A DNA stretch of 64,000 nucleotides from Bradyrhizobium sp. YR681 (lineage in GTDB: Bacteria; Pseudomonadota; Alphaproteobacteria; Rhizobiales; Xanthobacteraceae), in assembly GCF_000282615.1 (NCBI RefSeq), contig NZ_AKIY01000182.1, positions 1 through 64,000 of the forward strand, given 5' to 3'. How positions within the stretch are numbered: position 1 is the stretch's first letter; every line of letters starts with the position of its first letter. The notes under the pieces were generated by a model. It was not told the origin of the DNA. It did no database searches and was given only the letters and a program-made list of their open reading frames with translations. The translations under genes were made by a program, and so were the position numbers. Positions 1 to 64,000 of this stretch are shown in pieces.

Positions 1-835
1 TGGCTGCCGGGAGCCGCTGGTGCCTCGCAAAAACGTTGTCGAGCCCCTCTTCCAGCAGCATCGCGATCGCCTCGCGCAGGCCGTAGAGCAGATTGGTCGC
101 CGGCGTGTAGGGGAAGAAGCCCTTTGCGTTCGGCTTGAGCATCTCCTCCCAGTCGAAGTAGGAGCGCGGCATCTTGTTGGTCTTGGACGCAGCGAGGGCC
201 TTCTGCGAGATCGCGTTGAAGCCGAGGCCGGGCGGCAGCATAAAGCCCTTCTGCGAGCAACTGACGCTGACGTCGACCTTCCACTCGTCATGGCGGTAGT
301 CGACCGAGCCGAGCGAGGAGATGGTGTCGACCATCAGCAGCGCCGGATGGCCGGTGCGGTCGATCGCGGCGCGGATCTCGGCGATGCGGCTGGTGGCGCC
401 GGTCGAGGTCTCGTTGTGCACGACCATCACGGCCTTGATCGCGCGCGCCTTGTCCTCGGTGAGCTTCGCTTCGATCACCGCGGGATCGGCGCCGCGGCGC
501 CAGTCGCCGGGGACGAAATCGACCTCGATGCCGAAACGGCCCGCCATCTGCCGCCACAGCGTGGCGAAATGGCCGGTCTCGACCATCAGCACCCTGTCGC
601 CCGGCGACAGCGTGTTGACGATCGCCGCCTCCCAGGCGCCGGTCCCCGACGAGGGGAAGATGATGACCGGGCCCCTGGTCTGGAAAATTGCCTGGCTGCC
701 TTCGAGCACGGTGCGGCCGAGCTCGCCGAATTCGGCGCTGCGGTGGTCGATGACGGGCATGTCCATGGCGCGCAGGACGCGCTCGGGGACCGGGCTCGGG
801 CCCGGAATCTGAAGGAAATGGCGTCCCTGGTGCAT
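1..835 (-). CDS. Serine-glyoxylate-type aminotransferase, class V PLP enzyme (partial)
   Basis: The translation starts MHQGRHFLQIPGPSPVPERV and continues without a stop to the window edge, giving about 278 N-terminal residues of a family that is usually near 390-400. The opening LQIPGPSPVPERVLRAMD and the PLP-lysine motif SQKGFMLPPG (about residue 200) are typical of the alanine/serine-glyoxylate aminotransferases. The start is chosen because AGGGAGG lies eight bases upstream. The enzyme would move an amino group between serine or alanine and glyoxylate, giving glycine and hydroxypyruvate or pyruvate. It is divergent from a GntR regulator and lies near a 2-hydroxyacid dehydrogenase and a GlcG protein, which fits two-carbon acid metabolism. 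The exact amino donor cannot be read from the sequence. The C-terminus lies outside the window. Confidence 0.85.
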   Translation of the reverse strand, partial: MHQGRHFLQIPGPSPVPERVLRAMDMPVIDHRSAEFGELGRTVLEGSQAIFQTRGPVIIFPSSGTGAWEAAIVNTLSPGDRVLMVETGHFATLWRQMAGRFGIEVDFVPGDWRRGADPAVIEAKLTEDKARAIKAVMVVHNETSTGATSRIAEIRAAIDRTGHPALLMVDTISSLGSVDYRHDEWKVDVSVSCSQKGFMLPPGLGFNAISQKALAASKTNKMPRSYFDWEEMLKPNAKGFFPYTPATNLLYGLREAIAMLLEEGLDNVFARHQRLPAA

Positions 836-968
836 GAAAACCTCCCTGTCGGCGGATTTTGGCCGGCTCTGACCATCATTTTGCATTCATTTTTTGTCAT
901 ATCAACCGAAATTTGGTATTCGATTGAGGCCGTCGACGCGACCAAACGGGCAAACTATTGTGCTGCAA

Positions 969-1718
969 ATGAAATCCACGATTCCCGACACCGGGGTTCC
1001 GATCACCCCGCCCGCCGGCAATGGCGGCGAGCGCCAGGAAAACCGTCACGAGGCCTCGCTTCACGGCGAGATCCTGCTGCGGCTGCGCGACCACGTGGTC
1101 GAGGGCAACATTCCCGACGGCGCCCGCGTCCCCGAGCGGCAGCTCTGCGAAATGCTCGGCATCTCCCGCACACCTTTGCGCGAGGCCCTGAAGGTGCTCG
1201 CCTCCGAGGGACTGATCGAGCTCCTGCCCAACCGCGGCGCGCGCGTCCGCCAGCTCAGCCAGCGCGACCTGGAAGAACTGTTCGACGTGATGGCGGGGCT
1301 GGAGAGCCTTGCGGGGCGCCTCGCCTGCGAGGCCATTACGGATGAGGAAATCACCGCGATCGAGCAATTGCATTACGAGATGTACGGCCACTATCTGCAT
1401 CGCGACATGCACGGCTATTTCCTGGCCAATCAGCGCATTCACGAGAGCATCGTCACGGCCGCGCGCAACGAGACGCTGAAGACCGCCTACGCCAATTTCG
1501 CCGGCCGCATCCGCCGCGTCCGCTACTCCGCCAATTTCGCCCGCAAGCGTCAGCGCTGGGCGGAGGCGATGCGCGAGCACGAGACCATTCTGGACGCCCT
1601 GCGCCGGAGGGCCGGCAGCGAGCTCAGCGACATCCTGTTCCAGCACCTGCGCAACAAGCGCCTGGCGGCGATCGAGCACCTGACCGAGCCCCAAGAGGGC
1701 GCGCCTGCCTCGCCCTGA
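969..1718 (+). CDS. GntR/FCD-family transcriptional regulator
   Basis: This is a protein of about 249 residues with an N-terminal GntR winged helix (about residues 25-90; LREALKVLASEGLIELLPNRG is the recognition region) and a C-terminal all-helical FCD ligand domain (about 100-235; HRDMHGYFLANQRIHESIV carries histidine and acidic residues that often bind a metal). FCD regulators usually sense small carboxylic acids. The gene sits between the divergent aminotransferase and the downstream FAD/Fe-S dehydrogenase, so glycolate, lactate or a similar hydroxy acid is a reasonable ligand; that is inference. The ATG at 969 is chosen because it begins just before the conserved domain. The reading frame stays open further upstream, but that would enter the intergenic promoter region. 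Confidence 0.85.
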   Translation: MKSTIPDTGVPITPPAGNGGERQENRHEASLHGEILLRLRDHVVEGNIPDGARVPERQLCEMLGISRTPLREALKVLASEGLIELLPNRGARVRQLSQRDLEELFDVMAGLESLAGRLACEAITDEEITAIEQLHYEMYGHYLHRDMHGYFLANQRIHESIVTAARNETLKTAYANFAGRIRRVRYSANFARKRQRWAEAMREHETILDALRRRAGSELSDILFQHLRNKRLAAIEHLTEPQEGAPASP

Positions 1719-1742
1719 GGGCCGTCGGCTTGCTCATTTTGA

Positions 1743-1777
1743 ATTCATAATATAATCGGTCATGAATAAGAATGAAT
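1743..1777. promoter_or_regulatory. AT-rich inverted ATTCAT/ATGAAT repeats, possible GntR operator
   Basis: ATTCAT at 1743-1748 faces ATGAAT at 1762-1767 and again at 1772-1777, in a short AT-rich stretch between the regulator and the dehydrogenase gene. The same ATTCAT hexamer occurs at 885-890 in the divergent gap between the aminotransferase and the regulator. Repeats on both sides of a regulator gene are what an autoregulated local operator would look like. The match to known FCD-family sites is weak, so this is only a candidate. Confidence 0.3.
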
Positions 1778-1821
1778 AACCCAGCCAGGCCCAGCCTCGC
1801 CGGGTCAGTCCGGGACCAGGG

Positions 1822-4800
1822 ATGACAAACGCCTCCTCGCTCGAACGGCGCCTGCGCGCGGACATGACCGGCGACGTCCTGTTCGACGGCTTCAGCCGCG
1901 GCCGCTACGCCACCGACGCCTCGTTCTACCAGATCGTGCCATCGGGCGTGGTGGTGCCCAAGACCATGGACGAGGCCTTGCGGGCGCTGGCGATTGCCCG
2001 CGACGAGGGGGTGAAGGTCACCCCGCGCGGCGGCGGCACCTCGCAATGCGGCCAGACCGTCAATGACGGGCTCGTGGTCGATCTCTCAAAACACCTCAAC
2101 CGCATCCTGTCGCTCGACGTCGAAGGCCGCACCTGCGTGGTCGAGCCCGGCATCGTGCTCGACGACCTCAACCGACAACTGAAGAAACACGGACTGTGGT
2201 TTCCGGTGGACGTCTCGACGGCCTCGCGCGCCACCATCGGGGGCATGGCCGGCAACAATTCCTGCGGCGGCCGCAGCCTGCGTTACGGCACCATGCGCGA
2301 CAACACGCTGTCGATGGAGGCTTCGCTCGCCGACGGCACGCTCAGCCGTTTTGGCGAGGTGTCGCGCGATCTCTCTGATCTCGATGCCGGCAACAGGATG
2401 CTCCCCCTATTCCGCGACATGCTCGATCTCGGCACCCGCGAAGCCGACGAGATCGCCGCGCGCTTCCCGAAGGTGCAGCGCCGCGTCGGCGGCTACAATC
2501 TCGATGCGCTGGTGCCGCGCAATGCCCGCAACAACATGGCGCATTTGCTCGTGGGGTCGGAAGGTACCCTCGCCTTCACCACCAAGGTCGAGCTGAAGCT
2601 GTGGCCCGTCATCCGCAACAAGGCGCTCGGAATCTGCCATTTCGGCAGCTTCTACGAAGCGATGGACGCGGCCCAGCATCTGGTCAAGCTGAAGCCGATC
2701 GCGGTCGAGCTGGTTGACCGCACCATGCTCGCGCTCGGCCGTGACATCGCGATGTTCCGCCCGATCATCTCCGCCGCCATCAAGGGCGATCCCGACGCGG
2801 TGCTGGTGGTCGAGTTCGCCGAAGAGGACCAGGCAGACAATCTGGTGCGCCTCAAGCAGCTCGGCGAGCTGATGGGCGATCTCGGCTTCGGCTGGAACAA
2901 CGACAAGCGCAAATGGGGCGGTGTGGTCGAGATATCAGAGCCGGCGCTTCAGGGGGGCATCGCCGATTTCCGCGCCGCCGGCCTCAACGTCATGATGTCG
3001 ATGAAGCAGGAAGGCAAGCCGGTCTCCTTCGTCGAGGACTGCGCCGTGCCGCTGCCGCATCTCGCCGACTACACCGCACGTTTGAACGAGGTGTTCGCCA
3101 AGCACGGCACCAGCGGGACGATGTACGCTCATGCCTCCGAGGGCTGCCTGCATGTGCGCCCGGTGCTGAATCTGAAGCTTGAGAAGGACGTCAAGGCGAT
3201 GCGCGCCATCGCCGAAGAGGCTTTTGAGCTGGTGCGCGAGTACAAGGGCTCGCATTCCGGCGAGCATGGCGACGGCCTGGTTCGCTCCGAATTCCACGAA
3301 ACCATGTTCGGCGAGCGCCTCGTCGCCGATTTCAGGGAGGTCAAGCAGCGCTTCGACCCCGACGGCGTGCTCAATCCCGGCAAGATTGTCGACGCCCCGA
3401 AGATGGACGACCGCTCGCTGTTCCGCTTCAAGCCGGACTATCGCGTCGCTGACCTCAAAACGAAGCTCGACTGGTCCGCTTATCCCGGCGCCGGCGGCGG
3501 TTTCCAGGGCGCGGTCGAGATGTGCAACAACAACGGCGCCTGCCGCAAGCTCGAGGGCGGCGTGATGTGCCCGTCCTATCGCGCCACGCGCAACGAGAAG
3601 GACGTCACCCGCGGTCGCGCGAACAGCTTGCGGCTTGCGATCTCCGGCCAGCTCGGCCCCGATGCGCTGTCCTCCGACGAGATGATGGAGACGCTCAAGC
3701 TCTGCGTCTCCTGCAAGGCCTGCCGCCACGAGTGCCCGACCGGCGTGGACATGGCCAAGATGAAGATCGAGGTGCTGGCGGCACGTGCAGCTACCCACGG
3801 GCTGACGCTGCGCGATCGCCTGGTCGGGTATCTGCCACGCTATGCCGGCCTCGCCGCGCGCTTCGCGCCGCTGGCGAATTTGCGCAACCATAGTCCGTTG
3901 CTGCGAAAACTGTTCGAGCGCTTTGCCGGCATCAGCGCCCGCCGGGCGCTACCCGCCTTCCGCAATGACGTATTCGTTCCGCCCGCTGAAGCGGTCGGAC
4001 CGGCGACCGGCCGCGAGGTCGTGCTGTTCGCCGATACGTTCAATCGCATCTATGAGCGCGAGAACCTCGAGGCCGCGCTGCGTGTGCTCGCGGCCGGCGG
4101 CTATCGCGTGCATTTGCCGAAGCCGGCCAGCGGCAGCCGGCCGCTGTGCTGCGGCCGCACCTTCCTCTCGGCTGGCCTCGTCGACGAGGCGAAATCCGAG
4201 CTTGATCGGCTGGTGGCCGCGTTCGCGCCCTTTGCCGCGCGCGGCGTGCCGATCGTCGGCCTCGAGCCGAGCTGCCTGTTGACGCTGCGCGACGAACTTG
4301 CCTCGCTGCGCAAGGACGACGACGCCAGGGCCGTCAGCGCCCATGCGCTGACCTTCGAGGAGTTCCTGGTGCGCGAGGCCGAGGCCGGGAGGCTGCAACT
4401 GCCGCTCGGCACCGTCGCCGACAAGGCCGTGGTGCACGGCCATTGCCATCAAAAATCCTTCGGCGCCTTCAAGCCGGTCGAGCAGGTGCTGCGTCTCGTC
4501 CCCGGCCTCGAGGTCGAGACCATCGAGTCGAGCTGCTGCGGCATGGCCGGCGCTTTCGGCTATGGTGCCGACACCTATGATGCCTCGATCGAGATGGCCG
4601 AGCTGTCGCTGCTGCCGGCAGTGCGGAAGGCGGATCAGGCGACGCTGGTCGTCGCCGACGGCACCTCCTGCCGCCACCAGATCCACGACGGCACAAGGCG
4701 CGAAGCGCTTCACGTCGCGCGCGTGCTGGCGATGAGCCTCGATCGCGCCGAAACCCGATCCACCACCACTCCCATTGCAAAGGAAAACAGCCATGGCTGA
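1822..4800 (+). CDS. FAD-binding and Fe-S-binding 2-hydroxyacid dehydrogenase (GlcD-GlcF-type fusion)
   Basis: A 992-residue flavoprotein that oxidises a D-2-hydroxy acid (D-lactate, glycolate or D-2-hydroxyglutarate type). In order it has: an FAD-binding-4 (PCMH) domain at about residues 40-270 with VTPRGGGTSQCGQ and GGMAGNNSCGGRSLRYG; an FAD-oxidase C-terminal domain to about 540 ending in HSGEHGDGLV; a ferredoxin-like segment near 630-645 with the Cys series LCVSCKACRHECPTG; and a GlcF/CCG-type C-terminal part with PLCCGR (about 775) and SSCCGMAGAFGYG (about 910). The fusion resembles E. coli YdiJ. Electrons would pass through the Fe-S clusters to a quinone or another acceptor. The stop overlaps the start of the GlcG-like gene, so the two are translationally coupled. 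The exact substrate is unknown. Confidence 0.9.
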   Translation: MTNASSLERRLRADMTGDVLFDGFSRGRYATDASFYQIVPSGVVVPKTMDEALRALAIARDEGVKVTPRGGGTSQCGQTVNDGLVVDLSKHLNRILSLDVEGRTCVVEPGIVLDDLNRQLKKHGLWFPVDVSTASRATIGGMAGNNSCGGRSLRYGTMRDNTLSMEASLADGTLSRFGEVSRDLSDLDAGNRMLPLFRDMLDLGTREADEIAARFPKVQRRVGGYNLDALVPRNARNNMAHLLVGSEGTLAFTTKVELKLWPVIRNKALGICHFGSFYEAMDAAQHLVKLKPIAVELVDRTMLALGRDIAMFRPIISAAIKGDPDAVLVVEFAEEDQADNLVRLKQLGELMGDLGFGWNNDKRKWGGVVEISEPALQGGIADFRAAGLNVMMSMKQEGKPVSFVEDCAVPLPHLADYTARLNEVFAKHGTSGTMYAHASEGCLHVRPVLNLKLEKDVKAMRAIAEEAFELVREYKGSHSGEHGDGLVRSEFHETMFGERLVADFREVKQRFDPDGVLNPGKIVDAPKMDDRSLFRFKPDYRVADLKTKLDWSAYPGAGGGFQGAVEMCNNNGACRKLEGGVMCPSYRATRNEKDVTRGRANSLRLAISGQLGPDALSSDEMMETLKLCVSCKACRHECPTGVDMAKMKIEVLAARAATHGLTLRDRLVGYLPRYAGLAARFAPLANLRNHSPLLRKLFERFAGISARRALPAFRNDVFVPPAEAVGPATGREVVLFADTFNRIYERENLEAALRVLAAGGYRVHLPKPASGSRPLCCGRTFLSAGLVDEAKSELDRLVAAFAPFAARGVPIVGLEPSCLLTLRDELASLRKDDDARAVSAHALTFEEFLVREAEAGRLQLPLGTVADKAVVHGHCHQKSFGAFKPVEQVLRLVPGLEVETIESSCCGMAGAFGYGADTYDASIEMAELSLLPAVRKADQATLVVADGTSCRHQIHDGTRREALHVARVLAMSLDRAETRSTTTPIAKENSHG

Positions 4801-5221
4801 CCTCACGCTCGACACCGCCCGAAAAATCCTCGACGCAGCCTTCGCCAAGGCTGGCGAACTGAAGCTCAAGCCGCTGGTCGTCACCATCCTGGACGCGCGC
4901 GGCGTGATCAAGCTCGCCGCCGCCCAGGACGGCACCAGCCTGATGCGCGCCGAGATTGCCCACGGCAAGGCCTATGGCGCGCTCGCCATGGGCATGGGCT
5001 CGCGCGCGCTGTTCCAGCGCGCCCAGGAGCAGGCCTATTTCATCGACGCCGTGAACACGATTGCCAAGGGCGCGCTGGTGCCGGTCCCCGGCGGCGTGCT
5101 GATCATGGACGGCACGGCGCTGCTCGGCGCGGTCGGCGTCTCCGGCGACACCTCCGACAACGACGAGGCCTGCGCGGTGGCGGGAATTCAGGCGGCGGGG
5201 CTCAAGGCCAACGCGGGGTGA
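4793..5221 (+). CDS. GlcG/HbpS-family protein (DUF336, heme-binding-like)
   Basis: A 142-residue single-domain protein of the GlcG/HbpS family, which accompanies glycolate oxidase operons and has been linked to heme or cobalamin-cofactor binding. Family signs are the N-terminal LTLDTARKILDAAFAKA, central AAAQDGTSLMRAEIAHGKAY and the glycine-rich end VGVSGDTSDNDEACAVAGI. The ATG at 4793 overlaps the last codons of the dehydrogenase by eight bases and has AAGGAAA just upstream; a longer reading starting at 4775 is less likely. The coupling suggests a role in assembling or assisting the dehydrogenase. The biochemical role of this family in such operons is not settled. Confidence 0.85.
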   Translation: MADLTLDTARKILDAAFAKAGELKLKPLVVTILDARGVIKLAAAQDGTSLMRAEIAHGKAYGALAMGMGSRALFQRAQEQAYFIDAVNTIAKGALVPVPGGVLIMDGTALLGAVGVSGDTSDNDEACAVAGIQAAGLKANAG

Positions 5222-5230
5222 GCCTCTCTC

Positions 5231-5317
5231 GTAGCCCGGATGGAGCGAAGCGTAATCCGGGAAACCTGTCGCAACCGATACTCTGTCCCGGATTGCGCTT
5301 CGCTCCATCCGGGCTAC
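5231..5317. repeat. Long inverted repeat, arms of 32 bp with one mismatch
   Basis: The arm at 5231-5262 (begins GTAGCCCGGATGGAGCGAAG) is the reverse complement of the arm at 5286-5317, apart from one T/C difference, around a 23-base loop. It begins nine bases after the stop of the GlcG-like gene and could act as a terminator or mRNA-stabilising hairpin there. I recall near-identical palindromes between many genes in Bradyrhizobium and Rhodopseudomonas, so it is probably a REP-like dispersed element, not a site specific to this operon. Confidence 0.8.
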
Positions 5318-5636
5318 AAGCCACAAGCCCTTGCGTTGCCCGACGGACAAAACACCCAATTGCTCGGTCAATCGCCGCCGCGCAAAATATTCGCCTTTAC
5401 AGAATTTCGGAATCGGCGGATATTGCGCGCACTCCGGCCCAAGGAAGAGGGGCGTATCGCGATCGTCACGAACGCGGGCCGGACGGCGGTGGACGCAAGT
5501 CACATCGGCGCGAAGGGTTTCGCAGGGCGGGCAACCGTGAGCGAAGACCTCGCGCACACGACCGGTGTGATTTGCGTACGGCAAAATCGTGTGGTCCTGG
5601 CGCCCGGGGTCTGTGCGCCAAGTGTTGCGGTGATGG

Positions 5637-5900
5637 GTGTGGTCCAACCGGACCCGCGCATCAGCCATCCGCAAGGCGACGGGGGCAATAGTGCATCGCT
5701 CCCCGGGGAGAGCGCGACATAAGCCGTCAAACCACTGCGCAGGGAAGGCCGGGCTGTCCTGGCTACACCTGTATGCCGCTGTGCAGTTTTCTCACGACAA
5801 CTTCGCACAGAGGACCGCGGGTGCCAGCCGGCGCCCGGTCTTCCCTGCGCCCTCTTTCATGGGGGCAAGGCGACGAAGCAAAGCTCGGGCGAAATCAGCC
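5637..5900. repeat. Probable dispersed intergenic repeat with internal hairpin
   Basis: No convincing gene is seen here. A pair of 17-base arms, 5737-5753 and 5834-5850, are inverted copies with one mismatch and enclose about 80 bases that contain further short palindromes. The block running from about 5685 (starting near GGGCAATAGTGCATCGCTCC) to about 5865 looks like a sequence I remember from many intergenic regions of Bradyrhizobium; that memory cannot be verified here. The open frames across it have atypical Arg/Ser-rich compositions and no sensible ribosome binding site. Confidence 0.5.
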
Positions 5901-5970
5901 GCGAGAAGGCGAAGGCATGTCTGCGATGAAATTGCGAATGAATAAAGCGATACCATCACCCGCACACGCC

Positions 5971-6049
5971 GTCATTGCGAGCGCAGCGAAGCAATCCAGA
6001 AATGTATCTGCGGAGGGATACTGGATTGCTTCGCTGCGCTCGCAATGAC
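5971..6049. repeat. Perfect 29-bp inverted repeat (REP-like element)
   Basis: The arm at 5971-5999, beginning GTCATTGCGAGCGCAGCG, is a perfect reverse complement of 6021-6049, with a 21-base spacer. It sits 26 bases beyond the stop of the leftward crotonase-family gene, so it can form a terminator-like hairpin at the end of that transcript. Its sequence type (cattgcgagcgcagcgaagcaa) is very common as a dispersed palindrome in related alphaproteobacteria. Confidence 0.8.
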
Positions 6050-6074
6050 GATGTGGAGAGAGCGATGGCCTCCT

Positions 6075-6857
6075 CTACCTTCCCGTCCAGACCGGCTTCC
6101 TCTTCTCGCCGAACGCCTTCAGTCCTTCCTTGGCGTCCTCGGTCATGGCGAGCAGCGCGATCTGGCTTTCGGTGTAGGCAATGCTCTCGTCGAACGACAT
6201 CGAGGCGATGGCGCGCATCGCATATTTGCCGCGGCGGATCGCGGTCGGGGATTTGTCGACGATGCGGCCGATCAGCCAGTCCACCCTGGCGTCGAGCTCG
6301 GCAGACGGCACGATGTAGTTGAGCAGGCCCGCAGCCTGCGCTGCCTTCGCATCGAACGGCTCACCTGTGAGCGCCCATTCGTTGACGAGGCGCGGCGGCG
6401 CGATGGACTGCAACAGGCTCAGGACCTGCATCGGGAACACGCCGACCTTCACCTCCGGCAGGCCGAAGACGACGTGATCGGCAGCCACCGCCATGTCGGT
6501 CATGCAGAGCAGTCCCATGCCACCGGCCATGCAGACGCCCCCGACGCGCGCGATCGCCGGCTTGGTGGCGTTCTGCGACAAACGCAGCAGGTCGGCATAG
6601 TCGACATTCGGCCTGGAATGATCCATCGCGAACGCCGCGCCGGAATTCTGCAGATCGGCGCCGGCGCAGAACGCCTTGTCGCCCGCGCCGGTCAGCACGA
6701 TGACGCGGACGTCCTTGTCGTCATGCGCGTCGCGATAACCCTTGGTGATGCCCGCGATGACGTCGCCGTTCAGCGCATTGCGCTTCTCCGGCCGGTTGAT
6801 GGTGATCCAGAACGCCTGCCCGCGCTTCTCGGTGATGACGGCTGTGGTGTCGGTCAT
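6075..6857 (-). CDS. Enoyl-CoA hydratase/isomerase (crotonase) family protein
   Basis: A 260-residue crotonase-fold protein. The N-terminal INRPEKRNALNG, the oxyanion-hole regions AFCAGADLQNSG and GGVCMAGGMGLL, and FGLPEVKVGVFP are all visible. The second catalytic glutamate (in LPEVKVG) is kept, but the first, normally in a GGGxEL motif, is replaced by glycine in GGMGLLC. A one-glutamate site is known in isomerases and other crotonases, so hydratase activity should not be assumed. The gene is alone on its strand, beside a molybdopterin oxidoreductase gene with a gap of about 130 bases. The substrate is unknown. Confidence 0.8.
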   Translation of the reverse strand: MTDTTAVITEKRGQAFWITINRPEKRNALNGDVIAGITKGYRDAHDDKDVRVIVLTGAGDKAFCAGADLQNSGAAFAMDHSRPNVDYADLLRLSQNATKPAIARVGGVCMAGGMGLLCMTDMAVAADHVVFGLPEVKVGVFPMQVLSLLQSIAPPRLVNEWALTGEPFDAKAAQAAGLLNYIVPSAELDARVDWLIGRIVDKSPTAIRRGKYAMRAIASMSFDESIAYTESQIALLAMTEDAKEGLKAFGEKRKPVWTGR

Positions 6858-6988
6858 GGCACGCTCGCTTCCTTGCTCCCGTTTGCAGCCATTTGCGGCA
6901 GCTCGGGCGAATGGTGCAAGGGCAATTTGCGGAGAGACTCAGCTTTAGCGCCTCGACACAAATTTGCAGGTCATCAAGGTGCGAGCGC

Positions 6989-9079
6989 TCAGGCGGCGGC
7001 CGCTTTCCTGATCCAGACCTTGTTGTCGTGGAATGCGGCTCCGCCGATCGGCGCGATCGTATCCGCACCCGTCAGCACGTTGATGCCGCGGCCACCGATA
7101 TGATTCTTGTTCGGGTGAACGGATTCCGCGATCAGCACGCCACGCCGCACGCCGTCGAACAGCGTTGCAACCAGCGTGGTCTCGCCGCGCTCGTTGCCGA
7201 GCGTCACCGCATCGCCGTCGGCGATGTCGAGGGCGGCCGCATCCAGCGGATGGATCATCACGCTCGCCTTGCCCTCGCGCGCCTGCGAGGACGGTGTCTC
7301 GTTGAAGGTGGTGTTGAGGAAGCTGCGCGAAGGGCTGGTCGCGAGCCGGAACGGATGGGCCTGGTCGGTGTGCTCGATCACAGCCCAATGGTCCGGCAAC
7401 GACGGCATCTTGTCGAAATCGCCCATCGTCCGGCCGAACGGCGGATGTGCCCAATCGGCCTTGAAGTGGAATTTCTTGTCGGCATGGGCAAAACCGTCGA
7501 GATAATGCGAGGTGCGGAAATCCGGTTGCAAATCGCGCCAGAGATCGGCTTCCAGGCCGCCGATGTCGCCGTGGTGGCTGAGCTTCAGCGTCGTGTCGAT
7601 TAGTTCGCGCGGCGTCATCTCGAAGCCCGGATGCCTGGCCCCGAGCCGCGGCGCCAGCGCCTGCAAGACCTGGTGGTTGGAGCGGCATTCGCCGGGCGGA
7701 TCGATCAGCTTCGGTCCGACCGAGATGTGCTGATGGCCGCCGCCGTAATAGAGGTCGTCGTGCTCCATGAACATGGTCGCCGGCAGCACGATGTCGGCCA
7801 TTTGCGCCGTCTCGGTCATGAACTGCTCGTGCACCGCGACGAACAGATCCTCGCGCGCAAATCCCCGGGCTACCAGGGCCTGCTCCGGCGCCACCGTCAT
7901 GGGATTGGTATTCTGGATCAGCATGGCCTTGATCGGCCCCTTGCCGAGCAGGGCCTCGGCATCGCCGGTGAGGATGCGGCCGATCTGCGACTGGTCGAGC
8001 GCGCGCGTGCTCTGGTCGATCGCGTCATGGCCCTCGATAACGGATTCGTCGAAATGCCACAGCGCGTAATTGTTGAAGAAGGCACCGCCACCCTCATATT
8101 GCCAGGCCCCGGTCACCGCGGGAATGCAGAGCGCCGCGTGCATCTGCGTCGCGCCGTTGCGCGAGCGGGTGAAGCCGTAGCCGAGCCGGAAGAAGGTCCG
8201 CTGGGTCTCGCCGACCGCTTTCGCAAAGGCCTCGATCTCCGCCACCGGCACGCCGCAGATCGCGGAGGCCCATTCGGGCGTGCGCGTCTTCAGATGCGCC
8301 TCGAGCTCGGCGGGGCAGTCGGTGTATTTGTCCATATAGGCGCGGTCGGCATAGCCGTCGCGAAACAGCACATGCATGACGCCGCAGGCAAAGGCGCCGT
8401 CGGTACCGGGCCGCAGCAGGATCTTGATATCAGCCTGCTTCATGGTCTCGTTGTCGTAGACGTCGACGGCTGCGATCTTCGCGCCCCGCTCCTTCCGCGC
8501 CCGCGCCGCGTGCGTCATCACGTTGACCTGCGTGTTGACAGGATTGGTGCCCCAGATCACCACGAGGTCGGAGACCGCCATCTCGCGCGGATCGACGCCC
8601 GCGATCTTGCCGGTGCCGATCGCAAAGCCGATCCGGCCGACATTGGCGCAGATCGTTTGATAGAAGCGCGAATATTTCTTCACATGCGTGAGGCGGTTGA
8701 GGCCGTCGCGCATCACCAGCCCCATCGTGCCGGCGTAGTAATAGGGCCAGATCGATTCCGCGCCGAACTCGCGCTCGGCCTCGTTGAAGCGGTGCCCGAT
8801 CTCGTCCAGCGCCTCGTCCCAGGAGATGCGCGCGAATTGGCCGGAGCCCTTCGCGCCCGTTCGGCGCATCGGATACATCAGCCTCTCGGGATGGTGGATG
8901 CGCTCGGCGTAACGCGCGACCTTGGCGCAGACGACACCGGCCGTATAGGTCTGCTTTTTCGAACCGCGGACACGGCCAATGCTGCGGCCCTCGATCACCT
9001 CGACATCGAGGGCGCAGGCCGACGGGCAATCATGCGGGCAGGTCGAATGGCGGATTTCGATCTTGGCGTGCTGGTTCAT
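6989..9079 (-). CDS. Molybdopterin oxidoreductase with [4Fe-4S] site (DMSO reductase superfamily)
   Basis: A protein of about 696 residues. The N-terminal Mo/W-bis-MGD Fe4S4 domain shows STCPHDCPSACALDV followed about 30 residues on by GVVCAKVARYAERI, giving the C-x3-C-x3-C-xn-C cluster ligands. The molybdopterin domain carries WGTNPVNTQVNVM and TNPMTVAPEQ, and the C-terminal dinucleotide-binding domain carries SPSRSFLNTTF and VHPNKNHIGG. There is no Tat signal, so it is probably cytoplasmic. The ATG at 9079 begins MNQHAKIEIRHSTCPHDC directly before the cluster. Related genes are annotated as formate-dehydrogenase-like or biotin-sulfoxide-reductase-like, and the substrate cannot be fixed. It is divergent from the molybdenum hydroxylase operon, with a 234-base gap. 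Confidence 0.85.
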   Translation of the reverse strand: MNQHAKIEIRHSTCPHDCPSACALDVEVIEGRSIGRVRGSKKQTYTAGVVCAKVARYAERIHHPERLMYPMRRTGAKGSGQFARISWDEALDEIGHRFNEAEREFGAESIWPYYYAGTMGLVMRDGLNRLTHVKKYSRFYQTICANVGRIGFAIGTGKIAGVDPREMAVSDLVVIWGTNPVNTQVNVMTHAARARKERGAKIAAVDVYDNETMKQADIKILLRPGTDGAFACGVMHVLFRDGYADRAYMDKYTDCPAELEAHLKTRTPEWASAICGVPVAEIEAFAKAVGETQRTFFRLGYGFTRSRNGATQMHAALCIPAVTGAWQYEGGGAFFNNYALWHFDESVIEGHDAIDQSTRALDQSQIGRILTGDAEALLGKGPIKAMLIQNTNPMTVAPEQALVARGFAREDLFVAVHEQFMTETAQMADIVLPATMFMEHDDLYYGGGHQHISVGPKLIDPPGECRSNHQVLQALAPRLGARHPGFEMTPRELIDTTLKLSHHGDIGGLEADLWRDLQPDFRTSHYLDGFAHADKKFHFKADWAHPPFGRTMGDFDKMPSLPDHWAVIEHTDQAHPFRLATSPSRSFLNTTFNETPSSQAREGKASVMIHPLDAAALDIADGDAVTLGNERGETTLVATLFDGVRRGVLIAESVHPNKNHIGGRGINVLTGADTIAPIGGAAFHDNKVWIRKAAAA

Positions 9080-9313
9080 GACCAAATTCGTAACACCAAA
9101 ATACCAGCCCGCCGAGCGCATTTATCCGACAATGCCCATGCGATTTGCTCAAATCGAACGCGCCGCCGGTTCCGGCCAGAACCGCGAAAGGCGGCGCGGC
9201 CACACCGAAAACAGGCTGATATTCCCGATACGATCGACTTTGTGAGGCGTCGACAGCCCGCATCCCCTGCCGCTAGAGTACTGGCCAAGAAAAACGACAT
9301 CAGGGAGGTGGGC

Positions 9314-10288
9314 ATGACAGCCCGAAGATTTGTGCTGGCACTGATGGCCGGTCTGCCCGCCGCATTCGCCGCAGCCCCCTCCTCCGCGCAAGATTATCCC
9401 AACCACGCCGTCCGGATCGTCGTCCCGTTCGGCGCCGGCGGGCCGGCCGACGTCGCGGCCCGGCTAATCGGCAACGTGCTCCAGGAGGGGTTTGGCCAGC
9501 CCTTCGTGATCGAGAACCGCACCGGCGCGGGCGGTGTCATCGGCACGGTCGAAGCGGCGAAGTCGCCGGCCGACGGCTACACGCTGCTGATGATGTCCAA
9601 TACCCAGACCGCGAATGAATCGCTGCTGACGGCGGACAAGCGCAAATACGAGCTGATGCGCGACCTTGTCCCGATCGCGCCGGTGAACTATTCCGATCTC
9701 GTCATCGTGGTGAACCCGCAAGTTCCAGCGAAGACGCTCCAGGAATTCATTGCGCTCGCCAAAGCACAACCGGGCAAGCTGAACTACGCCTCCTCCGGCC
9801 AGGGCACGCCGTATCACATGGCGGGCGAGCTGTTCAAAGCCATGGCCGGCATCGATATCGTCCACGTCCCCTATCGCAACAGCGGCGAGGCGCGCAGCGG
9901 CGTGATCGGCGGGCAGGTGCAGATGATGATCGACGCCGTGACGGCGATGGCGCCGAACATCGCGGAGAACCAGGCCCGCGCGCTCGCCACCACGGGCAAG
10001 CAGCGCTCCGCTGTGCTGTCCAACGTGCCGACGGCGGGTGAAGCCGGCGTAGCCGGTTATGAGGCCACGATCTGGCTTGGCCTGATGGCGCCGGCCGGCA
10101 CGCCAAAGCCTGTCATCGACAAGCTCAACGCCGCCGTGAACGCAATGGTGAAGCGGCCCGATATCGTCAAGCTCTGGACCGAGCAGGGTGCCGTCCCCAT
10201 GTCGATGACGCCGGAGCAGTTTGACAGATTCCTGCGCGGCGACATCGAAAAATGGGCCGATGTCGTCAAGAAGTTCGACAAGTCCTGA
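9314..10288 (+). CDS. Bug/TctC-family tripartite tricarboxylate transporter substrate-binding protein
   Basis: A 324-residue periplasmic binding protein with a cleavable signal peptide (about residues 1-26, ending AAAPSSAQ before DYPNHAVRIVVPF). The family marks are RIVVPFGAGGPADVAARL, VIENRTGAGG and LNYASSGQGTPYHMAGELF. The start is set by AGGGAGGTG six bases upstream. A longer open reading frame extends far to the left but is only the complement of the oxidoreductase gene. There are no TctA/TctB membrane partners nearby, which is usual for Bug proteins. It leads an operon with a molybdenum hydroxylase, so it probably captures that enzyme's (hetero)aromatic or carboxylic substrate. Confidence 0.9.
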   Translation: MTARRFVLALMAGLPAAFAAAPSSAQDYPNHAVRIVVPFGAGGPADVAARLIGNVLQEGFGQPFVIENRTGAGGVIGTVEAAKSPADGYTLLMMSNTQTANESLLTADKRKYELMRDLVPIAPVNYSDLVIVVNPQVPAKTLQEFIALAKAQPGKLNYASSGQGTPYHMAGELFKAMAGIDIVHVPYRNSGEARSGVIGGQVQMMIDAVTAMAPNIAENQARALATTGKQRSAVLSNVPTAGEAGVAGYEATIWLGLMAPAGTPKPVIDKLNAAVNAMVKRPDIVKLWTEQGAVPMSMTPEQFDRFLRGDIEKWADVVKKFDKS

Positions 10289-10303
10289 GGCCGTAGAGCG
10301 ATC

Positions 10304-10774
10304 ATGCCGACCATTCAATTCCAGCTCAACGGCGCGGCGATTGCCGTGGATACCGATCCGGATCAGACGCTGCTCGATGTGCTGCGCGGCCGGCTTGGCA
10401 TGACGGGTGCGCATTTCGGCTGCGGCGCCGGCGAATGCGGCGCCTGTCATGTCATGGTCGGTGACCGCGCCATGGCCTCCTGCGACATGCCGATGTGGTC
10501 GGTCGCGAACAAGGATGTCGTCACGGTGGAAGGCCTCGGCACCGCCGAAAGACCGCATCCGCTGCAACGCGCCTTCATCTCCGAACAGGCGATGCAATGC
10601 GGCTATTGCGTCTCGGGCATTTTGATCAGCGCGGCGGCCCTGCTCAAGCGCAATCCGTCGCCGACGGAGGCAGAAGTCAGAACGGCGCTGGACCGTAATC
10701 TGTGCCGCTGCGGGTCTCACAACCGCATGGTCCGCGCAGTGCTGCGGGCTGCCGCGGAGATGGCAACCCCATGA
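10304..10774 (+). CDS. (2Fe-2S)-binding subunit of a xanthine-dehydrogenase-family hydroxylase
   Basis: A 156-residue small subunit with two [2Fe-2S] domains: a plant-ferredoxin-like site GCGAGECGACHVMV (about residues 40-53) with a further Cys at ASCDMP, and a helical C-terminal site QCGYCVSG ... RNLCRCGSHNRM. It carries electrons away from the molybdenum centre of the adjacent large subunit. Length and layout match IorA/NicA-type subunits. The next gene begins inside its stop codon (ATGA), so the two are made together. Confidence 0.92.
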   Translation: MPTIQFQLNGAAIAVDTDPDQTLLDVLRGRLGMTGAHFGCGAGECGACHVMVGDRAMASCDMPMWSVANKDVVTVEGLGTAERPHPLQRAFISEQAMQCGYCVSGILISAAALLKRNPSPTEAEVRTALDRNLCRCGSHNRMVRAVLRAAAEMATP

Positions 10775-12897
10775 CGTCCCCTGCCCCGAAATTACCGGTC
10801 AGCCTCGAAGCCAATCCAAGACTGTCGTCCTGGGTGCGGTTCACCGATGACGGCCGCGTGGCGATCTCGCCCGGCAAAGTCGAGATCGGCCAGGGCATCG
10901 TCACAGCGCTGGCCCAGATCGCGGCGGACGAGCTCGATGTCGATACCGCCAAGGTCGAGATGATCCGTGCCTCGACGGCGACCAGCCCGAACGAAGGTGT
11001 CACCTCCGGCAGCCTTTCGATCCAGCAATCCGGCCGCGCGCTACGACACGTTTGCGCCGAAGTGCGCCAGCGCTTCCTAGTCGCGGCATCGGAACGCCTC
11101 GGCGTCGATACCTCGCTGCTCGATGTCGATGACGGCGTGATCTCGGGCCCCGGCAATGTCAGAACCAGCTACTGGGAGCTGGCTGGTGACGTGTCTCTCG
11201 ACCACGATGCCAGTACGGTCGTGCTGGCGAAGACCGTTGCCTGGCGTGCCGTCGCCGGGCATTCCGTCCAGCGCGTCGACATTCCCGACAAGTTGTTCGC
11301 GCGGCCGCGCTTCATCCATGACTCCCCGCTGCCGGGCCTGTTGCACGGACGCGTGCTGCGGCCGGACGTGTCGGGCGCCAGATTGACCGCGCTCGACGAA
11401 ACGGCCGCGCGTACCATTCCCGGCCTCGTCGCGATCGCTCGCGACGGCGGTTTCGCCGGCGTGGTCGCCGACAGCGAGGCGGCGGCGGAAGCCGCGCTAA
11501 ATCTCCTGCGCAAGGGCGCGACATGGTCGGCCGGCGAGCCGCTGCCCGACGGCAACGATCTGGCGGGCTTCCTGAAGAGCCAACCGGTCGAGACGACCGT
11601 CATTGACACCAGATCGGCGGTATCGACACAAAAGGCCGCGCGCGTTCTCCGCCGGCAATACATCCGCCCCTACATCGCACACGCCTCGATCGCACCGTCC
11701 TGCGCCATGGCGCGATGGGATGGCGATCGTGTCCATGTCTGGACGCATAGCCAGGGCGTCTATCTGCTGCGCGCCGATCTCGCGATCGTGCTCAAGCTGC
11801 CGGCCGAAAACATCGTCGTCGAGCACATGGAGGGGGCCGGCTGCTACGGTCACAATGCGGCCGACGATGTCGCGCTCGATGCCGTGCTGCTGGCGAAAGC
11901 GGCCGGCGGCCGGCCGGTGCGGGTGCAGTGGTCGCGCCACGACGAGATGTTCCACGCGCCGTTCGGCGCGGCGATGGCCATCGAAATCGAGGCCGACCTC
12001 GATGAGGACCATGAGATCATCGGCTGGCGCCATGCGATCTGGAGCAACGGTCACGCGGCACGGCCGGGGCGCGCGGCGCAGCCCGCGCTGCTGGCCGCAT
12101 CCGAGATTGCGGCGCCCTACCCGCGCATGATCTCGACCAATCCTCCGGCCGGCAATGGCGGCGGCGGCGACCGCAACTCCATTCCGCTCTACGAGCTCCC
12201 GGCCTGGACGATCACGAGCCATCGGCTGCTGACAATGCCGGTGCGCACCTCGGCGCTGCGGACCCTCGGCGCGCAAGGCAATGTGTTCGCCATCGAATCC
12301 CTGCTCGACGAGATCGCCGCCCTGCGCGGCGAAGATCCGATCGCATTCCGCCTGCGCCATCTGCGCGACGAGCGCGCAAAGGACGTTCTCCGCACCGCAG
12401 CGCAACGCGCGCGGTGGAAGCCCGAGAGGCGATCCGGTGTCGGCCATGGCGTCGGCTTTGCGCGCTACAAGAACACGGGGGCCTATTGCGCCGCGATTGC
12501 CGAGATCGAAGGCACCGACGACATCCGCGTGAAGCGGCTGACGCTCGCGGTCGATGTCGGCGAGGCCATCAACCCGGATGGCGTGGTCAACCAGATCGAG
12601 GGTGGTGCGATCCAGGCGACCAGCTGGGTGCTCAAGGAGCGTGTCCGCTTCGACCGATCGCGCATCACATCGACCTCTTGGACCGACTATCCGATCCTGA
12701 CCTTCAGCGAGGTGCCGGCGGTGGATGTCGAGATCATCCAGCGGCCGGAGATCGAGCCGGTCGGCGCCGGCGAGGCCGCACACGGCCCGGTGACGGCAGC
12801 GATCGCGAATGCCGTCTACGATTGCCTCGGCGTTCGCGTGCGCGACCTGCCGATTACGCGCGATAAAATCATTGCAGCCATGGAGCTCGCATCGTGA
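10771..12897 (+). CDS. Molybdopterin-binding large subunit, IorB-like hydroxylase
   Basis: A 708-residue catalytic subunit of the aldehyde oxidase/xanthine dehydrogenase superfamily, in the single-chain IorB-like form. Visible elements are VEIGQGIVTALAQIAADEL, HMEGAGCYGHNAADD, GGGDRNSIPLYELP and the C-terminal VGAGEAAHGPVTAAIANAV with the catalytic-type glutamate. The start at 10771 overlaps the preceding stop by four bases. Such enzymes hydroxylate a ring carbon next to nitrogen, as in nicotinate or isoquinoline, or oxidise aldehydes. No cytochrome subunit is attached. The exact substrate is not determinable. Confidence 0.88.
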   Translation: MTSPAPKLPVSLEANPRLSSWVRFTDDGRVAISPGKVEIGQGIVTALAQIAADELDVDTAKVEMIRASTATSPNEGVTSGSLSIQQSGRALRHVCAEVRQRFLVAASERLGVDTSLLDVDDGVISGPGNVRTSYWELAGDVSLDHDASTVVLAKTVAWRAVAGHSVQRVDIPDKLFARPRFIHDSPLPGLLHGRVLRPDVSGARLTALDETAARTIPGLVAIARDGGFAGVVADSEAAAEAALNLLRKGATWSAGEPLPDGNDLAGFLKSQPVETTVIDTRSAVSTQKAARVLRRQYIRPYIAHASIAPSCAMARWDGDRVHVWTHSQGVYLLRADLAIVLKLPAENIVVEHMEGAGCYGHNAADDVALDAVLLAKAAGGRPVRVQWSRHDEMFHAPFGAAMAIEIEADLDEDHEIIGWRHAIWSNGHAARPGRAAQPALLAASEIAAPYPRMISTNPPAGNGGGGDRNSIPLYELPAWTITSHRLLTMPVRTSALRTLGAQGNVFAIESLLDEIAALRGEDPIAFRLRHLRDERAKDVLRTAAQRARWKPERRSGVGHGVGFARYKNTGAYCAAIAEIEGTDDIRVKRLTLAVDVGEAINPDGVVNQIEGGAIQATSWVLKERVRFDRSRITSTSWTDYPILTFSEVPAVDVEIIQRPEIEPVGAGEAAHGPVTAAIANAVYDCLGVRVRDLPITRDKIIAAMELAS

Positions 12898-13592
12898 CCA
12901 CAGTGAACATCCTGAGCGGCGGCGCGGCGCAAGGCCTGGTGCGCGGCCTCACCGCGGCCTTCAAGGCGCAGACCGGCCTCGGTATCGACGGCGAGTTCGG
13001 CGCGGTCGGTCTCATGGCCGACAAGCTGCGCGCCGGCACGCCGGCCGATCTCGTCATCCTGACGCAGGCGCTCCTCGCAAAGCTTGCCGAGGAGAATCTC
13101 GTCATCCCCTCCTCGGTCGCGGATGTCGGCCGGGTCGAGACAGCGCTCGCGGTGCGCAACCGCGATCCCAAGGTGACGGCGAAGACCGAAGCCGACCTCC
13201 GCGAGGTGCTGCGCGGCGCCGACGCAATCTTCGTCCCCGACATCAAGGCATCGACAGCCGGGCAGCATGTCGCAAAGGTGCTGGATCAGCTCGGCATTGC
13301 CTATGAAGTCGCCTCGCGCCTGAAAATCTTTCCGAACGGCGCGACGGCGATGCGGGAGCTTGCGGCCTCCACCGCGCAGAGGCCGATCGGTTGTACGCAG
13401 GCGACCGAGATCATCGCGACCGACGGTATTTCGCTATCAGGATTGTTGCCGCCGGGATGCGAGCTCGTGACGATGTACACGGCCGGCGTAACGGCGCGGG
13501 CCGTACATCCGGCGGAAGCGGCCGCGCTGATCGCACTGCTGACCGGCGCAGACCGGAAGGAGCTGCGCCAGCGCATGGGCTTTACCGGCTAG
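12894..13592 (+). CDS. ModA-like substrate-binding domain protein
   Basis: A 232-residue protein of the ModA-like type II periplasmic-binding fold (LSGGAAQGLVRGLTAAFKAQTG, GAVGLMADKLRAGTPADLVIL, LPPGCELVTMYTAGV). It starts with a GTG that overlaps the previous stop (GTGA). No signal peptide is visible, so it may stay in the cytoplasm. Position directly after a molybdenum hydroxylase suggests molybdate or cofactor handling, or a binding role for the organic substrate, as in other ModA-like proteins next to such operons. No ABC permease or ATPase for it is present here. Confidence 0.75.
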   Translation: MTTVNILSGGAAQGLVRGLTAAFKAQTGLGIDGEFGAVGLMADKLRAGTPADLVILTQALLAKLAEENLVIPSSVADVGRVETALAVRNRDPKVTAKTEADLREVLRGADAIFVPDIKASTAGQHVAKVLDQLGIAYEVASRLKIFPNGATAMRELAASTAQRPIGCTQATEIIATDGISLSGLLPPGCELVTMYTAGVTARAVHPAEAAALIALLTGADRKELRQRMGFTG

Positions 13593-13607
13593 ATGCGGAT
13601 GGCCGCG

Positions 13608-14414
13608 CTATTTGTGTAGCTGGGTGAGACCGGTCGGCGGACCGTCAACCGCGGTCCAGCCGCCATCGACGAACAGCGTGCTGCCGCTGACATAGCTCGC
13701 GGCGTCCGAGGCCAGATAGGCAACGGCGGTGGCGACCTCGTCGGCGCTGCTCCAACGATTGAAGACGGTGTGGCCGGCATAGAGATTGTAGATGTCGGGG
13801 CGCTGCTTGAAGGGGCCGGTCAGCGCGGTCTCGGCGATGCTCGGCGCGATCGCATTGACCCGCACGCCGGCATGGCCGACCTCGGAAGCGAAGCCCTTCA
13901 CCAGCAAGCCGATCGCCGCCTTGGTCGAGCCGTAGACGCCAAGGCCGGGCTCGATGGTCACCGCGCGCACGGAGGAGCAGGCGATGATGCTGCCACCCTT
14001 CTGGGCGACCATGATGCGGCCAAAAGCCTGGAAGAACCAGACCGTGCCCTTGACGTTGAGGTTGAGGACGCGGTCGAGATCCTCTTCGGTGTAGTCGAGG
14101 ATGGTTTTGCGGATGTTGAGCCCGGGGGTCGTCACGGCGATGTCGAGCCGCGAACATTTCTGCATCACGATTTTGGCCAGCGCGTTGACGTCCGCGGCGC
14201 TGGCGGCGTCACACGCAGCCGCCTCGGCCCAGCCGCCCTTGTCGCGAATGCCGGCGGCGGTCGCTTCGGCTGCGTCAAGCGCGCGATCGGCGCAGACGAT
14301 TCGCGCGCCGAGCCCGGCCAGCGCCTCGGCCGACGATTTGCCGATGCCCGAGGCGGCGCCGAGCACGACGGCCGTCTTGCCGGTGAGATCGAAGAGCTTG
14401 CGATAGTCAGTCAC
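13608..14414 (-). CDS. Short-chain dehydrogenase/reductase
   Basis: A classical 268-residue SDR. The cofactor motif is VLGAASGIGKSSAEALAG with acidic D after the second strand (IVCADRALDAAEA), which suggests NAD preference. The catalytic site has SSVRA and YGSTK, and the C-terminal LASDAASYVSGSTLFVDGGW is typical of the 3-oxoacyl/glucose-dehydrogenase-like group. The start is a GTG with GGGAG upstream. It follows the TRAP transporter genes on the same strand (24-base gap), so it probably oxidises a hydroxy acid or sugar acid imported by that system. Confidence 0.85.
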   Translation of the reverse strand: MTDYRKLFDLTGKTAVVLGAASGIGKSSAEALAGLGARIVCADRALDAAEATAAGIRDKGGWAEAAACDAASAADVNALAKIVMQKCSRLDIAVTTPGLNIRKTILDYTEEDLDRVLNLNVKGTVWFFQAFGRIMVAQKGGSIIACSSVRAVTIEPGLGVYGSTKAAIGLLVKGFASEVGHAGVRVNAIAPSIAETALTGPFKQRPDIYNLYAGHTVFNRWSSADEVATAVAYLASDAASYVSGSTLFVDGGWTAVDGPPTGLTQLHK

Positions 14415-14438
14415 GGACAGATTCTCCCTGTGTTGCTG

Positions 14439-15731
14439 CTATCCCTTGTAGCCCATCAGCAGGCGGGGCAGCCACAGCGAGAATGCGGGCACGTAAGTCA
14501 CGAACATCAGAGCTGCGATCAGCGCGGCGTAGAACGGCAGGATGGTGCGCATCACCGCGCCCACGGAGATGCCCCCTATCGCGCAGCCGACGAACTGCGT
14601 CGTTCCGACCGGTGGGGTGTTGAGCCCGAGCGCGCAGTTGATCAGCATCAGCATGCCGAACTGCACGGGGTCCATGCCCGCTTTCATCGCGATCGGCAGG
14701 AAGATCGGGGTGCAGATCAGGATGGTCGCCGCCATGTCCATGAATGTGCCGAGCACGAACAGGATGACGTTGATGAGCAGGAAGATGACCCAGGGTTGCG
14801 AGGACACCTTGCTCATCAGGTCACCGGCGAAATCGGCGACCTCGTAGAGTCCCATCAAATACTGGAACATGGTGGAGACGCCGATCAGCAGCAGCACCAC
14901 GCCCGTCGTCTTCACGGCTTTCGCGGCGGCGCGCAGGAAGTTCGGCAACGTCATGCTGCGGTAGATGAAGAACGTCAGCAGGATCGTATAGGTGACCGCG
15001 ACGGCCGCGGATTCAGTCGCCGTGAAGACGCCGGACAGGATGCCCGCCAGGATGATGCCGACGATCAGGAGGCCGGGCAGCGCGGCCGCGAAGGAGCGGA
15101 AAACCTCGGCCCAGCCCGGGAACTTGCCGGCCGGATAGCCGCGCTTCACCGCAACCGCGTAGGCGGCAACGAGCATACACACCATCAGCACGAGCGCAGG
15201 CAGCAGGCCGGCGGCGATCAGCGCGCCGATCGAGACCTTGCCGCCGGCGGCGAGCGCATAGATGATCATGTTGTGGCTGGTCGGCATCAACGCCCCCACC
15301 AGCGAGGCGTGGGTGGTGACGTTGACGGCGTAATCGGTGTCGAACCCTTCCTTTTTCATCATCGGGATCATCACCGCGCCCATTGCCGACACGTCGGCGA
15401 CGGGCGAGCCGGACACGCCGCCGAACAGCGTGCAGGCCACCACGTTCGACATGCCGAGCCCGCCGCGGATGTGCCCGACGAGATTCTTGGCGAGCTGCAC
15501 GATCTTGTCGGCGACGCCGCCATGCAGCATCAGCTCACCGCTGAAGACGAAGAAGGGAATCGCGAGGAACGAAAAGATGTTCATCCCCGACATCATCTGC
15601 TGGAAGATGACGGCGACCGGCAGGCCTTCGTAGAGGATGGTGCAGATCGCAGAGAGGCCGATCGCGAAAGCGACGGGAACGCCGAGGATCAGGAAGCCGA
15701 AGAACGTGGCGCCGAGGATGATCAGTTCCAT
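14439..15731 (-). CDS. TRAP transporter large permease (DctM type)
   Basis: A 430-residue inner-membrane protein with about 12 hydrophobic segments, the large transport subunit of a TRAP transporter. Family signs are the N-terminal LIILGATFFGFLILGVPVAFAIGLS, the GVSGSPVADVSAMGAVMIPMM block and the repeat-like LGLNTPPVGTTQF near the C-terminus. It overlaps the small permease gene by ten bases. Together with the DctQ and DctP proteins it would drive Na+-coupled uptake of an organic acid. Confidence 0.93.
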   Translation of the reverse strand: MELIILGATFFGFLILGVPVAFAIGLSAICTILYEGLPVAVIFQQMMSGMNIFSFLAIPFFVFSGELMLHGGVADKIVQLAKNLVGHIRGGLGMSNVVACTLFGGVSGSPVADVSAMGAVMIPMMKKEGFDTDYAVNVTTHASLVGALMPTSHNMIIYALAAGGKVSIGALIAAGLLPALVLMVCMLVAAYAVAVKRGYPAGKFPGWAEVFRSFAAALPGLLIVGIILAGILSGVFTATESAAVAVTYTILLTFFIYRSMTLPNFLRAAAKAVKTTGVVLLLIGVSTMFQYLMGLYEVADFAGDLMSKVSSQPWVIFLLINVILFVLGTFMDMAATILICTPIFLPIAMKAGMDPVQFGMLMLINCALGLNTPPVGTTQFVGCAIGGISVGAVMRTILPFYAALIAALMFVTYVPAFSLWLPRLLMGYKG

Positions 15732-16270
15732 GAGGGGACGACCTCTTCGCCGCGCAGCAGAGCAATGATGTGCTCGATTGAAAAGGAGACGATCAGGACG
15801 CCGGAGGCGATCAGCGGCACGTAGCGGATGACCTCGGGCAGGCCGAGATTGGGGATCTTCACGGTCCCGACCGAGGCGCCGAGAATCCAGCCGTTATAGG
15901 CCATCGCAATGCCGAACACCGCCACCAGCAGATGGATCACAAGCTCGATCTTCTCGCGCACGCTATCCGGAAGCATCACCAGCAGGCTGTCCATGCCGAT
16001 ATGACCGGCATCGCGGACGCCGACGGCGGCGCCGATCAGCGTGACATAGAGGATCAGGACCAGTGCGAGGTTTTCCGTCCAGGTCGGGCTGGAGTTGAGC
16101 ACGTAACGTCCGAACACCTGGTAGAAAACGATGGTGACGATGACGAGCAGTCCGGTGACGGACAGATACATCCCCACGCGAGCGACGGGAGCATTGATCC
16201 GCGACAGCAAGCCGGTGGACGGGCGTGCCGGTGCCTCCTGCTCGTGGCTTGCGACATGTGGGTCTGTCAT
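15722..16270 (-). CDS. TRAP transporter small permease (DctQ type)
   Basis: About 182 residues with four transmembrane segments and the conserved YVLNSSPTWTENLALVLILYVTLIG-type block (aromatic and TWTE residues near position 75). The ATG at 16270 is used because AAGGAG lies eight bases upstream; a start 18 bases earlier has no better site. Its 3' end overlaps the large permease gene. It is the scaffold subunit of the TRAP system. Confidence 0.9.
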   Translation of the reverse strand: MTDPHVASHEQEAPARPSTGLLSRINAPVARVGMYLSVTGLLVIVTIVFYQVFGRYVLNSSPTWTENLALVLILYVTLIGAAVGVRDAGHIGMDSLLVMLPDSVREKIELVIHLLVAVFGIAMAYNGWILGASVGTVKIPNLGLPEVIRYVPLIASGVLIVSFSIEHIIALLRGEEVVPSWN

Positions 16271-16339
16271 CCCGCGTCTCCTTGGCAAAGGTCCGGTGTC
16301 ACCTCGCGGCGACGCCGGACCCGATTCCGCCGTGTTTTG

Positions 16340-17311
16340 TTACTTCGTGTCCTGGATACGCTTGACGAGGCTCTGCAGCTTCTCGTCGCCGGCGAACTTC
16401 TGGTACACGGGCTTCATCGCGTCGACGAATTCCGCCTTGTTCGCGATCGTCACGACCTGAACGCCGGCCGCCTCGACGGTCTTGCGGGAAGCCTGCTCAC
16501 GCTCGTCCCAGAGCTTGCGCATGACGGGCACCGATTCCTTGGCCGCCTTGCGGATCATCGCCTGATCCTCCTTGCTCAGCGTGTCCCAGACCGTCTTGGA
16601 CATCACGAGGACTTCGGGAGCGAGCGAGTGTTCGGTGACGTTGTAGAACTTGGCGGCCTCGAAGTGACGCGAGGATTCGTAGGAGGGCCAGTTGTTCTCG
16701 GCAGCGTCCACGAGGCCGGTCTTGAGCGCGGTATAGACTTCGCCATACGGCATCGGCGTCGGGTTGGCGCCAAGGCTCTGGATCATGCCGACCCAGAGGT
16801 CGGATTGCTGGACGCGGATCTTCAGGCCCTTGAGGTCGGCGAGCGATTTGACCGGCGCCTTGACGGTGTAGATGGAGCGGGCGCCGCTGTCGTAATAGGC
16901 AAGGCCGATCAGGCCCGCGGGCGCCATGGACGCAAGGATTTCATCGCCGATCGGCCCGTCGAGGACCGTGCGCATGTGTTGCGTGTCCCGGAAGATGAAT
17001 GGCAGGCACAACGCGATGGTCTCAGGCACGAAATTGTTCAACGGAGATGCGTTGATGCGCATCATGTCGAGTGCGCCGATCTTGAGCTGCTCGATGGTGT
17101 CCTTCTCGGAGCCCAGGGCGCCGTTCGGAAACACCTTCACACCGAGTTTGCCGCCACTCGCGGTTGCGAGCTGCTTGCCCATGAACTTGACGGCCTCGAC
17201 GGTCGGATAATCGGCGGGGTGGATGTCGGCGGAGCGGAAATCGCGTGCGGTCGCCAGCGGCGCTGAGACCACCAGCACGGCGGCTGCAATGATACCGGTC
17301 AGTGTCTTCAT
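16340..17311 (-). CDS. TRAP transporter substrate-binding protein (DctP type)
   Basis: A 323-residue periplasmic solute receptor with a signal peptide (MKTLTGIIAAAVLVVSAPLA, cut before or after RDFRSADIHP). The DctP features are GGKLGVKVFPNGALGSEKDTIEQLKIGALDM, the carboxylate-binding Arg region LKGLKIRVQQSDLW and VDAAENNWPSYESSRHF. The NNW...S pattern is common in the C4-dicarboxylate/sugar-acid clade. It precedes the two permease genes with a gap of about 70 bases. The ligand is likely a carboxylic acid. Confidence 0.93.
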   Translation of the reverse strand: MKTLTGIIAAAVLVVSAPLATARDFRSADIHPADYPTVEAVKFMGKQLATASGGKLGVKVFPNGALGSEKDTIEQLKIGALDMMRINASPLNNFVPETIALCLPFIFRDTQHMRTVLDGPIGDEILASMAPAGLIGLAYYDSGARSIYTVKAPVKSLADLKGLKIRVQQSDLWVGMIQSLGANPTPMPYGEVYTALKTGLVDAAENNWPSYESSRHFEAAKFYNVTEHSLAPEVLVMSKTVWDTLSKEDQAMIRKAAKESVPVMRKLWDEREQASRKTVEAAGVQVVTIANKAEFVDAMKPVYQKFAGDEKLQSLVKRIQDTK

Positions 17312-17332
17312 CTGGGCTTCCTCCTGAGTTGA

Positions 17333-17599
17333 TTATGTCGTTGTCGGGCAGATGCTGAGGGCCGCCTTGGGTCGCTCCACTTCAGGTGTAAAGTCAAGCG
17401 TTACAAACGCACCACCTTGGTAGGATTGCGCGGCGGAGTCGAGCGGATTTGACTGGTGGATGATCGCGGCGACGGAAAGCGCGAACTTCGTCGCGTCCTC
17501 TCCGGCGGGGGACTTGCGCGGCCGGTGCCGGCTTCCCTGTAATCCCGCCCCGCCTTCGGCCAATGCCGGATGCGAGGTGACGATGCTCGTCATATCCAT
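17333..17599 (-). CDS. Small hypothetical protein upstream of the TRAP genes
   Basis: An 88-residue reading frame starting MDMTSIVTSHPALAEGGAG, with GAGGAA seven bases ahead of the ATG, ending 21 bases before dctP on the same strand. It has no signal peptide, membrane segment or motif I recognise. The middle is basic (GSRHRPRKSPAG) and the end is mixed. It would be the first gene of the TRAP operon, or the region is just a leader. Coding support rests on the start site and the position only. Confidence 0.35.
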   Translation of the reverse strand: MDMTSIVTSHPALAEGGAGLQGSRHRPRKSPAGEDATKFALSVAAIIHQSNPLDSAAQSYQGGAFVTLDFTPEVERPKAALSICPTTT

Positions 17600-17893
17600 G
17601 GACGTTCCTCTGGTTTTGGGCACGACCGCTATTGGTTGCGGCTTGAGGTGCGGGCGAGACGGTCGCCCCCTTGTGCGATGCGTGCTGCACGAGCGCGATA
17701 TCGCCAGCGTCGTCCCTAGGGCCGGCGGCATTCTGTGTCCAAGCCAAATCCGGCATCGATCAATGCTGGAGTTGCATCGATCGGCCATGCCGTCGTTTTT
17801 CCGAATGATCCGCACCAGCCCGTTACTTGACGCCGCAGGTGGAGCCACCTCAAGATGCGCCGAAACAGAACGGACCACATCGAGGGAATGCCC
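17600..17893. other. Gene-free spacer between TRAP operon and cyclase gene
   Basis: This stretch should hold the divergent promoters of the TRAP operon and the cyclase gene. I see no clear FNR-type box, no strong palindrome and no reading frame with a good ribosome binding site. Confidence 0.5.
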
Positions 17894-18670
17894 ATGCCGC
17901 GGAAGCTGATCGATATTTCCGTGCCGCTCAGAAACGACGTGACGGCCGATCCACCGGGCAATCACCCGACGATCCACTACATCGATCACCAGCAGGACCT
18001 GCCGCGCATGCTGCAGTTTTTCAACGGCCTCAAAGCGCAGGATTTGCCTGACGGACAGGGCTGGGCCGTCGAGCAGGTCTCGCTGTCGACCCACAACGGC
18101 ACGCATCTCGATGCGCCCTGGCACTTCCATCCGACCATGAATCGCGGCGAGCGGTCATGGACGATCGACGAGGTGCCGCTGGAGTGGTGTTTTCAACCCG
18201 GCGTGAAGCTCGACTTCCGGCACCTCGCGGATGGTTATGTTGCCACCGCCGACGACGTCGAGAAGGAGCTGAAGCGGATCGGGCACACGCTGTCGCCGCT
18301 GGAGATCGTCGTCGTCAACACCAGCGCCGGCGCAAAGTTCGGCCAGGCGGATTACGTCAATTCCGGCTGCGGCATGGGCTATGAGGCCACCATGTACCTG
18401 CTCGGACGCGGCGTGCGGCTGGCCGGCACCGACGGCTGGAGCTGGGACGCGCCGTTCGTCTACACCGCCAGGAAATATGCAGAAACGAAAAATGCCGGCC
18501 TGATCTGGGAAGGTCACAAGGCGGGCCGGCACATCGGCTATTGCCATCTCGAGAAGCTGCACAATCTCGATCAATTGCCCTCGACCGGGTTCACGGTCTC
18601 ATGCTTTCCGGTGAAGATCGAGCGCGCCTCCGCAGGCTGGACCCGCGCCGTCGCAATCATCGACGACTAG
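17894..18670 (+). CDS. Cyclase family protein (kynurenine-formamidase-like metal hydrolase)
   Basis: A protein of about 258 residues of the KynB/cyclase family. The metal-binding motif HNGTHLDAPWHFHPT is at about residues 60-74, with a further conserved NTSAGAKFG and an acidic/aromatic GTDGWSWDAPF segment. Such enzymes hydrolyse amide or lactam bonds, e.g. N-formylkynurenine to kynurenine. The ATG at 17894 follows GAGGGA by six bases. It lies between a TRAP transporter and a Crp-type regulator and may act on the imported substrate. If it were a formamidase it would link to anthranilate, which a cluster about 17 kb away degrades, but this member is longer than typical KynB and that link is speculative. 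Confidence 0.8.
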   Translation: MPRKLIDISVPLRNDVTADPPGNHPTIHYIDHQQDLPRMLQFFNGLKAQDLPDGQGWAVEQVSLSTHNGTHLDAPWHFHPTMNRGERSWTIDEVPLEWCFQPGVKLDFRHLADGYVATADDVEKELKRIGHTLSPLEIVVVNTSAGAKFGQADYVNSGCGMGYEATMYLLGRGVRLAGTDGWSWDAPFVYTARKYAETKNAGLIWEGHKAGRHIGYCHLEKLHNLDQLPSTGFTVSCFPVKIERASAGWTRAVAIIDD

Positions 18671-18676
18671 ATCGTA

Positions 18677-19405
18677 TCACTCGCCGTCGAGGCCGCTCTC
18701 GGCGAGTTCGCGCAGCGCATCCGTATCCAGCACGACGATGGCGCCGTGCTCGAGGCGAACCCAGTTGCGACCGGCCCAGGCGCGCAATTGCTTGTTGATG
18801 CTCTCGCGCGTCATCCCCACCATCTCGCTGATCTCCTGCTGCGTGATGGCGAGAGTGCCGCTGCCGGAGTCGAACTTACGCTCCTCGGTGAGACCGAGCA
18901 GCGCGCTCGCGAGGCGGCCAGGCAGATTCTGCAGGATCACCTGCTCGACCTGCTGGCTGGTCCAGCGCAGCCGTGCGCAGAGGAGCTCGATGAACTTCAT
19001 CGCCAGCGCCGGCTGACTTTTTACGAACGGCAGGAAGTCGCGGCGGTCGATGATGTAGAGCTCGCAATTGGTGTTGGCGGTCGCATCCGCCGAACGCGGC
19101 GCACCATCGAGAACCGCAATCTCGCCAAAAATCTCTCCGGGACCGATCAGATTGAGAATGGCATTCCGTCCGTCGGGAGAAGAAGAGGATATCTTCACCG
19201 TCCCCGTGATCACCGCGAACAGATTGTTGCCGGGATCGCCCTTGGCGGCGATCGTCGCACCGCGCTTCACCGTGGTGTGCTTGGCATAGCGGCAGAGCTG
19301 GTCGAGAGCGTCCGGCTCCAGATCCGCGAAGATCGGATGCTTGCGCAGGACCGATAATTTATTACCCGCCGCTTGTCGGGGGTCGCCGGTCTTGTCCTGA
19401 GGCAC
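18677..19405 (-). CDS. Crp/Fnr-family transcriptional regulator (Crp-like, no cysteine cluster)
   Basis: A 242-residue regulator with a cyclic-nucleotide-binding-type beta-barrel (GEIFGEIAVLDGAPRSADATA at about 90-110, close to the cAMP phosphate pocket of Crp), a long helix, and a winged HTH (ITQQEISEMVGMTRESINKQLRAW). It lacks the N-terminal cysteines of FNR. The start is a GTG at 19405 with TAGGAG upstream. The HTH lacks the E-x2-SR of FNR-type readers (it has RESINK), so it should bind a Crp-type or different site. It ends six bases from the convergent cyclase gene. Confidence 0.88.
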   Translation of the reverse strand: MPQDKTGDPRQAAGNKLSVLRKHPIFADLEPDALDQLCRYAKHTTVKRGATIAAKGDPGNNLFAVITGTVKISSSSPDGRNAILNLIGPGEIFGEIAVLDGAPRSADATANTNCELYIIDRRDFLPFVKSQPALAMKFIELLCARLRWTSQQVEQVILQNLPGRLASALLGLTEERKFDSGSGTLAITQQEISEMVGMTRESINKQLRAWAGRNWVRLEHGAIVVLDTDALRELAESGLDGE

Positions 19406-19686
19406 GCCGCTGGGCTCCTAAGACTGCGAGGCACTGGAGTTCCTGCGTAGTCAGTGTTGCCCGGCTTTTCAACCGGAAAGCATGCATGTGTGCTTTTAGG
19501 CAAATGCGGCGAAAATGCTGCCGCCCGCCTGGAAGCCGGCATCCGAAGGATGCGTCGATGCGTCCCGGTCGATGCAGAGTTGCAGGCACCGCACGTCGCG
19601 ATTGCGTTGAGGCGCTGCCCAGCGGCGAGGAGCCGGCCGGCGAGCGTCGGCGGGTGCAGGTCAGATGAGGGTTCCGATCGGGAGCG
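19406..19686. other. Gene-free spacer upstream of the Crp-like regulator
   Basis: About 280 bases. Frames are open in places but rich in Arg/Pro/Ser and without good start sites. No FNR box or convincing terminator is seen. It must contain the promoter of the leftward Crp-like gene and the end of the small membrane protein transcript. Confidence 0.5.
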
Positions 19687-19815
19687 TCAGCGCCTGGAAT
19701 CCGAATCGAGCCGGCCTGCGCTGGTTTGTCGGTCTGCCCACGCCAAGGCGGCGGCGAAAGTGACAAAGATCGCAACGACGACGATGGTCATCAGCAATGC
19801 GTCAGCCGGCATCAT
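19687..19815 (-). CDS. Small single-span membrane protein with FNR-type promoter
   Basis: A 42-residue reading frame starting MMPADALLMTIVVVAIFVTF, with one strong transmembrane helix (about residues 7-28) and a short charged tail (ADRQTSAGRLDSDSRR). GGGAGGAG lies directly ahead of the double ATG. A perfect FNR consensus box TTGATCAGGATCAA is centred about 60 bases upstream, with an AT-rich possible -10 (AAATAAT) at the expected distance. It is too short for most gene callers. Single-span proteins of this kind often attach to respiratory oxidases or stress complexes; the function here is unknown. Confidence 0.6.
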   Translation of the reverse strand: MMPADALLMTIVVVAIFVTFAAALAWADRQTSAGRLDSDSRR

Positions 19816-19867
19816 GCTCCTCCCGGATTTGTTTGAGGGCATTATTTGTGGCCGGCGGCTGGCGTCA

Positions 19868-19881
19868 TTGATCAGGATCAA
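19868..19881 (-). promoter_or_regulatory. FNR/FixK box (perfect consensus)
   Basis: TTGATCAGGATCAA matches TTGAT-N4-ATCAA exactly. It lies 27 bases after the stop of the FNR-type regulator gene and upstream of the 42-residue membrane protein gene on the same strand. If it is centred near -41.5, the start point would fall near 19833, 18 bases before that gene. Confidence 0.75.
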
Positions 19882-19908
19882 AAATCCGAGAGCGTTGTGG
19901 AAAGCCAG

Positions 19909-20622
19909 TCAGGCGGCGGCCAGGGCCTCGACGCGTGCCGGGTCGAGCAGGCTGATGCCGCCGTGAATGATCTCGATCGTGCCGTGGCGTTCAAGCTTGG
20001 TGAAGGTGCGACTGACGGTTTCGATGGTCAGGCCGAGATAGTCGGCGATGTCCTGGCGGCTCATGGGAAGTGGAACCGTGTCGGACGGCCCCTTGAGCGC
20101 TAACAGTCGCTCGCGCCAGCCGAGCAGGAAGCTTGCGACCTTCTCGTCCGCCGAGCGGCGGCCGAGAAGGACCATATGGTCGCGGGCCTGACTCAACTCG
20201 CGAATGGCCAGCTCGTTGATCCGCCTGAGCAGTTGCGGACGATCCTCGATGAAACGGCCAAAAGGCGCCTTCGCAAACTGGCACACGGTCACCATGCCGA
20301 TTGCATCGGCCGAGAAATTGTGGCGGCCGGACAGATTCATCCCCAGGAAATCGCCGGGCAGGGCAAAGCCCACGATCTGCCGCCGGCCGTCGGGCAGCAG
20401 CTTGTACAGCCGCATCACGCCTTCGAGGACGTTGTAGAACGATGTGGTGATGTCCTCCTCGGAGAACACCGTCTCGCCCGAAGAAAAATGGACGCGGCGG
20501 CCAAGATGCTCGAATTCCCTGAGCTCGGCCGCATCCAGCGACGAACAGACCGCCGATCCGCGCACGGCACAATCGCTGCAAACATGCCCGTTCGGCTCAG
20601 TCGTGACCACGGAAGGCTTCAT
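19909..20622 (-). CDS. FNR-type oxygen-sensing regulator (FnrN/FixK1/AadR-like)
   Basis: A 237-residue Crp/Fnr regulator with the N-terminal cysteine set HVCSDCAVRGSAVC (residues 14-27) plus an internal Cys in VTVCQFAKAPF, the pattern that holds an oxygen-labile [4Fe-4S] cluster in FNR, FnrN and FixK1. The recognition helix reads DIADYLGLTIETVSRTFTKLE, with the E-xx-SR residues that read TTGAT half sites. Under low oxygen it should dimerise and bind TTGAT-N4-ATCAA boxes. Such boxes occur just downstream, in its own divergent promoter gap and at several promoters over the next 14 kb, making it the best local candidate for their regulator. A distant FixK2-type protein could also read them. Confidence 0.88.
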   Translation of the reverse strand: MKPSVVTTEPNGHVCSDCAVRGSAVCSSLDAAELREFEHLGRRVHFSSGETVFSEEDITTSFYNVLEGVMRLYKLLPDGRRQIVGFALPGDFLGMNLSGRHNFSADAIGMVTVCQFAKAPFGRFIEDRPQLLRRINELAIRELSQARDHMVLLGRRSADEKVASFLLGWRERLLALKGPSDTVPLPMSRQDIADYLGLTIETVSRTFTKLERHGTIEIIHGGISLLDPARVEALAAA

Positions 20623-20708
20623 CCACCGCTCCTAGCGTCTGCCCAGCTCCGCCCCCCGGCCGAGTCCGCCACGCGCGCTTGCATTTTACTGCGCCGTCAG
20701 AAACGCAA

Positions 20709-20722
20709 TTGACCCAGATCAA
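20709..20722 (+). promoter_or_regulatory. FNR/FixK box upstream of cytochrome c gene
   Basis: TTGACCCAGATCAA fits TTGAY-N4-RTCAA. It lies in the divergent gap between the FNR-type regulator and the cytochrome c gene. A -10-like TATCCT at 20744-20749 is at the right distance for a class II promoter toward the cytochrome gene, with a start point near 20757. It might also regulate the regulator's own gene. Confidence 0.75.
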
Positions 20723-20780
20723 TCCTGGCGGGCCTCTCCACCCTATCCTGCGCCGAAAGTTCGTCGGGACCCCGCCTTCC

Positions 20781-21098
20781 ATGTTTCAGCACGCGCTCCG
20801 CCAGGGCCTGATTGGCCTCTTCCTGATCACGCCTGCGCTGGCGGCCCCGACCGCCGAGCAACGCGGCAAGGCCTTTGCGCGGGCCAATTGCGCCCGCTGC
20901 CACGCAATCGACCGGGTTTCGAAGAGCCCTCTCAGCATTGCGCCACCGTTGCGCACGCTGCACAACCGTTATCCGATCGACAGCCTGGAGGAGGCACTGG
21001 CCGAAGGTATCTCGACCGGCCACGCCGACATGCCGACCTTCGAGCTCAATCCGGACCAGATCCACGACCTGCTGTCCTACCTGAAGACGCTGGAATAG
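20781..21098 (+). CDS. Small periplasmic c-type cytochrome
   Basis: A 105-residue protein with a signal peptide (MFQHALRQGLIGLFLITPAL, cut after ALA), a single heme-binding motif NCARCHAI at about residues 36-43, and a C-terminal methionine (HADMPTFEL) as the probable sixth iron ligand. This is a small class I cytochrome c that would shuttle electrons to an oxidase or reductase. Its upstream FNR box implies low-oxygen expression, as for cytochromes feeding cbb3 oxidase. It ends eight bases from the convergent MCE gene. Confidence 0.88.
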   Translation: MFQHALRQGLIGLFLITPALAAPTAEQRGKAFARANCARCHAIDRVSKSPLSIAPPLRTLHNRYPIDSLEEALAEGISTGHADMPTFELNPDQIHDLLSYLKTLE

Positions 21099-21105
21099 CC
21101 GGCCC

Positions 21106-22209
21106 TCACACCGCCTGCACGGTCCAGCCGATCAGCTCCCGGGCGATGCGGGCAAAGGCCGTGTCGAACGCTACGACGGCGGCGGCCGGCTCGACCTTGT
21201 CGAGCTTCTCGCTGCTCTCGACGAGGCGGGACGCGACGACTTTGCCGTTCTTGTCGACGATCCGCGCCGACAGTTCGATCTCGACCCTTGTCTCGCCGTC
21301 AGTGGCAATTCGAAAGCGCCTGATGTCGATCAGAAGCTGGTAGTCCGCCTGGCCGAGATCGCTGGTGCGCAGCGGTGCGTGGGCGATGTCGTAGTTCTCA
21401 AAGCTGTCGATCAGCCGCGCCTGCACCAGCTTTGGAATGCTGTCGGCCCAGAGGAAATCGGCAAAGCCCGGATTGTCCCCGCTGGGCGCGAACAGCATGC
21501 GCTGGGTCTGGAGCATCGCGACCGCGGTCGGCTCGGGGATGGCCAGCGACGCGGAGAGCGTCTTGCCGGCCGGTCCGAGATTCTGCGGCGTGCGCAGGTC
21601 GTAGGTGATCTTCTGCGCCGGCGTCCCGCCGCCGGTCATCTTCTCAAGCCCCGCCAGAATGCCGTCGATCTTGCCGGTGTTGCGCGCCAAACCATCGGAA
21701 AACGTCTTGAGATTGGCGATCGTGTCCTTCAGTGGGCCGGAATTGTCCTCCAGCACGGTGTCAACGCGCCTCAGCGCATCGCGCGCGGCCTGCGTCATGC
21801 TCTGGCCTGCACCGGCCTCGGCGATCAGAGTCAGCGGCTCGCCGGACTTGGCGACGATCATGCCGCCCTCCAACGTAACCACCGGCACGCCGGTCAGTCC
21901 CTGGAAATCGAGCCCGACCTTGGTGTCGGTGCGCACCGGCGTCGTCGCAGCAACGGAGATCGTGGCGTTGACAAATCGCGGATTGTCCGGCGCAAGGCCA
22001 AGCTGCGTCACCTCGCCGACGCGGATGCCGTTGAAGAGCACGCCGGCACCCACCAAGAGCCCCGGCACCGGGCCCTGGAATTGCACATGATAGTTCGTGC
22101 GCGGCCCGATGCCGCCGGTGTTGTTCAGCCAGTAGACGAAGCCGAACATCGCGAGGATCGCGGCCAGCACGAAGGTGCCGATCAGCACGTAGGGAGCGCG
22201 GGTTTCCAT
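21106..22209 (-). CDS. MCE/MlaD-domain protein fused to ABC-transport auxiliary lipoprotein-like domain
   Basis: A 367-residue protein anchored by one N-terminal helix (YVLIGTFVLAAILAMFGFVYW). The MCE/MlaD domain follows at about residues 38-120 (VQFQGPVPGLLVGAGVLFNGIRVGEV). A C-terminal region at about 205-360 (TYDLRTPQNL, RLIDSFENYDIA, YQLLIDIRRFRI) matches the ABC_trans_aux/PqiC-type lipoprotein fold. In many bacteria these are separate proteins. It is the periplasmic lipid-carrying component of an Mla-like system, three bases after the ATPase gene. Such systems move phospholipids between the inner and outer membranes. Confidence 0.85.
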   Translation of the reverse strand: METRAPYVLIGTFVLAAILAMFGFVYWLNNTGGIGPRTNYHVQFQGPVPGLLVGAGVLFNGIRVGEVTQLGLAPDNPRFVNATISVAATTPVRTDTKVGLDFQGLTGVPVVTLEGGMIVAKSGEPLTLIAEAGAGQSMTQAARDALRRVDTVLEDNSGPLKDTIANLKTFSDGLARNTGKIDGILAGLEKMTGGGTPAQKITYDLRTPQNLGPAGKTLSASLAIPEPTAVAMLQTQRMLFAPSGDNPGFADFLWADSIPKLVQARLIDSFENYDIAHAPLRTSDLGQADYQLLIDIRRFRIATDGETRVEIELSARIVDKNGKVVASRLVESSEKLDKVEPAAAVVAFDTAFARIARELIGWTVQAV

Positions 22210-22212
22210 GTC

Positions 22213-22986
22213 TTATCTCATCTCGTGTTGCAGCATCTGCGAGCGCTTGCCGTGGAAGTAGGCGCGCACCCAGGGATGCTCGGATTGCAGCAGTTCGCGC
22301 ATCGGGCCAATCGCGACGATCTTGCCGTCGGCAAGCGCGGCGACGCGGTCGCAGACCGTGGTCAGGCTTGCAAGGTCATGCGTGACCATGAACACGGTGA
22401 GGCCCAGGGTCTTTTGCAGGGTCCCGATCAGCGCATCGAAATCGCCGGCGGCGATCGGATCGAGGCCGGAGGTCGGCTCGTCCAGGAACAGGATCGGCGG
22501 ATCGAGCGCGAGCGCGCGCGCCAGCGCCACGCGCTTGGTCATGCCGCCGGACAGCTCGGCCGGATATTTGTCGGCATCCTGCGCGCGCAGCCCGACCATC
22601 TCGAGCTTGGCGATTGCGATCTCGTCCATCAGCTCCTGCGACAGCACCAGATTTTCGCGCAGCGGAAACTGGACGTTCTGGCGGACCGTCAGCGAGGAGA
22701 ACAGCGCGCCCTGCTGGAACAGGATGCCCCATGTCGTGGCCGCGCCTTGCGTGCGGCCGCCGATCTCGTGCCCCATGACCTCGATGGTGCCGCTTCGACG
22801 CGGGATCAGGCCGATGATGGTCCGCATCAGCACTGATTTCCCGCCGCCGGATGCCCCCACCAAGCCGAGGATCTCGCCCTTGCGGACATTGAGCGACAGC
22901 TGGTCGAGCACGGTCTGGCGGCCGAAGCCGACCACGAGGTCGCGGACGCGGATCGCGAACTCTTCTTGCGATTGCTCCATCGTCAC
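22213..22986 (-). CDS. MlaF-like ABC transporter ATP-binding protein
   Basis: A 257-residue ABC ATPase: Walker A GASGGGKSVLM, signature LSGGMTKRVALARALA, Walker B PILFLDEPTSGLDP and switch His in VTHDLASL. The TSGLDPIAAGDFDALI stretch is typical of the MlaF family. It overlaps the permease gene by four bases and powers that permease. Confidence 0.92.
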   Translation of the reverse strand: MTMEQSQEEFAIRVRDLVVGFGRQTVLDQLSLNVRKGEILGLVGASGGGKSVLMRTIIGLIPRRSGTIEVMGHEIGGRTQGAATTWGILFQQGALFSSLTVRQNVQFPLRENLVLSQELMDEIAIAKLEMVGLRAQDADKYPAELSGGMTKRVALARALALDPPILFLDEPTSGLDPIAAGDFDALIGTLQKTLGLTVFMVTHDLASLTTVCDRVAALADGKIVAIGPMRELLQSEHPWVRAYFHGKRSQMLQHEMR

Positions 22987-24119
22987 ATTCCGATCGAGGC
23001 GAAGAAGATCGCGAACAGGCCGTCGAGCACGATCACCAGGAAGATCGACTTCACCACCGACGTCGTGGTCTGCCGTCCCAGCGACTCGGCGCTGCCCTTG
23101 ACACGCAATCCCTCGCTACAGGCGACGATCCCGATTACCAGCGCCATGAACGGTGCTTTCAGGATGCCCACCTCGAAATGGGTGACGGAAATCGCCTCAT
23201 GCAGCCGCGCGATGTAGATTGCGGGCGCCATGCCGCCGTAGAATTGGGCGACCAGTCCTCCGCCATAGAGTGCGGCAATCGAGCCGATGAAGGCCAGGAT
23301 CGGCAGCGCGATGACCAGGGCTGCCACTCGCGGCAGAATCAACACGTGGACGGGGTCGAGCCCCATGGTCGAGAGCGCGTCGATTTCCTCGCGCATCTTC
23401 ATCGAGCCGAGCTCGGCCGTGTAGGCGCTTCCCGAACGTCCCGCGACCATGATGGCGACGATCAGAACGCCGAGCTCGCGCAGCACCAGGATGCCGACCA
23501 TGTCGACAGTGTACGACTCCGCGCCGAACCTGCGGAAATGGAAGAACCCCTGCTGGGCAATGATGGCGCCGATCAGGAAGGTGATCAGCACGACGATGGG
23601 GATCGCCTGCCAGCCGATGCGATAGAGCTGATAGACCAGCGACGTCAGCCGCAGCGACCGCGGCCGACGCAGCACGCCCCCCACCGCCATGAACAACGCG
23701 CCCAGCATTTGAAGAAAGATCGTGATGTCTTCACGTGCGCCGACTGTGGACTTACCGAGATCCCCGAGCCTGAGCAGAACCGGATTTGGCGCTGCTGCCG
23801 GCGCCGGCGTATGACGGTTAACCTGGCGCACTTCGTCCATCAGGCCGCTGAAATGATCGGCCACGCCGACGAATTCAGCCGACCTGCCTGACGAGGCGGC
23901 CCGGCGCGACAGTTTCTCCAGGACCCAGGCGCCGAGCGTGTCGAGCGCACTGACGCCCGACATGTCCAGCGTCACGGCCCTGGATCGATCGACATCAGCC
24001 CCGACTGAACGGGACAGCGTCTCGAGCGTCGTCACATTCGCTGCGGTCCAGGACCCTTCCGGGCGCAATTTCAGCACATCGCCGGATGGCGTTGTCAGCA
24101 ACAGCGGTTCGGAGTTCAC
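22983..24119 (-). CDS. MlaE-like ABC permease with N-terminal STAS domain
   Basis: A 378-residue protein. The first 110 residues form a STAS-like domain (VTLDMSGVSALDTLGAWVLEKL), comparable to MlaB but fused. The rest is the MlaE permease with five or so membrane helices (FLIGAIIAQQGFFHFRRFGAE, LGVLIVAIMVAGRSGSAYTAELGSMKMREEIDAL). It is the first gene of the mla operon, and an FNR-like box lies about 70 bases upstream. The fusion removes the need for a separate MlaB. No MlaA or MlaC is in the window. Confidence 0.9.
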   Translation of the reverse strand: MNSEPLLLTTPSGDVLKLRPEGSWTAANVTTLETLSRSVGADVDRSRAVTLDMSGVSALDTLGAWVLEKLSRRAASSGRSAEFVGVADHFSGLMDEVRQVNRHTPAPAAAPNPVLLRLGDLGKSTVGAREDITIFLQMLGALFMAVGGVLRRPRSLRLTSLVYQLYRIGWQAIPIVVLITFLIGAIIAQQGFFHFRRFGAESYTVDMVGILVLRELGVLIVAIMVAGRSGSAYTAELGSMKMREEIDALSTMGLDPVHVLILPRVAALVIALPILAFIGSIAALYGGGLVAQFYGGMAPAIYIARLHEAISVTHFEVGILKAPFMALVIGIVACSEGLRVKGSAESLGRQTTTSVVKSIFLVIVLDGLFAIFFASIGM

Positions 24120-24188
24120 GCTTCCACCTCATCGGGACAATTGGTCCCCATTCAGCCGCCAGTTCTAGGCCAGCATGTGGCGGCGGGA

Positions 24189-24202
24189 TTGACCTGTCTC
24201 AA
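24189..24202 (-). promoter_or_regulatory. FNR/FixK-like box toward the mla operon (one mismatch)
   Basis: TTGACCTGTCTCAA has one half site TTGAC and a second CTCAA that departs from RTCAA by one base. It lies 70 bases before the leftward mla operon and 23 bases from a second box serving the other strand. This paired layout recurs at the other divergent gaps of the block. Confidence 0.5.
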
Positions 24203-24224
24203 GAGCATGACCACGCCCGCCCCC

Positions 24225-24238
24225 TTGACGCAAATCAA
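24225..24238 (+). promoter_or_regulatory. FNR/FixK box upstream of the DUF883-like gene
   Basis: TTGACGCAAATCAA fits TTGAY-N4-RTCAA and is centred 63 bases ahead of the start at 24295. A TAGGTT sequence at 24261-24266 falls where a -10 element is expected; the same TAGGTT sits at the same distance from the box before the CBS-domain gene. Confidence 0.75.
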
Positions 24239-24294
24239 GCGCAATCGCGCCGGCGGACCTTAGGTTCGCTCTATTCAATGGAGAGATCAAATCC

Positions 24295-24570
24295 ATGTTT
24301 GACAGCGACAGGATGAGCGAAGAACTTCGGATCCTGAAGGTGGATGTCACGCGCCTGCTGAGCACGGCCGGCGAGGAGATGTTCGAGAGCTCGAAAGACC
24401 GTGCCGAGGCCCTGGCCGACCAGATCAAGGCCGCACTTGCCGAACTCGGCGAAACCGTCAGCGACGAGCAGGAGCAGCTTCAGGGCCTCATCGCGGAGCG
24501 TCCGATGACATCGCTTGCCTCCGCTTTCGCGCTCGGCGTCGTCGTCGGCTTCATGCTGAGGAGACACTAG
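24295..24570 (+). CDS. DUF883/ElaB-like membrane-anchored coiled-coil protein
   Basis: A 91-residue protein: a charged helical N-terminal part (ELRILKVDVTRLLSTAGEEM ... ALADQIKAALAEL), then ERPMTSLASAFALGVVVGFM, a short C-terminal membrane segment ending in RRH. This is the plan of the ElaB/YqjD (DUF883) family, C-tail-anchored proteins linked to stationary phase and stress. GAGAGATC lies ahead of the start. It is directly followed by the holin-like gene and has an FNR box upstream. Confidence 0.8.
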   Translation: MFDSDRMSEELRILKVDVTRLLSTAGEEMFESSKDRAEALADQIKAALAELGETVSDEQEQLQGLIAERPMTSLASAFALGVVVGFMLRRH

Positions 24571-25056
24571 GTGAATACGGAGAATGTCGTCAAACATCTG
24601 CGCGTGCTGTGGCGCACCGACAGGATCATCGCGGACATCAGGCTGCGCCATCTCCTGGTCGGCCTCGGCCTGCGCGCCTTCGCGGCCTTGATCGCGGCGT
24701 TCGGGCTTCTGATGCTGGAGCTGTCGGCCTATTTCGCGCTGGTCCAGATCTGGAGCGCCATCGCGGCGGCGGCCATTCTCGGCACGGTCAATTTCGCCAT
24801 CGCGGCAGTTCTCTTCGTCATCGCCGGCCGTGCTCCGTCCGGTCGCGACATCGAGCTCGCCAACGAAATTCACGGCGCATCCATCGAGGCCCTTCAGCTC
24901 GAGGCGCGCGCGCTCCAGGCCCAGGTGTCCGGCGCGGTGCATCATCCGCTAAGCACGGTTGTGCCGGTGCTGGTGCCGCTGATCGCGATCATCGCCAAGA
25001 GCCTGCGAAAATCGGTCAAGGAGAGCGCCGCCGCATCGACGGAATCGCGCTCCTAG
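24571..25056 (+). CDS. Phage-holin-family (YqjE-like) membrane protein
   Basis: A 161-residue protein with two central transmembrane helices (LRAFAALIAAFGLLMLELSAYF and AAAAILGTVNFAIAAVLFVIA) and a third hydrophobic stretch near the end (VVPVLVPLIAIIAKSL). It belongs to the 'phage holin family' or YqjE-like group that in many proteobacteria is paired with a DUF883 protein, as here. The GTG start directly abuts the previous stop. A role at the membrane under stress is likely, and lysis is not implied. Confidence 0.7.
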   Translation: MNTENVVKHLRVLWRTDRIIADIRLRHLLVGLGLRAFAALIAAFGLLMLELSAYFALVQIWSAIAAAAILGTVNFAIAAVLFVIAGRAPSGRDIELANEIHGASIEALQLEARALQAQVSGAVHHPLSTVVPVLVPLIAIIAKSLRKSVKESAAASTESRS

Positions 25057-25065
25057 CCGGCGGGC

Positions 25066-27759
25066 TCAAAGCTTCAGCCGGACGTCGCAGATGTCATGCT
25101 CGGCCGGATCCGGCTTCACTTCGAAACCGAGCTGCCGGCACATTTCGAGCATTACGGTGTTCTCCTTGAGCACGTCGCCCGATATGGTCTTCAGTCCTTC
25201 CGACCTCGCATAGTCGATGATCAGCTGCATCAGGGCCCATCCGAGCCCCCTGCCCTTGAGATCGGACCGCAGCAGGATCGCGTATTCGCCGCTCTCGTAG
25301 ATCGAATCCGAATGGAGGCGGACCACGCCAACCATCTCGCCGGTCGCCTCGTCGAATGCGATGAAGGCCATCGCGCGAGCGTAGTCGAGCTGGGTCAGGC
25401 GCGCGATGAACTCGTGGGTGAACTCCTTCATCGGCGCAAAGAAGCGCAAGCGAAGGTCGTGAGGTGTCACATGACGCAGGAACGCGTGGATGGTCGGCTC
25501 GTCGTCGGGGCGCAATGGCCGCGCGAAGATGCGCCAATCGTCCTTGAGCTTGAGGCGGCGCTCCCATTGCGAGGGATAGGCGCGAACGGCGAAATTGGCG
25601 GGGCCCGAGCCGGCAAACTTCCGCTGCGACGGCCCCACCGCGACGCGGGCGTCGACTGCCGTCACCCCGGTCTCATCGGCGAGCAACGGGTTGATGTCGA
25701 ACTCGCGGATTTCTGGGATGTCGGCGGCCATCTGTGCCAGCTTGACCAGCACCATGGCGACCGCGTCGGGCTTCACCGCCGGCACGTCCCGGTAGGCGCG
25801 AAGCAGCCGTGACACGCGCGTGCGGTCGATCAGGTCGCGGGCGAGTTGCAGATCGAGCGGCGGCAGCGCGAGCGCCCTGTCATTGATGATCTCCACCGCC
25901 GTTCCGCCCCGGCCGAAGACCACGACGGTGCCGAAGGTGGGGTCGTCGGCAAGACCGAGGATCAGTTCGCGCGCCTTTGCCTTGACGACCATCGCCTGCA
26001 CGATGACGCCGCCGATACGGGCCTCAGGCCGCAGCTTCCTAGCCCGGGCGAGAATGTCGGAGACCGCCGTACGCACCGCCTCCGGCGTCGTCAGGTTGAG
26101 TACGACGCCGCCGACATCGGATTTGTGCACGATGTCGCGCGACATGATCTTCAGCACCACGGTCCCGCCTTGCGCAAATATCTCGTTTGCATAGGCCACG
26201 GCCTGCTCGACATCACCGGCGGCATAGGTCGGCACCATTGCGATGTCGTAGGATTCGAGCAGGTGCTTGATCTCGACAGGCTCGAGCCATTGGCGGCCAT
26301 CAGCAATCGCCGCAGCGACGATCTGCTTGGCAGCCCGGGCGTCTGGTACGAACGTGTCGGGCATCGCGGGAGGAACCTGGCTCAGTTCCTCGACCACTTC
26401 GCGGTGGCGGACCAGATGCATGAAACCGCGAACCGCATCATCCTCGGTCGGGTAGTTCGGAATGCCCGCGCCGGAGAGCGTCTGAATGATCGGCTGATTG
26501 GCCCCGATCCAGGCGGCAAGCACTGGCTTTGCCCAACTGCGGTGCTGCTGGCGATATTTGCCGACGAGCTCCGTCACGGTCGTCGCGATGTCGGCAGCCG
26601 AGGCGATCGCCGTCTGCACGTTGAGAACGAGAACGGCGTCATTGTCGGGGTCGGCGAGCAGCGCCTCAAGCGCCGCCGCGTAGCGCGGTGCATCGGCATC
26701 GCCCACGATGTCGACGGGATTTGCGCCGGACCAGGTCGGCGGCAGCACGGCATCGAGTTTCTTACGGGTATCCACCGATATGGACGCCGGAATTCCGCCG
26801 AGCTCGACCAATCGATCGACGGCAAGGACGCCGATGCCGCCGCCATTGGTCAGGATGGCGAGCCGTTTTCCCGCCGGAGATTCGACCCGGCCGAGCGTCT
26901 CGGCGCAGTCGAACAGCTCGCGCAGATCGGAGACGCGCAGGACGCCAGCACGGCGGAATGCCGCGTCGTAGACGGCATCGGCGCCCGCGAGCGCGCCGGT
27001 ATGGGTCGCGGCCGCCTTCGCGCCCTGCGCCATGCGGCCGGATTTCACCACGACGACCGGCTTCACCCGCGCAGCAGCGCGCGCCGCCGACATGAATTTG
27101 CGCGCGTCCTTGATCGCCTCGATATAGAGCAGGATCGCGCGGGTCTTGTGATCCATCGCGAAATAGTCGAGCAGATCGGCAATATCGACGTCGATCTGAT
27201 CGCCGATCGAGACGATGCCGGAGAAGCCGACCCCGCGCTGCGCGGCCCAGTCCACCATGCCGGCGGCGATCGCGCCCGATTGCGAAATCAGCGCGAGATT
27301 TCCGGCCGCCGGCATGTGCGCGGCGAAACTGGCATTGAGGCTCACCCCCGGCATCATGATGCCGAGACAGTTCGGCCCGATCAGCCGCATGCCGTATTTG
27401 CGGGCCGCGGCGACCGCGGCCTCGTGCAGCGATCCCGGTCCATGACCGAGTCCGGCCGAGACGATCAGCGCGCCCGCCGAGCCGAGCCGCCCGGCCTGAT
27501 CGATGATGCCCGGAACCTCCCGCGCCGGCGCGGTGATGACCACGAGCTCGGGCACGAACGGAAGCTTATCGAGGGTGCCCACCGCGGCAACGCCGCCGAT
27601 CTCGGCATGGCGCGGATTAACAAGGCCGAACTGTCCCGTGAATTCAGCCTTGTGAATGTTCTCCAGAACGGCGCGCCCCACCGAGACCGGACGGGCGCTC
27701 GCCCCGACAAGCGCAACCGAACGCGGCGACAGCAGATTCTTCAGGCGATAGGTCGACAT
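25066..27759 (-). CDS. ADP-forming acetate-CoA ligase fused to GNAT acetyltransferase
   Basis: An 897-residue three-part protein. The N-terminal CoA-binding domain (SVALVGASARPVSVGRAVL) and succinyl-CoA-ligase-like domain extend to about residue 460, with the phospho-histidine motif THTGALAG at about 252-259. An ATP-grasp domain follows (about 480-700; TVVVFGRGGTAVEIINDRAL). A C-terminal GNAT domain (about 735-890; VRLHSDSIYESGEYAILLRS, LKGRGLGWALMQLIIDYA) completes it. The architecture is that of Pat/AcuA-like protein acetyltransferases and of bifunctional acyl-CoA synthetases. It could make ATP from acetyl-CoA in low oxygen, or acetylate target enzymes. It lies 70 bases after the stress protein gene and probably shares its FNR-type promoter. 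Confidence 0.9.
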   Translation of the reverse strand: MSTYRLKNLLSPRSVALVGASARPVSVGRAVLENIHKAEFTGQFGLVNPRHAEIGGVAAVGTLDKLPFVPELVVITAPAREVPGIIDQAGRLGSAGALIVSAGLGHGPGSLHEAAVAAARKYGMRLIGPNCLGIMMPGVSLNASFAAHMPAAGNLALISQSGAIAAGMVDWAAQRGVGFSGIVSIGDQIDVDIADLLDYFAMDHKTRAILLYIEAIKDARKFMSAARAAARVKPVVVVKSGRMAQGAKAAATHTGALAGADAVYDAAFRRAGVLRVSDLRELFDCAETLGRVESPAGKRLAILTNGGGIGVLAVDRLVELGGIPASISVDTRKKLDAVLPPTWSGANPVDIVGDADAPRYAAALEALLADPDNDAVLVLNVQTAIASAADIATTVTELVGKYRQQHRSWAKPVLAAWIGANQPIIQTLSGAGIPNYPTEDDAVRGFMHLVRHREVVEELSQVPPAMPDTFVPDARAAKQIVAAAIADGRQWLEPVEIKHLLESYDIAMVPTYAAGDVEQAVAYANEIFAQGGTVVLKIMSRDIVHKSDVGGVVLNLTTPEAVRTAVSDILARARKLRPEARIGGVIVQAMVVKAKARELILGLADDPTFGTVVVFGRGGTAVEIINDRALALPPLDLQLARDLIDRTRVSRLLRAYRDVPAVKPDAVAMVLVKLAQMAADIPEIREFDINPLLADETGVTAVDARVAVGPSQRKFAGSGPANFAVRAYPSQWERRLKLKDDWRIFARPLRPDDEPTIHAFLRHVTPHDLRLRFFAPMKEFTHEFIARLTQLDYARAMAFIAFDEATGEMVGVVRLHSDSIYESGEYAILLRSDLKGRGLGWALMQLIIDYARSEGLKTISGDVLKENTVMLEMCRQLGFEVKPDPAEHDICDVRLKL

Positions 27760-27829
27760 GAATGCAAATGCGCCCCGTCGGTCGCGGTTCCGATGGATGA
27801 AGGATCAGGCCGGAGAGCTGGCAGCGAGC

Positions 27830-28669
27830 CTAGTGCGAGATCATAACCCAGCACGGTGGCTGGCCAATGACGGTCTTTGTCACACCACCCCAGACGATCT
27901 CGTTCAGCCGCGAATGATGATAGGCGCCCATCACGATCGCATCGATGGCGTGGGACTTCGCCCAGCTTCCGAGCACCTTGCCGATCGAGCTGCCGCTGCC
28001 TTTCGCGGTTTCGAACGAGGCGTGGACACCGTGTTCCCTGAGATGGTCGACCAGAGCAGTTCCCGATTGCGCCATCGCGTCGGTGTTGTCGTCGGTCACG
28101 GTCACCACGCAGACCGAGGCCGCGGCCTGAAGGATCGGCATCGCGTCGCCGACCGCCCGTGCCGCGCGCGCGGAGTGATCCCAGGCGATCATGACATTCT
28201 CGAATTCCGGTCGCAGCTCGTCCACATGCTGTTCCGGGCACAGCAGTAGTGGCCGCCCGGATTCGAACAGAAAGGTCTCGATGATGTGCTCGGTTCGGCT
28301 GTCATGCGGCTTCACGGGGACCAGCGTGAGATCGCTGAAACGCGCATGTTCGGCCAGGACCGACGCGATCTGGTCTGCCGGCACCTTGCCCGATCGGCTT
28401 TGGGCGCGAACGCTGGCACGGGACGTTGCCGCGGCGAAGGCATTCAGGAGTTGCTGCATGTCGCCCGCTCCGGCAGCCCCTTTTGCCTCGGCGGCATCCG
28501 GATCATCGGGGAGCATCACCTTCGGTCGCACGAAAGCATCTTCCTCCAGCGCAAGCGCAGTGATCCTGGCGCCGAGGTCGGCGGCGACGGCCACGCATTT
28601 CTCGATCGCGGCGAGCGCCGGCCCGCGCGGCTGGCCGACAAGCGGCAGAAAGACGTCCTTGATGGGCAT
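27830..28669 (-). CDS. Universal stress protein (two UspA domains)
   Basis: A 279-residue protein made of two UspA-like halves. The second half ends in AIVMGAYHHSRLNEIVWGGVTKTVI, which carries the G-x2-G-x9-G-type ATP-binding segment in a modified form. The first half (VFLPLVGQPRGPALAAIEKCVAVAADL) is more divergent. The ATG at 28669 is chosen for AAGGAG upstream; frames extending further left would cross the FNR box. Usp proteins with tandem domains are common members of hypoxia regulons. The promoter has a box at 28718-28731 and a TATTCT -10-like element. Confidence 0.87.
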   Translation of the reverse strand: MPIKDVFLPLVGQPRGPALAAIEKCVAVAADLGARITALALEEDAFVRPKVMLPDDPDAAEAKGAAGAGDMQQLLNAFAAATSRASVRAQSRSGKVPADQIASVLAEHARFSDLTLVPVKPHDSRTEHIIETFLFESGRPLLLCPEQHVDELRPEFENVMIAWDHSARAARAVGDAMPILQAAASVCVVTVTDDNTDAMAQSGTALVDHLREHGVHASFETAKGSGSSIGKVLGSWAKSHAIDAIVMGAYHHSRLNEIVWGGVTKTVIGQPPCWVMISH

Positions 28670-28717
28670 CGCGATTCTCCTTGCCCGCCAGAATAGGCCG
28701 GCCTTTCGTCGGGACGC

Positions 28718-28731
28718 TTGATCCTCGTCAA
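28718..28731 (-). promoter_or_regulatory. FNR/FixK box toward the stress protein gene
   Basis: TTGATCCTCGTCAA fits TTGAY-N4-RTCAA. On the minus strand a TATTCT -10-like element lies at 28691-28696, so a class II promoter would start near 28683, shortly before the stress protein start at 28669. Confidence 0.75.
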
Positions 28732-28765
28732 GCCCGGGGAACCGTCCGGCCGGCAAAGGCAGACA

Positions 28766-28779
28766 TTGACGGAAGTCAA
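28766..28779 (+). promoter_or_regulatory. FNR/FixK box toward the alcohol dehydrogenase gene
   Basis: TTGACGGAAGTCAA fits TTGAY-N4-RTCAA and is centred about 71 bases before the start at 28844. TATGGA near 28803-28808 is a possible -10 element. It pairs with the opposite box 35 bases to the left. Confidence 0.75.
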
Positions 28780-28843
28780 GGACTGGCCGCGCGCTCCCAT
28801 TCTATGGATAGTTCGATCGGAGCGGTTCGCCCCGGAGAGACTG

Positions 28844-29827
28844 ATGCGTGCGATGGTTTTGGCTGCCCCGCGAGCGCGGCTCCGGATGGAGGAGCGCCCG
28901 GATCCAATCCCGGGCGAAGGTCAGATCCGGGTGAAAGTCAGCGCTTGCGGCGTCTGCCGGACCGATCTTCACGTCGTCGACGCCGAACTGCCCGACATCC
29001 GCTATCCCATCGTACCCGGCCATGAAATCGTCGGCCACATCGATCTCATCGGCCCCAATGTCGCAACGCATGCGCGGGGTGACCGGGTCGGTATTCCCTG
29101 GCTCGGGTTCACCTGCGGAAGCTGCCGGTTCTGCCGGGAGGGTATGGAGAACCTCTGCGACCGCCCGCTTTTCACCGGCTATACGCGCGACGGTGGCTAT
29201 GCGACGCACGCAATCGCCGATGCACGCTATGCCTTTCCGCTCGGCGAAGCCGGCGACGACGTGGCCCTCGCTCCTCTGCTGTGCGCAGGCCTGATCGGCT
29301 GGCGTTCCCTGGTCCTGGCCGGCCAGGCAGAGAGGCTCGGCATCTACGGCTTCGGCGCCGCCGGACACATCATCGCGCAGGTCGCAGTCTGGCAGGGGCG
29401 ATCAGTCCATGCGTTTACGCGGCGCGGCGATATGGCCGCACAGGACCTCGCCCGCCGGCTTGGCGCCGTCTGGGCGGGTGCTTCCGACGACATGCCCGAC
29501 ACGCCGCTCGACGCGGCCATCATCTATGCTCCCGCCGGCGAGCTCGTGCCGGCCGCGTTGCGCGCCGTACGGAAGGGTGGCCGCGTGGTCTGCGCCGGTA
29601 TCCATATGAGCGACATCCCGAGTTTTCCGTACGATTTGCTCTGGCAGGAACGGCAGCTGGTCTCCGTTGCCAATCTCACCCGACAGGACGGCCTCGATTT
29701 TCTCAGGATCGCTCCGCAGGCGGGCGTGCGCACCGAGACGACCGCATTCCCGCTCGATCAGGCCAACGAAGTCCTGGAGATGCTACGGAACGGACAGATT
29801 CTCGGCGCCGCCGTGCTCAGGCCCTGA
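28844..29827 (+). CDS. Zinc-dependent alcohol dehydrogenase
   Basis: A protein of about 327 residues of the MDR family. The catalytic zinc ligands lie in SACGVCRTDLHVVD and VPGHEIVGHI, and the structural zinc site is CGSCRFCREGMENLC. The Rossmann motif is LGIYGFGAAGHIIAQVA. The start at 28844 follows GGAGAGA. It resembles the AdhA/YahK-like branch; ethanol, another alcohol or an aldehyde is the likely substrate. It heads an operon with the kinase fusion and CHAD genes and has an FNR box, so it may re-oxidise NADH when oxygen is scarce. Confidence 0.88.
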   Translation: MRAMVLAAPRARLRMEERPDPIPGEGQIRVKVSACGVCRTDLHVVDAELPDIRYPIVPGHEIVGHIDLIGPNVATHARGDRVGIPWLGFTCGSCRFCREGMENLCDRPLFTGYTRDGGYATHAIADARYAFPLGEAGDDVALAPLLCAGLIGWRSLVLAGQAERLGIYGFGAAGHIIAQVAVWQGRSVHAFTRRGDMAAQDLARRLGAVWAGASDDMPDTPLDAAIIYAPAGELVPAALRAVRKGGRVVCAGIHMSDIPSFPYDLLWQERQLVSVANLTRQDGLDFLRIAPQAGVRTETTAFPLDQANEVLEMLRNGQILGAAVLRP

Positions 29828-29851
29828 CCGTATCCCGGGACACCAGCTTCG

Positions 29852-31387
29852 ATGACAGGCGAAACGGCCGCCCAGGAACGGATCTTCAAGGTGCTCTGCG
29901 CGCATCCCGGCGTGACGCGGATCGACACGCATGCCGCATCGGTCTTTCTCGACGGGCCGCGTGCGTTGAAAATCAAGCGGGCTGTCCGGTTTCCGTTCCT
30001 CGACTATTCGACGCTCGAGAAACGCAAGGCGGCCTGCGAAGAGGAGATCCGCATCAACCGGCCGCTGGCGCCGCAGATCTATCACCGCGTCGTGGCGATC
30101 ACCCAAGAGCCGGACGGATCGCTGAAGATCGACGGCCGAGGCCAGCCGGTCGAGTATGCGGTCGACATGTCCCGCTTCGACGAAAGCCGGACGCTGGATC
30201 ATCTGGCGAAGGCGGGCCCGCTGGATGCAAACCTCGCCTCGGCTGCCGCTGACGCCATCGCGGCGTCACATGAGGCAGCGCCTCGCGCCGACGGCGCGGC
30301 ATGGGCTTCCTCCATCTCCGGCCTCATCGACGGAAACAGCAACGGTCTGCGGAAAGGCCATCATCTCGAAGCCGAAGAGATCGAGCTGCTCGGCCAGGCC
30401 TCGCACGCAATGTTCGTGCGTCTGCGGCCGCTGCTCGAAGAACGCGGCCGTCAGGGATTCGTGCGCCGCTGCCACGGCGACCTGCATCTTGCGAATATCG
30501 TCTCGATCGACGACCAGCCGGTCCTGTTCGACGCCATCGAGTTCGATGCGGGAATCGCAACTATCGACGTGCTCTACGACCTCGCCTTCACGCTGATGGA
30601 TCTGCTGCACCACGATCAACCACGCGCAGCCAATATCGTCCTGAACCGGTACCTTGCCGCCACGCCGCCGGAAAATCTCGACGCGCTCTCGACCTTTCCG
30701 CTGTTCATGTCCATTCGCGCAGCGATCCGCGCCCAGGTGACACTGGCACGGCTGGCGCGGCCCGAGGCCCACCAGACCGGAATTCTGCACGAGGCCCGCC
30801 GTTATTTCGACCTTGCCCGGGCTCTGATCCATCCCCCCGCCCCGTGCCTGATTGCGGTCGGCGGACTTTCGGGCACCGGAAAATCCGCCCTCGCGCGCGC
30901 GCTGGCACCCGGCGTCGCGCCGCAACCGGGAGCCGTCGTGCTGCGCAGCGACGTCATTCGCAAGCAGCTGTTTCGGGTGGAATACACCCACCGCCTGCCG
31001 CCGTCCACGTACCGGCCTGAGGTCACGGCACGCATCTACGAGGTGCTGGTGCAGCGTGCCCGGCAGGTGCTGGCGCAAGGTCACTCCACTATCGTCGATG
31101 CCGTATTCGCAAGCGAGTCCGAACGGGACGAGCTGGCCGCCATGGCCCGCGAATGCAACGTGCCGCTGAGCGGACTATTCCTCGTCGCGGACCTTGCGAC
31201 TCGTCAAGCGCGCATCGGCGGCCGCCAAGGCGATGCCTCCGACGCCACGCAGGAGGTTGCTGCGCAGCAAGAGCACTATAATATCGGCCATGTCGGTTGG
31301 GCGACCATCGATGCATCCAGAACACAAGAGCAGACGCTCCAGCGCTGCCGGGACGCGATCGCACGGCAAATAAGGCAATCTGATTGA
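29852..31387 (+). CDS. Aminoglycoside-phosphotransferase-like kinase fused to AAA/P-loop kinase
   Basis: A 511-residue two-domain protein. The N-terminal half has an APH/choline-kinase-like fold with the catalytic HGDLHLANIV (about residue 209) and DAIEFD (about 230). The C-terminal half is a P-loop kinase with VGGLSGTGKSALARAL (about 340) and an R-rich LVADLATRQARIGGRQ lid. This 'bifunctional aminoglycoside phosphotransferase/ATP-binding protein' is widespread, but its substrate is unknown. It does not imply antibiotic resistance. It is 24 bases after the alcohol dehydrogenase, and the CHAD gene overlaps its stop. Confidence 0.85.
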   Translation: MTGETAAQERIFKVLCAHPGVTRIDTHAASVFLDGPRALKIKRAVRFPFLDYSTLEKRKAACEEEIRINRPLAPQIYHRVVAITQEPDGSLKIDGRGQPVEYAVDMSRFDESRTLDHLAKAGPLDANLASAAADAIAASHEAAPRADGAAWASSISGLIDGNSNGLRKGHHLEAEEIELLGQASHAMFVRLRPLLEERGRQGFVRRCHGDLHLANIVSIDDQPVLFDAIEFDAGIATIDVLYDLAFTLMDLLHHDQPRAANIVLNRYLAATPPENLDALSTFPLFMSIRAAIRAQVTLARLARPEAHQTGILHEARRYFDLARALIHPPAPCLIAVGGLSGTGKSALARALAPGVAPQPGAVVLRSDVIRKQLFRVEYTHRLPPSTYRPEVTARIYEVLVQRARQVLAQGHSTIVDAVFASESERDELAAMARECNVPLSGLFLVADLATRQARIGGRQGDASDATQEVAAQQEHYNIGHVGWATIDASRTQEQTLQRCRDAIARQIRQSD

Positions 31388-32373
31388 CGCGGGCAAGGAT
31401 GTCGCGACCCACCACGAGTTCGACCGCTGCCGCGCGCGCCAAGCCGTCGACGCGGCGCAACACCCTGCCCGGCCGCCTCAGCCCCGGCATGGCCTGTGAT
31501 ACGGCGTTCCGGATCATCGCCCGCCGCCACCTCGGTGCCGTCCTCGCCCAGCACGACGGCACATGCCGCGGCGATCCGGAGGCGCTGCACGAGATCCGGA
31601 TCGCGCTGACACATCTGCGCACCGCCATCCGTTTCTTCTCACCCATGGTCGATGACGGGTTACGGCTGCAGGTCTGGACCGAGTTGAAGTGGCTGAACAG
31701 CCAGCTCGGCATGGTGCGCGACCTCGACGTGGCGATCGATCGGGTCATCGCCGAGAGCGACGGCGAGCTCGACGTCATTGCCGAGCTTCAGCACTGGACC
31801 GAGAAGCGCGCCGAGAGCCACCGCCTGCTTACGCGCGCGCTGCAGTCTGCGCGGTATCGCCGCCTGGTCGAGCAGACCTCAGGCTGGATCGAGAGCGGTC
31901 CCTGGTCGACCCGGCGCAGCAAGGAAGCCGTCAGGCTACGCCGCTGCCCGCTCACCGAGCACGCGACGGCGCGGCTGACCGAGTGGGAACAGACGCTGCT
32001 CAAGAAGGCCCGGAAGCTGCGCAAGCTCGACGTCGAGAAACGACACAAGCTGCGGCTGCTCAACAAGCGAATGACCTATTCGATCGAGTCGCTCGAGGAT
32101 CTGTTCACCGATGACGCCCTGACGAAGCAAAAATCCCTCCTCAAGCAATTGCGCAAGGCGCAAAAGTCCCTCGGGCAAATGAACGACGACGCGCGGGGCC
32201 AGGCGTTGGCAGCATCGCTGAACGGTGCCGGGCCCGCAGCGGGTATCCGTTTCCACGACCGCAAGCGGGAAAAGAAGCTGTTGCGAGCCGCCTCGGCAGC
32301 CTACCGGAAACTGGACAAGGCCAAGCCGTTCCGCTCGTCAGACCTCGCGCCGAATGCGGAGCCCGAGGATTAA
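31384..32373 (+). CDS. CHAD domain protein
   Basis: About 329 residues if the TTG overlapping the previous stop (TTGA) is used; the ATG at 31399 would give 324. The CHAD fold shows conserved histidines and basic residues: EALHEIRIALTHLRTAIRFF (about 60-80), LGMVRDLDVAIDR and KRHKLRLLNKRMTYSIESL. CHAD proteins bind polyphosphate and in some bacteria sit on polyphosphate granules. Its end shares the TTAA bases with the convergent PHA synthase gene. Polyphosphate binding next to PHA synthesis, in the same FNR-type block, suggests reserve handling in energy-limited cells. Confidence 0.85.
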   Translation: MTRARMSRPTTSSTAAARAKPSTRRNTLPGRLSPGMACDTAFRIIARRHLGAVLAQHDGTCRGDPEALHEIRIALTHLRTAIRFFSPMVDDGLRLQVWTELKWLNSQLGMVRDLDVAIDRVIAESDGELDVIAELQHWTEKRAESHRLLTRALQSARYRRLVEQTSGWIESGPWSTRRSKEAVRLRRCPLTEHATARLTEWEQTLLKKARKLRKLDVEKRHKLRLLNKRMTYSIESLEDLFTDDALTKQKSLLKQLRKAQKSLGQMNDDARGQALAASLNGAGPAAGIRFHDRKREKKLLRAASAAYRKLDKAKPFRSSDLAPNAEPED

Positions 32374-34208
32374 GTGTGGACGTAGTCTCCCGGCGCATCG
32401 GACAGACCGCCAACGCCCCCGACACCGATCGACGGCGGATCGCAGGGTGCGCCTGAGCGCGCCGCCAGCCATTGGGTCCATTCCGGCCACCACGATCCCT
32501 CAACATGCGGCGCCAGCTTCAGCCACTCGTCCGGGCCGACATAGGACGCGTCCGCGGCCTTGGTCATCACCTGATATTTGTGCCCGGGCTGATCGGGCGG
32601 CGCGACGACGCCGGCGTTATGGCCACCGCTGGTCAACAGAAACGTTACGTCCGCATCAGCCTGATAGTGGATCTTGTAGACGGATCGCCATGGCGCCACG
32701 TGGTCGGCGAGCGTGCCAACCACGAACATCGGCGTATGAATGTCGGAGAGCGAGACGCTCCTGCCTTCGACCCCATAGCGGCCTTCGGCCAGGTCGTTGT
32801 CGAGAAACAGCTTGCGCAGATATTCCGAGTGCATGCGGTAAGGCAGTCGCGTGGCGTCGGCGTTCCAGGCCATCAGATCACTCGGTGGCGTCGCCTCGCC
32901 CATCAGATAATCGCGCGACAGCCGCGACCAAACCAGATCGTTGGAACGCAACAGCGCGAACGCGCCGGCCATCTGCGACGTGTCGAGATAGCCGCGCTGC
33001 CACATCATGTCCTCGAGGAATGCGACCTGGCTCTCATTGATGAAGAGCGTCAATTCGCCGGCCTCCGTGAAGTCGGTCTGGGCAGCGAGGAGCGTGATGG
33101 TGTCGAGCCGTCCGTCGTCGTCGCGCGCCATGGCCGCGGCGGCGATCGACAGCAATGTGCCGCCCAGGCAATAGCCGAGCGCGTGGGTTTTCCGACCTGG
33201 CATGATCCGGCCGATCATGTCCAATGCCGCCATCACGCCCTGCTTGCGATAATCGTCAAAGGCAACATCCCGGTCCTTCGCGTCCGGATTGCGCCAGGAG
33301 ATCGCGAACACGGTGAAGCCCTGACCGGTCAGATATTTGACCAGGGAGTTCTGCGGCGACAGGTCGAGGATGTAGTACTTCATGATCCAGGCCGGGACGA
33401 TCAGGATCGGCTCGGGTCGCACCTGCGCGGTTGTCGGATGGTACTGGATCAGCTCCATCAGATCGTTGCGGTAGACGATCTTGCCGGGCGAGGATGCTAC
33501 CGTCTTGCCGACGACAAATTGCTCATCCCCACCCGGCTTCGAGGCGGACAGCATGTGCATCAGGTCGCTGCACCAGTTCTGCCAACCAAACACGAAATTC
33601 TCTCCGCCGCTCCGAACCGCCTTTTCCAGAACCTGCGGATTGGTGGCCGCGAAATTCGACGGCGCCAGCATGTCGAGCATCTGCCGCACCGAGAACTCGA
33701 CGATGGCTTCGTTCGCGTGCGATACGCCACGCACGCCGGTCGTCGCATCGTGCCACCAGCGCTCCGTGAGCAGAAATCCCTGCGCCAGCAGATTGAAGGG
33801 CGCGGCCTCCCATTGCGGGTCCTTGAAGCGGCGATCGCGTCCCTTCGGCTCAATCACGGACCACGGCTTTTGCCATGTCGCGTGCGCGGCAGCTTCCAGG
33901 AACCGGCCTGTATCGCGAAGAATGTTGCGGGACATCTGCATCTGGCGCTCCGGCGCCGCAGCAAGATGCGAACTCCAATCGAGCCAGGCCAGCGACAACG
34001 CCACAGGCGAAATTCCGCCGGTGAACCGCGCCAACGTCGCATGAAACGCGCGGTCGAGCGGGTATGGCTCCGATGCAGGCAGGGCATTGGCGACGACCGG
34101 CTTCTCCGGGGTCCTTTCGGGGGGCGTCACAGAGGTTTCGGCGACCGGATTGGCAGCGAGAGACTGCGGCGGCTCATCGGCCCGCGGAAATATCTTCACG
34201 ACGCTCAT
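32370..34208 (-). CDS. phaC: Poly(3-hydroxyalkanoate) synthase (class I PhaC)
   Basis: A 612-residue alpha/beta-hydrolase-fold polymerase. An N-terminal PhaC_N domain covers about residues 90-260. The lipase-like box GYCLGG holds the catalytic Cys at about 347, with Asp in VVGTLADHVAPW and His in SGGHNAGVV. It joins 3-hydroxyacyl-CoA units into PHA/PHB granules. The first 50 residues are Pro/Ala-rich. The length fits class I enzymes. The promoter region has an FNR-like box with one mismatch at 34276-34289. Related genomes often carry several phaC copies; this one stands apart from phaAB. Confidence 0.92.
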   Translation of the reverse strand: MSVVKIFPRADEPPQSLAANPVAETSVTPPERTPEKPVVANALPASEPYPLDRAFHATLARFTGGISPVALSLAWLDWSSHLAAAPERQMQMSRNILRDTGRFLEAAAHATWQKPWSVIEPKGRDRRFKDPQWEAAPFNLLAQGFLLTERWWHDATTGVRGVSHANEAIVEFSVRQMLDMLAPSNFAATNPQVLEKAVRSGGENFVFGWQNWCSDLMHMLSASKPGGDEQFVVGKTVASSPGKIVYRNDLMELIQYHPTTAQVRPEPILIVPAWIMKYYILDLSPQNSLVKYLTGQGFTVFAISWRNPDAKDRDVAFDDYRKQGVMAALDMIGRIMPGRKTHALGYCLGGTLLSIAAAAMARDDDGRLDTITLLAAQTDFTEAGELTLFINESQVAFLEDMMWQRGYLDTSQMAGAFALLRSNDLVWSRLSRDYLMGEATPPSDLMAWNADATRLPYRMHSEYLRKLFLDNDLAEGRYGVEGRSVSLSDIHTPMFVVGTLADHVAPWRSVYKIHYQADADVTFLLTSGGHNAGVVAPPDQPGHKYQVMTKAADASYVGPDEWLKLAPHVEGSWWPEWTQWLAARSGAPCDPPSIGVGGVGGLSDAPGDYVHT

Positions 34209-34275
34209 GGCTGAATGGTCCTGCGGGCTTCTGTTCTACGTCGGCAGCAGGATATGTGGACGCTTTCGACACGCG

Positions 34276-34289
34276 TTGAGCTGCATCAA
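34276..34289 (-). promoter_or_regulatory. FNR/FixK-like box toward phaC (one mismatch)
   Basis: TTGAGCTGCATCAA departs from TTGAY by one base. A CATATC sequence at 34251-34256 on the minus strand is a possible -10 element at the expected distance. It shares the gap with a better box facing the CBS gene. Confidence 0.5.
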
Positions 34290-34340
34290 ATCCCGGTACG
34301 GATCACAATTCCTCAACCAGGGAGAAACGGCTCGGATCCC

Positions 34341-34354
34341 TTGACCTGAGTCAA
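34341..34354 (+). promoter_or_regulatory. FNR/FixK box upstream of the CBS-domain gene
   Basis: TTGACCTGAGTCAA fits TTGAY-N4-RTCAA. TAGGTT at 34376-34381 lies 22 bases after it, the same spacing and sequence as at the DUF883 promoter, which supports a common promoter design. Confidence 0.78.
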
Positions 34355-34417
34355 ACCACACCCCGACGGCCGCGCTAGGTTTGCGCATCGAAATTTGACA
34401 AGCCAGCGGAGTCTTCC

Positions 34418-35146
34418 ATGCGCGCCCACCAGATCATGACCCGGTCGGTCATTTCGGTCACCCCCGACACCAGCATCGTCGAGGCGGCGAACATCATGCT
34501 GAAGCGGCACGTCAGCGGCCTCACGGTGGTTAACGACACCGGCAAACTCGTTGGTGTCGTCTCGGAAGGAGATTTCATCCGCCGCAGCGAAATCGGCACC
34601 GGGCGCAAGCGGGGGCGCTGGTTGCGGTTCATCCTCGGTCCGGGCAAATCGGCCAGCGACTTCGTCCACGAGCACGGCCGCAAGGTCTCGGAGGTGATGA
34701 CCGCCTCGCCCGTGACCATCACCGAGGATACGGCGCTCGCCGAGATCGTCGATCACATGGAACGGAACAACGTGAAGCGCCTGCCGGTGGTCCGCGGCGA
34801 CAAAGTCGTCGGGATCGTGTCCCGCGCCAACCTTTTGCAGGCGGTCGCAGGGCTCGCCCGCGAGGTGCCGGATCCCACGGCTGATGACGATCACATTCGC
34901 AGCCGCATCATCGATACCATGGAGAAGAATGACTGGTGCCCATTCGGACTCAACGTCATTGTCCGCGACGGCATCGTCCACCTCAGCGGCGTCATTACCG
35001 AAGAACGTTCGCGGCAGGCCGCAATCGTCGCTGCGGAGAACGTCGAGGGCGTGAAGAAGGTGCACGACCATCTGTGCTGGGTCGACACCATGTCCGGCGT
35101 CTATTTGAATTCGCCCGAGGACGACGATCTCGCCAAGGCAAGCTGA
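34418..35146 (+). CDS. CBS-CBS-BON domain protein
   Basis: A 242-residue protein with CBS domain 1 (about 1-60: IMTRSVISVTPDTSIVEAAN), CBS domain 2 (about 88-145: VMTASPVTITEDTALAEIVD ... VKRLPVVRGDKVVGIVSRAN) and a BON domain (about 155-222: LNVIVRDGIVHLSGVITEER). CBS pairs sense adenine nucleotides, and BON domains bind membranes or partner proteins. Such proteins are typical hypoxia or stress regulon members. No enzyme domain is attached. An FNR box stands upstream. Confidence 0.88.
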   Translation: MRAHQIMTRSVISVTPDTSIVEAANIMLKRHVSGLTVVNDTGKLVGVVSEGDFIRRSEIGTGRKRGRWLRFILGPGKSASDFVHEHGRKVSEVMTASPVTITEDTALAEIVDHMERNNVKRLPVVRGDKVVGIVSRANLLQAVAGLAREVPDPTADDDHIRSRIIDTMEKNDWCPFGLNVIVRDGIVHLSGVITEERSRQAAIVAAENVEGVKKVHDHLCWVDTMSGVYLNSPEDDDLAKAS

Positions 35147-35172
35147 AACGGCGGGCCGGGAGCAAACCCCAC

Positions 35173-35634
35173 TCAGTGCGGAATGACGGCGGTGGCTTCG
35201 ATCTCGACGCGCGCCGCCTTTTCCACGAGACGCACGACCTGAATCAGCGCCATCGCAGGATAGTGCGCGCCGAAGATGGCACGGTAGATCTTGCCGAGCT
35301 CCCTCAGATTCGCAAGGTACTCGTCCATGTCGACGACGTACCAGGTCAGGCGCACCAGGTGCTCGGGCCGCGCGCCGGCCTCCGCTAGGATTTCGGCGAT
35401 GTTGCTCAGGGTCTGGCGAACCTGCGCGACAAAACCGTCAGCAAGACGCTCCTCGGCATCCCAGCCGATCACGCCGCCAGTGACGACAATGCGTCCCTCC
35501 GCCGCCATGCCGTTGGCATAGCCCTTCGGTATCGGCCAGCCGGACGGCTGGAGCACCTGCGCTCCCGACCTGGCCTTGTCATCGTCGGTCGGCAGCACTG
35601 CGAGCTGCGGGCCTTTCGGCGTCGTCACGGACAA
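35173..35634 (-). CDS. RidA-family (YjgF/YER057c) protein
   Basis: A 153-residue RidA-like protein: IVVTGGVIGWDAEERLADGF, LSNIAEILAEAGARPEHLVR, LTWYVVDMDEYLANL, and an end with RVEIEATAVIPH. Members hydrolyse enamines and imines or act as lyases on similar groups. It lies 15 bases after the 2-aminobenzoate-CoA ligase gene, presumably in one operon. Degradation of 2-aminobenzoyl-CoA produces an enamine/imine that must lose ammonia, so a deaminating role is plausible. The start is a TTG at 35634 with AAGGA upstream; a GTG six bases on is the alternative. Confidence 0.82.
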   Translation of the reverse strand: MSVTTPKGPQLAVLPTDDDKARSGAQVLQPSGWPIPKGYANGMAAEGRIVVTGGVIGWDAEERLADGFVAQVRQTLSNIAEILAEAGARPEHLVRLTWYVVDMDEYLANLRELGKIYRAIFGAHYPAMALIQVVRLVEKAARVEIEATAVIPH

Positions 35635-35649
35635 TTCTCTATCCTTCTC

Positions 35650-37341
35650 TCATTCCGCCGCGACACCCGAAGACGCCGCCGCGGCCTGCGCCAGCTGCCG
35701 GAGAGCAAAGCGCTTCAATTTGCCGGTCTCTGTCTTCGGTAACTGCGTCACGAACTCGATCGCGCGCGGATATTTGTACGGCGCGATCTCGCGCTTGACG
35801 TGTTCCTGCAACTCGGCTGCGAGCTGAGCGTCCGGCGTCACGCCGGGTGCGGCAATGACATAGGCTTTCACGATCATCCCCCGCGCCTCGTCGGGCGCAC
35901 CGACGACACCGCACTCGGCGACCGCCGGATGCGTCAGCAGCGCGGCCTCCACATCCGTACCCGCGATATTATAGCCCGCCGATACGATCATGTCGTCGGA
36001 GCGCGACTGGTACCAGAAATAGCCGTCGCGATCCATCAGATAGGTGTCGCCGGTGACGTTCCAGCCGTTGTGCACGTATTTCCGCTGCCGTTCGTCGGCC
36101 AGATAGCGACAACCGGTCGGCCCACGCACCGCAAGCTTTCCCATCATGCCTGGCGGCACGTCGTTGCCGTCGTCATCGACGATCTTGGCCTCATAGCCCG
36201 GCACGGGCTTTCCGGTCGCGCCCGGGCGGATCTCATCCTCGGTCGCGCTGATGAAGATGTGCAGCATCTCGGTCGAACCGATGCCGTCCATCAGCTTGAT
36301 ACCCGTGGCCTTGAGCCAGGCATCGAATGTCGGCTTGGGAAGGGTCTCGCCGGCCGAGACGCACTTCCGCAATGAGGAGATGTCACGGCCGCCAAGCTTG
36401 CCGATCATGGCACGATAAGCGGTCGGCGCGGTGAAGCAGACCGTGGTCTTAAATTGTTCGATCGCGTTCAGAATATCGTCCGGCGTCGTCTTCTCCAGCA
36501 CCACGAAGGAGGCGCCGATATGCATGGGAAACAGCACGCCGCCGAAGCCGAAAGTGAAGGCGAGCGGCGCCGAACCGACGAAGCGATCCTTCTGTTCGGC
36601 CCGCAGGATGTTGTGCGCATAGCCATCACAGACCGCCAGCATGTCGCGGTGAAAATGCATGGTGCCCTTGGGATCGCCGGTCGTACCCGATGTGAAGGCG
36701 ATCAGACAGATGTCGTCGGAGGCGGTATCGACAGCGGTGAACTCGGGGCTTGCATCAGCGATCAGCGCCTCGAGCGAGTCGGCAGCACCGTTGCCCCAAT
36801 AGACCACGTGCTTGAGGCCGGGCGCAGCCAGCTTCGCCTTCTCCATCTCCTCGGAGAGCTTTCCATCGCATAGCGCGAGCGTGATCTCCGCCTTCTGGAT
36901 CGGATAGGATATTTCCTTGGCCCGCAGCAGCGGCATCGTTGCAACGCAAATGCCCCCGGCCTTGATCACCGCGAGATAGGTCGCAACCATCATCGGGCTG
37001 TTGGCCGAGCGCAGCAGCACGCGCCCGCCGGTCACCAGACCGAGCTTGCCGACCAGAACGTTGGCGATGCGGTTCACGAGCGCTTGCAGCTCGCGATAGG
37101 TATAGCTGACGGCGGGACTGATGACGCAGGGCGCGTCGCCGTGGCCCTGCTCGACCCAGCGGTCGAGGAAATAGCTGACGCAGTTCAGCCGCTCGGGATA
37201 GTGCAGCTCCGGCCGCGTGAAGATGAATTCAGGCCAAAGCTCCCGCGGCGGCAGATGCTGCCGCGCAAACGTATCGACATGGGCTGTCGCAGCATTGCCG
37301 TCAGACGAACCCGACATTTGAATCTTGGCGGCGTTGGCCAT
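35650..37341 (-). CDS. 2-Aminobenzoate (anthranilate)-CoA ligase / benzoate-CoA ligase family
   Basis: A protein of about 563 residues of the ANL superfamily with the AMP-binding motif FTSGTTGDPKGTMHF (about 220-234), GIGSTEMLHIF and the C-terminal hinge YQSRSDDMIVSAGYNI, ending with the catalytic lysine region PKTETGKLKRFAL. It converts anthranilate, ATP and CoA to 2-aminobenzoyl-CoA. The substrate call rests on the benzoate-CoA-ligase-like sequence and on the 2-aminobenzoyl-CoA monooxygenase/reductase gene 4 kb away. The ATG at 37341 has AAAGGAG upstream. An operator-like palindrome lies in its promoter at 37394-37405. Confidence 0.85.
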   Translation of the reverse strand: MANAAKIQMSGSSDGNAATAHVDTFARQHLPPRELWPEFIFTRPELHYPERLNCVSYFLDRWVEQGHGDAPCVISPAVSYTYRELQALVNRIANVLVGKLGLVTGGRVLLRSANSPMMVATYLAVIKAGGICVATMPLLRAKEISYPIQKAEITLALCDGKLSEEMEKAKLAAPGLKHVVYWGNGAADSLEALIADASPEFTAVDTASDDICLIAFTSGTTGDPKGTMHFHRDMLAVCDGYAHNILRAEQKDRFVGSAPLAFTFGFGGVLFPMHIGASFVVLEKTTPDDILNAIEQFKTTVCFTAPTAYRAMIGKLGGRDISSLRKCVSAGETLPKPTFDAWLKATGIKLMDGIGSTEMLHIFISATEDEIRPGATGKPVPGYEAKIVDDDGNDVPPGMMGKLAVRGPTGCRYLADERQRKYVHNGWNVTGDTYLMDRDGYFWYQSRSDDMIVSAGYNIAGTDVEAALLTHPAVAECGVVGAPDEARGMIVKAYVIAAPGVTPDAQLAAELQEHVKREIAPYKYPRAIEFVTQLPKTETGKLKRFALRQLAQAAAASSGVAAE

Positions 37342-37393
37342 CGCACGCTCCTTTGCGCATGGAAAGCACCCGGCAGCACTCACTTGGAAACAT

Positions 37394-37405
37394 TTTAGGC
37401 TTAAA
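37394..37405. promoter_or_regulatory. MarR-type operator candidate (TTTA-GGCT-TAAA)
   Basis: A 12-base palindrome TTTAGGCTTAAA about 55 bases upstream of the ligase start, between it and the MarR gene. Read on the minus strand it sits in ATTGCTTTAAGCCTAAAATG, closely matching the site before the hydrolase-dehydrogenase fusion gene (ATTGCTTTAAGTATAAAAT). Confidence 0.65.
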
Positions 37406-37492
37406 GCAATTCGGCGCAATAGCGGATTTTGGGCATCCCATGCATTTTCCTGCGCCAAAGCGGAGACGGGGGGCCGCCTCGGTCCGCCGGAC

Positions 37493-38023
37493 CTAAGTCC
37501 GGCGGCGTGCAGCCGATTTCTGTGCCGACGCCTTGGTCTTGGCGAGCAGCCGCATCAATTCACGCACATCCTTCGGCGTCAGGTCGGCGAAGAGATCGGC
37601 GATCCAGGCCTCGTGCTCCCCAGCCATCTTCCGGAACTCGGCGCGGCCGAGTTTTGTGAGGCGGATGACCTGAACGCGGCGATCCGTCTCCGAGGTGCGC
37701 CGGTCGAGATGGCCGGATTCCACCAGGCGTTCGACGAGGCCGGTGACGTTGCCGTTCGACACCATCATGCGCTTGGAGACGTCGGACAGCGTCATGCCGT
37801 CAGGCGCTTTGTCGAGCTGCGCCATCAGATCGAACCGGGGCAAAGTGACGTCGAAGCGGTGCCGCAGCCGGCCGCGAACTTCGCCCTCGATCAGGGTCGT
37901 GCAGGTGAGCAGACGCAGCCACAGCCGAAGCTCTTCGGCGTGGTCCTCAGGTGTTTCGACGGCCTTGGTCTCGGAATCGAGCATCTCGATGCAGTCACTC
38001 ACGGCCGGCATTCGCGCCGGCAC
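37493..38023 (-). CDS. MarR-family transcriptional regulator
   Basis: A 176-residue MarR protein: dimerising helices at both ends, HTH TLSDVSKRMMVSNGNVTGLVERL (about 85-107) and wing SGHLDRRTSETDRRVQVIRLT with the DxR motif. MarR proteins are commonly repressors released by aromatic acids or acyl-CoA esters. Gene position, and the recurrence of one palindrome upstream of most operons of this cluster, make it the probable regulator, with 2-aminobenzoyl-CoA or anthranilate as inducer. A palindrome lies 15 bases upstream of its own start, so it may be autoregulated. Confidence 0.88.
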   Translation of the reverse strand: MPARMPAVSDCIEMLDSETKAVETPEDHAEELRLWLRLLTCTTLIEGEVRGRLRHRFDVTLPRFDLMAQLDKAPDGMTLSDVSKRMMVSNGNVTGLVERLVESGHLDRRTSETDRRVQVIRLTKLGRAEFRKMAGEHEAWIADLFADLTPKDVRELMRLLAKTKASAQKSAARRRT

Positions 38024-38037
38024 GGATTCCCCAACGT

Positions 38038-38050
38038 TTTGAGCTTCAAA
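38038..38050. promoter_or_regulatory. MarR-type operator candidate upstream of marR
   Basis: TTTGAGCTTCAAA is a perfect palindrome (5-base arms, 3-base centre) 15 bases before the marR start. It is a relaxed form of the TTTA-N4-TAAA motif seen elsewhere in this cluster, and a half copy AAGCCTAAAG follows at 38069-38078. Confidence 0.5.
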
Positions 38051-38106
38051 TAAATCCGAGCCGGCCGCAAGCCTAAAGCTGCAACAATCGACCGCACGTG
38101 CATTTC

Positions 38107-38118
38107 TTTAGGCTTCAA
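38107..38118. promoter_or_regulatory. MarR-type operator candidate toward the binding protein gene
   Basis: TTTAGGCTTCAA, inside TTCTTTAGGCTTCAAATAATT, differs by one base from the site before the ligase gene. It lies 145 bases ahead of the substrate-binding protein gene, in the divergent gap with marR. Confidence 0.6.
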
Positions 38119-38262
38119 ATAATTGGCGCGCCGCTTGCATGCACGCTGCTCGGCGAGATGGCGACGCCTTGAGCTTTGCTTGCCGCAGCAGCCATCATCG
38201 GCATAAGCTTGGATTGGAATACGCGGCTTGCGACGCAGGCCCTGATGTCATGGGGACAGATC

Positions 38263-39438
38263 ATGAAGACGCAAAAGACCTTGGCCGCGGCCGCCTTGCT
38301 ACTCGGCACCGCGATGAGCCCTGCCCTCGCCCAGGAGAAGATCAAGCTGGGTGTGATCGTCACCCTGTCGGGCCCCGCCGCGGCACTGGGCCAGCAGGTT
38401 CGCGACGGCTTTGCGCTCGGCGTGAAGGACCTCGGTGGCAAGATGGGCGGCCGTGACGTCGAGGTCGTCGTCGTCGACGACGAGCTCAAGCCGGATGCGG
38501 CGGTGACCAAGGTCAAGGGCCTTCTGGAACGCGACAAGGTCGACTTCGTGGTCGGTCCGATCTTCTCCAACATCCTCCAGGCTATCCACCGGCCCGTCAC
38601 GGAATCGAAGACCTTCCTGATCAGCCCCAATGCCGGCCCGTCGACCTTCGCCGGCAAGGATTGCAACCCGTTCTTCTATGTGACGTCCTATCAGAACGAC
38701 CAGGTGCACGAGATTCTCGGCAAGGTCGCGCAGGATCGCGGCTACAAGCGGATGTACCTGATGGTGCCGAACTATCAGGCCGGCAAGGATTCGGTCGCGG
38801 GCTTCAAGCTCGACTACAAGGGCGAGATCGTCGAGGAATCCTACATGCCGCTGAACACGCTGGACTTCCAGCCGGAGCTCTCCAAGATTTCGTCGCAGAA
38901 GCCCGATGCGCTGTTCACGTTCATGCCGGGCGGCCTCGGCGTGAATCTCGTCAAGCAATATCGCCAGGCCGGCCTTGCCGACGCCATTCCGGTGCTCTCG
39001 GCTTTCACCGTGGATGAATCGACCTTGCCCGCGCAGCAGGACGCGGCCGTCGGCATGTTCGGCGGCGCGAACTGGGCGCCCAATCTCGACAATCCCCAGA
39101 ACAGGAAGTTCGTCGCCGCCTATGAGGCCGCGTATAATGTCGTGCCCGGCACCTACGCTTTCCAGGCCTATGACGCCGCGATGCTGATCGACAGCGCGAT
39201 CAAGGGTGTGAAGGGCGACCTCTCCAGCAAGGACGCCGTTGGAGCCGCGCTGAAGAAGGCGGACTTCACCTCGCTGCGCGGCGCCTTCAAGTTCAACACC
39301 AACGGCTATCCGATCCAGGACTTCTACCTGACCAAGGTCGCCAAGCGTCCGGACGGCAAGTTCCAGACCGAGATCGTCCAGAAGGTGTTTGAAAATTACG
39401 GCGACCGCTATGCCAAGGACTGCAAAGCGGCGAACTAA
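38263..39438 (+). CDS. ABC transporter substrate-binding protein (branched-chain amino acid/aromatic type)
   Basis: A 391-residue periplasmic protein with a signal peptide (MKTQKTLAAAALLLGTAMS, cut after ALAQ) and the Peripla_BP_6 fold: KIKLGVIVTLSGPAAALGQQ, DDELKPDAAVTKVKGLLERDKVDFVVG, GYPIQDFYLTKVAK. Such LivJ-like proteins often bind aromatic acids, for example benzoate. No permease or ATPase genes for it are nearby, so it must share a transporter encoded elsewhere. The start at 38263 is the ATG that gives a normal signal peptide; one 18 bases upstream is possible. Confidence 0.9.
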   Translation: MKTQKTLAAAALLLGTAMSPALAQEKIKLGVIVTLSGPAAALGQQVRDGFALGVKDLGGKMGGRDVEVVVVDDELKPDAAVTKVKGLLERDKVDFVVGPIFSNILQAIHRPVTESKTFLISPNAGPSTFAGKDCNPFFYVTSYQNDQVHEILGKVAQDRGYKRMYLMVPNYQAGKDSVAGFKLDYKGEIVEESYMPLNTLDFQPELSKISSQKPDALFTFMPGGLGVNLVKQYRQAGLADAIPVLSAFTVDESTLPAQQDAAVGMFGGANWAPNLDNPQNRKFVAAYEAAYNVVPGTYAFQAYDAAMLIDSAIKGVKGDLSSKDAVGAALKKADFTSLRGAFKFNTNGYPIQDFYLTKVAKRPDGKFQTEIVQKVFENYGDRYAKDCKAAN

Positions 39439-39467
39439 GCCGCGCGTCGCGTTAAGGGAGGACTGCA

Positions 39468-39923
39468 ATGAAGAGCGAAATCACCGGCATCACGCGGGCC
39501 AACGAGGGCATCCAGGGCATTTCCTGGAACATCCTCGGCCAGACCTATGTGCCGAAGAGCAACACCGAGCACAGCTTCTCCTGGCACGCGACGCTGCCGC
39601 CGGGCACATTCGTGCCGCCGCACATCCATCCTGACCAGGACGAGTATCTCTACATGCTGGAGGGCAAGCTCGACTTCATGCTCGGTGATTCGGAGTCGCA
39701 GGCAACTGCCGGCGACCTGATCCGGCTCGGCATGGGCGTGCCGCACGGCATCTTCAACAAGTCGGAGCAGACCGCAAAAGTGCTGTTCTGGGTCTCGCCG
39801 ACCCGCAAGCTGTTCGACCTGTTCTGGGGCCTTCACAACATGAAGGAGCAGAAGCCGGAGGACGTGGTGGCGATGGCGGCCGAGTTCAACATCCACTTCC
39901 TGCCGCCGCCTCCCGGCGGCTAG
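39468..39923 (+). CDS. Cupin domain protein
   Basis: A 151-residue single-domain cupin. Motif 1 is PPGTFVPPHIHPDQDEYLYMLEG-like (H-x-H, with the E further on, about residues 44-65), and motif 2 is GDLIRLGMGVPHGIFN (about 83-98). GGGAGG precedes the start, 29 bases after the binding-protein gene. It has three or four usable metal ligands and might be a small dioxygenase or isomerase; its role in the pathway is not known. Confidence 0.8.
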   Translation: MKSEITGITRANEGIQGISWNILGQTYVPKSNTEHSFSWHATLPPGTFVPPHIHPDQDEYLYMLEGKLDFMLGDSESQATAGDLIRLGMGVPHGIFNKSEQTAKVLFWVSPTRKLFDLFWGLHNMKEQKPEDVVAMAAEFNIHFLPPPPGG

Positions 39924-39932
39924 CAGCGAGCC

Positions 39933-41183
39933 TTAACCGCGCACCGCTGCCAGTCCCGGCACTGCGGCGAAGCCGGCCTTGGTGGCATAGCCGCGTACGA
40001 TCGCCTCGCGCTGAGAATAGCTCAGCACGTTCTCAACATTGTCGAAGCCGTCGGGCGCGAGTTGCTCGACGGCGTCGATGACGCCCTCGGGGCCACCGCG
40101 CCGGTTGGAGCGGACGATATCCGCGGTCATCGGCAGGCGCTTCTTCTCATACTCGAGCAGCGCCTGACGCGGATGCTCGGCCCGCACCAGCGCGTCGGCA
40201 AGGCAGCGCGCATCGAGGATTGCCTGCGAGGCACCGTTCGAGCCGACCGGATACATCGGGTGCGCGGCATCGCCGAGCAGTGTGACGCGGCCCGACGACC
40301 AATAGGGCAAGGGATCGCGGTCGCAGGTCGGATATTCGTAGAATTCGGGCGTTGCCGAGATCAGGCTCTTCACGTCGATATAGGGCACCGAGAAGCGCGC
40401 CACATGCGGCATCAGTTCCTCGCGCCGGCCCGGCCGCGACCAGTCTTCTTTCCGCGGCGGTGGCGCATTGCCCTCGCCGACCTTCACCAGCACCGCCCAA
40501 TTCGTCAGGCGGCTCGCGGGGCTCGATCCCTCCGCGATCGGATAGATCACCACCTTGGCATTGAGGCCACCGGCCACGATCATCGACTTGCCGGTGAGGA
40601 ACAGCGGCCAGTCGCGCGCACCGCGCCATAGCATCAAACCGTTCCAGCACGGCGGCCCCTCGTTCGGAAACAGCGTGTCGCGAACACGCGAGTGGATGCC
40701 ATCAGCACCGATCAGAATATCGCCGCGCACAGTGTGGATGTGTGCGCCCGCGCGATCGAAGAAATAGGCGGTGACACCGCCCTCGTCCTGCATGAACGCG
40801 CCGAGCCGGCAGCCGGTGTGGATTGCGTCGTGCCCAAGTCGCTCCTCGACGGCACGATGGATGACGCCCTGAAGTCGGCCGCGGTGAATCGAGAATTGCG
40901 GCACGTCGTGGCCGGCGTCGACGCCGCGGGCTTCACGCCAGACTTCCTGGCCGTGACGATTGAGGTAGTAGAGCTGATCGGTGCGGATCGCGACGTCGTC
41001 GAGCTTCTGGAGCAGGCCGAGGCCCGCGAGCTCGCGCATGGCATGCGGCAACGTGTTGATGCCGACGCCAAGCTCACGGATGGTATCGGCCTGCTCGAAA
41101 ATCTCGCACCCGATGCCGCGCGAGCGCAGCATCAATGCCGTGGTGAGACCACCGATACCGCCACCGACGATAATCGCCTTCAT
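39933..41183 (-). CDS. FAD-dependent monooxygenase-like protein (PhzS/PHBH fold)
   Basis: A protein of about 416 residues with FAD motifs MKAIIVGGGIGGLTTALML, the DG motif LIGADGIHSRVR (about 155) and the GD motif VTLLGDAAHPMYPVGSNGAS (about 300). It is a class A flavoprotein hydroxylase of the PhzS/kynurenine-monooxygenase-like branch. It starts 53 bases after the end of the big fused monooxygenase gene and probably shares its promoter. It could hydroxylate anthranilate or a side product; no substrate can be assigned from the sequence. Confidence 0.82.
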   Translation of the reverse strand: MKAIIVGGGIGGLTTALMLRSRGIGCEIFEQADTIRELGVGINTLPHAMRELAGLGLLQKLDDVAIRTDQLYYLNRHGQEVWREARGVDAGHDVPQFSIHRGRLQGVIHRAVEERLGHDAIHTGCRLGAFMQDEGGVTAYFFDRAGAHIHTVRGDILIGADGIHSRVRDTLFPNEGPPCWNGLMLWRGARDWPLFLTGKSMIVAGGLNAKVVIYPIAEGSSPASRLTNWAVLVKVGEGNAPPPRKEDWSRPGRREELMPHVARFSVPYIDVKSLISATPEFYEYPTCDRDPLPYWSSGRVTLLGDAAHPMYPVGSNGASQAILDARCLADALVRAEHPRQALLEYEKKRLPMTADIVRSNRRGGPEGVIDAVEQLAPDGFDNVENVLSYSQREAIVRGYATKAGFAAVPGLAAVRG

Positions 41184-41236
41184 CGCCCTCAACTCCACTC
41201 AATACACAGGCAACGAGGTTAACGTCGCACGGGCGG

Positions 41237-43588
41237 TCACTCCGCCGCAAGCGGCTTTGTCGCCTCCGCCTTGAGTTCGGCCCGGGTCTTGGGCTTAGCC
41301 TTAATTCGCAGCTCCTCGAGATCCTGCCTGTCGCGCACGCTGTTGCGGAAAATCTGCTCCTTGCCGGGCAGATATTGCGGCGGGCAGAAGGCGCCATCTG
41401 CCCCGTACCAGGCCGCCGCCCTCATCGTGAAGGACGGGTCGACCAGATGGGGGCGCCCCAGCGCAACAAGATCCGCCCGTCCGGCGGCCAAAATGGTGTT
41501 GGCCTGGTCTGCCGTCGTGATGTTGCCGACGCACATGGTGGCCACACGCGCCTCGTTGCGGACCTGGTCGGAAAACGGCGTCTGGAACATGCGGCCATAG
41601 ACCGGCTGCGCGTCACGCACGGTTTGTCCGGTCGAGACGTCGACGAGATCGACGCCGGCCTCCGCAAAAGCGCGCGCAATGGCCACCGCATCATCACCGG
41701 TGATACCGCCGTCCGCCCAGTCGGTCGCGGAAATGCGCACCGACATCGGCTTGTGCGACGGCCACACCGCCCGCAGCGCCTCGAAGATTTCCAGCGGGAA
41801 GCGCAGACGATTGGCGAGCGATCCGCCATAATCGTCCGTACGGGTGTTGGTCAGCGGGGAGATGAAGCTTGCGAGCAGGTAGCCGTGGGCGCAATGCAAT
41901 TCCAGCATATCGAAGCCGCAGCGCTCGCCGCGCTCAGCCGCCGCCACGAAGGAGTCTCTCACCGCACTCATCCCGGCGCGATCGAGCTCGCGCGGCACCT
42001 GGCTATCAGGGAAATAGGGCAAAGGCGAAGCCGAGAATACCTCCCAGCCCCCCTCCTCCAGTGGACGATCCATGCCGTCCCACATCAACCTGGTTGCACC
42101 CTTGCGGCCGGCATGGCCCAGCTGAAGGCAGATTTTTGCGGCCGAGTTGCCATGGACGAAATCCACGATGCGCCGCCACGCGGCCTCCTGCTCGTCGTTC
42201 CAGATACCGGCACAGCCGGGCGTGATCCGGGCGTCGCGGCTGACGCAGGTCATCTCCGTGAAGATCAGGCCGGCACCGCCAATCGCCCGCGATCCATAGT
42301 GCACCAGGTGAAAATCACCCGGCACGCCCTCCTTCGCCGAGTACATGCACATCGGCGACACGACGGCCCGGTTGGCGATCTCCATCTCGCGCAGACGGAA
42401 CGGCTGGAACAACGGCACGATCGGCTTCCCGGTGTCGACGTCAAAACCGCGGTCGCGCACCTGCCTGGCAAAGGACTTCTCCACCTCGACAACAAAATCC
42501 GGCGCGCGCAGCTTCAGATTGTCATAGGTGATCGCCTTCGAGCGCGTCATCACGCCGAAGGCGAATTGCACCGGATCGAACTCCCAGAAGCGATCGACAT
42601 GTTCGAACCAGACCAGCGAGACGTCAGCGGCATGCTGCGTCTTCTCCACCTCTTCACGGCGGCCATGCTCGTAGACGTCCAACGCGGCCTCGATGTCGGG
42701 TGCCTTCGCCATCGCCTCGGCCAGCGCGATCGCGTCTTCCATCGCGAGCTTGGTGCCGGAGCCGATCGAGAAATGGGCGCTCGCCTTGGCATCGCCGAGC
42801 AGCACCATGTTGTCCTTGACCCAGCGCTTGCTGCGGATCATCGGAAAGTTGCGCCACATCGAGCGATTGGTGAGCAGCTTGTGCCCCTCGAGGAACCAGC
42901 CAAAAATCTCAGCCATTCGAGCCGCGGACTGGGTCTCGTTCAGGCCCGTCAACCCTGCTCGCTCGAAAGTCTGCGGATCCGTCTCGAATATCCAGGTCGA
43001 GTGCCCGGCCTCGTATTGGTACGCGTGGGCGATGAACGGGCCCCACTCGGTCTCCTGGAAGATGAAGGTGAAGGCATCGAGCGGCCTGGTCGAGCCCATC
43101 CAGGCGAACTTGTTGGAGCGGAGGTCGACTTCGGGCTGAAAGTGATCGAGATACTTCTCGCGGAAGCGACTGTTAATGCCGTCGGCCAGCAGGATGAGAT
43201 CGGCATCGGCGAAACGGGATTCGTCATCGACATCCACCTCGAAATGCAGCGTGACACCGAGCTCCATGGCGCGCTCCTGGAGGATCAGGAGCAGCTTCTG
43301 CCGTGAGCAGCCGCAAAAACCGTTGCCACCGACCCGATGGACAGTGCCGCGGAAATGCACGGCGATGTCGTCCCAGTACGCAAACTCCTGGGTGATGCGG
43401 CGATAGCTCGGAAGATCGTGCTTCTCGAAATTGTCCAGCGTGGCGTCGGAGAACACCACGCCGAATCCGAACGTATCGTCGGCGCGGTTACGCTCATGCA
43501 CGGTGACGTCCGCGCTGGGACGCTGCTTCTTCAGCAGGATCGCTGCGTAGAGACCCGCAGGTCCGCCACCGATGATCGCGACTTTCAT
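41237..43588 (-). CDS. 2-Aminobenzoyl-CoA monooxygenase/reductase-type fusion (salicylyl-CoA 5-hydroxylase-like)
   Basis: A 783-residue two-enzyme fusion. The N-terminal half (about 1-375) is a class A FAD monooxygenase: [33 protein letters not shown] and [20 protein letters not shown]. The C-terminal half (about 395-765) is an Old Yellow Enzyme-type FMN reductase: [42 protein letters not shown] and [10 protein letters not shown]. This fusion is the signature of 2-aminobenzoyl-CoA monooxygenase/reductase described from Azoarcus evansii, which hydroxylates and partly reduces the ring of 2-aminobenzoyl-CoA. A close relative is called salicylyl-CoA 5-hydroxylase/oxidoreductase. A 26-base palindrome upstream (43614-43639) is probably the operator. 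Confidence 0.9.
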
Positions 43589-43613
43589 GGGAGCCTCACC
43601 AATTGACCCGCGG

Positions 43614-43639
43614 AAATTACTTTAATCCTAAAATAATTT
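43614..43639. promoter_or_regulatory. MarR-type operator candidate, extended palindrome
   Basis: TTTA-ATCC-TAAA at 43621-43632 is flanked by AAATTA and TAATTT. The 26-base element thus pairs in 10 of 11 arm positions, making it the best palindrome of the set. It lies 25 bases upstream of the fused monooxygenase/reductase gene. Confidence 0.7.
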
Positions 43640-43686
43640 CGCGCAAGTCCCCGTCAGAGGCCCTCCCGTCGTAGGGGCTCGCCGGC

Positions 43687-44523
43687 TCAGTCGCCCCTGA
43701 AGACCGGCTTGACCTTGTTGGCGAAAGCCCCGAAGGCGCGCTCGAAATCGGCAGTCGTCATGCACAGGGCCTGGGCAATGGCTTCCGCCTCGATCGCCTC
43801 TTCCACCGACATCGCCCATTCCATCGCCAGCATTCGCTTGGTCATGGTGTTACCGAAGGTCGGACCCTCCGCGACCTGCTTGGCCAGCAGCTGCGCCTGG
43901 GGCAGGACCTGCTCCGGCGTGACGATGCGGCTGAAGAAGCCCCAGCGCTCGCCCTCCTCCGCGGTCATGAATCGGCCGGTATAGAGCAGCTCGGAGGCGC
44001 GCGACTGGCCGATGATCCGCGGCAGGATCGCGCAGGCGCCCATGTCGCAGCCGCCAAGTCCGACCTTGTTGAACAGGAACGCGACCTTTGCGCCACTCGC
44101 CGCGAGCCGCATATCGGAAGCCATCGCGATGATCGCGCCTGCGCCGGCGCAGATGCCCTCGACCGCAGCCACGATCGGCTGCGGGCAGGCCCGCATCGCC
44201 TTCACGAGATCGCCGGTCATCCGCGTAAAGGCCGTCAACCCCTTGGTGCCCATCTTCACGAGCGGACCGATGATCTCGAACACGTCGCCGCCGGACGAGA
44301 AATTGCCACCGGCGCCGGTGACGACGACGGCCTTGACCGCGTCGTCAAATGCGCAGGCGCGGAAGAAATCCGTCAGTTCCCGATAGCTCTCGAAGGTCAG
44401 TGGATTCTTTCGTTCAGGACGATTGAGCGTCACGGTGGCGACGCCGTCGACCACCGCCAGCAGGAAATGCTGCGGCGAGTAATCTGCGAGCGGCACGGTG
44501 ACGGGATTGGCTGGTCTGCTCAT
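43687..44523 (-). CDS. Crotonase-family protein lacking both canonical catalytic glutamates
   Basis: A 278-residue crotonase-fold protein with [15 protein letters not shown], the oxyanion region [13 protein letters not shown], and [18 protein letters not shown]. Where hydratases have Glu (GGGxEL and LPEVKLG), this protein has Ile and Asn ([13 protein letters not shown]). An Asp in GGCDMGA aligns with the Asp used by dienoyl-CoA isomerases. It is therefore unlikely to be a simple enoyl-CoA hydratase; a ring hydrolase, isomerase or C-C bond enzyme acting on the CoA ester is possible. The ATG at 44523 has AAGGAG upstream. It is 43 bases downstream of the SDR gene in the same operon. Confidence 0.85.
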
Positions 44524-44566
44524 GCGATCTCCTTGGCTTCGTTGTTCCGCGTCTTCGCCACGCGCG

Positions 44567-45328
44567 CTAGATCTCGCCACCGGCAACCGCGATCGCCTGC
44601 CCGGTGATTGCACTGGCGCCGTCGCCGCACAACCAAAGCACGGCATCGGCGACTTCCTGAGGTGAGATCAGCCGTCCCTGCGGATTGTGCTTCGCTAGCT
44701 CGGCAATCGCCTGCTCGCGGGTCCGGCCGGTCTTCTTCATGATGTTCTCGATGCTGCCGGCGACGAGATCGGTATCGGTGAACCCGGGACAGACCGCATT
44801 CACGGTCACGTTGCTGCCGGCCATCTCAAGAGCCAGCGAACGCACGAGACCGACCACAGCGTGCTTTGCGGCTGAGTACGCGCTGACATAGGCGTACCCC
44901 TTCAGCCCCGCGGTCGAGGCGACTGCGACGATGCGGCCGTAGGGACGATCCTTCATCCCCGGAAGCACGCAACCGATCGCATGGACCACCCCCATGAAAT
45001 TGACATCCATCATGCGCGCAAAAAGGGCACTGTCGGATTTCGCAAACGGCGCGGATTCCGCGCTGCCTGCGTTGGCGATCAGGATATCGATCGGCTTTCG
45101 AGCACTCGCTTCAGCGATAGCGGCCTTCAACAAAGTCTCGTTCGAGACATCGGCGACGGCCGCAAAATGCGCCGCGCCCGCGCCAACCGCCTCTTCGAGA
45201 GCGGCGGCGTTCCGGCCGAGCACCGTTACGGTCGCACCGGCGCGGACGAGAGATGCCGCAATCGCGCGGCCGATACCGCGGCCGCCACCGGTCACCAGCG
45301 CGTGCGGCGAATGCGACAATCCGGACAT
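44567..45328 (-). CDS. Short-chain dehydrogenase/reductase of the anthranilate cluster
   Basis: A 253-residue classical [34 protein letters not shown], catalytic Ser in VASTAG and YSAAKHAV, and [14 protein letters not shown]-like end. It is related to FabG/3-hydroxyacyl-CoA dehydrogenases. R after the second strand ([10 protein letters not shown]) suggests NADP preference. An operator-like site is 43 bases upstream. It probably performs an oxidation or reduction of a cyclic or opened CoA intermediate. Confidence 0.85.
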
Positions 45329-45370
45329 GCGCTAGCTCCCTGGGATCTGCTGATCGTTCCTTGGATATAT

Positions 45371-45382
45371 TTTAACCTTCAA
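45371..45382. promoter_or_regulatory. MarR-type operator candidate before the SDR-crotonase operon
   Basis: TTTAACCTTCAA, within ATATATTTTAACCTTCAAG, has the TTTA-N4-TCAA form of the motif. It lies 43 bases upstream of the leftward SDR start. Confidence 0.55.
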
Positions 45383-45450
45383 GTTTTTGCAACGAAAGCG
45401 CAGATCGACGCCGCGCGCATTGCGGCTCGAGGGACCGGCCCGAAAATTGC

Positions 45451-45462
45451 TTTAAGTATAAA
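45451..45462. promoter_or_regulatory. MarR-type operator candidate before the hydrolase-dehydrogenase operon
   Basis: TTTAAGTATAAA, inside ATTGCTTTAAGTATAAAAT, is the strict form of the motif and almost repeats the site before the ligase gene. It lies 63 bases ahead of the rightward operon start. Confidence 0.65.
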
Positions 45463-45524
45463 ATTATCTCTTCCCATCCCTCACAGGCCTGTTAGCATCG
45501 ACCGGCCAAGCCAAAGGATGTCGC

Positions 45525-47642
45525 GTGTCGCAGCCTTCGCCAATGATAACAAAGGACGGACGCTTCGCCTATGAAGCCGCGGGGGACCCGGACGCGCCAC
45601 CTCTGATTTTCCTGCATGGCATCGGCGGCGCGGCGCGGGCCTGGCGACAGCAGCTTGCCACATTCGGCAATCGCTTCCGCGCGATCGCATGGGACATGCC
45701 GGGCTATGGCGGGTCGGCGCCGCTCCCCATCGTCAGCATTGCCGCTCTGGCGGGGGCGCTCCAGCAATTCATCGAGCAGCTTGGCGCCAGCAGGCCCATT
45801 CTCGTCGGCCATTCGATCGGCGGCATGATCGTCCAGAAATGGCTGGTGCAATCGCCGAAACTTGCGCGCGCTGTGGTGCTGGCACAGACCAGCCCGGCCT
45901 TCGGCAAGGCTGATGGTGACTGGCAAAAGTCGTTCATCGCCGCGCGGCTTGGGCCGCTTGACCGGGGCGAGACGATGACGTCGCTGGCGCCTTCGCTGGT
46001 CAAGGAACTTGTCGGTGACGATCCTGATCCCCAGGGAATGGAGCTTGCTCGCGCATGCATGGGAAGTGTCCCCGAGGCCAGCTATCGCGCCATGATGCTC
46101 GCCCTTATCGGGTTCGATCAGCGCAGCACGCTCAAGGACATTTCCGTGCCCACGCTGCTGCTGTCTGGCTCCAAGGACAACAACGCACCGGCGCCGATGA
46201 TGGCAAAGACGGCGACCTACATTCCGTCGGCGGAATATGTCGAACTGGCCGGCGTCGGCCATCTCGCCAATCTTGAACGCCCTGATGCCTTTGACGAAGC
46301 CCTCGGCCGGTTCCTGAATTCAGTCGCGACCAAAACGGAAGGCGAGCGCGCCATGACCATGCAAGTCAGCAAGAACATCGGCGCAACCGACCAGGTCGCG
46401 TTGGATGTGCCGATCTTCGATCCCGTCGCATTTCGCCTGAGCGATGAACAGGCCGGCATCATCGCCCGGGCACGAGAGATTGGCCAGAGCGTGTTCGCCG
46501 GTCGCGCTGCGACCTACGATCGCGAAGCGATCTTCCCCACCGAGAATTACCGCGACCTGCATCGCGTCGGCTTGCTCGGCATCGCCATTCCCAGGAAACA
46601 CGGTGGGTTTGGCGCAAACTACCAGACTTATGCCTTGGCAGCCGCCGAGATCGGCCGCTATTGCGGCGCGACGGCGCTCACCTGGAACATGCATGTCTGC
46701 TCGACCCTGTGGTCGGGCCCCCTCGCCGACGATCTCGACATGGACGCGGAGACCCGCGCCGAGCACGAGCGGCGTCGCGCCGTCCACTACAAGCGCATCG
46801 TCGAGGACGGCGCGATCTATTCGCAGCCCTTCTCCGAGGGAGGTGCTGCGGCTGCGGGCGGCGTCGCCTTCGGGACGGAAGCAAAGCCCGTGGCGGGTGG
46901 CTGGGTCGTCAACGGCAAGAAGATTTTTGCATCGCTCTCCGGTCACGCCGACTATTACGGCGTGCTTTGCACCGAGATCGAGGCAGGTGAGAAGGCCTCG
47001 CGCCGCAACACCCTTTACCTCGCCATCTCCGCAAAGTCGGAAGGTGTTTCCGTCGTCGGCGACTGGGATCCACTCGGCATGCGCGGCACGGTCTCGCGGA
47101 CGCTATTGTTCAAGGACGTGTTCGTGCCGGACGATTCTGCGCTGATGCCGCGCGGCGTCTATTTTCAGGCCGCGATGCGCTGGCCGCACATGTTTCTGAC
47201 GCTGTCGCCGACTTATATGGGCCTCGCGCAAGCGGCCTATGATTTCACCGTGCGTTACTTGCGCGGCGAGGTGCCGGGCATGCCGCCGGTCAAGCGCCGG
47301 ATGTACCCGACCAAGCAGATCGCGGTTGCGCAGATGCAGATCAAGCTCGAGCAGATCAAGGCGATCTGGTTCCAGGCTGTTACCGAAGCGCGCGCGAATC
47401 CGAGCAAGGAGCAGGTGCTCCGCGCCTATGCCGCGCAATATTCAGTGATGGAGGGCGCCAATGAGCTGGCCACGCTCGCGATCCGCACCTGCGGCGGCCA
47501 GGCCATGCTTCGATCGCTGCCGCTGGAGCGCATCTATCGCGACAGCCGCTGCGGCTCGCTGATGCTGCCCTGGACGGCCGAGCTCTGCCTCGACCGGATC
47601 GGGCGTGAGGCGCTGTACGAGGCTGGCGAAACGGACGATTGA
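45525..47642 (+). CDS. Alpha/beta hydrolase fused in frame to acyl-CoA dehydrogenase
   Basis: One continuous 705-codon frame with two enzymes. Residues 1-265 are an alpha/beta hydrolase with FLHGIGGAARAW, nucleophile Ser97 in VGHSIGG, Asp218 in SGSKDN and His246 in GVGHLANL. Residues 277-705 are an acyl-CoA dehydrogenase (IPRKHGGFGANYQTYALAA, DPLGMRGTVSRT, EGANELATLAIRTCGG). The junction reads NSVATKTEGERAMTMQ, with no stop. GGAAGG lies about ten bases ahead of the internal ATG at 46353, so a separate dehydrogenase may also be made. The GTG start at 45525 has AAAGGA upstream. In relatives I expect two adjacent genes. The hydrolase may open the ring or cleave a CoA thioester, and the dehydrogenase would follow in a beta-oxidation-like sequence. 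Confidence 0.85.
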   Translation: MSQPSPMITKDGRFAYEAAGDPDAPPLIFLHGIGGAARAWRQQLATFGNRFRAIAWDMPGYGGSAPLPIVSIAALAGALQQFIEQLGASRPILVGHSIGGMIVQKWLVQSPKLARAVVLAQTSPAFGKADGDWQKSFIAARLGPLDRGETMTSLAPSLVKELVGDDPDPQGMELARACMGSVPEASYRAMMLALIGFDQRSTLKDISVPTLLLSGSKDNNAPAPMMAKTATYIPSAEYVELAGVGHLANLERPDAFDEALGRFLNSVATKTEGERAMTMQVSKNIGATDQVALDVPIFDPVAFRLSDEQAGIIARAREIGQSVFAGRAATYDREAIFPTENYRDLHRVGLLGIAIPRKHGGFGANYQTYALAAAEIGRYCGATALTWNMHVCSTLWSGPLADDLDMDAETRAEHERRRAVHYKRIVEDGAIYSQPFSEGGAAAAGGVAFGTEAKPVAGGWVVNGKKIFASLSGHADYYGVLCTEIEAGEKASRRNTLYLAISAKSEGVSVVGDWDPLGMRGTVSRTLLFKDVFVPDDSALMPRGVYFQAAMRWPHMFLTLSPTYMGLAQAAYDFTVRYLRGEVPGMPPVKRRMYPTKQIAVAQMQIKLEQIKAIWFQAVTEARANPSKEQVLRAYAAQYSVMEGANELATLAIRTCGGQAMLRSLPLERIYRDSRCGSLMLPWTAELCLDRIGREALYEAGETDD

Positions 47643-49180
47643 CGGTGGACCTCTGTAGTCTGATCGATCGCAACGCGGCGTTTTCGCCAGACAAGACAGC
47701 CATTGCCTTCGAAGGGCAGCGGCTGAATTATGCAACGCTCGCCACACGCATCGAGCGGACCGCCACCGCTTTAAAACGGGAACTGGGCGTCGGTCGCGGC
47801 GACCGCGTCGCGATCCTGAGCCTGAACCGGCCGGATTACCTGGTTCTGCTCTACGCGTGCGCGCGGCTTGGCGCGATGCTGGTGCCGCTGAACTGGCGGC
47901 TAGCCGTCGCCGAGCAACTCTTCATTCTCACCGATGCCGGCGCCAAGGTCCTGGTGCTCGAGCAGGCATTCGAGGGAGTTCTCCCCGAGCTTGCGCAGAC
48001 TGCGCCGGGAACAGCCGTCGTCGGCCTCGATTTCTCGCCGACGCGAGGTACGACATTTGGAGACCTGCTGGCTCGTGCCGAGGGGGATGGCCGCAATCCA
48101 CACACCGATCTCTCCTGCCCGCTCCTCATTGTCTATACGTCAGGCACGACCGGACGGCCGAAAGGCGCAGTTCTGCGGCAGGAGGCGCTGTTCTGGAACG
48201 GCGTCATGAGCCAGCACATGCACAACATGACGTCGGACGATCATGTGCTGACGGTGCTGCCGTTCTTCCACGTCGGCGGCCTCAACATCCAGACCACGCC
48301 GGCCCTCCAGCTTGGCGCAACCGTCACGATCCATGCCCGCTTCACGCCGGATACCGCGCTCGCCGCGATCGAGCACGAACGACCGACCCTGACGGTCATG
48401 GTGCCGGCGATCATCCAGGCGGTGAGCGAGCATCCCGACTGGGCCACGGCCGATCTTTCATCACTGAAGGCCGTCGCCACCGGCTCGACCATCGTGCCGC
48501 CACACCTGATCGATCGTTTCGTTGCGCGCGGCGTTCCCGTGCTCCAGGTCTACGGCTCGACGGAGACCTGTCCCATCGGCATCTACACGCGCCTTGGCGG
48601 CGATCTTTCGCGCGCAGGATCGACCGGACTTGCCGGCCTGTGCTGCGAAGCGAAGGTGATCGATCAGGCCGGTAACGAAGCGCCCGCGGGCACGCCAGGC
48701 GAGATAGTGGTGCGCGGGCCCAACGTGTTCTTCGAGTATTGGGGTAATGCGGACGCAACGCGGGATGCGTTGCATGACGGCTGGTATCGTACCGGCGATA
48801 TCGGACTGTGCGATACCGACGGCTATTTCTGGGTCCGCGACCGCAAGAAAAACATGATCATTTCCGGGGGAGAGAACGTCTATCCGGCGGAAGTCGAGCG
48901 CGTCCTGCTCGAACACCCCGATGTCAGCGAGTGCGCCGTGATCGGCAGGCCCGACCCGCGCTGGGATGAAGTGCCGGTTGCCTATGTCCTGCCGCGCCGC
49001 GGATGCCGGCCCGAACCGGATGAATTGAAAGCTCATCTGCAGGGACAACTCGCGCGCTACAAGATTCCGCGAGACATCGTCTTCGTCACCGACCTGCCGC
49101 GCACGGCGCTGGGCAAGGTCCAGCATTTCCTGCTGAAGCAGCTTGATGCGCAGTCGCGTGCGCAAGGAGAAACATCTTGA
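47639..49180 (+). CDS. AMP-dependent acyl/aryl-CoA ligase
   Basis: A 513-residue ANL-family ligase: P-loop VYTSGTTGRPKGAVL (about 160-175), YGSTETCPIG, GWYRTGDIGLCDTDGYF, and C-terminal RKKNMIISGGENVYPAEVE with the catalytic Lys in PRTALGKVQ. It starts at a TTG overlapping the previous stop (TTGA); a GTG six bases later is possible. It differs from the anthranilate ligase and is closer to medium/long-chain or dicarboxylate ligases. It probably re-activates an open-chain product of the pathway. Confidence 0.87.
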   Translation: MTVDLCSLIDRNAAFSPDKTAIAFEGQRLNYATLATRIERTATALKRELGVGRGDRVAILSLNRPDYLVLLYACARLGAMLVPLNWRLAVAEQLFILTDAGAKVLVLEQAFEGVLPELAQTAPGTAVVGLDFSPTRGTTFGDLLARAEGDGRNPHTDLSCPLLIVYTSGTTGRPKGAVLRQEALFWNGVMSQHMHNMTSDDHVLTVLPFFHVGGLNIQTTPALQLGATVTIHARFTPDTALAAIEHERPTLTVMVPAIIQAVSEHPDWATADLSSLKAVATGSTIVPPHLIDRFVARGVPVLQVYGSTETCPIGIYTRLGGDLSRAGSTGLAGLCCEAKVIDQAGNEAPAGTPGEIVVRGPNVFFEYWGNADATRDALHDGWYRTGDIGLCDTDGYFWVRDRKKNMIISGGENVYPAEVERVLLEHPDVSECAVIGRPDPRWDEVPVAYVLPRRGCRPEPDELKAHLQGQLARYKIPRDIVFVTDLPRTALGKVQHFLLKQLDAQSRAQGETS

Positions 49181-50265
49181 AGATTGCGGTCCTGGGTGGG
49201 GGAAACGGCTCTTTCGCGGCCGCGGGCGATTTTGCGCTGTCGGGACATGAGGTCCGGCTCTGGCGCCGTGACACCGATCAGGTCGCAGCACATCGTGCCG
49301 CCGGCTCGCGCATCCAGTTGAAGGATCACAACGGCCGGCACGACGTCAAGCTTGAGTTGGTCACGACCGACATTGCCGAAGCCGTGAGCGGGACCGAGCT
49401 CATCCTGTGCCCTGCCCCCGCCTTCGCGCAGCCGGATATCGCGCGTCTGCTTGCGCCGCATTTGCGGGACGGCCAGGTCGTATTTCTGCCGCCGGCGACA
49501 TTCGGCTCGATGATCTTCGCCCTGGCCGCGCGAGATATCGGCAACCGCGCCAAGGCAAGCTTTGCCGAGACCGGCACGCTGCCCTGGCTGACCCGCAAAC
49601 ACGGACCGTTCGAGGTTGCGATCACCATCCGCGCCAAGCGGCTGCCGGTTGGCGTGTTCCCACTCGATCAGGCGCCGCATGCGCTTGAAGTCATCGGGCG
49701 CGCCTTCCCGGATGCAATTGAGCCTTGCGGAGACGCTCTGTCAGGGGCGCTGATGAATGCCGGCCCCATAATTCACCCACCGCTGATCGTGATGAACGCG
49801 GGGCCAATCGAGAATTTCGAGCGATGGGACATCCACAAGGAAGGGACGCAAGCCGCGATCCGCCGGGTCACCGACACGCTCGACGCAGAGCGGATCGCGG
49901 TGCGCGAGGCGCTCGGCTATGGCGCACCGCATTTTCCGCTCGCCCATCACTATGCGAAGGACGGTGAGATCTGGATGTATGGCCGCGGCTCGCATGACCG
50001 CCTGACCGATTCCGGCGACTGGCGAGAACGCATCGTGCTGACCGAGCACCGCTACATGCGCGAGGATTTGCGACTTGGGTTGTCGCTGCTGGTGTCTGTT
50101 GCCGGCCTGGTGGGCGTGGCCACACCACTGGCCACTGCCTTCCTAACCATCGGCGGCGCAATCTGCGGCGAAGATTTTTCGCGAGGAGGTCGGACCCTTG
50201 CTGCACTTGGGCTCGCCGATCTCGGCAAAGCCGAGTTGCTGATGCTTCTTCGCCAGGGATTTTGA
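49177..50265 (+). CDS. NAD/NADP octopine/nopaline dehydrogenase family protein
   Basis: A 362-residue protein with an N-terminal Rossmann motif (MKIAVLGGGNGSFAAAGDFA) and a C-terminal octopine-dehydrogenase-like helical domain (NAGPIIHPPLIVMNAGPIENF, FPLAHHYAKDGEIWMYGRGSHD). Family members join or split an amino acid and a 2-oxo acid by reductive amination. The start is a TTG overlapping the previous stop. In a pathway that must remove an amino group this could be an imine/amine redox step, but that is inference. It sits in the middle of the rightward operon. Confidence 0.83.
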   Translation: MKIAVLGGGNGSFAAAGDFALSGHEVRLWRRDTDQVAAHRAAGSRIQLKDHNGRHDVKLELVTTDIAEAVSGTELILCPAPAFAQPDIARLLAPHLRDGQVVFLPPATFGSMIFALAARDIGNRAKASFAETGTLPWLTRKHGPFEVAITIRAKRLPVGVFPLDQAPHALEVIGRAFPDAIEPCGDALSGALMNAGPIIHPPLIVMNAGPIENFERWDIHKEGTQAAIRRVTDTLDAERIAVREALGYGAPHFPLAHHYAKDGEIWMYGRGSHDRLTDSGDWRERIVLTEHRYMREDLRLGLSLLVSVAGLVGVATPLATAFLTIGGAICGEDFSRGGRTLAALGLADLGKAELLMLLRQGF

Positions 50266-50268
50266 CCG

Positions 50269-51261
50269 ATGACCAGCCGCGCCAACATTGCCTGTCTTGG
50301 GGCCGGCCGCATGGGACGCGGCATCGCCGTCGCGTTCGCCTACGCGGGGCATACTGCCACGATGATCGACATCAAGGCCCGTTCAGTGGACGACTTCATC
50401 AAGCTGGAGGCAGACGCGCTCGGCGAGGTCAGGAAGACTTTTGCCAGTCTGTCAAAGCTGGGGCTCCTGACCGAGGCAGATGTCGATCCGCTCATCGCTC
50501 GGGTCTCGGTGGTGCCAGCCAGCCAGAGCGCGGCGGCGCTGTCCGAAGCCGGAATGGTGTTCGAGGGCGTTCCTGAAGTCGTCGAGCTCAAGCGAGAAGT
50601 GCTGAGCGCGGCTTCAAAGCAGGTCGGCCCGGACACGATCATTGCATCGACGACGTCGACGATCCTCGTCGATGATTTGTCCGGCGCGATCGAAAACCCT
50701 CGCCGCTTCCTCAACGTGCATTGGCTCAACCCGGCCTATCTGATCCCGCTGGTCGAGGTTTCGCCCGGAAAAGCCACCGACCCTGCCATCGTCGACGAGG
50801 TCAAAGTGCTCCTCGAAGGCATCGGCAAGGTACCAGTGGTCTGCGCGGCAACGCCGGGCTTCATCGTTCCGCGTATCCAGGCGCTGGCGATGAACGAAGC
50901 CGCGCGTATGGTCGAGGAAGGCGTCGCCAGCGCGGAGGAGATCGACAAGGCGATCCGTTACGGTTTCGGCTTCCGCTATGCCGTTCTCGGGCTGCTCGAA
51001 TTCATCGACTGGGGCGGCGGCGATATTCTCTACTATGCCAGCCGCTATCTCGAAGGCGCACTCGGCAGCGACCGCTATCGCGCACCCGACGTCATCTCAC
51101 GCAACATGCATGAGGGCCGGATCGGCCTGCGTACGGGCGCCGGCTTCCTCGACTATTCAGGCATGGACGTCGATGCCTATCGGGTGAAACGGCTTCAGGC
51201 GATGGTCGACCTGCTCCGGCATTTCGAGCTGGCGCGCCCGCCCGTGCTCGATCGCAGCTAA
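50269..51261 (+). CDS. 3-Hydroxyacyl-CoA dehydrogenase
   Basis: A 330-residue NAD-dependent enzyme: IACLGAGRMGRGIAVAFAYAG, SSTST-like STTSTILVDDL, HWLNPAYLIPLVEV with the catalytic His, and a C-terminal domain with GFIVPRIQALAMNEAARMVEEG. It resembles FadB-type and 3-hydroxybutyryl-CoA dehydrogenases. It is three bases after the previous gene and ends in a four-base overlap with a convergent gene. It would supply the second oxidation of the beta-oxidation-like phase. Confidence 0.9.
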   Translation: MTSRANIACLGAGRMGRGIAVAFAYAGHTATMIDIKARSVDDFIKLEADALGEVRKTFASLSKLGLLTEADVDPLIARVSVVPASQSAAALSEAGMVFEGVPEVVELKREVLSAASKQVGPDTIIASTTSTILVDDLSGAIENPRRFLNVHWLNPAYLIPLVEVSPGKATDPAIVDEVKVLLEGIGKVPVVCAATPGFIVPRIQALAMNEAARMVEEGVASAEEIDKAIRYGFGFRYAVLGLLEFIDWGGGDILYYASRYLEGALGSDRYRAPDVISRNMHEGRIGLRTGAGFLDYSGMDVDAYRVKRLQAMVDLLRHFELARPPVLDRS

Positions 51262-52304
51262 CCGAAGACGTCCTGGAGCACGCCCTCCCGCACCACCGGC
51301 ACGCCGTCGAGCTCGATCGTCGTTCCCATCATCGGAAGATCGAAATGGCCTGCTGTGTAGCGGCCGGCGAATTCGTTTGCCCCGGTCGAGAACAGGAAAT
51401 TGCCGGACACGGCGCGAATCTCCGTACCGTTGGTGTCGCGCTGGTCATACATCGAGAGCGCTTCATAGCGCGCGCCCGGGTTCATGCCGAAGCCGACATG
51501 CGAGACCGCATAAGCTTCCCGATCTCCCCAGGCCGCAAGATAAGCGCGCATCATCGCGGCATCCGTACCCTCGCCTTCCAGCTCGACGACATAATCGTCT
51601 TTCAGCGTCATCTTCACTGGCGACGTCAGGTAGCGCTTGAATGTCAGATTGATGTCGCCGGGCGCCATCACCAGCGTGCCGTTGATCGTTCCACTCTTGG
51701 GAAAGCTGACGACAATGCCGCCCGGCCAGTGCGCCAGCGTGCCGGGCTTGTCGGTCCAGCCCCAGACTCCGACGGTCGAAGCACCGACCATGTCAACGTC
51801 GAGCGCTGTGCCGGCCTTGGATGTGACCCGCATCCGCTTGCTCCCCCGCAGCATCTTGGCAGCCGCGCGAACTCGCTTTTCGAGCGCGGTATCCGGCACC
51901 ATGCGTTCCAGCGCCTCGGGGTGTTCGTTGGAGATCACTAGGATCCGTGCGCCGGCCTTCAGGATCTCGGGCGTCTCCGCCGCATGCATCAGGCCCTCGA
52001 TGGTGCAATCCACCACAAAGCCCGCCTGCTGAAGCGCAGTGATCACTGGACCAAGCTTCTGGATCGCCTCACTTGCTCCGGTCGAGCGAACCGGGACGAT
52101 ATTCCTGTTGCGCGGAGTCGGCATGACCACGTGAAACGGCCGGGCTCCCATCCGCAGCAGCGCGAGTTCCGCCAGATGCACGTTCAGCGCGCGTGACTGA
52201 GTTTCCGACAGGATCGCTGCGGTATCGCCGGCCTTGACGGCGCAACGCTCGAATATCTCGCAAAATGCGTCGATCCATTTTGCCTCGATGCGATCAGCCA
52301 GCAT
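51258..52304 (-). CDS. 2,5-Dihydroxypyridine 5,6-dioxygenase-like (M29 fold) protein
   Basis: A protein of about 348 residues of the M29 aminopeptidase/NicX fold. NicX of Pseudomonas putida is an Fe(II) dioxygenase that opens 2,5-dihydroxypyridine. The pattern AGHFDLPMMGTTIELDG near the end gives His and Asp candidates for the metal site, and VSHVGFGMNPGARYEAL adds another His. Related genes are often annotated as leucyl aminopeptidase. The ATG at 52304 has GGGAG upstream. Context with an ABC importer, dehydratase and oxygenases favours a ring-cleavage role over peptidase, but the ligands should be checked by alignment. Confidence 0.75.
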   Translation of the reverse strand: MLADRIEAKWIDAFCEIFERCAVKAGDTAAILSETQSRALNVHLAELALLRMGARPFHVVMPTPRNRNIVPVRSTGASEAIQKLGPVITALQQAGFVVDCTIEGLMHAAETPEILKAGARILVISNEHPEALERMVPDTALEKRVRAAAKMLRGSKRMRVTSKAGTALDVDMVGASTVGVWGWTDKPGTLAHWPGGIVVSFPKSGTINGTLVMAPGDINLTFKRYLTSPVKMTLKDDYVVELEGEGTDAAMMRAYLAAWGDREAYAVSHVGFGMNPGARYEALSMYDQRDTNGTEIRAVSGNFLFSTGANEFAGRYTAGHFDLPMMGTTIELDGVPVVREGVLQDVFG

Positions 52305-52340
52305 GGTCCACTCCCGGTCTTCTGGTTTCTTGTTAGTCAA

Positions 52341-53108
52341 TCACGCTTCGGGAAAGCCTCGTAAGAGGTACGATCGCAAGGCGCCCAACAGGCCGTTCAG
52401 GATCAACCCCAGAAGCGAGATGGTAATCAGCGGCACGAACATATCGACCGCCTGGAAGGTGCGGGCCGCCGTCACGAGGGCATGGCCCAGCCCGTCCGTC
52501 GACGTGATCATCTCGGCCAGAAACACCACGATGCAGGAAATGACAAGGCCGATCCGGCATCCGGTCAGGACCGACGGCATCGCCGCCGGCAGCACCACCT
52601 TGAACAGGATCTCATAACGCGGCGTACCTGCTGCCATCGCCGACCAGATCAGCTTCTGCTCCACCGTCGACGCGCCGTAATAGGTGGACAATAGAATGGG
52701 AAACAGCGCGTCTGCGGCCACCAACGTGATCTTCGACCCGTGGCCGAAGCCCAGCAATAGCAGGAGCGCCGGATAGAGAGCGACTTTTGGTAACGGCGCC
52801 AATACGCGCACAATCGGCCGGACCACGGCATTGATCGCCGGACTGGCCGCAGCCGCAATGCCAATGCTGACGCCGAGCACGACCGCAATGGCGAAACCGG
52901 CGAATAACCGGATCAGGGTCGCCGCGATCTCTTGCTGAAACGTCCAATTCACGAGTTGTTGGAGCAGCCGGCTGAAGACAAAACCCGGCGGCGGCAACAA
53001 GACCGCGGGCGCAAAGCCAAATGACACGAGGCCCTGCCACACCGCGATCACCAGCAAGATCGGCGCGAGCCCAAGCAGGACATTTGTCGGGATTAAGCGC
53101 GATGTCAT
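52341..53108 (-). CDS. ABC transporter permease (SsuC/TauC type), second
   Basis: A 255-residue inner-membrane permease with six helices and the EAA-type loop VEQKLIWSAMAAGTPRYEILFKVVLPAAMPSVLTG. The start at 53108 overlaps the stop of the other permease gene by four bases. With that permease it would form a heterodimer channel for the nitrate/sulfonate/taurine-type importer encoded here. Confidence 0.9.
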   Translation of the reverse strand: MTSRLIPTNVLLGLAPILLVIAVWQGLVSFGFAPAVLLPPPGFVFSRLLQQLVNWTFQQEIAATLIRLFAGFAIAVVLGVSIGIAAAASPAINAVVRPIVRVLAPLPKVALYPALLLLLGFGHGSKITLVAADALFPILLSTYYGASTVEQKLIWSAMAAGTPRYEILFKVVLPAAMPSVLTGCRIGLVISCIVVFLAEMITSTDGLGHALVTAARTFQAVDMFVPLITISLLGLILNGLLGALRSYLLRGFPEA

Positions 53109-53890
53109 GAGAAGCTCAGCGGCATGTCGAACTGAGGCTCGGACCAGCGCACCAGCCGCGCGCGGACCCGCTCGAAGATCGCATCGAGGCAGATTCCCAT
53201 CGCTCCAACGATGATGATCATCGCGAACACGGTATCGTACTGGCCCATGTCTAGCGCATTGAACAGGATGTTCCCGGCCCCCGACTGGCGGGCGATCATC
53301 TCGCTGGTAATCATCGTGATCAGCGCCAGCACGAGCCCCGTGCGGCACCCGGTCAGAATCTCCGGCAGCGCCGCCGGAAGCACGATCCGCACCAGGCGTT
53401 GCACCGATGAAAGCCCCATCGCAGCGCCCGACCACAGCATCTTCTCCTCGACGGCCTTGGCGCCTTCAAAGCTGTGATAAATCACCGGCAGGCTGACGCC
53501 GAGGAAGATCACGAGCGTCTTCGTGATGTCGCCGACACCGAGCCACAGCATGATGATCGGCATCAAGGCTGCCTTCGGCACGGGGTAGATCACCATCAGG
53601 AGTGGGTTGAAGAAAGCCGCGACAGCCCGGCTCCGCCCCATCAACAAACCGAGTGGAATCGAAACGAGCACGGCTATGGCGAACCCGATTGCCATGCGGC
53701 GGAGCGAGGCCAGGATGTTGATCAACGACTCCTTGTCGCCAAGGATGTCCGGGATAGCACGGATCGCCTCAATCGCCGTCGGAAAGCTGTCGTTCTTCAG
53801 CGCGAGCGACGCGACCTGCCATGCCGCCAGCAGCCCGATGCACGCGAACACGGGAGCGGCACGTCTGGCGGCGGCGGCCAGCGATGTCAT
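53105..53890 (-). CDS. ABC transporter permease (SsuC/TauC type), first
   Basis: A 261-residue permease with the loop VEEKMLWSGAAMGLSSVQRLVRIVLPAALPEILTG. It is about one third identical by eye to the following permease, so the two arose by duplication and probably pair. It overlaps both the ATPase gene and the other permease gene by four bases. Confidence 0.9.
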   Translation of the reverse strand: MTSLAAAARRAAPVFACIGLLAAWQVASLALKNDSFPTAIEAIRAIPDILGDKESLINILASLRRMAIGFAIAVLVSIPLGLLMGRSRAVAAFFNPLLMVIYPVPKAALMPIIMLWLGVGDITKTLVIFLGVSLPVIYHSFEGAKAVEEKMLWSGAAMGLSSVQRLVRIVLPAALPEILTGCRTGLVLALITMITSEMIARQSGAGNILFNALDMGQYDTVFAMIIIVGAMGICLDAIFERVRARLVRWSEPQFDMPLSFS

Positions 53891-54732
53891 GACCGCGATC
53901 CGGGGTCGTCGACCTCGTCGAACATGCGCTCGATGTCGACGACGTATTTCTGGTAGCGCGGATCGAGCAACAGCTCATTGCGGCGACGAGGCCGAGGCAG
54001 ATCGATGTCGATTACCTGCCGGATGCGGCCCGGAGATTTCGACATCATCACGACCTTGTCCGACAAGAAGACGGCCTCGTCGACCGAATGGGTCACGAAC
54101 AGCACCGTCTTGCGGTCACGCTCCCAGATGTTCAGGAGATCATTTTGCAGTCGCGTCCGGGTGTGCGCGTCGAGCGCGCCGAACGGCTCGTCCATCAACA
54201 GAACCTCGGGATGGTAGGCGAGCGTTCGCGCCAGCGCCACCCGCTGCTTCATGCCGCCCGATAGTTCCTTGGGATAGAAGTTCTCGTAGCCCTTTAGGCC
54301 AACCATCTCGATCAAGGCCCGGCTCTGCACTTCCGCCTCGGTGGGGCGCACGCCCTGTTGGCGAGGGCCGTACATCACGTTCCCCAAGACCGTCTTCCAC
54401 GGAAACAGTGCGAATTCCTGAAATACCGGACCGCGATCCGGACCGGGCCCGGTGATCGTCTTCCCCTTCATCTTCGCCCCACCACTGGTCGGGCTGACAA
54501 AACCGCCGACGATGTAGAGCAGCGTCGACTTGCCACAGCCGGACGGTCCGAGGATGGAGACGAAGGCGCCCTCTTCGATCGTCAGCGAGATGTCCGATAG
54601 CGCCAAATGATCCTTGCGCGCCGAGGTCTGGAAGACCTGAGAGACGCGGTCGATCTCGATGATCGCAGAAGCCGGCCTTTGTGACGTCACCGGTCCCACC
54701 CATTCGTTCGATCTCGAAGGCACTACCTTCAT
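53887..54732 (-). CDS. ABC transporter ATP-binding protein (SsuB/TauB type)
   Basis: A 281-residue ATPase: Walker A GPSGCGKSTLLYI, Q-loop FQEFALFPW, signature LSGGMKQRVALARTLA, Walker B VLLMDEPFGALDAHTR and His switch VTHSVDEAVF. It energises the two permeases downstream. The importer is completed by the binding protein at 56627-57610, separated by the dehydratase gene. Confidence 0.92.
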   Translation of the reverse strand: MKVVPSRSNEWVGPVTSQRPASAIIEIDRVSQVFQTSARKDHLALSDISLTIEEGAFVSILGPSGCGKSTLLYIVGGFVSPTSGGAKMKGKTITGPGPDRGPVFQEFALFPWKTVLGNVMYGPRQQGVRPTEAEVQSRALIEMVGLKGYENFYPKELSGGMKQRVALARTLAYHPEVLLMDEPFGALDAHTRTRLQNDLLNIWERDRKTVLFVTHSVDEAVFLSDKVVMMSKSPGRIRQVIDIDLPRPRRRNELLLDPRYQKYVVDIERMFDEVDDPGSRS

Positions 54733-54856
54733 CAGTCTCTCGTTTCACTCGCGCGTAACGTCGCGCGACCCGTTTGCCGAATGTCCTCCGTCAGCAGGAT
54801 GAGCTTAGCAAGAAACTTGCCAGACAGGCGGGTCATATTCGCATGGATACGTCACG

Positions 54857-56551
54857 TCATTCGAACCAGGGCCATTCCGCCGGGCCGGTATGCGTGACGG
54901 CTCCGCCCGGTGCCTGCCCAACCAGTCGCGCATATTTTGCGAGCGCGCCTGCGCGATGACGCGGCGGTCGCTGCTTCCAGTCGCGTCGGCGCGCAGCGAG
55001 TTCCTGCTCGTCGACCAGCATATCCATTCGACGGTTTGCAGCATCAATCCGGATCGTATCGCCGTCGCGAACGAGCGCCAGCGGACCGCCGACAAACGCC
55101 TCCGGAGATACATAGCCGATACACATCCCGCGGGTCGCACCGGAGAACCGGCCATCCGTGATGAGGGCGACCCTTTCGCCCATCCCCTGTCCATAGATCA
55201 GCGCGGTGACGCCGAGCATCTCCCGCATGCCAGGGCCGCCGACCGGTCCCTCATTGCGGATCACGAGCACCTCGCCCGCCTTGTAGCTGCGGTCCCGAAC
55301 CGCTTTGACGCAGGCTTCTTCATCCTCGAACACACGAGCGACGCCCTCGAAGGACTGACTCTTCAGGCCCGCGACCTTGATCACCGCACCGTCCGGACAG
55401 AGGTTACCCTTCAAAACCGCCACGCCACCATCGGGCATGATCGGCGCGCGAGACGCATAAACGACCTCGCCATCGGGCGCGTTGGCAGCGCCATATTCTT
55501 CAGCAAGCGTGCGACCCGTGATGGTAATGCAGCTGCCGTCGATGTGGCCGCTCTGGATCAGCTCGCGGATCACCACGGCGGCGCCGCCGATATCGTAGAC
55601 GTCCTTTGCCGTGTACTTGCCGCCTGGCCGCAGATTTCCGATCAGCGGCGTTCTGGCAAAGACTTCACCGACATCATCGATCGTAAAAGCAATACCGGCC
55701 TCATTAGCGATTGCGGGCAAATGCAGCGCAGCGTTGGTCGAGCCACCCGTGGCCGCAACGATCGCCGCACCGTTCTCCAAGGATTTCCGCGTCACGATGT
55801 CGCGCGGCAGCGGCCCGCCCCGTTCCAGCATGTCCATGATCAGGCGTCCGGCGCCCCGCGAGATCTGCGCGCGCTCGGCGTAGACACCAGGCACCATCGA
55901 GACGTTGGGAATAGTGAGGCCCATTGCCTCCGACACCATCCCCATCGTGTTCGCGGTGAACTGGCCGGCACACGCACCGATGGTCGGCAGGCAGGCCCGC
56001 TCGATCCGCTCGAGCGTTGCGCCGTCGATCTCCCCGGTCATGAAGCTGCCGACGGCCTCGTAGGAGTCGAGCACCGTCAGGGTCCGCCCGTCCACCCGCC
56101 CCGGCAACGAGCTGCCGCCATAGATGAAAATGGACGGCACGTTGCAGCGAACCATGCCCATCATCACGCCGGGAAGCGTCTTGTCGCATCCGCCATACCC
56201 GATCAGCGCATCATAGGCGAGCCCATGGACGACAGCCTCGATCGAGTCGGCGATCAGCTCGCGCGAAAACAGCGAGAACTTCATCCCCTCGTGATTCATG
56301 CTGATGCCGTCGGAGACCGACACGGTCGAGAATTCACGCGGCGTGCCACCAGCCTCCTCGATTCCCGTCTTGGCCGCGGCCACCTGGAAATCATGGGTCA
56401 TGTTGCACGGCGTCTGCTCGCCCTTCATGCTGACGACGCCGACCATCGGCTTGGCAATCGCTGCATCATCGAGCCCCATTGCGCGCATGAATGCGCGATG
56501 TGGGGCCCGATCGAGTCCATCGGTCGTTATCCGTGATCGCAACTTCTTCAT
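54857..56551 (-). CDS. IlvD/Edd-family dehydratase
   Basis: A protein of about 564 residues. Fe-S and Mg ligand regions are [44 protein letters not shown] and [11 protein letters not shown], all typical of dihydroxyacid dehydratases. Placed in the middle of an ABC importer operon in a catabolic cluster, it is unlikely to be the biosynthetic IlvD; sugar-acid or hydroxy-acid dehydration is more probable. The ATG at 56551 is used because the residues before it do not fit the family. Confidence 0.87.
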
Positions 56552-56626
56552 TCGAGCATCTTCTTTGTGCAAAGTCCCGGATGACCCGAGACATTGCGAT
56601 CTCCGTGTTCCGATAATCTGCGCCAC

Positions 56627-57610
56627 TTATTCCAGCGGAGCGACGATCGTCGGGTGCTTGAACTGCGCGACGTCCAGTTTCGGGAGCATCCCCGTCTCCG
56701 CGTAGATATCCAGCATCTTCTGGATCGCGGGGAAGTTCGGCGCCGCGCCCGAGTCGCGCCCGAAATCGTTATCCTTGAGCAGATAGGTCTCGAGCACCGG
56801 AATGGGCGCTTTCAGGACTTCATTGACGACCTTCAAGGTCTCTTCGCGGTTCGCCAGCGCCTTCTTCATGCCTGACGTGATATCGCGAACATAAGCCTTG
56901 ACCAGCTCCGGATTCTTGTCGACGAAATCGGCACGGCACGCTTCCAGGATGTGCACGATGTTCGGCATGGCCTGCGACAGCGAAAACAGTTTGCGGGTGC
57001 CGCCCTTCGCCTCCGCGCGTGCGGCAAACGGCTGGTTCATGTTGACCGCGTCGACGCGGCCCTGGCGGAGCGCATCTTCTGACACGGCAAAGCCGACCTC
57101 GACCAGCTTGATATCCTTGGCCGGATCGACGCCATTCTGCTTCAGGAGCAGGTTGAAGGGCCCCTGCGTGCCGCCGCCGATCACGGAAATGCCGACGGTT
57201 TTGCCCTTGAGGTCGGCTATGGTCTTGATTGGCGAGTCGTCCATCACCGCCCAATAGACCGAGAAACCGCCGGGCTTCTCGAAGACGTGCTGAGCCACGA
57301 TGTAGGCCTTGAGATTGCCGCCAACCACGCCGTTGGAGAGCGACAGCGGCGCCTGCGTCGCGCAATCCAGAGCGCCTGCGGCCAATGCCTGGGTCATCGG
57401 CGCGGTGCCCTGAAATTGGGTCCATTCGATGTTGTAGGTTTTGCCGATATTGGGAAACTCAGCCGGGCGGCGCATCATCCAGTATTTGGATTCCTCGGCC
57501 GGGATCGTCCAGCCGACGCGGATCGTCTGCTGCGCCCGTGAGGGACTTGCGCCGGCAATCACGGCCGCCGCCGTCCCTAATGCCAGCATCCACCTCGAAA
57601 CCGTTCGCAT
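56627..57610 (-). CDS. ABC transporter substrate-binding protein (NMT1/SsuA/TauA type)
   Basis: A 327-residue periplasmic protein with a signal peptide (MRTVSRWMLALGTAAAVIAG, cut after SRAQ). Family marks are TIRVGWTIPAEES, GALDCATQAPLSLSNGV, LKGKTVGISVIGGGTQG and VDAVNMNQPFAARAEAKGG. It is the receptor of the importer formed by the two permeases and the ATPase downstream on the same strand. The ligand is not known; a sulfonate, or an aromatic or heteroaromatic acid, fits the family and context. Confidence 0.9.
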   Translation of the reverse strand: MRTVSRWMLALGTAAAVIAGASPSRAQQTIRVGWTIPAEESKYWMMRRPAEFPNIGKTYNIEWTQFQGTAPMTQALAAGALDCATQAPLSLSNGVVGGNLKAYIVAQHVFEKPGGFSVYWAVMDDSPIKTIADLKGKTVGISVIGGGTQGPFNLLLKQNGVDPAKDIKLVEVGFAVSEDALRQGRVDAVNMNQPFAARAEAKGGTRKLFSLSQAMPNIVHILEACRADFVDKNPELVKAYVRDITSGMKKALANREETLKVVNEVLKAPIPVLETYLLKDNDFGRDSGAAPNFPAIQKMLDIYAETGMLPKLDVAQFKHPTIVAPLE

Positions 57611-57666
57611 CGCGCCCACTCCGTTGCTCCGACGCCGAACGGCGCCACCAACCCGACGGACGCAAA

Positions 57667-57684
57667 TGTTTCATGGTTCAAACA
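57667..57684. promoter_or_regulatory. Short palindrome in the divergent promoter region
   Basis: TGTTT at 57667-57671 and AAACA at 57680-57684 form inverted arms around eight bases. The gap separates the leftward importer operon from the rightward dehydrogenase gene. No regulator gene lies close by, so this is only a weak operator candidate. Confidence 0.25.
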
Positions 57685-57787
57685 ATCAAGCAAGCCATGC
57701 AAGCCGGTCCGGTTTCGCGGCGAGCTGCGCCATGTATGATAAGGCGTCGCTCGCGCGCCGTTGCGCTGCGACGGAAGGAGGCAACCT

Positions 57788-58696
57788 ATGGCTGATGCGA
57801 GCAAGACAAACCCGCAGGGCGTCGATAGGCTCGGCTATGTCGGCCTTGGGCTCATGGGCACGCCCATGACCCGGCGCCTGCTCAAGGCCGGCTATCAGGT
57901 CACTGTCTGGAACCGTTCGGAGGGCAAGGTCGCTCCGCTCGTCGAAGCCGGCGCCAAGCGCGCAGCCACCCCCCGCGACGTTATGGCGGACTCGGACATC
58001 GTCTTCATGTGTGTGACGGATGCCGCAGCCGTCGAGGAGGTGCTTTTCGGGCCGGAAGGTCTTTCGGCGGTGCGCGGCCCGGGCAAGCTCGTCGTCGATT
58101 TTTCGTCGATCCACCCCGACGCCGCGCGCAATCTCGCAATGCGACTGAAAGACGCGAGCGGCACGGGTTGGATTGATGCACCGGTATCCGGCGGCACCAA
58201 GGGCGCCGAGGAAGGCACGCTTGCAATCATGGCCGGAGGAGAAGCGGCCGACATCGAGAGGGTCCGCCCCTACATCCTCGCCATGGCACGCAGATTCACC
58301 CACATGGGGCCGATTGGCGCCGGCCAGACCACCAAACTGTGCAACCAGGTGATCGTCGGATGCGCGATGGCCGTCCTAGCCGAGGCAACACGCCTCGCGG
58401 TGAACGCGGGAATTGACGCCAGCCGTTTGCCGGAAGCACTTGCCGGCGGCTTTGCGGATTCCATTCCGCTGCAGCTCTTCGTGCCGCGAATGGTTCAGGG
58501 CATTCACTCACCGCCGCTCGGTCACATCGCCACGATGCTCAAGGACCTCGATACGGTCGCCGATGTCGCGCAGACGACATCAACGGCGGTACCGATGGCA
58601 TCGCTTGCGGGACAGCTTTTCAGACTGGCAAAAGCTGCGCGCGGCGCAGAGGCGGACGCGCTGGAGATCTACAAGCTTTCGGCGGCAGAGCATTGA
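57788..58696 (+). CDS. 3-Hydroxyisobutyrate-dehydrogenase-like NAD(P) enzyme
   Basis: A 302-residue beta-hydroxyacid dehydrogenase: LGYVGLGLMGTPMTRRLLKAG, the substrate loop WIDAPVSGGTKGAEEGTLAIM, and the catalytic Lys in GAGQTTKLCNQ. These are all diagnostic of the HIBADH/tartronate-semialdehyde reductase family. AAGGAGG lies ahead of the ATG. It is divergent from the importer operon and probably reduces or oxidises a 3-hydroxy acid made by the dehydratase or ring-cleavage steps. Confidence 0.9.
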   Translation: MADASKTNPQGVDRLGYVGLGLMGTPMTRRLLKAGYQVTVWNRSEGKVAPLVEAGAKRAATPRDVMADSDIVFMCVTDAAAVEEVLFGPEGLSAVRGPGKLVVDFSSIHPDAARNLAMRLKDASGTGWIDAPVSGGTKGAEEGTLAIMAGGEAADIERVRPYILAMARRFTHMGPIGAGQTTKLCNQVIVGCAMAVLAEATRLAVNAGIDASRLPEALAGGFADSIPLQLFVPRMVQGIHSPPLGHIATMLKDLDTVADVAQTTSTAVPMASLAGQLFRLAKAARGAEADALEIYKLSAAEH

Positions 58697-58717
58697 GCCG
58701 TCGCGCGCCAAAGCGCG

Positions 58718-59281
58718 TTACGGCGACTTCTTGCGTTCGTCGTCAGCGAGGAACCGGCCATACGTCCCCCGCGCAAACAGCAGAGGTTCCGAGGTATTGT
58801 AGGAATAGGCCTCAACCGCCCCGAGAAAGATCACGTGGTCTCCGCCATAATAGCGGTTGACCGATCGGCACTGAAAGCTGGCAACGCTCTCGGCGAGCAC
58901 CGGAGCGTTACCGAGACCTGGCACCCAGTCGATACCTGCGAACTTGTCCTCGGACGATTTTGAAAATTTGTTCGCAAGCGCCTGTTGCGAAGTGCCAAGA
59001 ATGTGAACGGTGAAATGGCTTGCGTTCTGAAACACGCTCAGGCTCGAAGAATAAACTCCGAGGCTCCAGAGGACCAAAGGAGGATTCAAGGAGACCGATG
59101 CAAAGGAATTGCAGGTAATGCCATAGGGCTTTCCATCAGGAGCCGCGGCAGTGATGATCGTCACGCCCGTTCCGTAAGTGCCGAGCGCGTTGCGAAAATC
59201 ACGAGGGTCGATCGACGAGCTGTCACTCGCGAGTTCGTTGGATGGATCGGGAACGGCCGGCTGCTTCGGCAGATCATTCAT
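58718..59281 (-). CDS. Flavin reductase (FMN-binding split barrel)
   Basis: A 187-residue flavin reductase-like protein: FRNALGTYGTGVTIITAAAP, GITCNSFASVSLNPPLVLW and HVIFLGAVEAYSY. It supplies reduced flavin to a monooxygenase partner. The partner is most likely the acyl-CoA-dehydrogenase-fold protein encoded ten bases upstream on the same strand. Together they resemble HsaA/HsaB- or HpaB/HpaC-type two-component systems. Confidence 0.88.
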   Translation of the reverse strand: MNDLPKQPAVPDPSNELASDSSSIDPRDFRNALGTYGTGVTIITAAAPDGKPYGITCNSFASVSLNPPLVLWSLGVYSSSLSVFQNASHFTVHILGTSQQALANKFSKSSEDKFAGIDWVPGLGNAPVLAESVASFQCRSVNRYYGGDHVIFLGAVEAYSYNTSEPLLFARGTYGRFLADDERKKSP

Positions 59282-59290
59282 CGGCCGGCC

Positions 59291-60520
59291 TCACAGCGTG
59301 AGGTTCTCGGACGGCAGGCCCAGTGCCACGCGTCCATAATTGGTTCCAGCCGCATCGAAGTTGAACGCGAGATGCGAGTTGATCGCGTGCGCATCCCGGA
59401 ACTGCCGCTGCAACACACCCGTCGTGAACAGGCCGCGCGCTCCGCTCGCCGCGAACAGCATCGAAACAGCTTCGGTGCACAGATTGACCGAAAAAGCCCC
59501 GTCACGCCGATATCTGGTCTTGGTCGCCATATCTGGAATATGACCGCGTCTCGCCTCTTCCATGGCATTGGTGCAGGCCGAGCGCATGATGAGGCGCGCA
59601 GCGTCGATCTTTGCGGAGGCCTCCGCGATCTTGATCTGTGTGCTTTGAAAGTCGCTCAGCTTGGCATGGTTGTAGGTGGAAATGCGATGCCGCGCGACCT
59701 CGACATAGTCGTTCAGGCACGCCTGCGCATTCCCGAGCGCGACGCCGGACAGGACGTAAGGAAATAGCGAGAACACAGGTAGCGCATACAACGGATTGGG
59801 ATTAATCCTGCTTCCCGGCGTCCTGCCGCCGGTAAGCTCGCCGACCGCGACCGTCATATCGTCGGCCACGAAGGCGTCCCGCACTTCCACGTCGCAAGAG
59901 CCCGTACCGCGCAGGCCTGCGACGTTCCAGGTGTCGAGTATTTTGTAGTCACCCTTCGGGAGCAAAAATATCCGATACTCGATGCCGTCTGCCTCATCGT
60001 CGGAGGAAACCACGCTTGCGAGCATGTTCCAATCGCAGGACGCCACGCCGGAAGAGAATGGCCAGCTTCCGTGCAGCCGGTATCCGCCATCAACCCTCGT
60101 GGCGCGGCCCGCAGGAAAGATGAACGAGGATGCAATCAGCGCGTCAGGATCACGGCCCCAGACCAGGTCCTGCGCCTTTTGCTTGAACATGCCGAGCATC
60201 CAGTGATGGCTTGCCAGATTGGCAAGATTCCAGGCCACCGACGCGTCCGCCTGTCCGAGCAGATCGGCGCAGTCGATCAGGGCGACATAGTCGAGTTCGG
60301 CACCGCCGATGCGCTTGGGCTGGAGCATCCGGAACAAGCCGGCGTCGTGCAGATCCCGCTCAGTCTCTGGCGGAAGGCATCGCAGTTCTTCAGTTCGGGC
60401 CGCCCGCTCTCGCAGTTGTGGCAAAAGCGCCCGAGCCTTCGCGGTCATGGCCGCATAGGCGCGTTCGCCGGATTCCGGCCCCGCACACTGGCCCGTGCTC
60501 GGGTCTTGACCAGGCGCCAT
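59291..60520 (-). CDS. Acyl-CoA-dehydrogenase-fold flavin monooxygenase (HsaA-like)
   Basis: A protein of about 409 residues of the acyl-CoA dehydrogenase superfamily, group D-monooxygenase type: ELRCLPPETERDLHDAGLFRM, SWPFSSGVASCDWNMLA, DTWNVAGLRGTGSCDVEVRD. HsaA, DszC and other flavin-dependent oxygenases share these motifs. With the flavin reductase it would hydroxylate an aromatic or heteroaromatic ring, or oxidise a sulfur or nitrogen compound. Two in-frame ATGs (60526 and 60520) compete; 60520 has GAGGG at a better distance. Confidence 0.83.
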   Translation of the reverse strand: MAPGQDPSTGQCAGPESGERAYAAMTAKARALLPQLRERAARTEELRCLPPETERDLHDAGLFRMLQPKRIGGAELDYVALIDCADLLGQADASVAWNLANLASHHWMLGMFKQKAQDLVWGRDPDALIASSFIFPAGRATRVDGGYRLHGSWPFSSGVASCDWNMLASVVSSDDEADGIEYRIFLLPKGDYKILDTWNVAGLRGTGSCDVEVRDAFVADDMTVAVGELTGGRTPGSRINPNPLYALPVFSLFPYVLSGVALGNAQACLNDYVEVARHRISTYNHAKLSDFQSTQIKIAEASAKIDAARLIMRSACTNAMEEARRGHIPDMATKTRYRRDGAFSVNLCTEAVSMLFAASGARGLFTTGVLQRQFRDAHAINSHLAFNFDAAGTNYGRVALGLPSENLTL

Positions 60521-60673
60521 TCGCATCCCTCGCTTCCCCACACTTATGCGGCGGGAACCTCGCCAAATCAAGCCGATGCAATGCGAGTGCGGGGCAACTG
60601 CCGAGAACCCAAAACAAATCGGCAATCGGCAAGCCGCACGCTGCCGCCCCCGGCGAGGTTAATCGCCCGGGCT

Positions 60674-61936
60674 TCAGACCGAGGGCTTGCCCGCCCCAAA
60701 GGCCCCTCTTTGGGCAAATTCCGTGATCCGACGCTGGTCGTAACCCAGCGTATTACGCAAGATGCTCTCGGTATGCTCTCCCAGCAAGGGCGCCGCCACG
60801 GGATCAATCGCACCGGTCAGACTCATGGCAATCGGTGTTTCAATGTTGGGGACCCAGTCCGCGGTCGGATGCGGAATCCGGCTCAGGCGATGGCGGTCGC
60901 GAGCTTCGGGTGCGTTAAAACCCTCTTCGACGGTGCGGAGATAACCGACCGGGATATTGGCCAGTTTCATCTTCGCCATCCAGTTCTCAAGGGTGTCGCT
61001 TGCAAAGACCTCCGCGATGGCTGCCCGCAGCAGTTCCTTGTTCTCCGAACGCGCCTTGCGCGTCGCAAATTGTGGCTCGCTGATCAGATCGGGCCGGTTC
61101 AACACCTCGACGACCAACCGGCGATAGAGCCGGTCGTTGGCGCAGGCCATGTAGAGAGGCCCATCCGAGGCCTCGTAGACGCCGACGGTAGGCGACCCGC
61201 TCGGCGAGTTTCCGAACCGGCCGGGGTTTTCGCCACTGATCAGATAGGCCATGCCATAGAAGCCAGTCATCGCCATTGCGATGTCGAACAGGGCAACTTC
61301 AACGTGCTGTCCACGCCCAAGCCGATCCCGCGCCAGCAGGGCCAGAAGGATGGCGTTACAGGCCGACATCCCCGTCGCAATGTCGACGATGGGTGGACCC
61401 GTCCGAACCGGAGGACCGTCAGCAAATCCGTTCAGCGACATGAAGCCGCTTTCGGCTTGCGTGATCGGATCAAAACCAGGGCGCGAAGCGAACGGTCCTG
61501 TACGTCCATAGGCGGAGATCGAGCAATAGACCAGCCGCGGGTTGAGAGGCGCGACGGCCCCGTAGTCGAGGCCAAATTTCTTCATAACCCCGCTTGAAAA
61601 ATTCTCGACGACCACATCCGCCTTGCGGATCAGATCCAGCGCGATTTCGCGGGCCTCAGGCACGGCGAGGTCGAGCGAAATGCCGCGCTTGTTGCGGTTC
61701 AAACTGAGGTAGGCGGCGCTCTCGCCACCTGTTTCGGCGTGTTCATACGCGCGCGTGTCGTCGCCGCCGTCCGGATTCTCGATTTTGATGACGTGCGCGC
61801 CGAAATCAGCGAGCGTCTGCGTGCAGGCCGGCCCTGCGACGACGCGCGTGAAGTCGACGACCAATAGGCCGTCGAGCGCGGTTGGCCCGCCTGTCGTCCG
61901 CGACGAACGTTCCGGCAATTGAGGCTTGGTGGGCAT
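60674..61936 (-). CDS. CaiB/BaiF-family CoA transferase
   Basis: A 420-residue family III CoA transferase: LDGLLVVDFTRVVAGPACTQ with the FTR/AGP pattern, IKIENPDGGDDTR, SLNRNKRGISLDL, VVENFSSGVMKKFGLDY (catalytic Asp region follows) and GRGQHVEVALFDIAMAM. It moves CoA between carboxylic acids. It precedes the monooxygenase and reductase genes on the same strand and might activate their substrate or a product. Confidence 0.92.
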   Translation of the reverse strand: MPTKPQLPERSSRTTGGPTALDGLLVVDFTRVVAGPACTQTLADFGAHVIKIENPDGGDDTRAYEHAETGGESAAYLSLNRNKRGISLDLAVPEAREIALDLIRKADVVVENFSSGVMKKFGLDYGAVAPLNPRLVYCSISAYGRTGPFASRPGFDPITQAESGFMSLNGFADGPPVRTGPPIVDIATGMSACNAILLALLARDRLGRGQHVEVALFDIAMAMTGFYGMAYLISGENPGRFGNSPSGSPTVGVYEASDGPLYMACANDRLYRRLVVEVLNRPDLISEPQFATRKARSENKELLRAAIAEVFASDTLENWMAKMKLANIPVGYLRTVEEGFNAPEARDRHRLSRIPHPTADWVPNIETPIAMSLTGAIDPVAAPLLGEHTESILRNTLGYDQRRITEFAQRGAFGAGKPSV

Positions 61937-62051
61937 CGACAGCGCTCCCTTACATCGGCTTATCGTCGCCGAATTTCATGCAGGAGCAAACTTAAAGCCC
62001 GACAACGCGAACTTCGCAAGTGCTCCAGCGACATCGCTCGAATACGCGAAA

Positions 62052-62081
62052 GGGCCCGGCAGCGGTCAAGCTGCCGGGCCC
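62052..62081 (-). terminator. Strong intrinsic terminator hairpin
   Basis: GGGCCCGGCAGC at 62052-62063 pairs perfectly with 62070-62081 around a six-base loop. On the minus strand the hairpin is followed by TTTCGCG, and on the plus strand by CATTTTCC, so it may stop transcription from either side. It lies about 80 bases after the leftward GNAT gene and isolates the lysis-like module from the catabolic cluster. Confidence 0.75.
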
Positions 62082-62164
62082 CATTTTCCGTAAAGGCCGC
62101 GCCGCGTCCCGCGCCGGCCGATTGACGTTCCGAGGGTCGCGTTCCACGCTGCGGGAAACCCTCC

Positions 62165-62593
62165 TTAGCGAAGCCGTTTTCGCCAATAGAGCGTATGCGC
62201 CCAGGCCCAGGGCACCTCGGGCTCGAAGAGCCGATACCCCGCCCGGATGAAATTGTTGGCAGATGCCGGATTGTCCGTCGTATCGGAGACGATGCTGTCC
62301 CATCCGACGCGCCGTCCCCTCGCCTCGATCGCTCGCATCAGCCTGCGCTGAAGACCGCGCCCCCAATGACGTTGCAAGACACCGACCCGGCAGAAATATC
62401 CACTGTTTCGCGCATGGGTCGACGGCACAACGCCGGCAAAAGCGACGGCCGCATCATTGTGATAGGCGAGCCACCACACACCCCTCTCGAATTGCGGCAA
62501 CGAAGCCCCGTTGAGGAATGTCAGCCGGTGCAGATCGCCGAGCGTCTCGGCGATCTCGTCATCCTCGGTATCTACGGTACGAATGCTGTACAT
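62165..62593 (-). CDS. GNAT-family N-acetyltransferase
   Basis: A protein of about 142 residues: VWWLAYHNDAAVAFAGVV, then the acetyl-CoA loop VGVLQRHWGRGLQRRLMRAI (the Q/RxxGxG/A motif as QRHWGRGL) and SDTTDNPASANNFIRAGYRL. The ATG at 62593 has no clear ribosome binding site, and a GTG start upstream is possible. It follows the lysis-like small genes with a 65-base gap and may be cargo of that element. The substrate is unknown. Confidence 0.75.
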   Translation of the reverse strand: MYSIRTVDTEDDEIAETLGDLHRLTFLNGASLPQFERGVWWLAYHNDAAVAFAGVVPSTHARNSGYFCRVGVLQRHWGRGLQRRLMRAIEARGRRVGWDSIVSDTTDNPASANNFIRAGYRLFEPEVPWAWAHTLYWRKRLR

Positions 62594-62658
62594 GGGATAG
62601 CCCGGTAGCGAAGATTCTCCTGGACGCGAAGGACGTCCACCTTTGTCGCCGCTCGCGT

Positions 62659-62958
62659 TCACTTGCCCAACATGACTTTGACACCGAGCCAAACCGCCCC
62701 GACCAAACCGGTGACGATGACCGTGATCACGGCCTTGAACGTGTAGCTCTGCGCCTGCTCCACACTCTTGCGCCAACGCCGCAAGTGCTGGAAGTCCGCC
62801 CGGACTTCTTTCCGGTCGTCATCCTCGATTCCAAAAGAGGCCAGCACCGACGCAACCGCCTTCAATACGATGGCATCGATGCTGTCCTGCTGGAGCCTGT
62901 ATTGTTCGGCCAGCGTCTCGGCGACGATGGCCTTGATTTCCTCGTCCGGCACCTTCAC
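62659..62958 (-). CDS. Small membrane protein of lysis-like module
   Basis: A protein of about 99 residues starting with a GTG that overlaps the stop of the holin-like gene (GTGA). The N-terminal part is charged and helical (VKVPDEEIKAIVAETLAEQY ... DDDRKEVRADFQHLRRW), and a single C-terminal helix spans the membrane (AVITVIVTGLVGAVWLGVKVM). This resembles the small membrane proteins found in phage or gene transfer agent lysis regions. I cannot name the family. Confidence 0.65.
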   Translation of the reverse strand: MKVPDEEIKAIVAETLAEQYRLQQDSIDAIVLKAVASVLASFGIEDDDRKEVRADFQHLRRWRKSVEQAQSYTFKAVITVIVTGLVGAVWLGVKVMLGK

Positions 62959-63338
62959 CGCTTCATGATCCTTGCAACGTTCTCGAAGCCACGCTTGGCG
63001 AAGTAGAAGGAGACCACAAGATTGGCCGTGATCGCGGCAAATCCCGCCAGGGCATCGGTGGAGCCAAAGCCAAGGACCTTGTCCCAGACCAGGAGTTTTG
63101 CGAAATAAAGCGCCACGCAATAGCCCATCAGCTTGTCCGGCTCGTACCAGTGACCGATCTCCGCGATGCGGTACTGCATGACGGCTTTGGTTTCGGCGGT
63201 TTGCGACGCGATCTCGCCCGCCGCCAGGTCCGCCGCGATCTTTGAGTCGACGTTCTCGGCCTTCAGCTTCGCGCTGTAGGCATCGATCAGTGCCTTGACG
63301 ACAGGGCCGCCGAGAAACGAGATAAGCGTCATCCACAT
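62955..63338 (-). CDS. GTA-type three-transmembrane holin
   Basis: A 127-residue protein starting MWMTLISFLGGPVVKALIDA. It has a charged region AKLKAENVDSKIAADLAAGE, then IGHWYEPDKLMGYCVALYFAKLLVWDKVLG and FAAITANLVVSFYFAKRGFE. The W-Y-x-P and FAKxxxWDKVLGFG pattern is that of the 'holin of 3TMs, for gene-transfer release' family. It would permeabilise the inner membrane. GGAG precedes the ATG, and the gene overlaps both neighbours. Confidence 0.8.
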   Translation of the reverse strand: MWMTLISFLGGPVVKALIDAYSAKLKAENVDSKIAADLAAGEIASQTAETKAVMQYRIAEIGHWYEPDKLMGYCVALYFAKLLVWDKVLGFGSTDALAGFAAITANLVVSFYFAKRGFENVARIMKR

Positions 63339-63580
63339 GGGTCTTTTCTCCGAATGGTTCGCAGGCGTGCGATGATCGTGACGACGGAAATCACCAGCAG
63401 GATTCGTCCCGTTGTCTTGACGTCGCCGACAGCCGCGCTGATCTGGTCCTTGACGCCTGGATCGCCCAGCGTGTCGGCGATGTCGTCGATGATCGAGGCC
63501 AGCGCGCCGGTGAGTGCGAGACAATAGCTCCAGGCGATGGTCATGGAGTGCAAGCAGGCCGCCTTCAATCTCGCGAGCAT
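63329..63580 (-). CDS. Small membrane protein of lysis-like module
   Basis: An 83-residue frame starting MLARLKAACLHSMTIAWSYC, with one hydrophobic segment near the start (AWSYCLALTGALASIID) and a second one near the end (ILLVISVVTIIARLRTI). The start ATG overlaps the stop of the preceding 51-residue gene by one base. It overlaps the holin gene by ten bases. No family recognised; a holin or antiholin partner is possible. Confidence 0.55.
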   Translation of the reverse strand: MLARLKAACLHSMTIAWSYCLALTGALASIIDDIADTLGDPGVKDQISAAVGDVKTTGRILLVISVVTIIARLRTIRRKDPCG

Positions 63581-63735
63581 CACGATTTGGCCCGCAGCAC
63601 AGCGAGTCTTGCCTCGAGTGACTTGATCAAGGCCTCGGTGCCAGTCACGAACCGAAGAACCGGATCTTTGCAAAACCAGCAGGCGGCGAAGCCGGCAGTG
63701 AAGAGGATGACATCGAGGATCGTCTGCATGTTCAT
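63580..63735 (-). CDS. Small protein of lysis-like module
   Basis: A 51-residue frame starting MNMQTILDVILFTAGFAACW, with one membrane segment then CKDPVLRFVTGTEALIKSLE and a C-terminal coiled stretch. Its ATG overlaps the stop of the previous gene (ATGA), and its stop overlaps the next start. The plan, one N-terminal membrane span then a periplasmic helix, resembles inner-membrane spanins (Rz-like). Function inferred only from context. Confidence 0.55.
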   Translation of the reverse strand: MNMQTILDVILFTAGFAACWFCKDPVLRFVTGTEALIKSLEARLAVLRAKS

Positions 63736-64000
63736 GTCCTTCCGAAAATCGCTCTGACCAGGTTGACAACGAACGCGCCGATCGAGCCTTTCGACGGGTT
63801 CGTCAGTGAGGGCCCGGCTGAATCGCCGTCCGACGGGTTCTTTGCGCTCCTCGCTCCGGCAAACCTGATGCCGGGATCAAGCTCCATCAGAGCCATCAGG
63901 AGAGCCGCGCATCCCAGTTGCGGATCGACCTTGCTGGAGTCGTAAACGCCATCCCGGACATACTTGCCGGCGCGATATTGATTGGTGCCGGACCAGAGAT
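63732..64000 (-). CDS. Probable phage/GTA-type cell-wall hydrolase or tail-end protein (partial)
   Basis: The frame is open from the right edge and ends with a stop overlapping the next start. The visible 88 C-terminal residues begin with LWSGTNQYRAGKYVRDGVYD, then QLGCAALLMALMELDPGIRF, and end SIGAFVVNLVRAIFGRT. Position ahead of a holin and spanin-like genes suggests an endolysin, perhaps with a muramidase or peptidoglycan-binding C-terminus. The family is not certain from this fragment. Confidence 0.5.
   Translation of the reverse strand, partial: LWSGTNQYRAGKYVRDGVYDSSKVDPQLGCAALLMALMELDPGIRFAGARSAKNPSDGDSAGPSLTNPSKGSIGAFVVNLVRAIFGRT

Follow-up and report, generated by a model that had tools for sequence, protein, structure and literature searches.

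The fixK1 block of Bradyrhizobium sp. YR681: FixK/FNR-type boxes at its promoter arms and a candidate small membrane protein gene behind fixK1

The closest described system is the blr6059-blr6074 region of Bradyrhizobium diazoefficiens, which holds fixK1 and belongs to the FixLJ-FixK2-FixK1 regulon; many genes of this region are listed as induced under microoxia, several of them in a FixK2-dependent manner (PMC6515984, PMC9104804, PMC2908626). Dependence on FixK2 is published for bsr6066, phaC2, the CBS gene and others, and bll6069, the usp counterpart, is marked as a FixK2 target in the published lists. The counterpart of the window's PHA synthase is assumed to be inactive (PMC10888616). The FixK2 consensus box is given as TTG(A/C)-N6-(T/G)CAA (PMC9104804). 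The same type of box is used in alphaproteobacterial FNR/FnrL and FnrN/FixK regulons, whose predicted or tested targets repeatedly include usp, ADH, kinase, CBS and phbC genes (PMC2908626, PMC4999443).

The window analyzed here, a stretch of 64,000 nucleotides from Bradyrhizobium sp. YR681, carries a block with the same gene order, strands and products as blr6059-blr6074 wherever the published lists give them, the comparison being with published tables and not with the DNA of that strain. The regulator at 19909-20622 is the counterpart of B. diazoefficiens FixK1, and the block is very probably the Bradyrhizobium fixK1 block, with eight boxes for nine promoter arms; the boxes would be read by FixK/FNR proteins (FixLJ-FixK2, perhaps together with FixK1). 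In the feature list below, fractions are relatives with a box in the expected range of an arm (from 39/51 to 62/62, window counted in), which are mostly of one genus and were counted with distance ranges chosen after a first look at the data.

18677..19405, minus: Crp/Fnr-family regulator, bll6060-like (Pfam cNMP_binding, HTH_Crp_2)
19687..19815, minus: small ORF for 41-42 aa with a single hydrophobic stretch; ATGATG is preceded by RBS-like GGAGGAG
19868..19881, minus: box facing the small ORF, exact; AATAAT at 19846-19841, 35 nt from box start
19909..20622, minus: FixK1-like regulator (Pfam Crp/HTH_Crp_2), with C15, C18, C26 and C114
20709..20722, no strand assigned: box common to fixK1 and cytochrome c, exact; TAAAAT at 20688-20683 (fixK1), TATCCT at 20744-20749 (cytochrome c); 58/61 (fixK1 arm) and 58/59 (cytochrome c arm)
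20781..21098, plus: cytochrome c, blr6062-like (Pfam Cytochrom_C)
21106..24119, minus: putative mlaE-mlaF-mlaD operon, bll6065-bll6063-like (Pfam MlaE, ABC_tran, MlaD)
24189..24202, minus: mlaE-arm box, deviating from the strict pattern at one position; TAGAAC at 24167-24162; 62/63
24225..24238, plus: box of the small hypothetical/holin-like arm, exact; TAGGTT at 24261-24266; 53/53
24295..25056, plus: small hypothetical protein (bsr6066-like; no Pfam match) and holin-like membrane protein (blr6067-like; Pfam Phage_holin_3_6, below cut-off)
25066..27759, minus: bll6068-like acyl-CoA ligase/GNAT fusion that follows usp (Pfam ATP-grasp_5, Succ_CoA_lig, Acetyltransf_1)
27830..28669, minus: universal stress protein, bll6069-like (Pfam Usp)
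28718..28731, minus: usp-arm box, exact; TATTCT at 28695-28690; 62/62
28766..28779, plus: adh-arm box, exact; weak -10 TATGGA at 28803-28808, 37 nt from box start; 42/45
28844..32373, plus: alcohol dehydrogenase, APH-AAA kinase and CHAD protein, blr6070-blr6072-like (Pfam ADH_N, AAA_33/APH, CHAD)
32370..34208, minus: PHA synthase, bll6073, phaC2-like, possibly of class I (Pfam PhaC_N over cut-off; TIGR01838 at 541.9 bits against a cut-off of 622.65; GYCLG motif by eye)
34276..34289, minus: phaC-arm box, deviating from the strict pattern at one position; TATCCT at 34254-34249; 39/51, the arm having no box in the other 12/51
34341..34354, plus: CBS-arm box, exact; TAGGTT at 34376-34381; 60/62
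34418..35146, plus: CBS-BON protein, blr6074-like (Pfam CBS, BON)

Six exact TTGAYNNNNRTCAA boxes (TTGAY-N4-RTCAA) are found in the window, all of them inside 19868-34354, against 0.12 expected from shuffles; when one mismatch is allowed, the window holds 16 against 3.5 expected. Two of the ten one-mismatch boxes (24189 and 34276) are located in gaps of the block, and eight are outside 18677-35146. The eight boxes that the earlier note had claimed are indeed present as six exact and two one-mismatch forms in 19868-34354, and the pattern scan also agrees with it in placing a box in every divergent gap and one behind the FNR-type regulator: all four gaps are occupied (fixK1/cytochrome c by one; mlaE/small hypothetical, usp/adh and phaC/CBS by two each), and the remaining box begins 27 nt past the fixK1 stop. 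No box with up to one mismatch was found in the gap adjoining the start of the Crp/Fnr regulator at 18677..19405. A scan of the whole genome, set beforehand as a refuting check, gave 38 exact box places in 7,831,714 bases and 2 for the reversed pattern, so that chance would leave far fewer than the 6 of 38 that this 14.5-kb stretch holds. When 38 random sites were placed in 200,000 simulations, six in one 14.5-kb stretch never occurred, and three or more in a stretch of the same length occurred in 7.7%. Shuffles, genome scan and simulations rule out a chance origin of the boxes; with the conservation among relatives added, the probability that the cluster is an effect of chance or composition is vanishingly small.

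The four -10-like elements named in the earlier note, TATCCT (20744-20749), TAGGTT (24261-24266), TATTCT (28695-28690, minus) and TAGGTT (34376-34381), are present on inspection by eye, 35-36 nt from the box start. Judged from sequence, each of the nine arms of the window has a -10-like element at class II distance, 34-37 nt away from where its box starts, weak at adh and mlaE, and each of the eight boxes has the FixK2/FixK form TTG(A/C)-N6-(T/G)CAA in a promoter. In some arms, the -10 is no better conserved than the columns around it.

In the preferred reading, all eight boxes lie where a FixK/FNR dimer would need them for class II activation. Upon a drop in oxygen, FixLJ-FixK2 would activate the block, FixK2 being the presumed reader in this strain, and the cysteine-bearing FixK1 may assist it. 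The targets switched on would be fixK1 itself, the 41-42-aa membrane protein, cytochrome c, mlaEFD, and the small hypothetical with the holin-like gene, and further usp with the acyl-CoA ligase/GNAT gene, adh-kinase-CHAD, phaC and CBS-BON. The grouping into operons, direct regulation of mla and the small ORF, and any shared physiological role are putative parts of this scheme. In the host genome, a FixK-like gene (C218:31010-31513) and ccoN (C218:36371-37732) are about 5 kb apart, and an exact box is found at C218:36052. FixK/FNR control and an oxygen response of the block, as proposed earlier, are supported, and both are published for the orthologous B. diazoefficiens genes. It had also been held that mla and the unknown kinase are not standard FixK targets. 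This does not hold for the kinase, since its counterpart blr6071 is stated to be FixK2-dependent (PMC2908626); for Mla, microoxia induction is published for both proteins and transcripts, which the table of PMC6515984 does not mark as FixK2 targets, and here the mla arm has a conserved box of its own.

The protein at 19909-20622 scores 173.5 bits against the NCBIfam FnrL model (cut-off 300), and the FixK models also remain below their cut-offs. Its C15, C18, C26 and C114 may be the set of four cysteines by which FNR-type sensors bind an iron-sulphur cluster. As this protein sits inside the block and carries these candidate FNR-type cysteines, and as fixK1 and most boxed genes are jointly missing at the locus in the relatives L027, L029 and L035, the local FixK1 might be an oxygen-sensing FNR-like main reader, with FixK2 secondary; this is quite improbable, given that usp boxes remain at loci without fixK1 and that bsr6066, phaC2, CBS and others are FixK2-dependent in the published lists. 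At E <= 1e-15, FixK1 finds no match in the genomes of L027 and L029, which keep exact usp boxes, and the Crp/Fnr neighbor is retained at both loci. Another Crp/Fnr protein, such as NnrR or the neighbor at 18677-19405, may read some boxes, usp foremost. We regard this as unlikely, because these genomes may have lost FixK only recently, the threshold of E <= 1e-15 excludes weaker homologues, and bll6069 is a marked FixK2 target in print. The preferred reader remains FixK2.

The two relatives with a boxed usp yet no detected FixK homologue were also counted against reading the block as one programme. The products may act as one survival programme; a joint action of the acetyltransferase with the alcohol dehydrogenase, PHA synthase, CHAD protein and Mla transporter, as proposed earlier, finds no support in these data, and usp/acyl-CoA ligase and kinase-CHAD persist at the locus in relatives without much of the rest. 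Or the block may be a regulatory neighborhood only, in which genes with unrelated jobs follow a common oxygen signal. Product families reveal no common pathway, and individual subsets of the genes are missing at some loci without the others, adh more often than any; on the other side, gene order is conserved in most of the 80 relatives, and in one genome much of the block occurs a second time near a FixK-like gene. The chances of this alternative are about even.

The small ORF at 19687..19815, faced by the box at 19868, had been overlooked in the earlier note. It encodes a predicted single-pass membrane protein of 41-42 aa under purifying selection, the medians for which include one pair, L033, misaligned by an upstream start. 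An upstream box with up to one mismatch is found in 72 of the 88 copies examined, against a shuffle background of 3.53 per 64 kb, or about 0.7% per 127 positions, at the window's composition; a random-window control (3679/17600 windows) was unusable because short loci contain boxes themselves. Membership of a known family was rejected after searches of Pfam and NCBIfam (no match at cut-off; DUF6112 in Pfam at E 0.022, under cut-off, and none in NCBIfam to E 0.1), of solved chains (no match of the family profile up to E 10) and of a plasmid collection (no match). Matches to it come from 22 of the 47 genera that were sampled in the host's bacterial family. It lies less than 2.2 kb from ccoN on the same strand in four genomes, and less than 1.8 kb from cydA in at least four, counted by eye among the matches listed. 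Among genomes that have the ORF, 65 of 81 contain ccoN, and among those that lack it 64 of 117 do, kinship uncorrected; strict dependence on the cbb3 oxidase was rejected as a simple rule, 16 of the 81 having no ccoN match. Probably, the gene driven by the box behind fixK1 belongs to a not-yet-named family of about 40-aa single-pass membrane proteins, which usually has a FixK/FNR class II promoter to itself regardless of location, and in several genomes lies beside fixK1-like, cbb3 or cytochrome bd genes. The protein may take part in low-oxygen respiration as a small subunit, or may help to assemble or tune the machinery, and its size may be why regulon lists missed it. CcoM, a 36-aa subunit of the Pseudomonas stutzeri cbb3 oxidase, is described as likewise very small and tied to low-oxygen respiration (PMC10433244); this is a likeness and not membership, as the lack of a solved-chain match to E 10 indicates.

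These results place a strain that lacks annotation within an oxygen network that is well studied, and suggest an assignment of boxes to genes; that FixK directly controls lipid transport (mla) becomes a testable hypothesis, and a conserved microprotein of low-oxygen life is pointed to. Compared with the known systems, the accessible parts of the FNR/FnrL and FnrN/FixK reports (PMC2908626, PMC4999443) list targets across genomes, with no mention there of a contiguous block. The boxes TTGACCTGTCTCAA and TTGAGCTGCATCAA, printed for B. diazoefficiens bsr6066 and blr6074, are those at 24189 and 34276 of the window; the published papers, where they list boxes, give this far box to bsr6066 and blr6074, while in the window a nearer one, at class II spacing, is also present for both arms. 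Interpreting the block as a regulon is correct, yet mostly known already from B. diazoefficiens. New here is that, arm by arm and with the mla arm included, a box and a candidate -10-like element at about class II spacing are usually kept among relatives, and that the box behind FixK1 faces the gene of a conserved tiny membrane protein, which it appears to drive.

The block runs in the order cyclase, Crp/Fnr, FixK1-like, cytochrome c, MlaD, MlaF, MlaE, small hypothetical and holin-like in its first half, and acyl-CoA ligase/GNAT, Usp, Zn-ADH, APH-AAA kinase, CHAD, PhaC and CBS-BON in its second. After the block, genes for a RidA-type protein and an AMP-binding acyl-CoA ligase (35173-37458, minus strand) carry no strict boxes; these genes adjoin the block in most Bradyrhizobium loci. 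A pattern scan of the window bears out the eight FNR/FixK-type boxes in 14.5 kb described in the earlier note, six exact and two with one mismatch (at 19868, 20709, 24189, 24225, 28718, 28766, 34276 and 34341); shuffling the window gives an expectation of 0.12 exact boxes. The genome-wide density, a check proposed there, also favors a true cluster: six of the 38 exact box places in 7,831,714 bases are located in the block, and six sites fell within its span in 0 of 200,000 random placements of 38 sites. When the null is confined to an assumed 12% of intergenic sequence, six sites likewise never fall in such a span.

Relatives come from one scan of genome contigs, which confirmed 207 loci centered on the acyl-CoA ligase; the best 80 were used. 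A locus is counted for an arm, together with the window, when the gene is found (40% coverage, 45% identity, match start within 60 residues) and 200 nt upstream are present, and a box is counted when the published consensus occurs within an arm-specific distance range. The resulting counts come mainly from one genus, and their ranges were chosen after inspecting the data.

Promoter arms in the window and relatives among the best 80 of 207 loci: box in range; commonest bases of the -10-like element
usp: 62/62; TATTCT
small hypothetical: 53/53; TAGGTT-like
mlaE: 62/63; TAGAA
cytochrome c: 58/59; TATTCT
CBS: 60/62; TAGGTT-like
fixK1: 58/61; TAAAAT
adh: 42/45; TATGG
phaC: 39/51; TATCCT

In the three gaps with two boxes, each arm has one box. 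In every arm, a -10-like element can be read from the most frequent bases some 35 nt from the start of the box; this argument is weaker in some arms, such as fixK1, because neighboring columns are equally conserved. Since the box and the -10-like element are both kept in the mlaE arm, the promoter of the mla operon is built like those of the other arms.

Some relatives run against the regulon reading. The genomes of loci L027 and L029 give no FixK1 match at E <= 1e-15, on a scale where the second FixK-like gene of our own strain scores 1e-33. At the block locus both retain usp with exact boxes and kinase-CHAD, and are devoid of fixK1, cytochrome c, mla, small hypothetical-holin, adh, phaC and CBS. 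This leaves either a recent loss of FixK or a different Crp/Fnr protein acting at their usp box. Locus L056 keeps five block genes (Crp/Fnr, acyl-CoA ligase, kinase, CHAD and a holin-like match), with zero exact boxes across 22.7 kb. In the L064 genome, much of the block, from CBS to fixK1, occurs a second time (L204, L205), with a FixK-like gene about 2 kb away; the phaC, usp, mlaE and mlaF matches of this copy are in pieces, through either decay or assembly errors. In the L032 genome, fixK1 and cytochrome c have a FixK-like gene at a distance of about 4 kb. From these patterns, the block is therefore modular and has moved.

The box at 19868-19881, behind fixK1, faces a small ORF:
19815-19687 including stop, minus strand: 41-42 amino acids, one hydrophobic stretch, GGAGGAG before ATGATG

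By regular expression, this ORF is found in the window and in 49 of the 80 loci (best 80 of 207), and 47 pairs with the window copy give a median dN of 0.093 and dS of 0.926. This small, conserved membrane ORF has no Pfam or NCBIfam family match at cut-off. A 12-member profile has one match in the strain's own genome, and matches 81/198 sampled genomes of the bacterial family (22/47 genera) and 3/289 of the class, own genome included. Among 88 places examined (86 listed from the family sample and two from the class sample), the region up to 130 nt upstream contains an exact box in 56, a one-mismatch box in 16, only the looser published consensus in six and no box in 10; the box centre lies 55-69 nt before the start in 72 of the 78 boxes. 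The ORF comes after a FixK1-like gene in 18 of 32 loci and beside a FixK-like gene in one more. Other copies have unrelated neighbors or lie close to a FixH/FixI-like pair (L138, recognized by eye), ccoN (five places, four genomes) or cydA (four genomes, among the matches listed). Furthermore, ccoN is present in 65/81 genomes with the ORF versus 64/117 without (198 genomes; Fisher p = 2.5e-4, uncorrected for kinship). The product of the small ORF may be an accessory of low-oxygen respiration.

The tables for B. diazoefficiens give the same order as the window block, and strands (l or r in the tag) agree; this comparison is based on published tables and tag letters.

Counterparts in the B. diazoefficiens tables
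blr6059: cyclase
bll6060: CRP/FNR
bll6061: transcriptional regulator
blr6062: cytochrome
bll6063: MCE
bll6064: ATP-binding
bll6065: MlaE
bsr6066: counterpart of the small hypothetical
blr6067: holin
bll6068: GNAT
bll6069: Usp
bll6073: PhaC2
blr6074: CBS

We take bll6061 to be fixK1, and the CHAD gene is, from its position, probably the blr6072 counterpart. The genes blr6070, which corresponds to a zinc-binding alcohol dehydrogenase, blr6071, which corresponds to a kinase, and blr6074 are stated to depend on FixK2 (PMC2908626). Protein and transcript of blr6059, bll6060, bll6063, bll6064, bll6065, bll6068, bll6069, bll6073 and blr6074 are raised in microoxia, and bll6069, bll6073 and blr6074 are marked as FixK2 targets, the mla genes being unmarked in that table (PMC6515984, Table 2). 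A delta-fixK2 mutation lowers bsr6066-blr6067, bll6073 and blr6074, and the printed boxes are identical to those at 24189 and 34276 (PMC9104804, Table 2); in vitro transcription validation is stated for phaC2 (PMC9104804). FixK2 targets include phaC2, assumed not to be an active synthase, and fixK1 (PMC10888616), and control of phbC by FnrN/FixK is possible in some Rhizobiales (PMC4999443). In the sections of the literature searched, no description was found of either the promoter of mla or the family of microproteins. The 24189- and 34276-type boxes are printed for the bsr6066 and CBS counterparts (PMC9104804); to judge from spacing, these two would serve mlaE and phaC. For the small hypothetical and CBS, boxes 24225 and 34341, which lie nearer, fit better by this measure than the far ones and would be the sites in use. 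In kind, the regulon proposed in the earlier note is correct, and most of it is known from the B. diazoefficiens papers: the block is a real, conserved FixK regulon block, whose members have largely been described already, one gene at a time, in the model strain.
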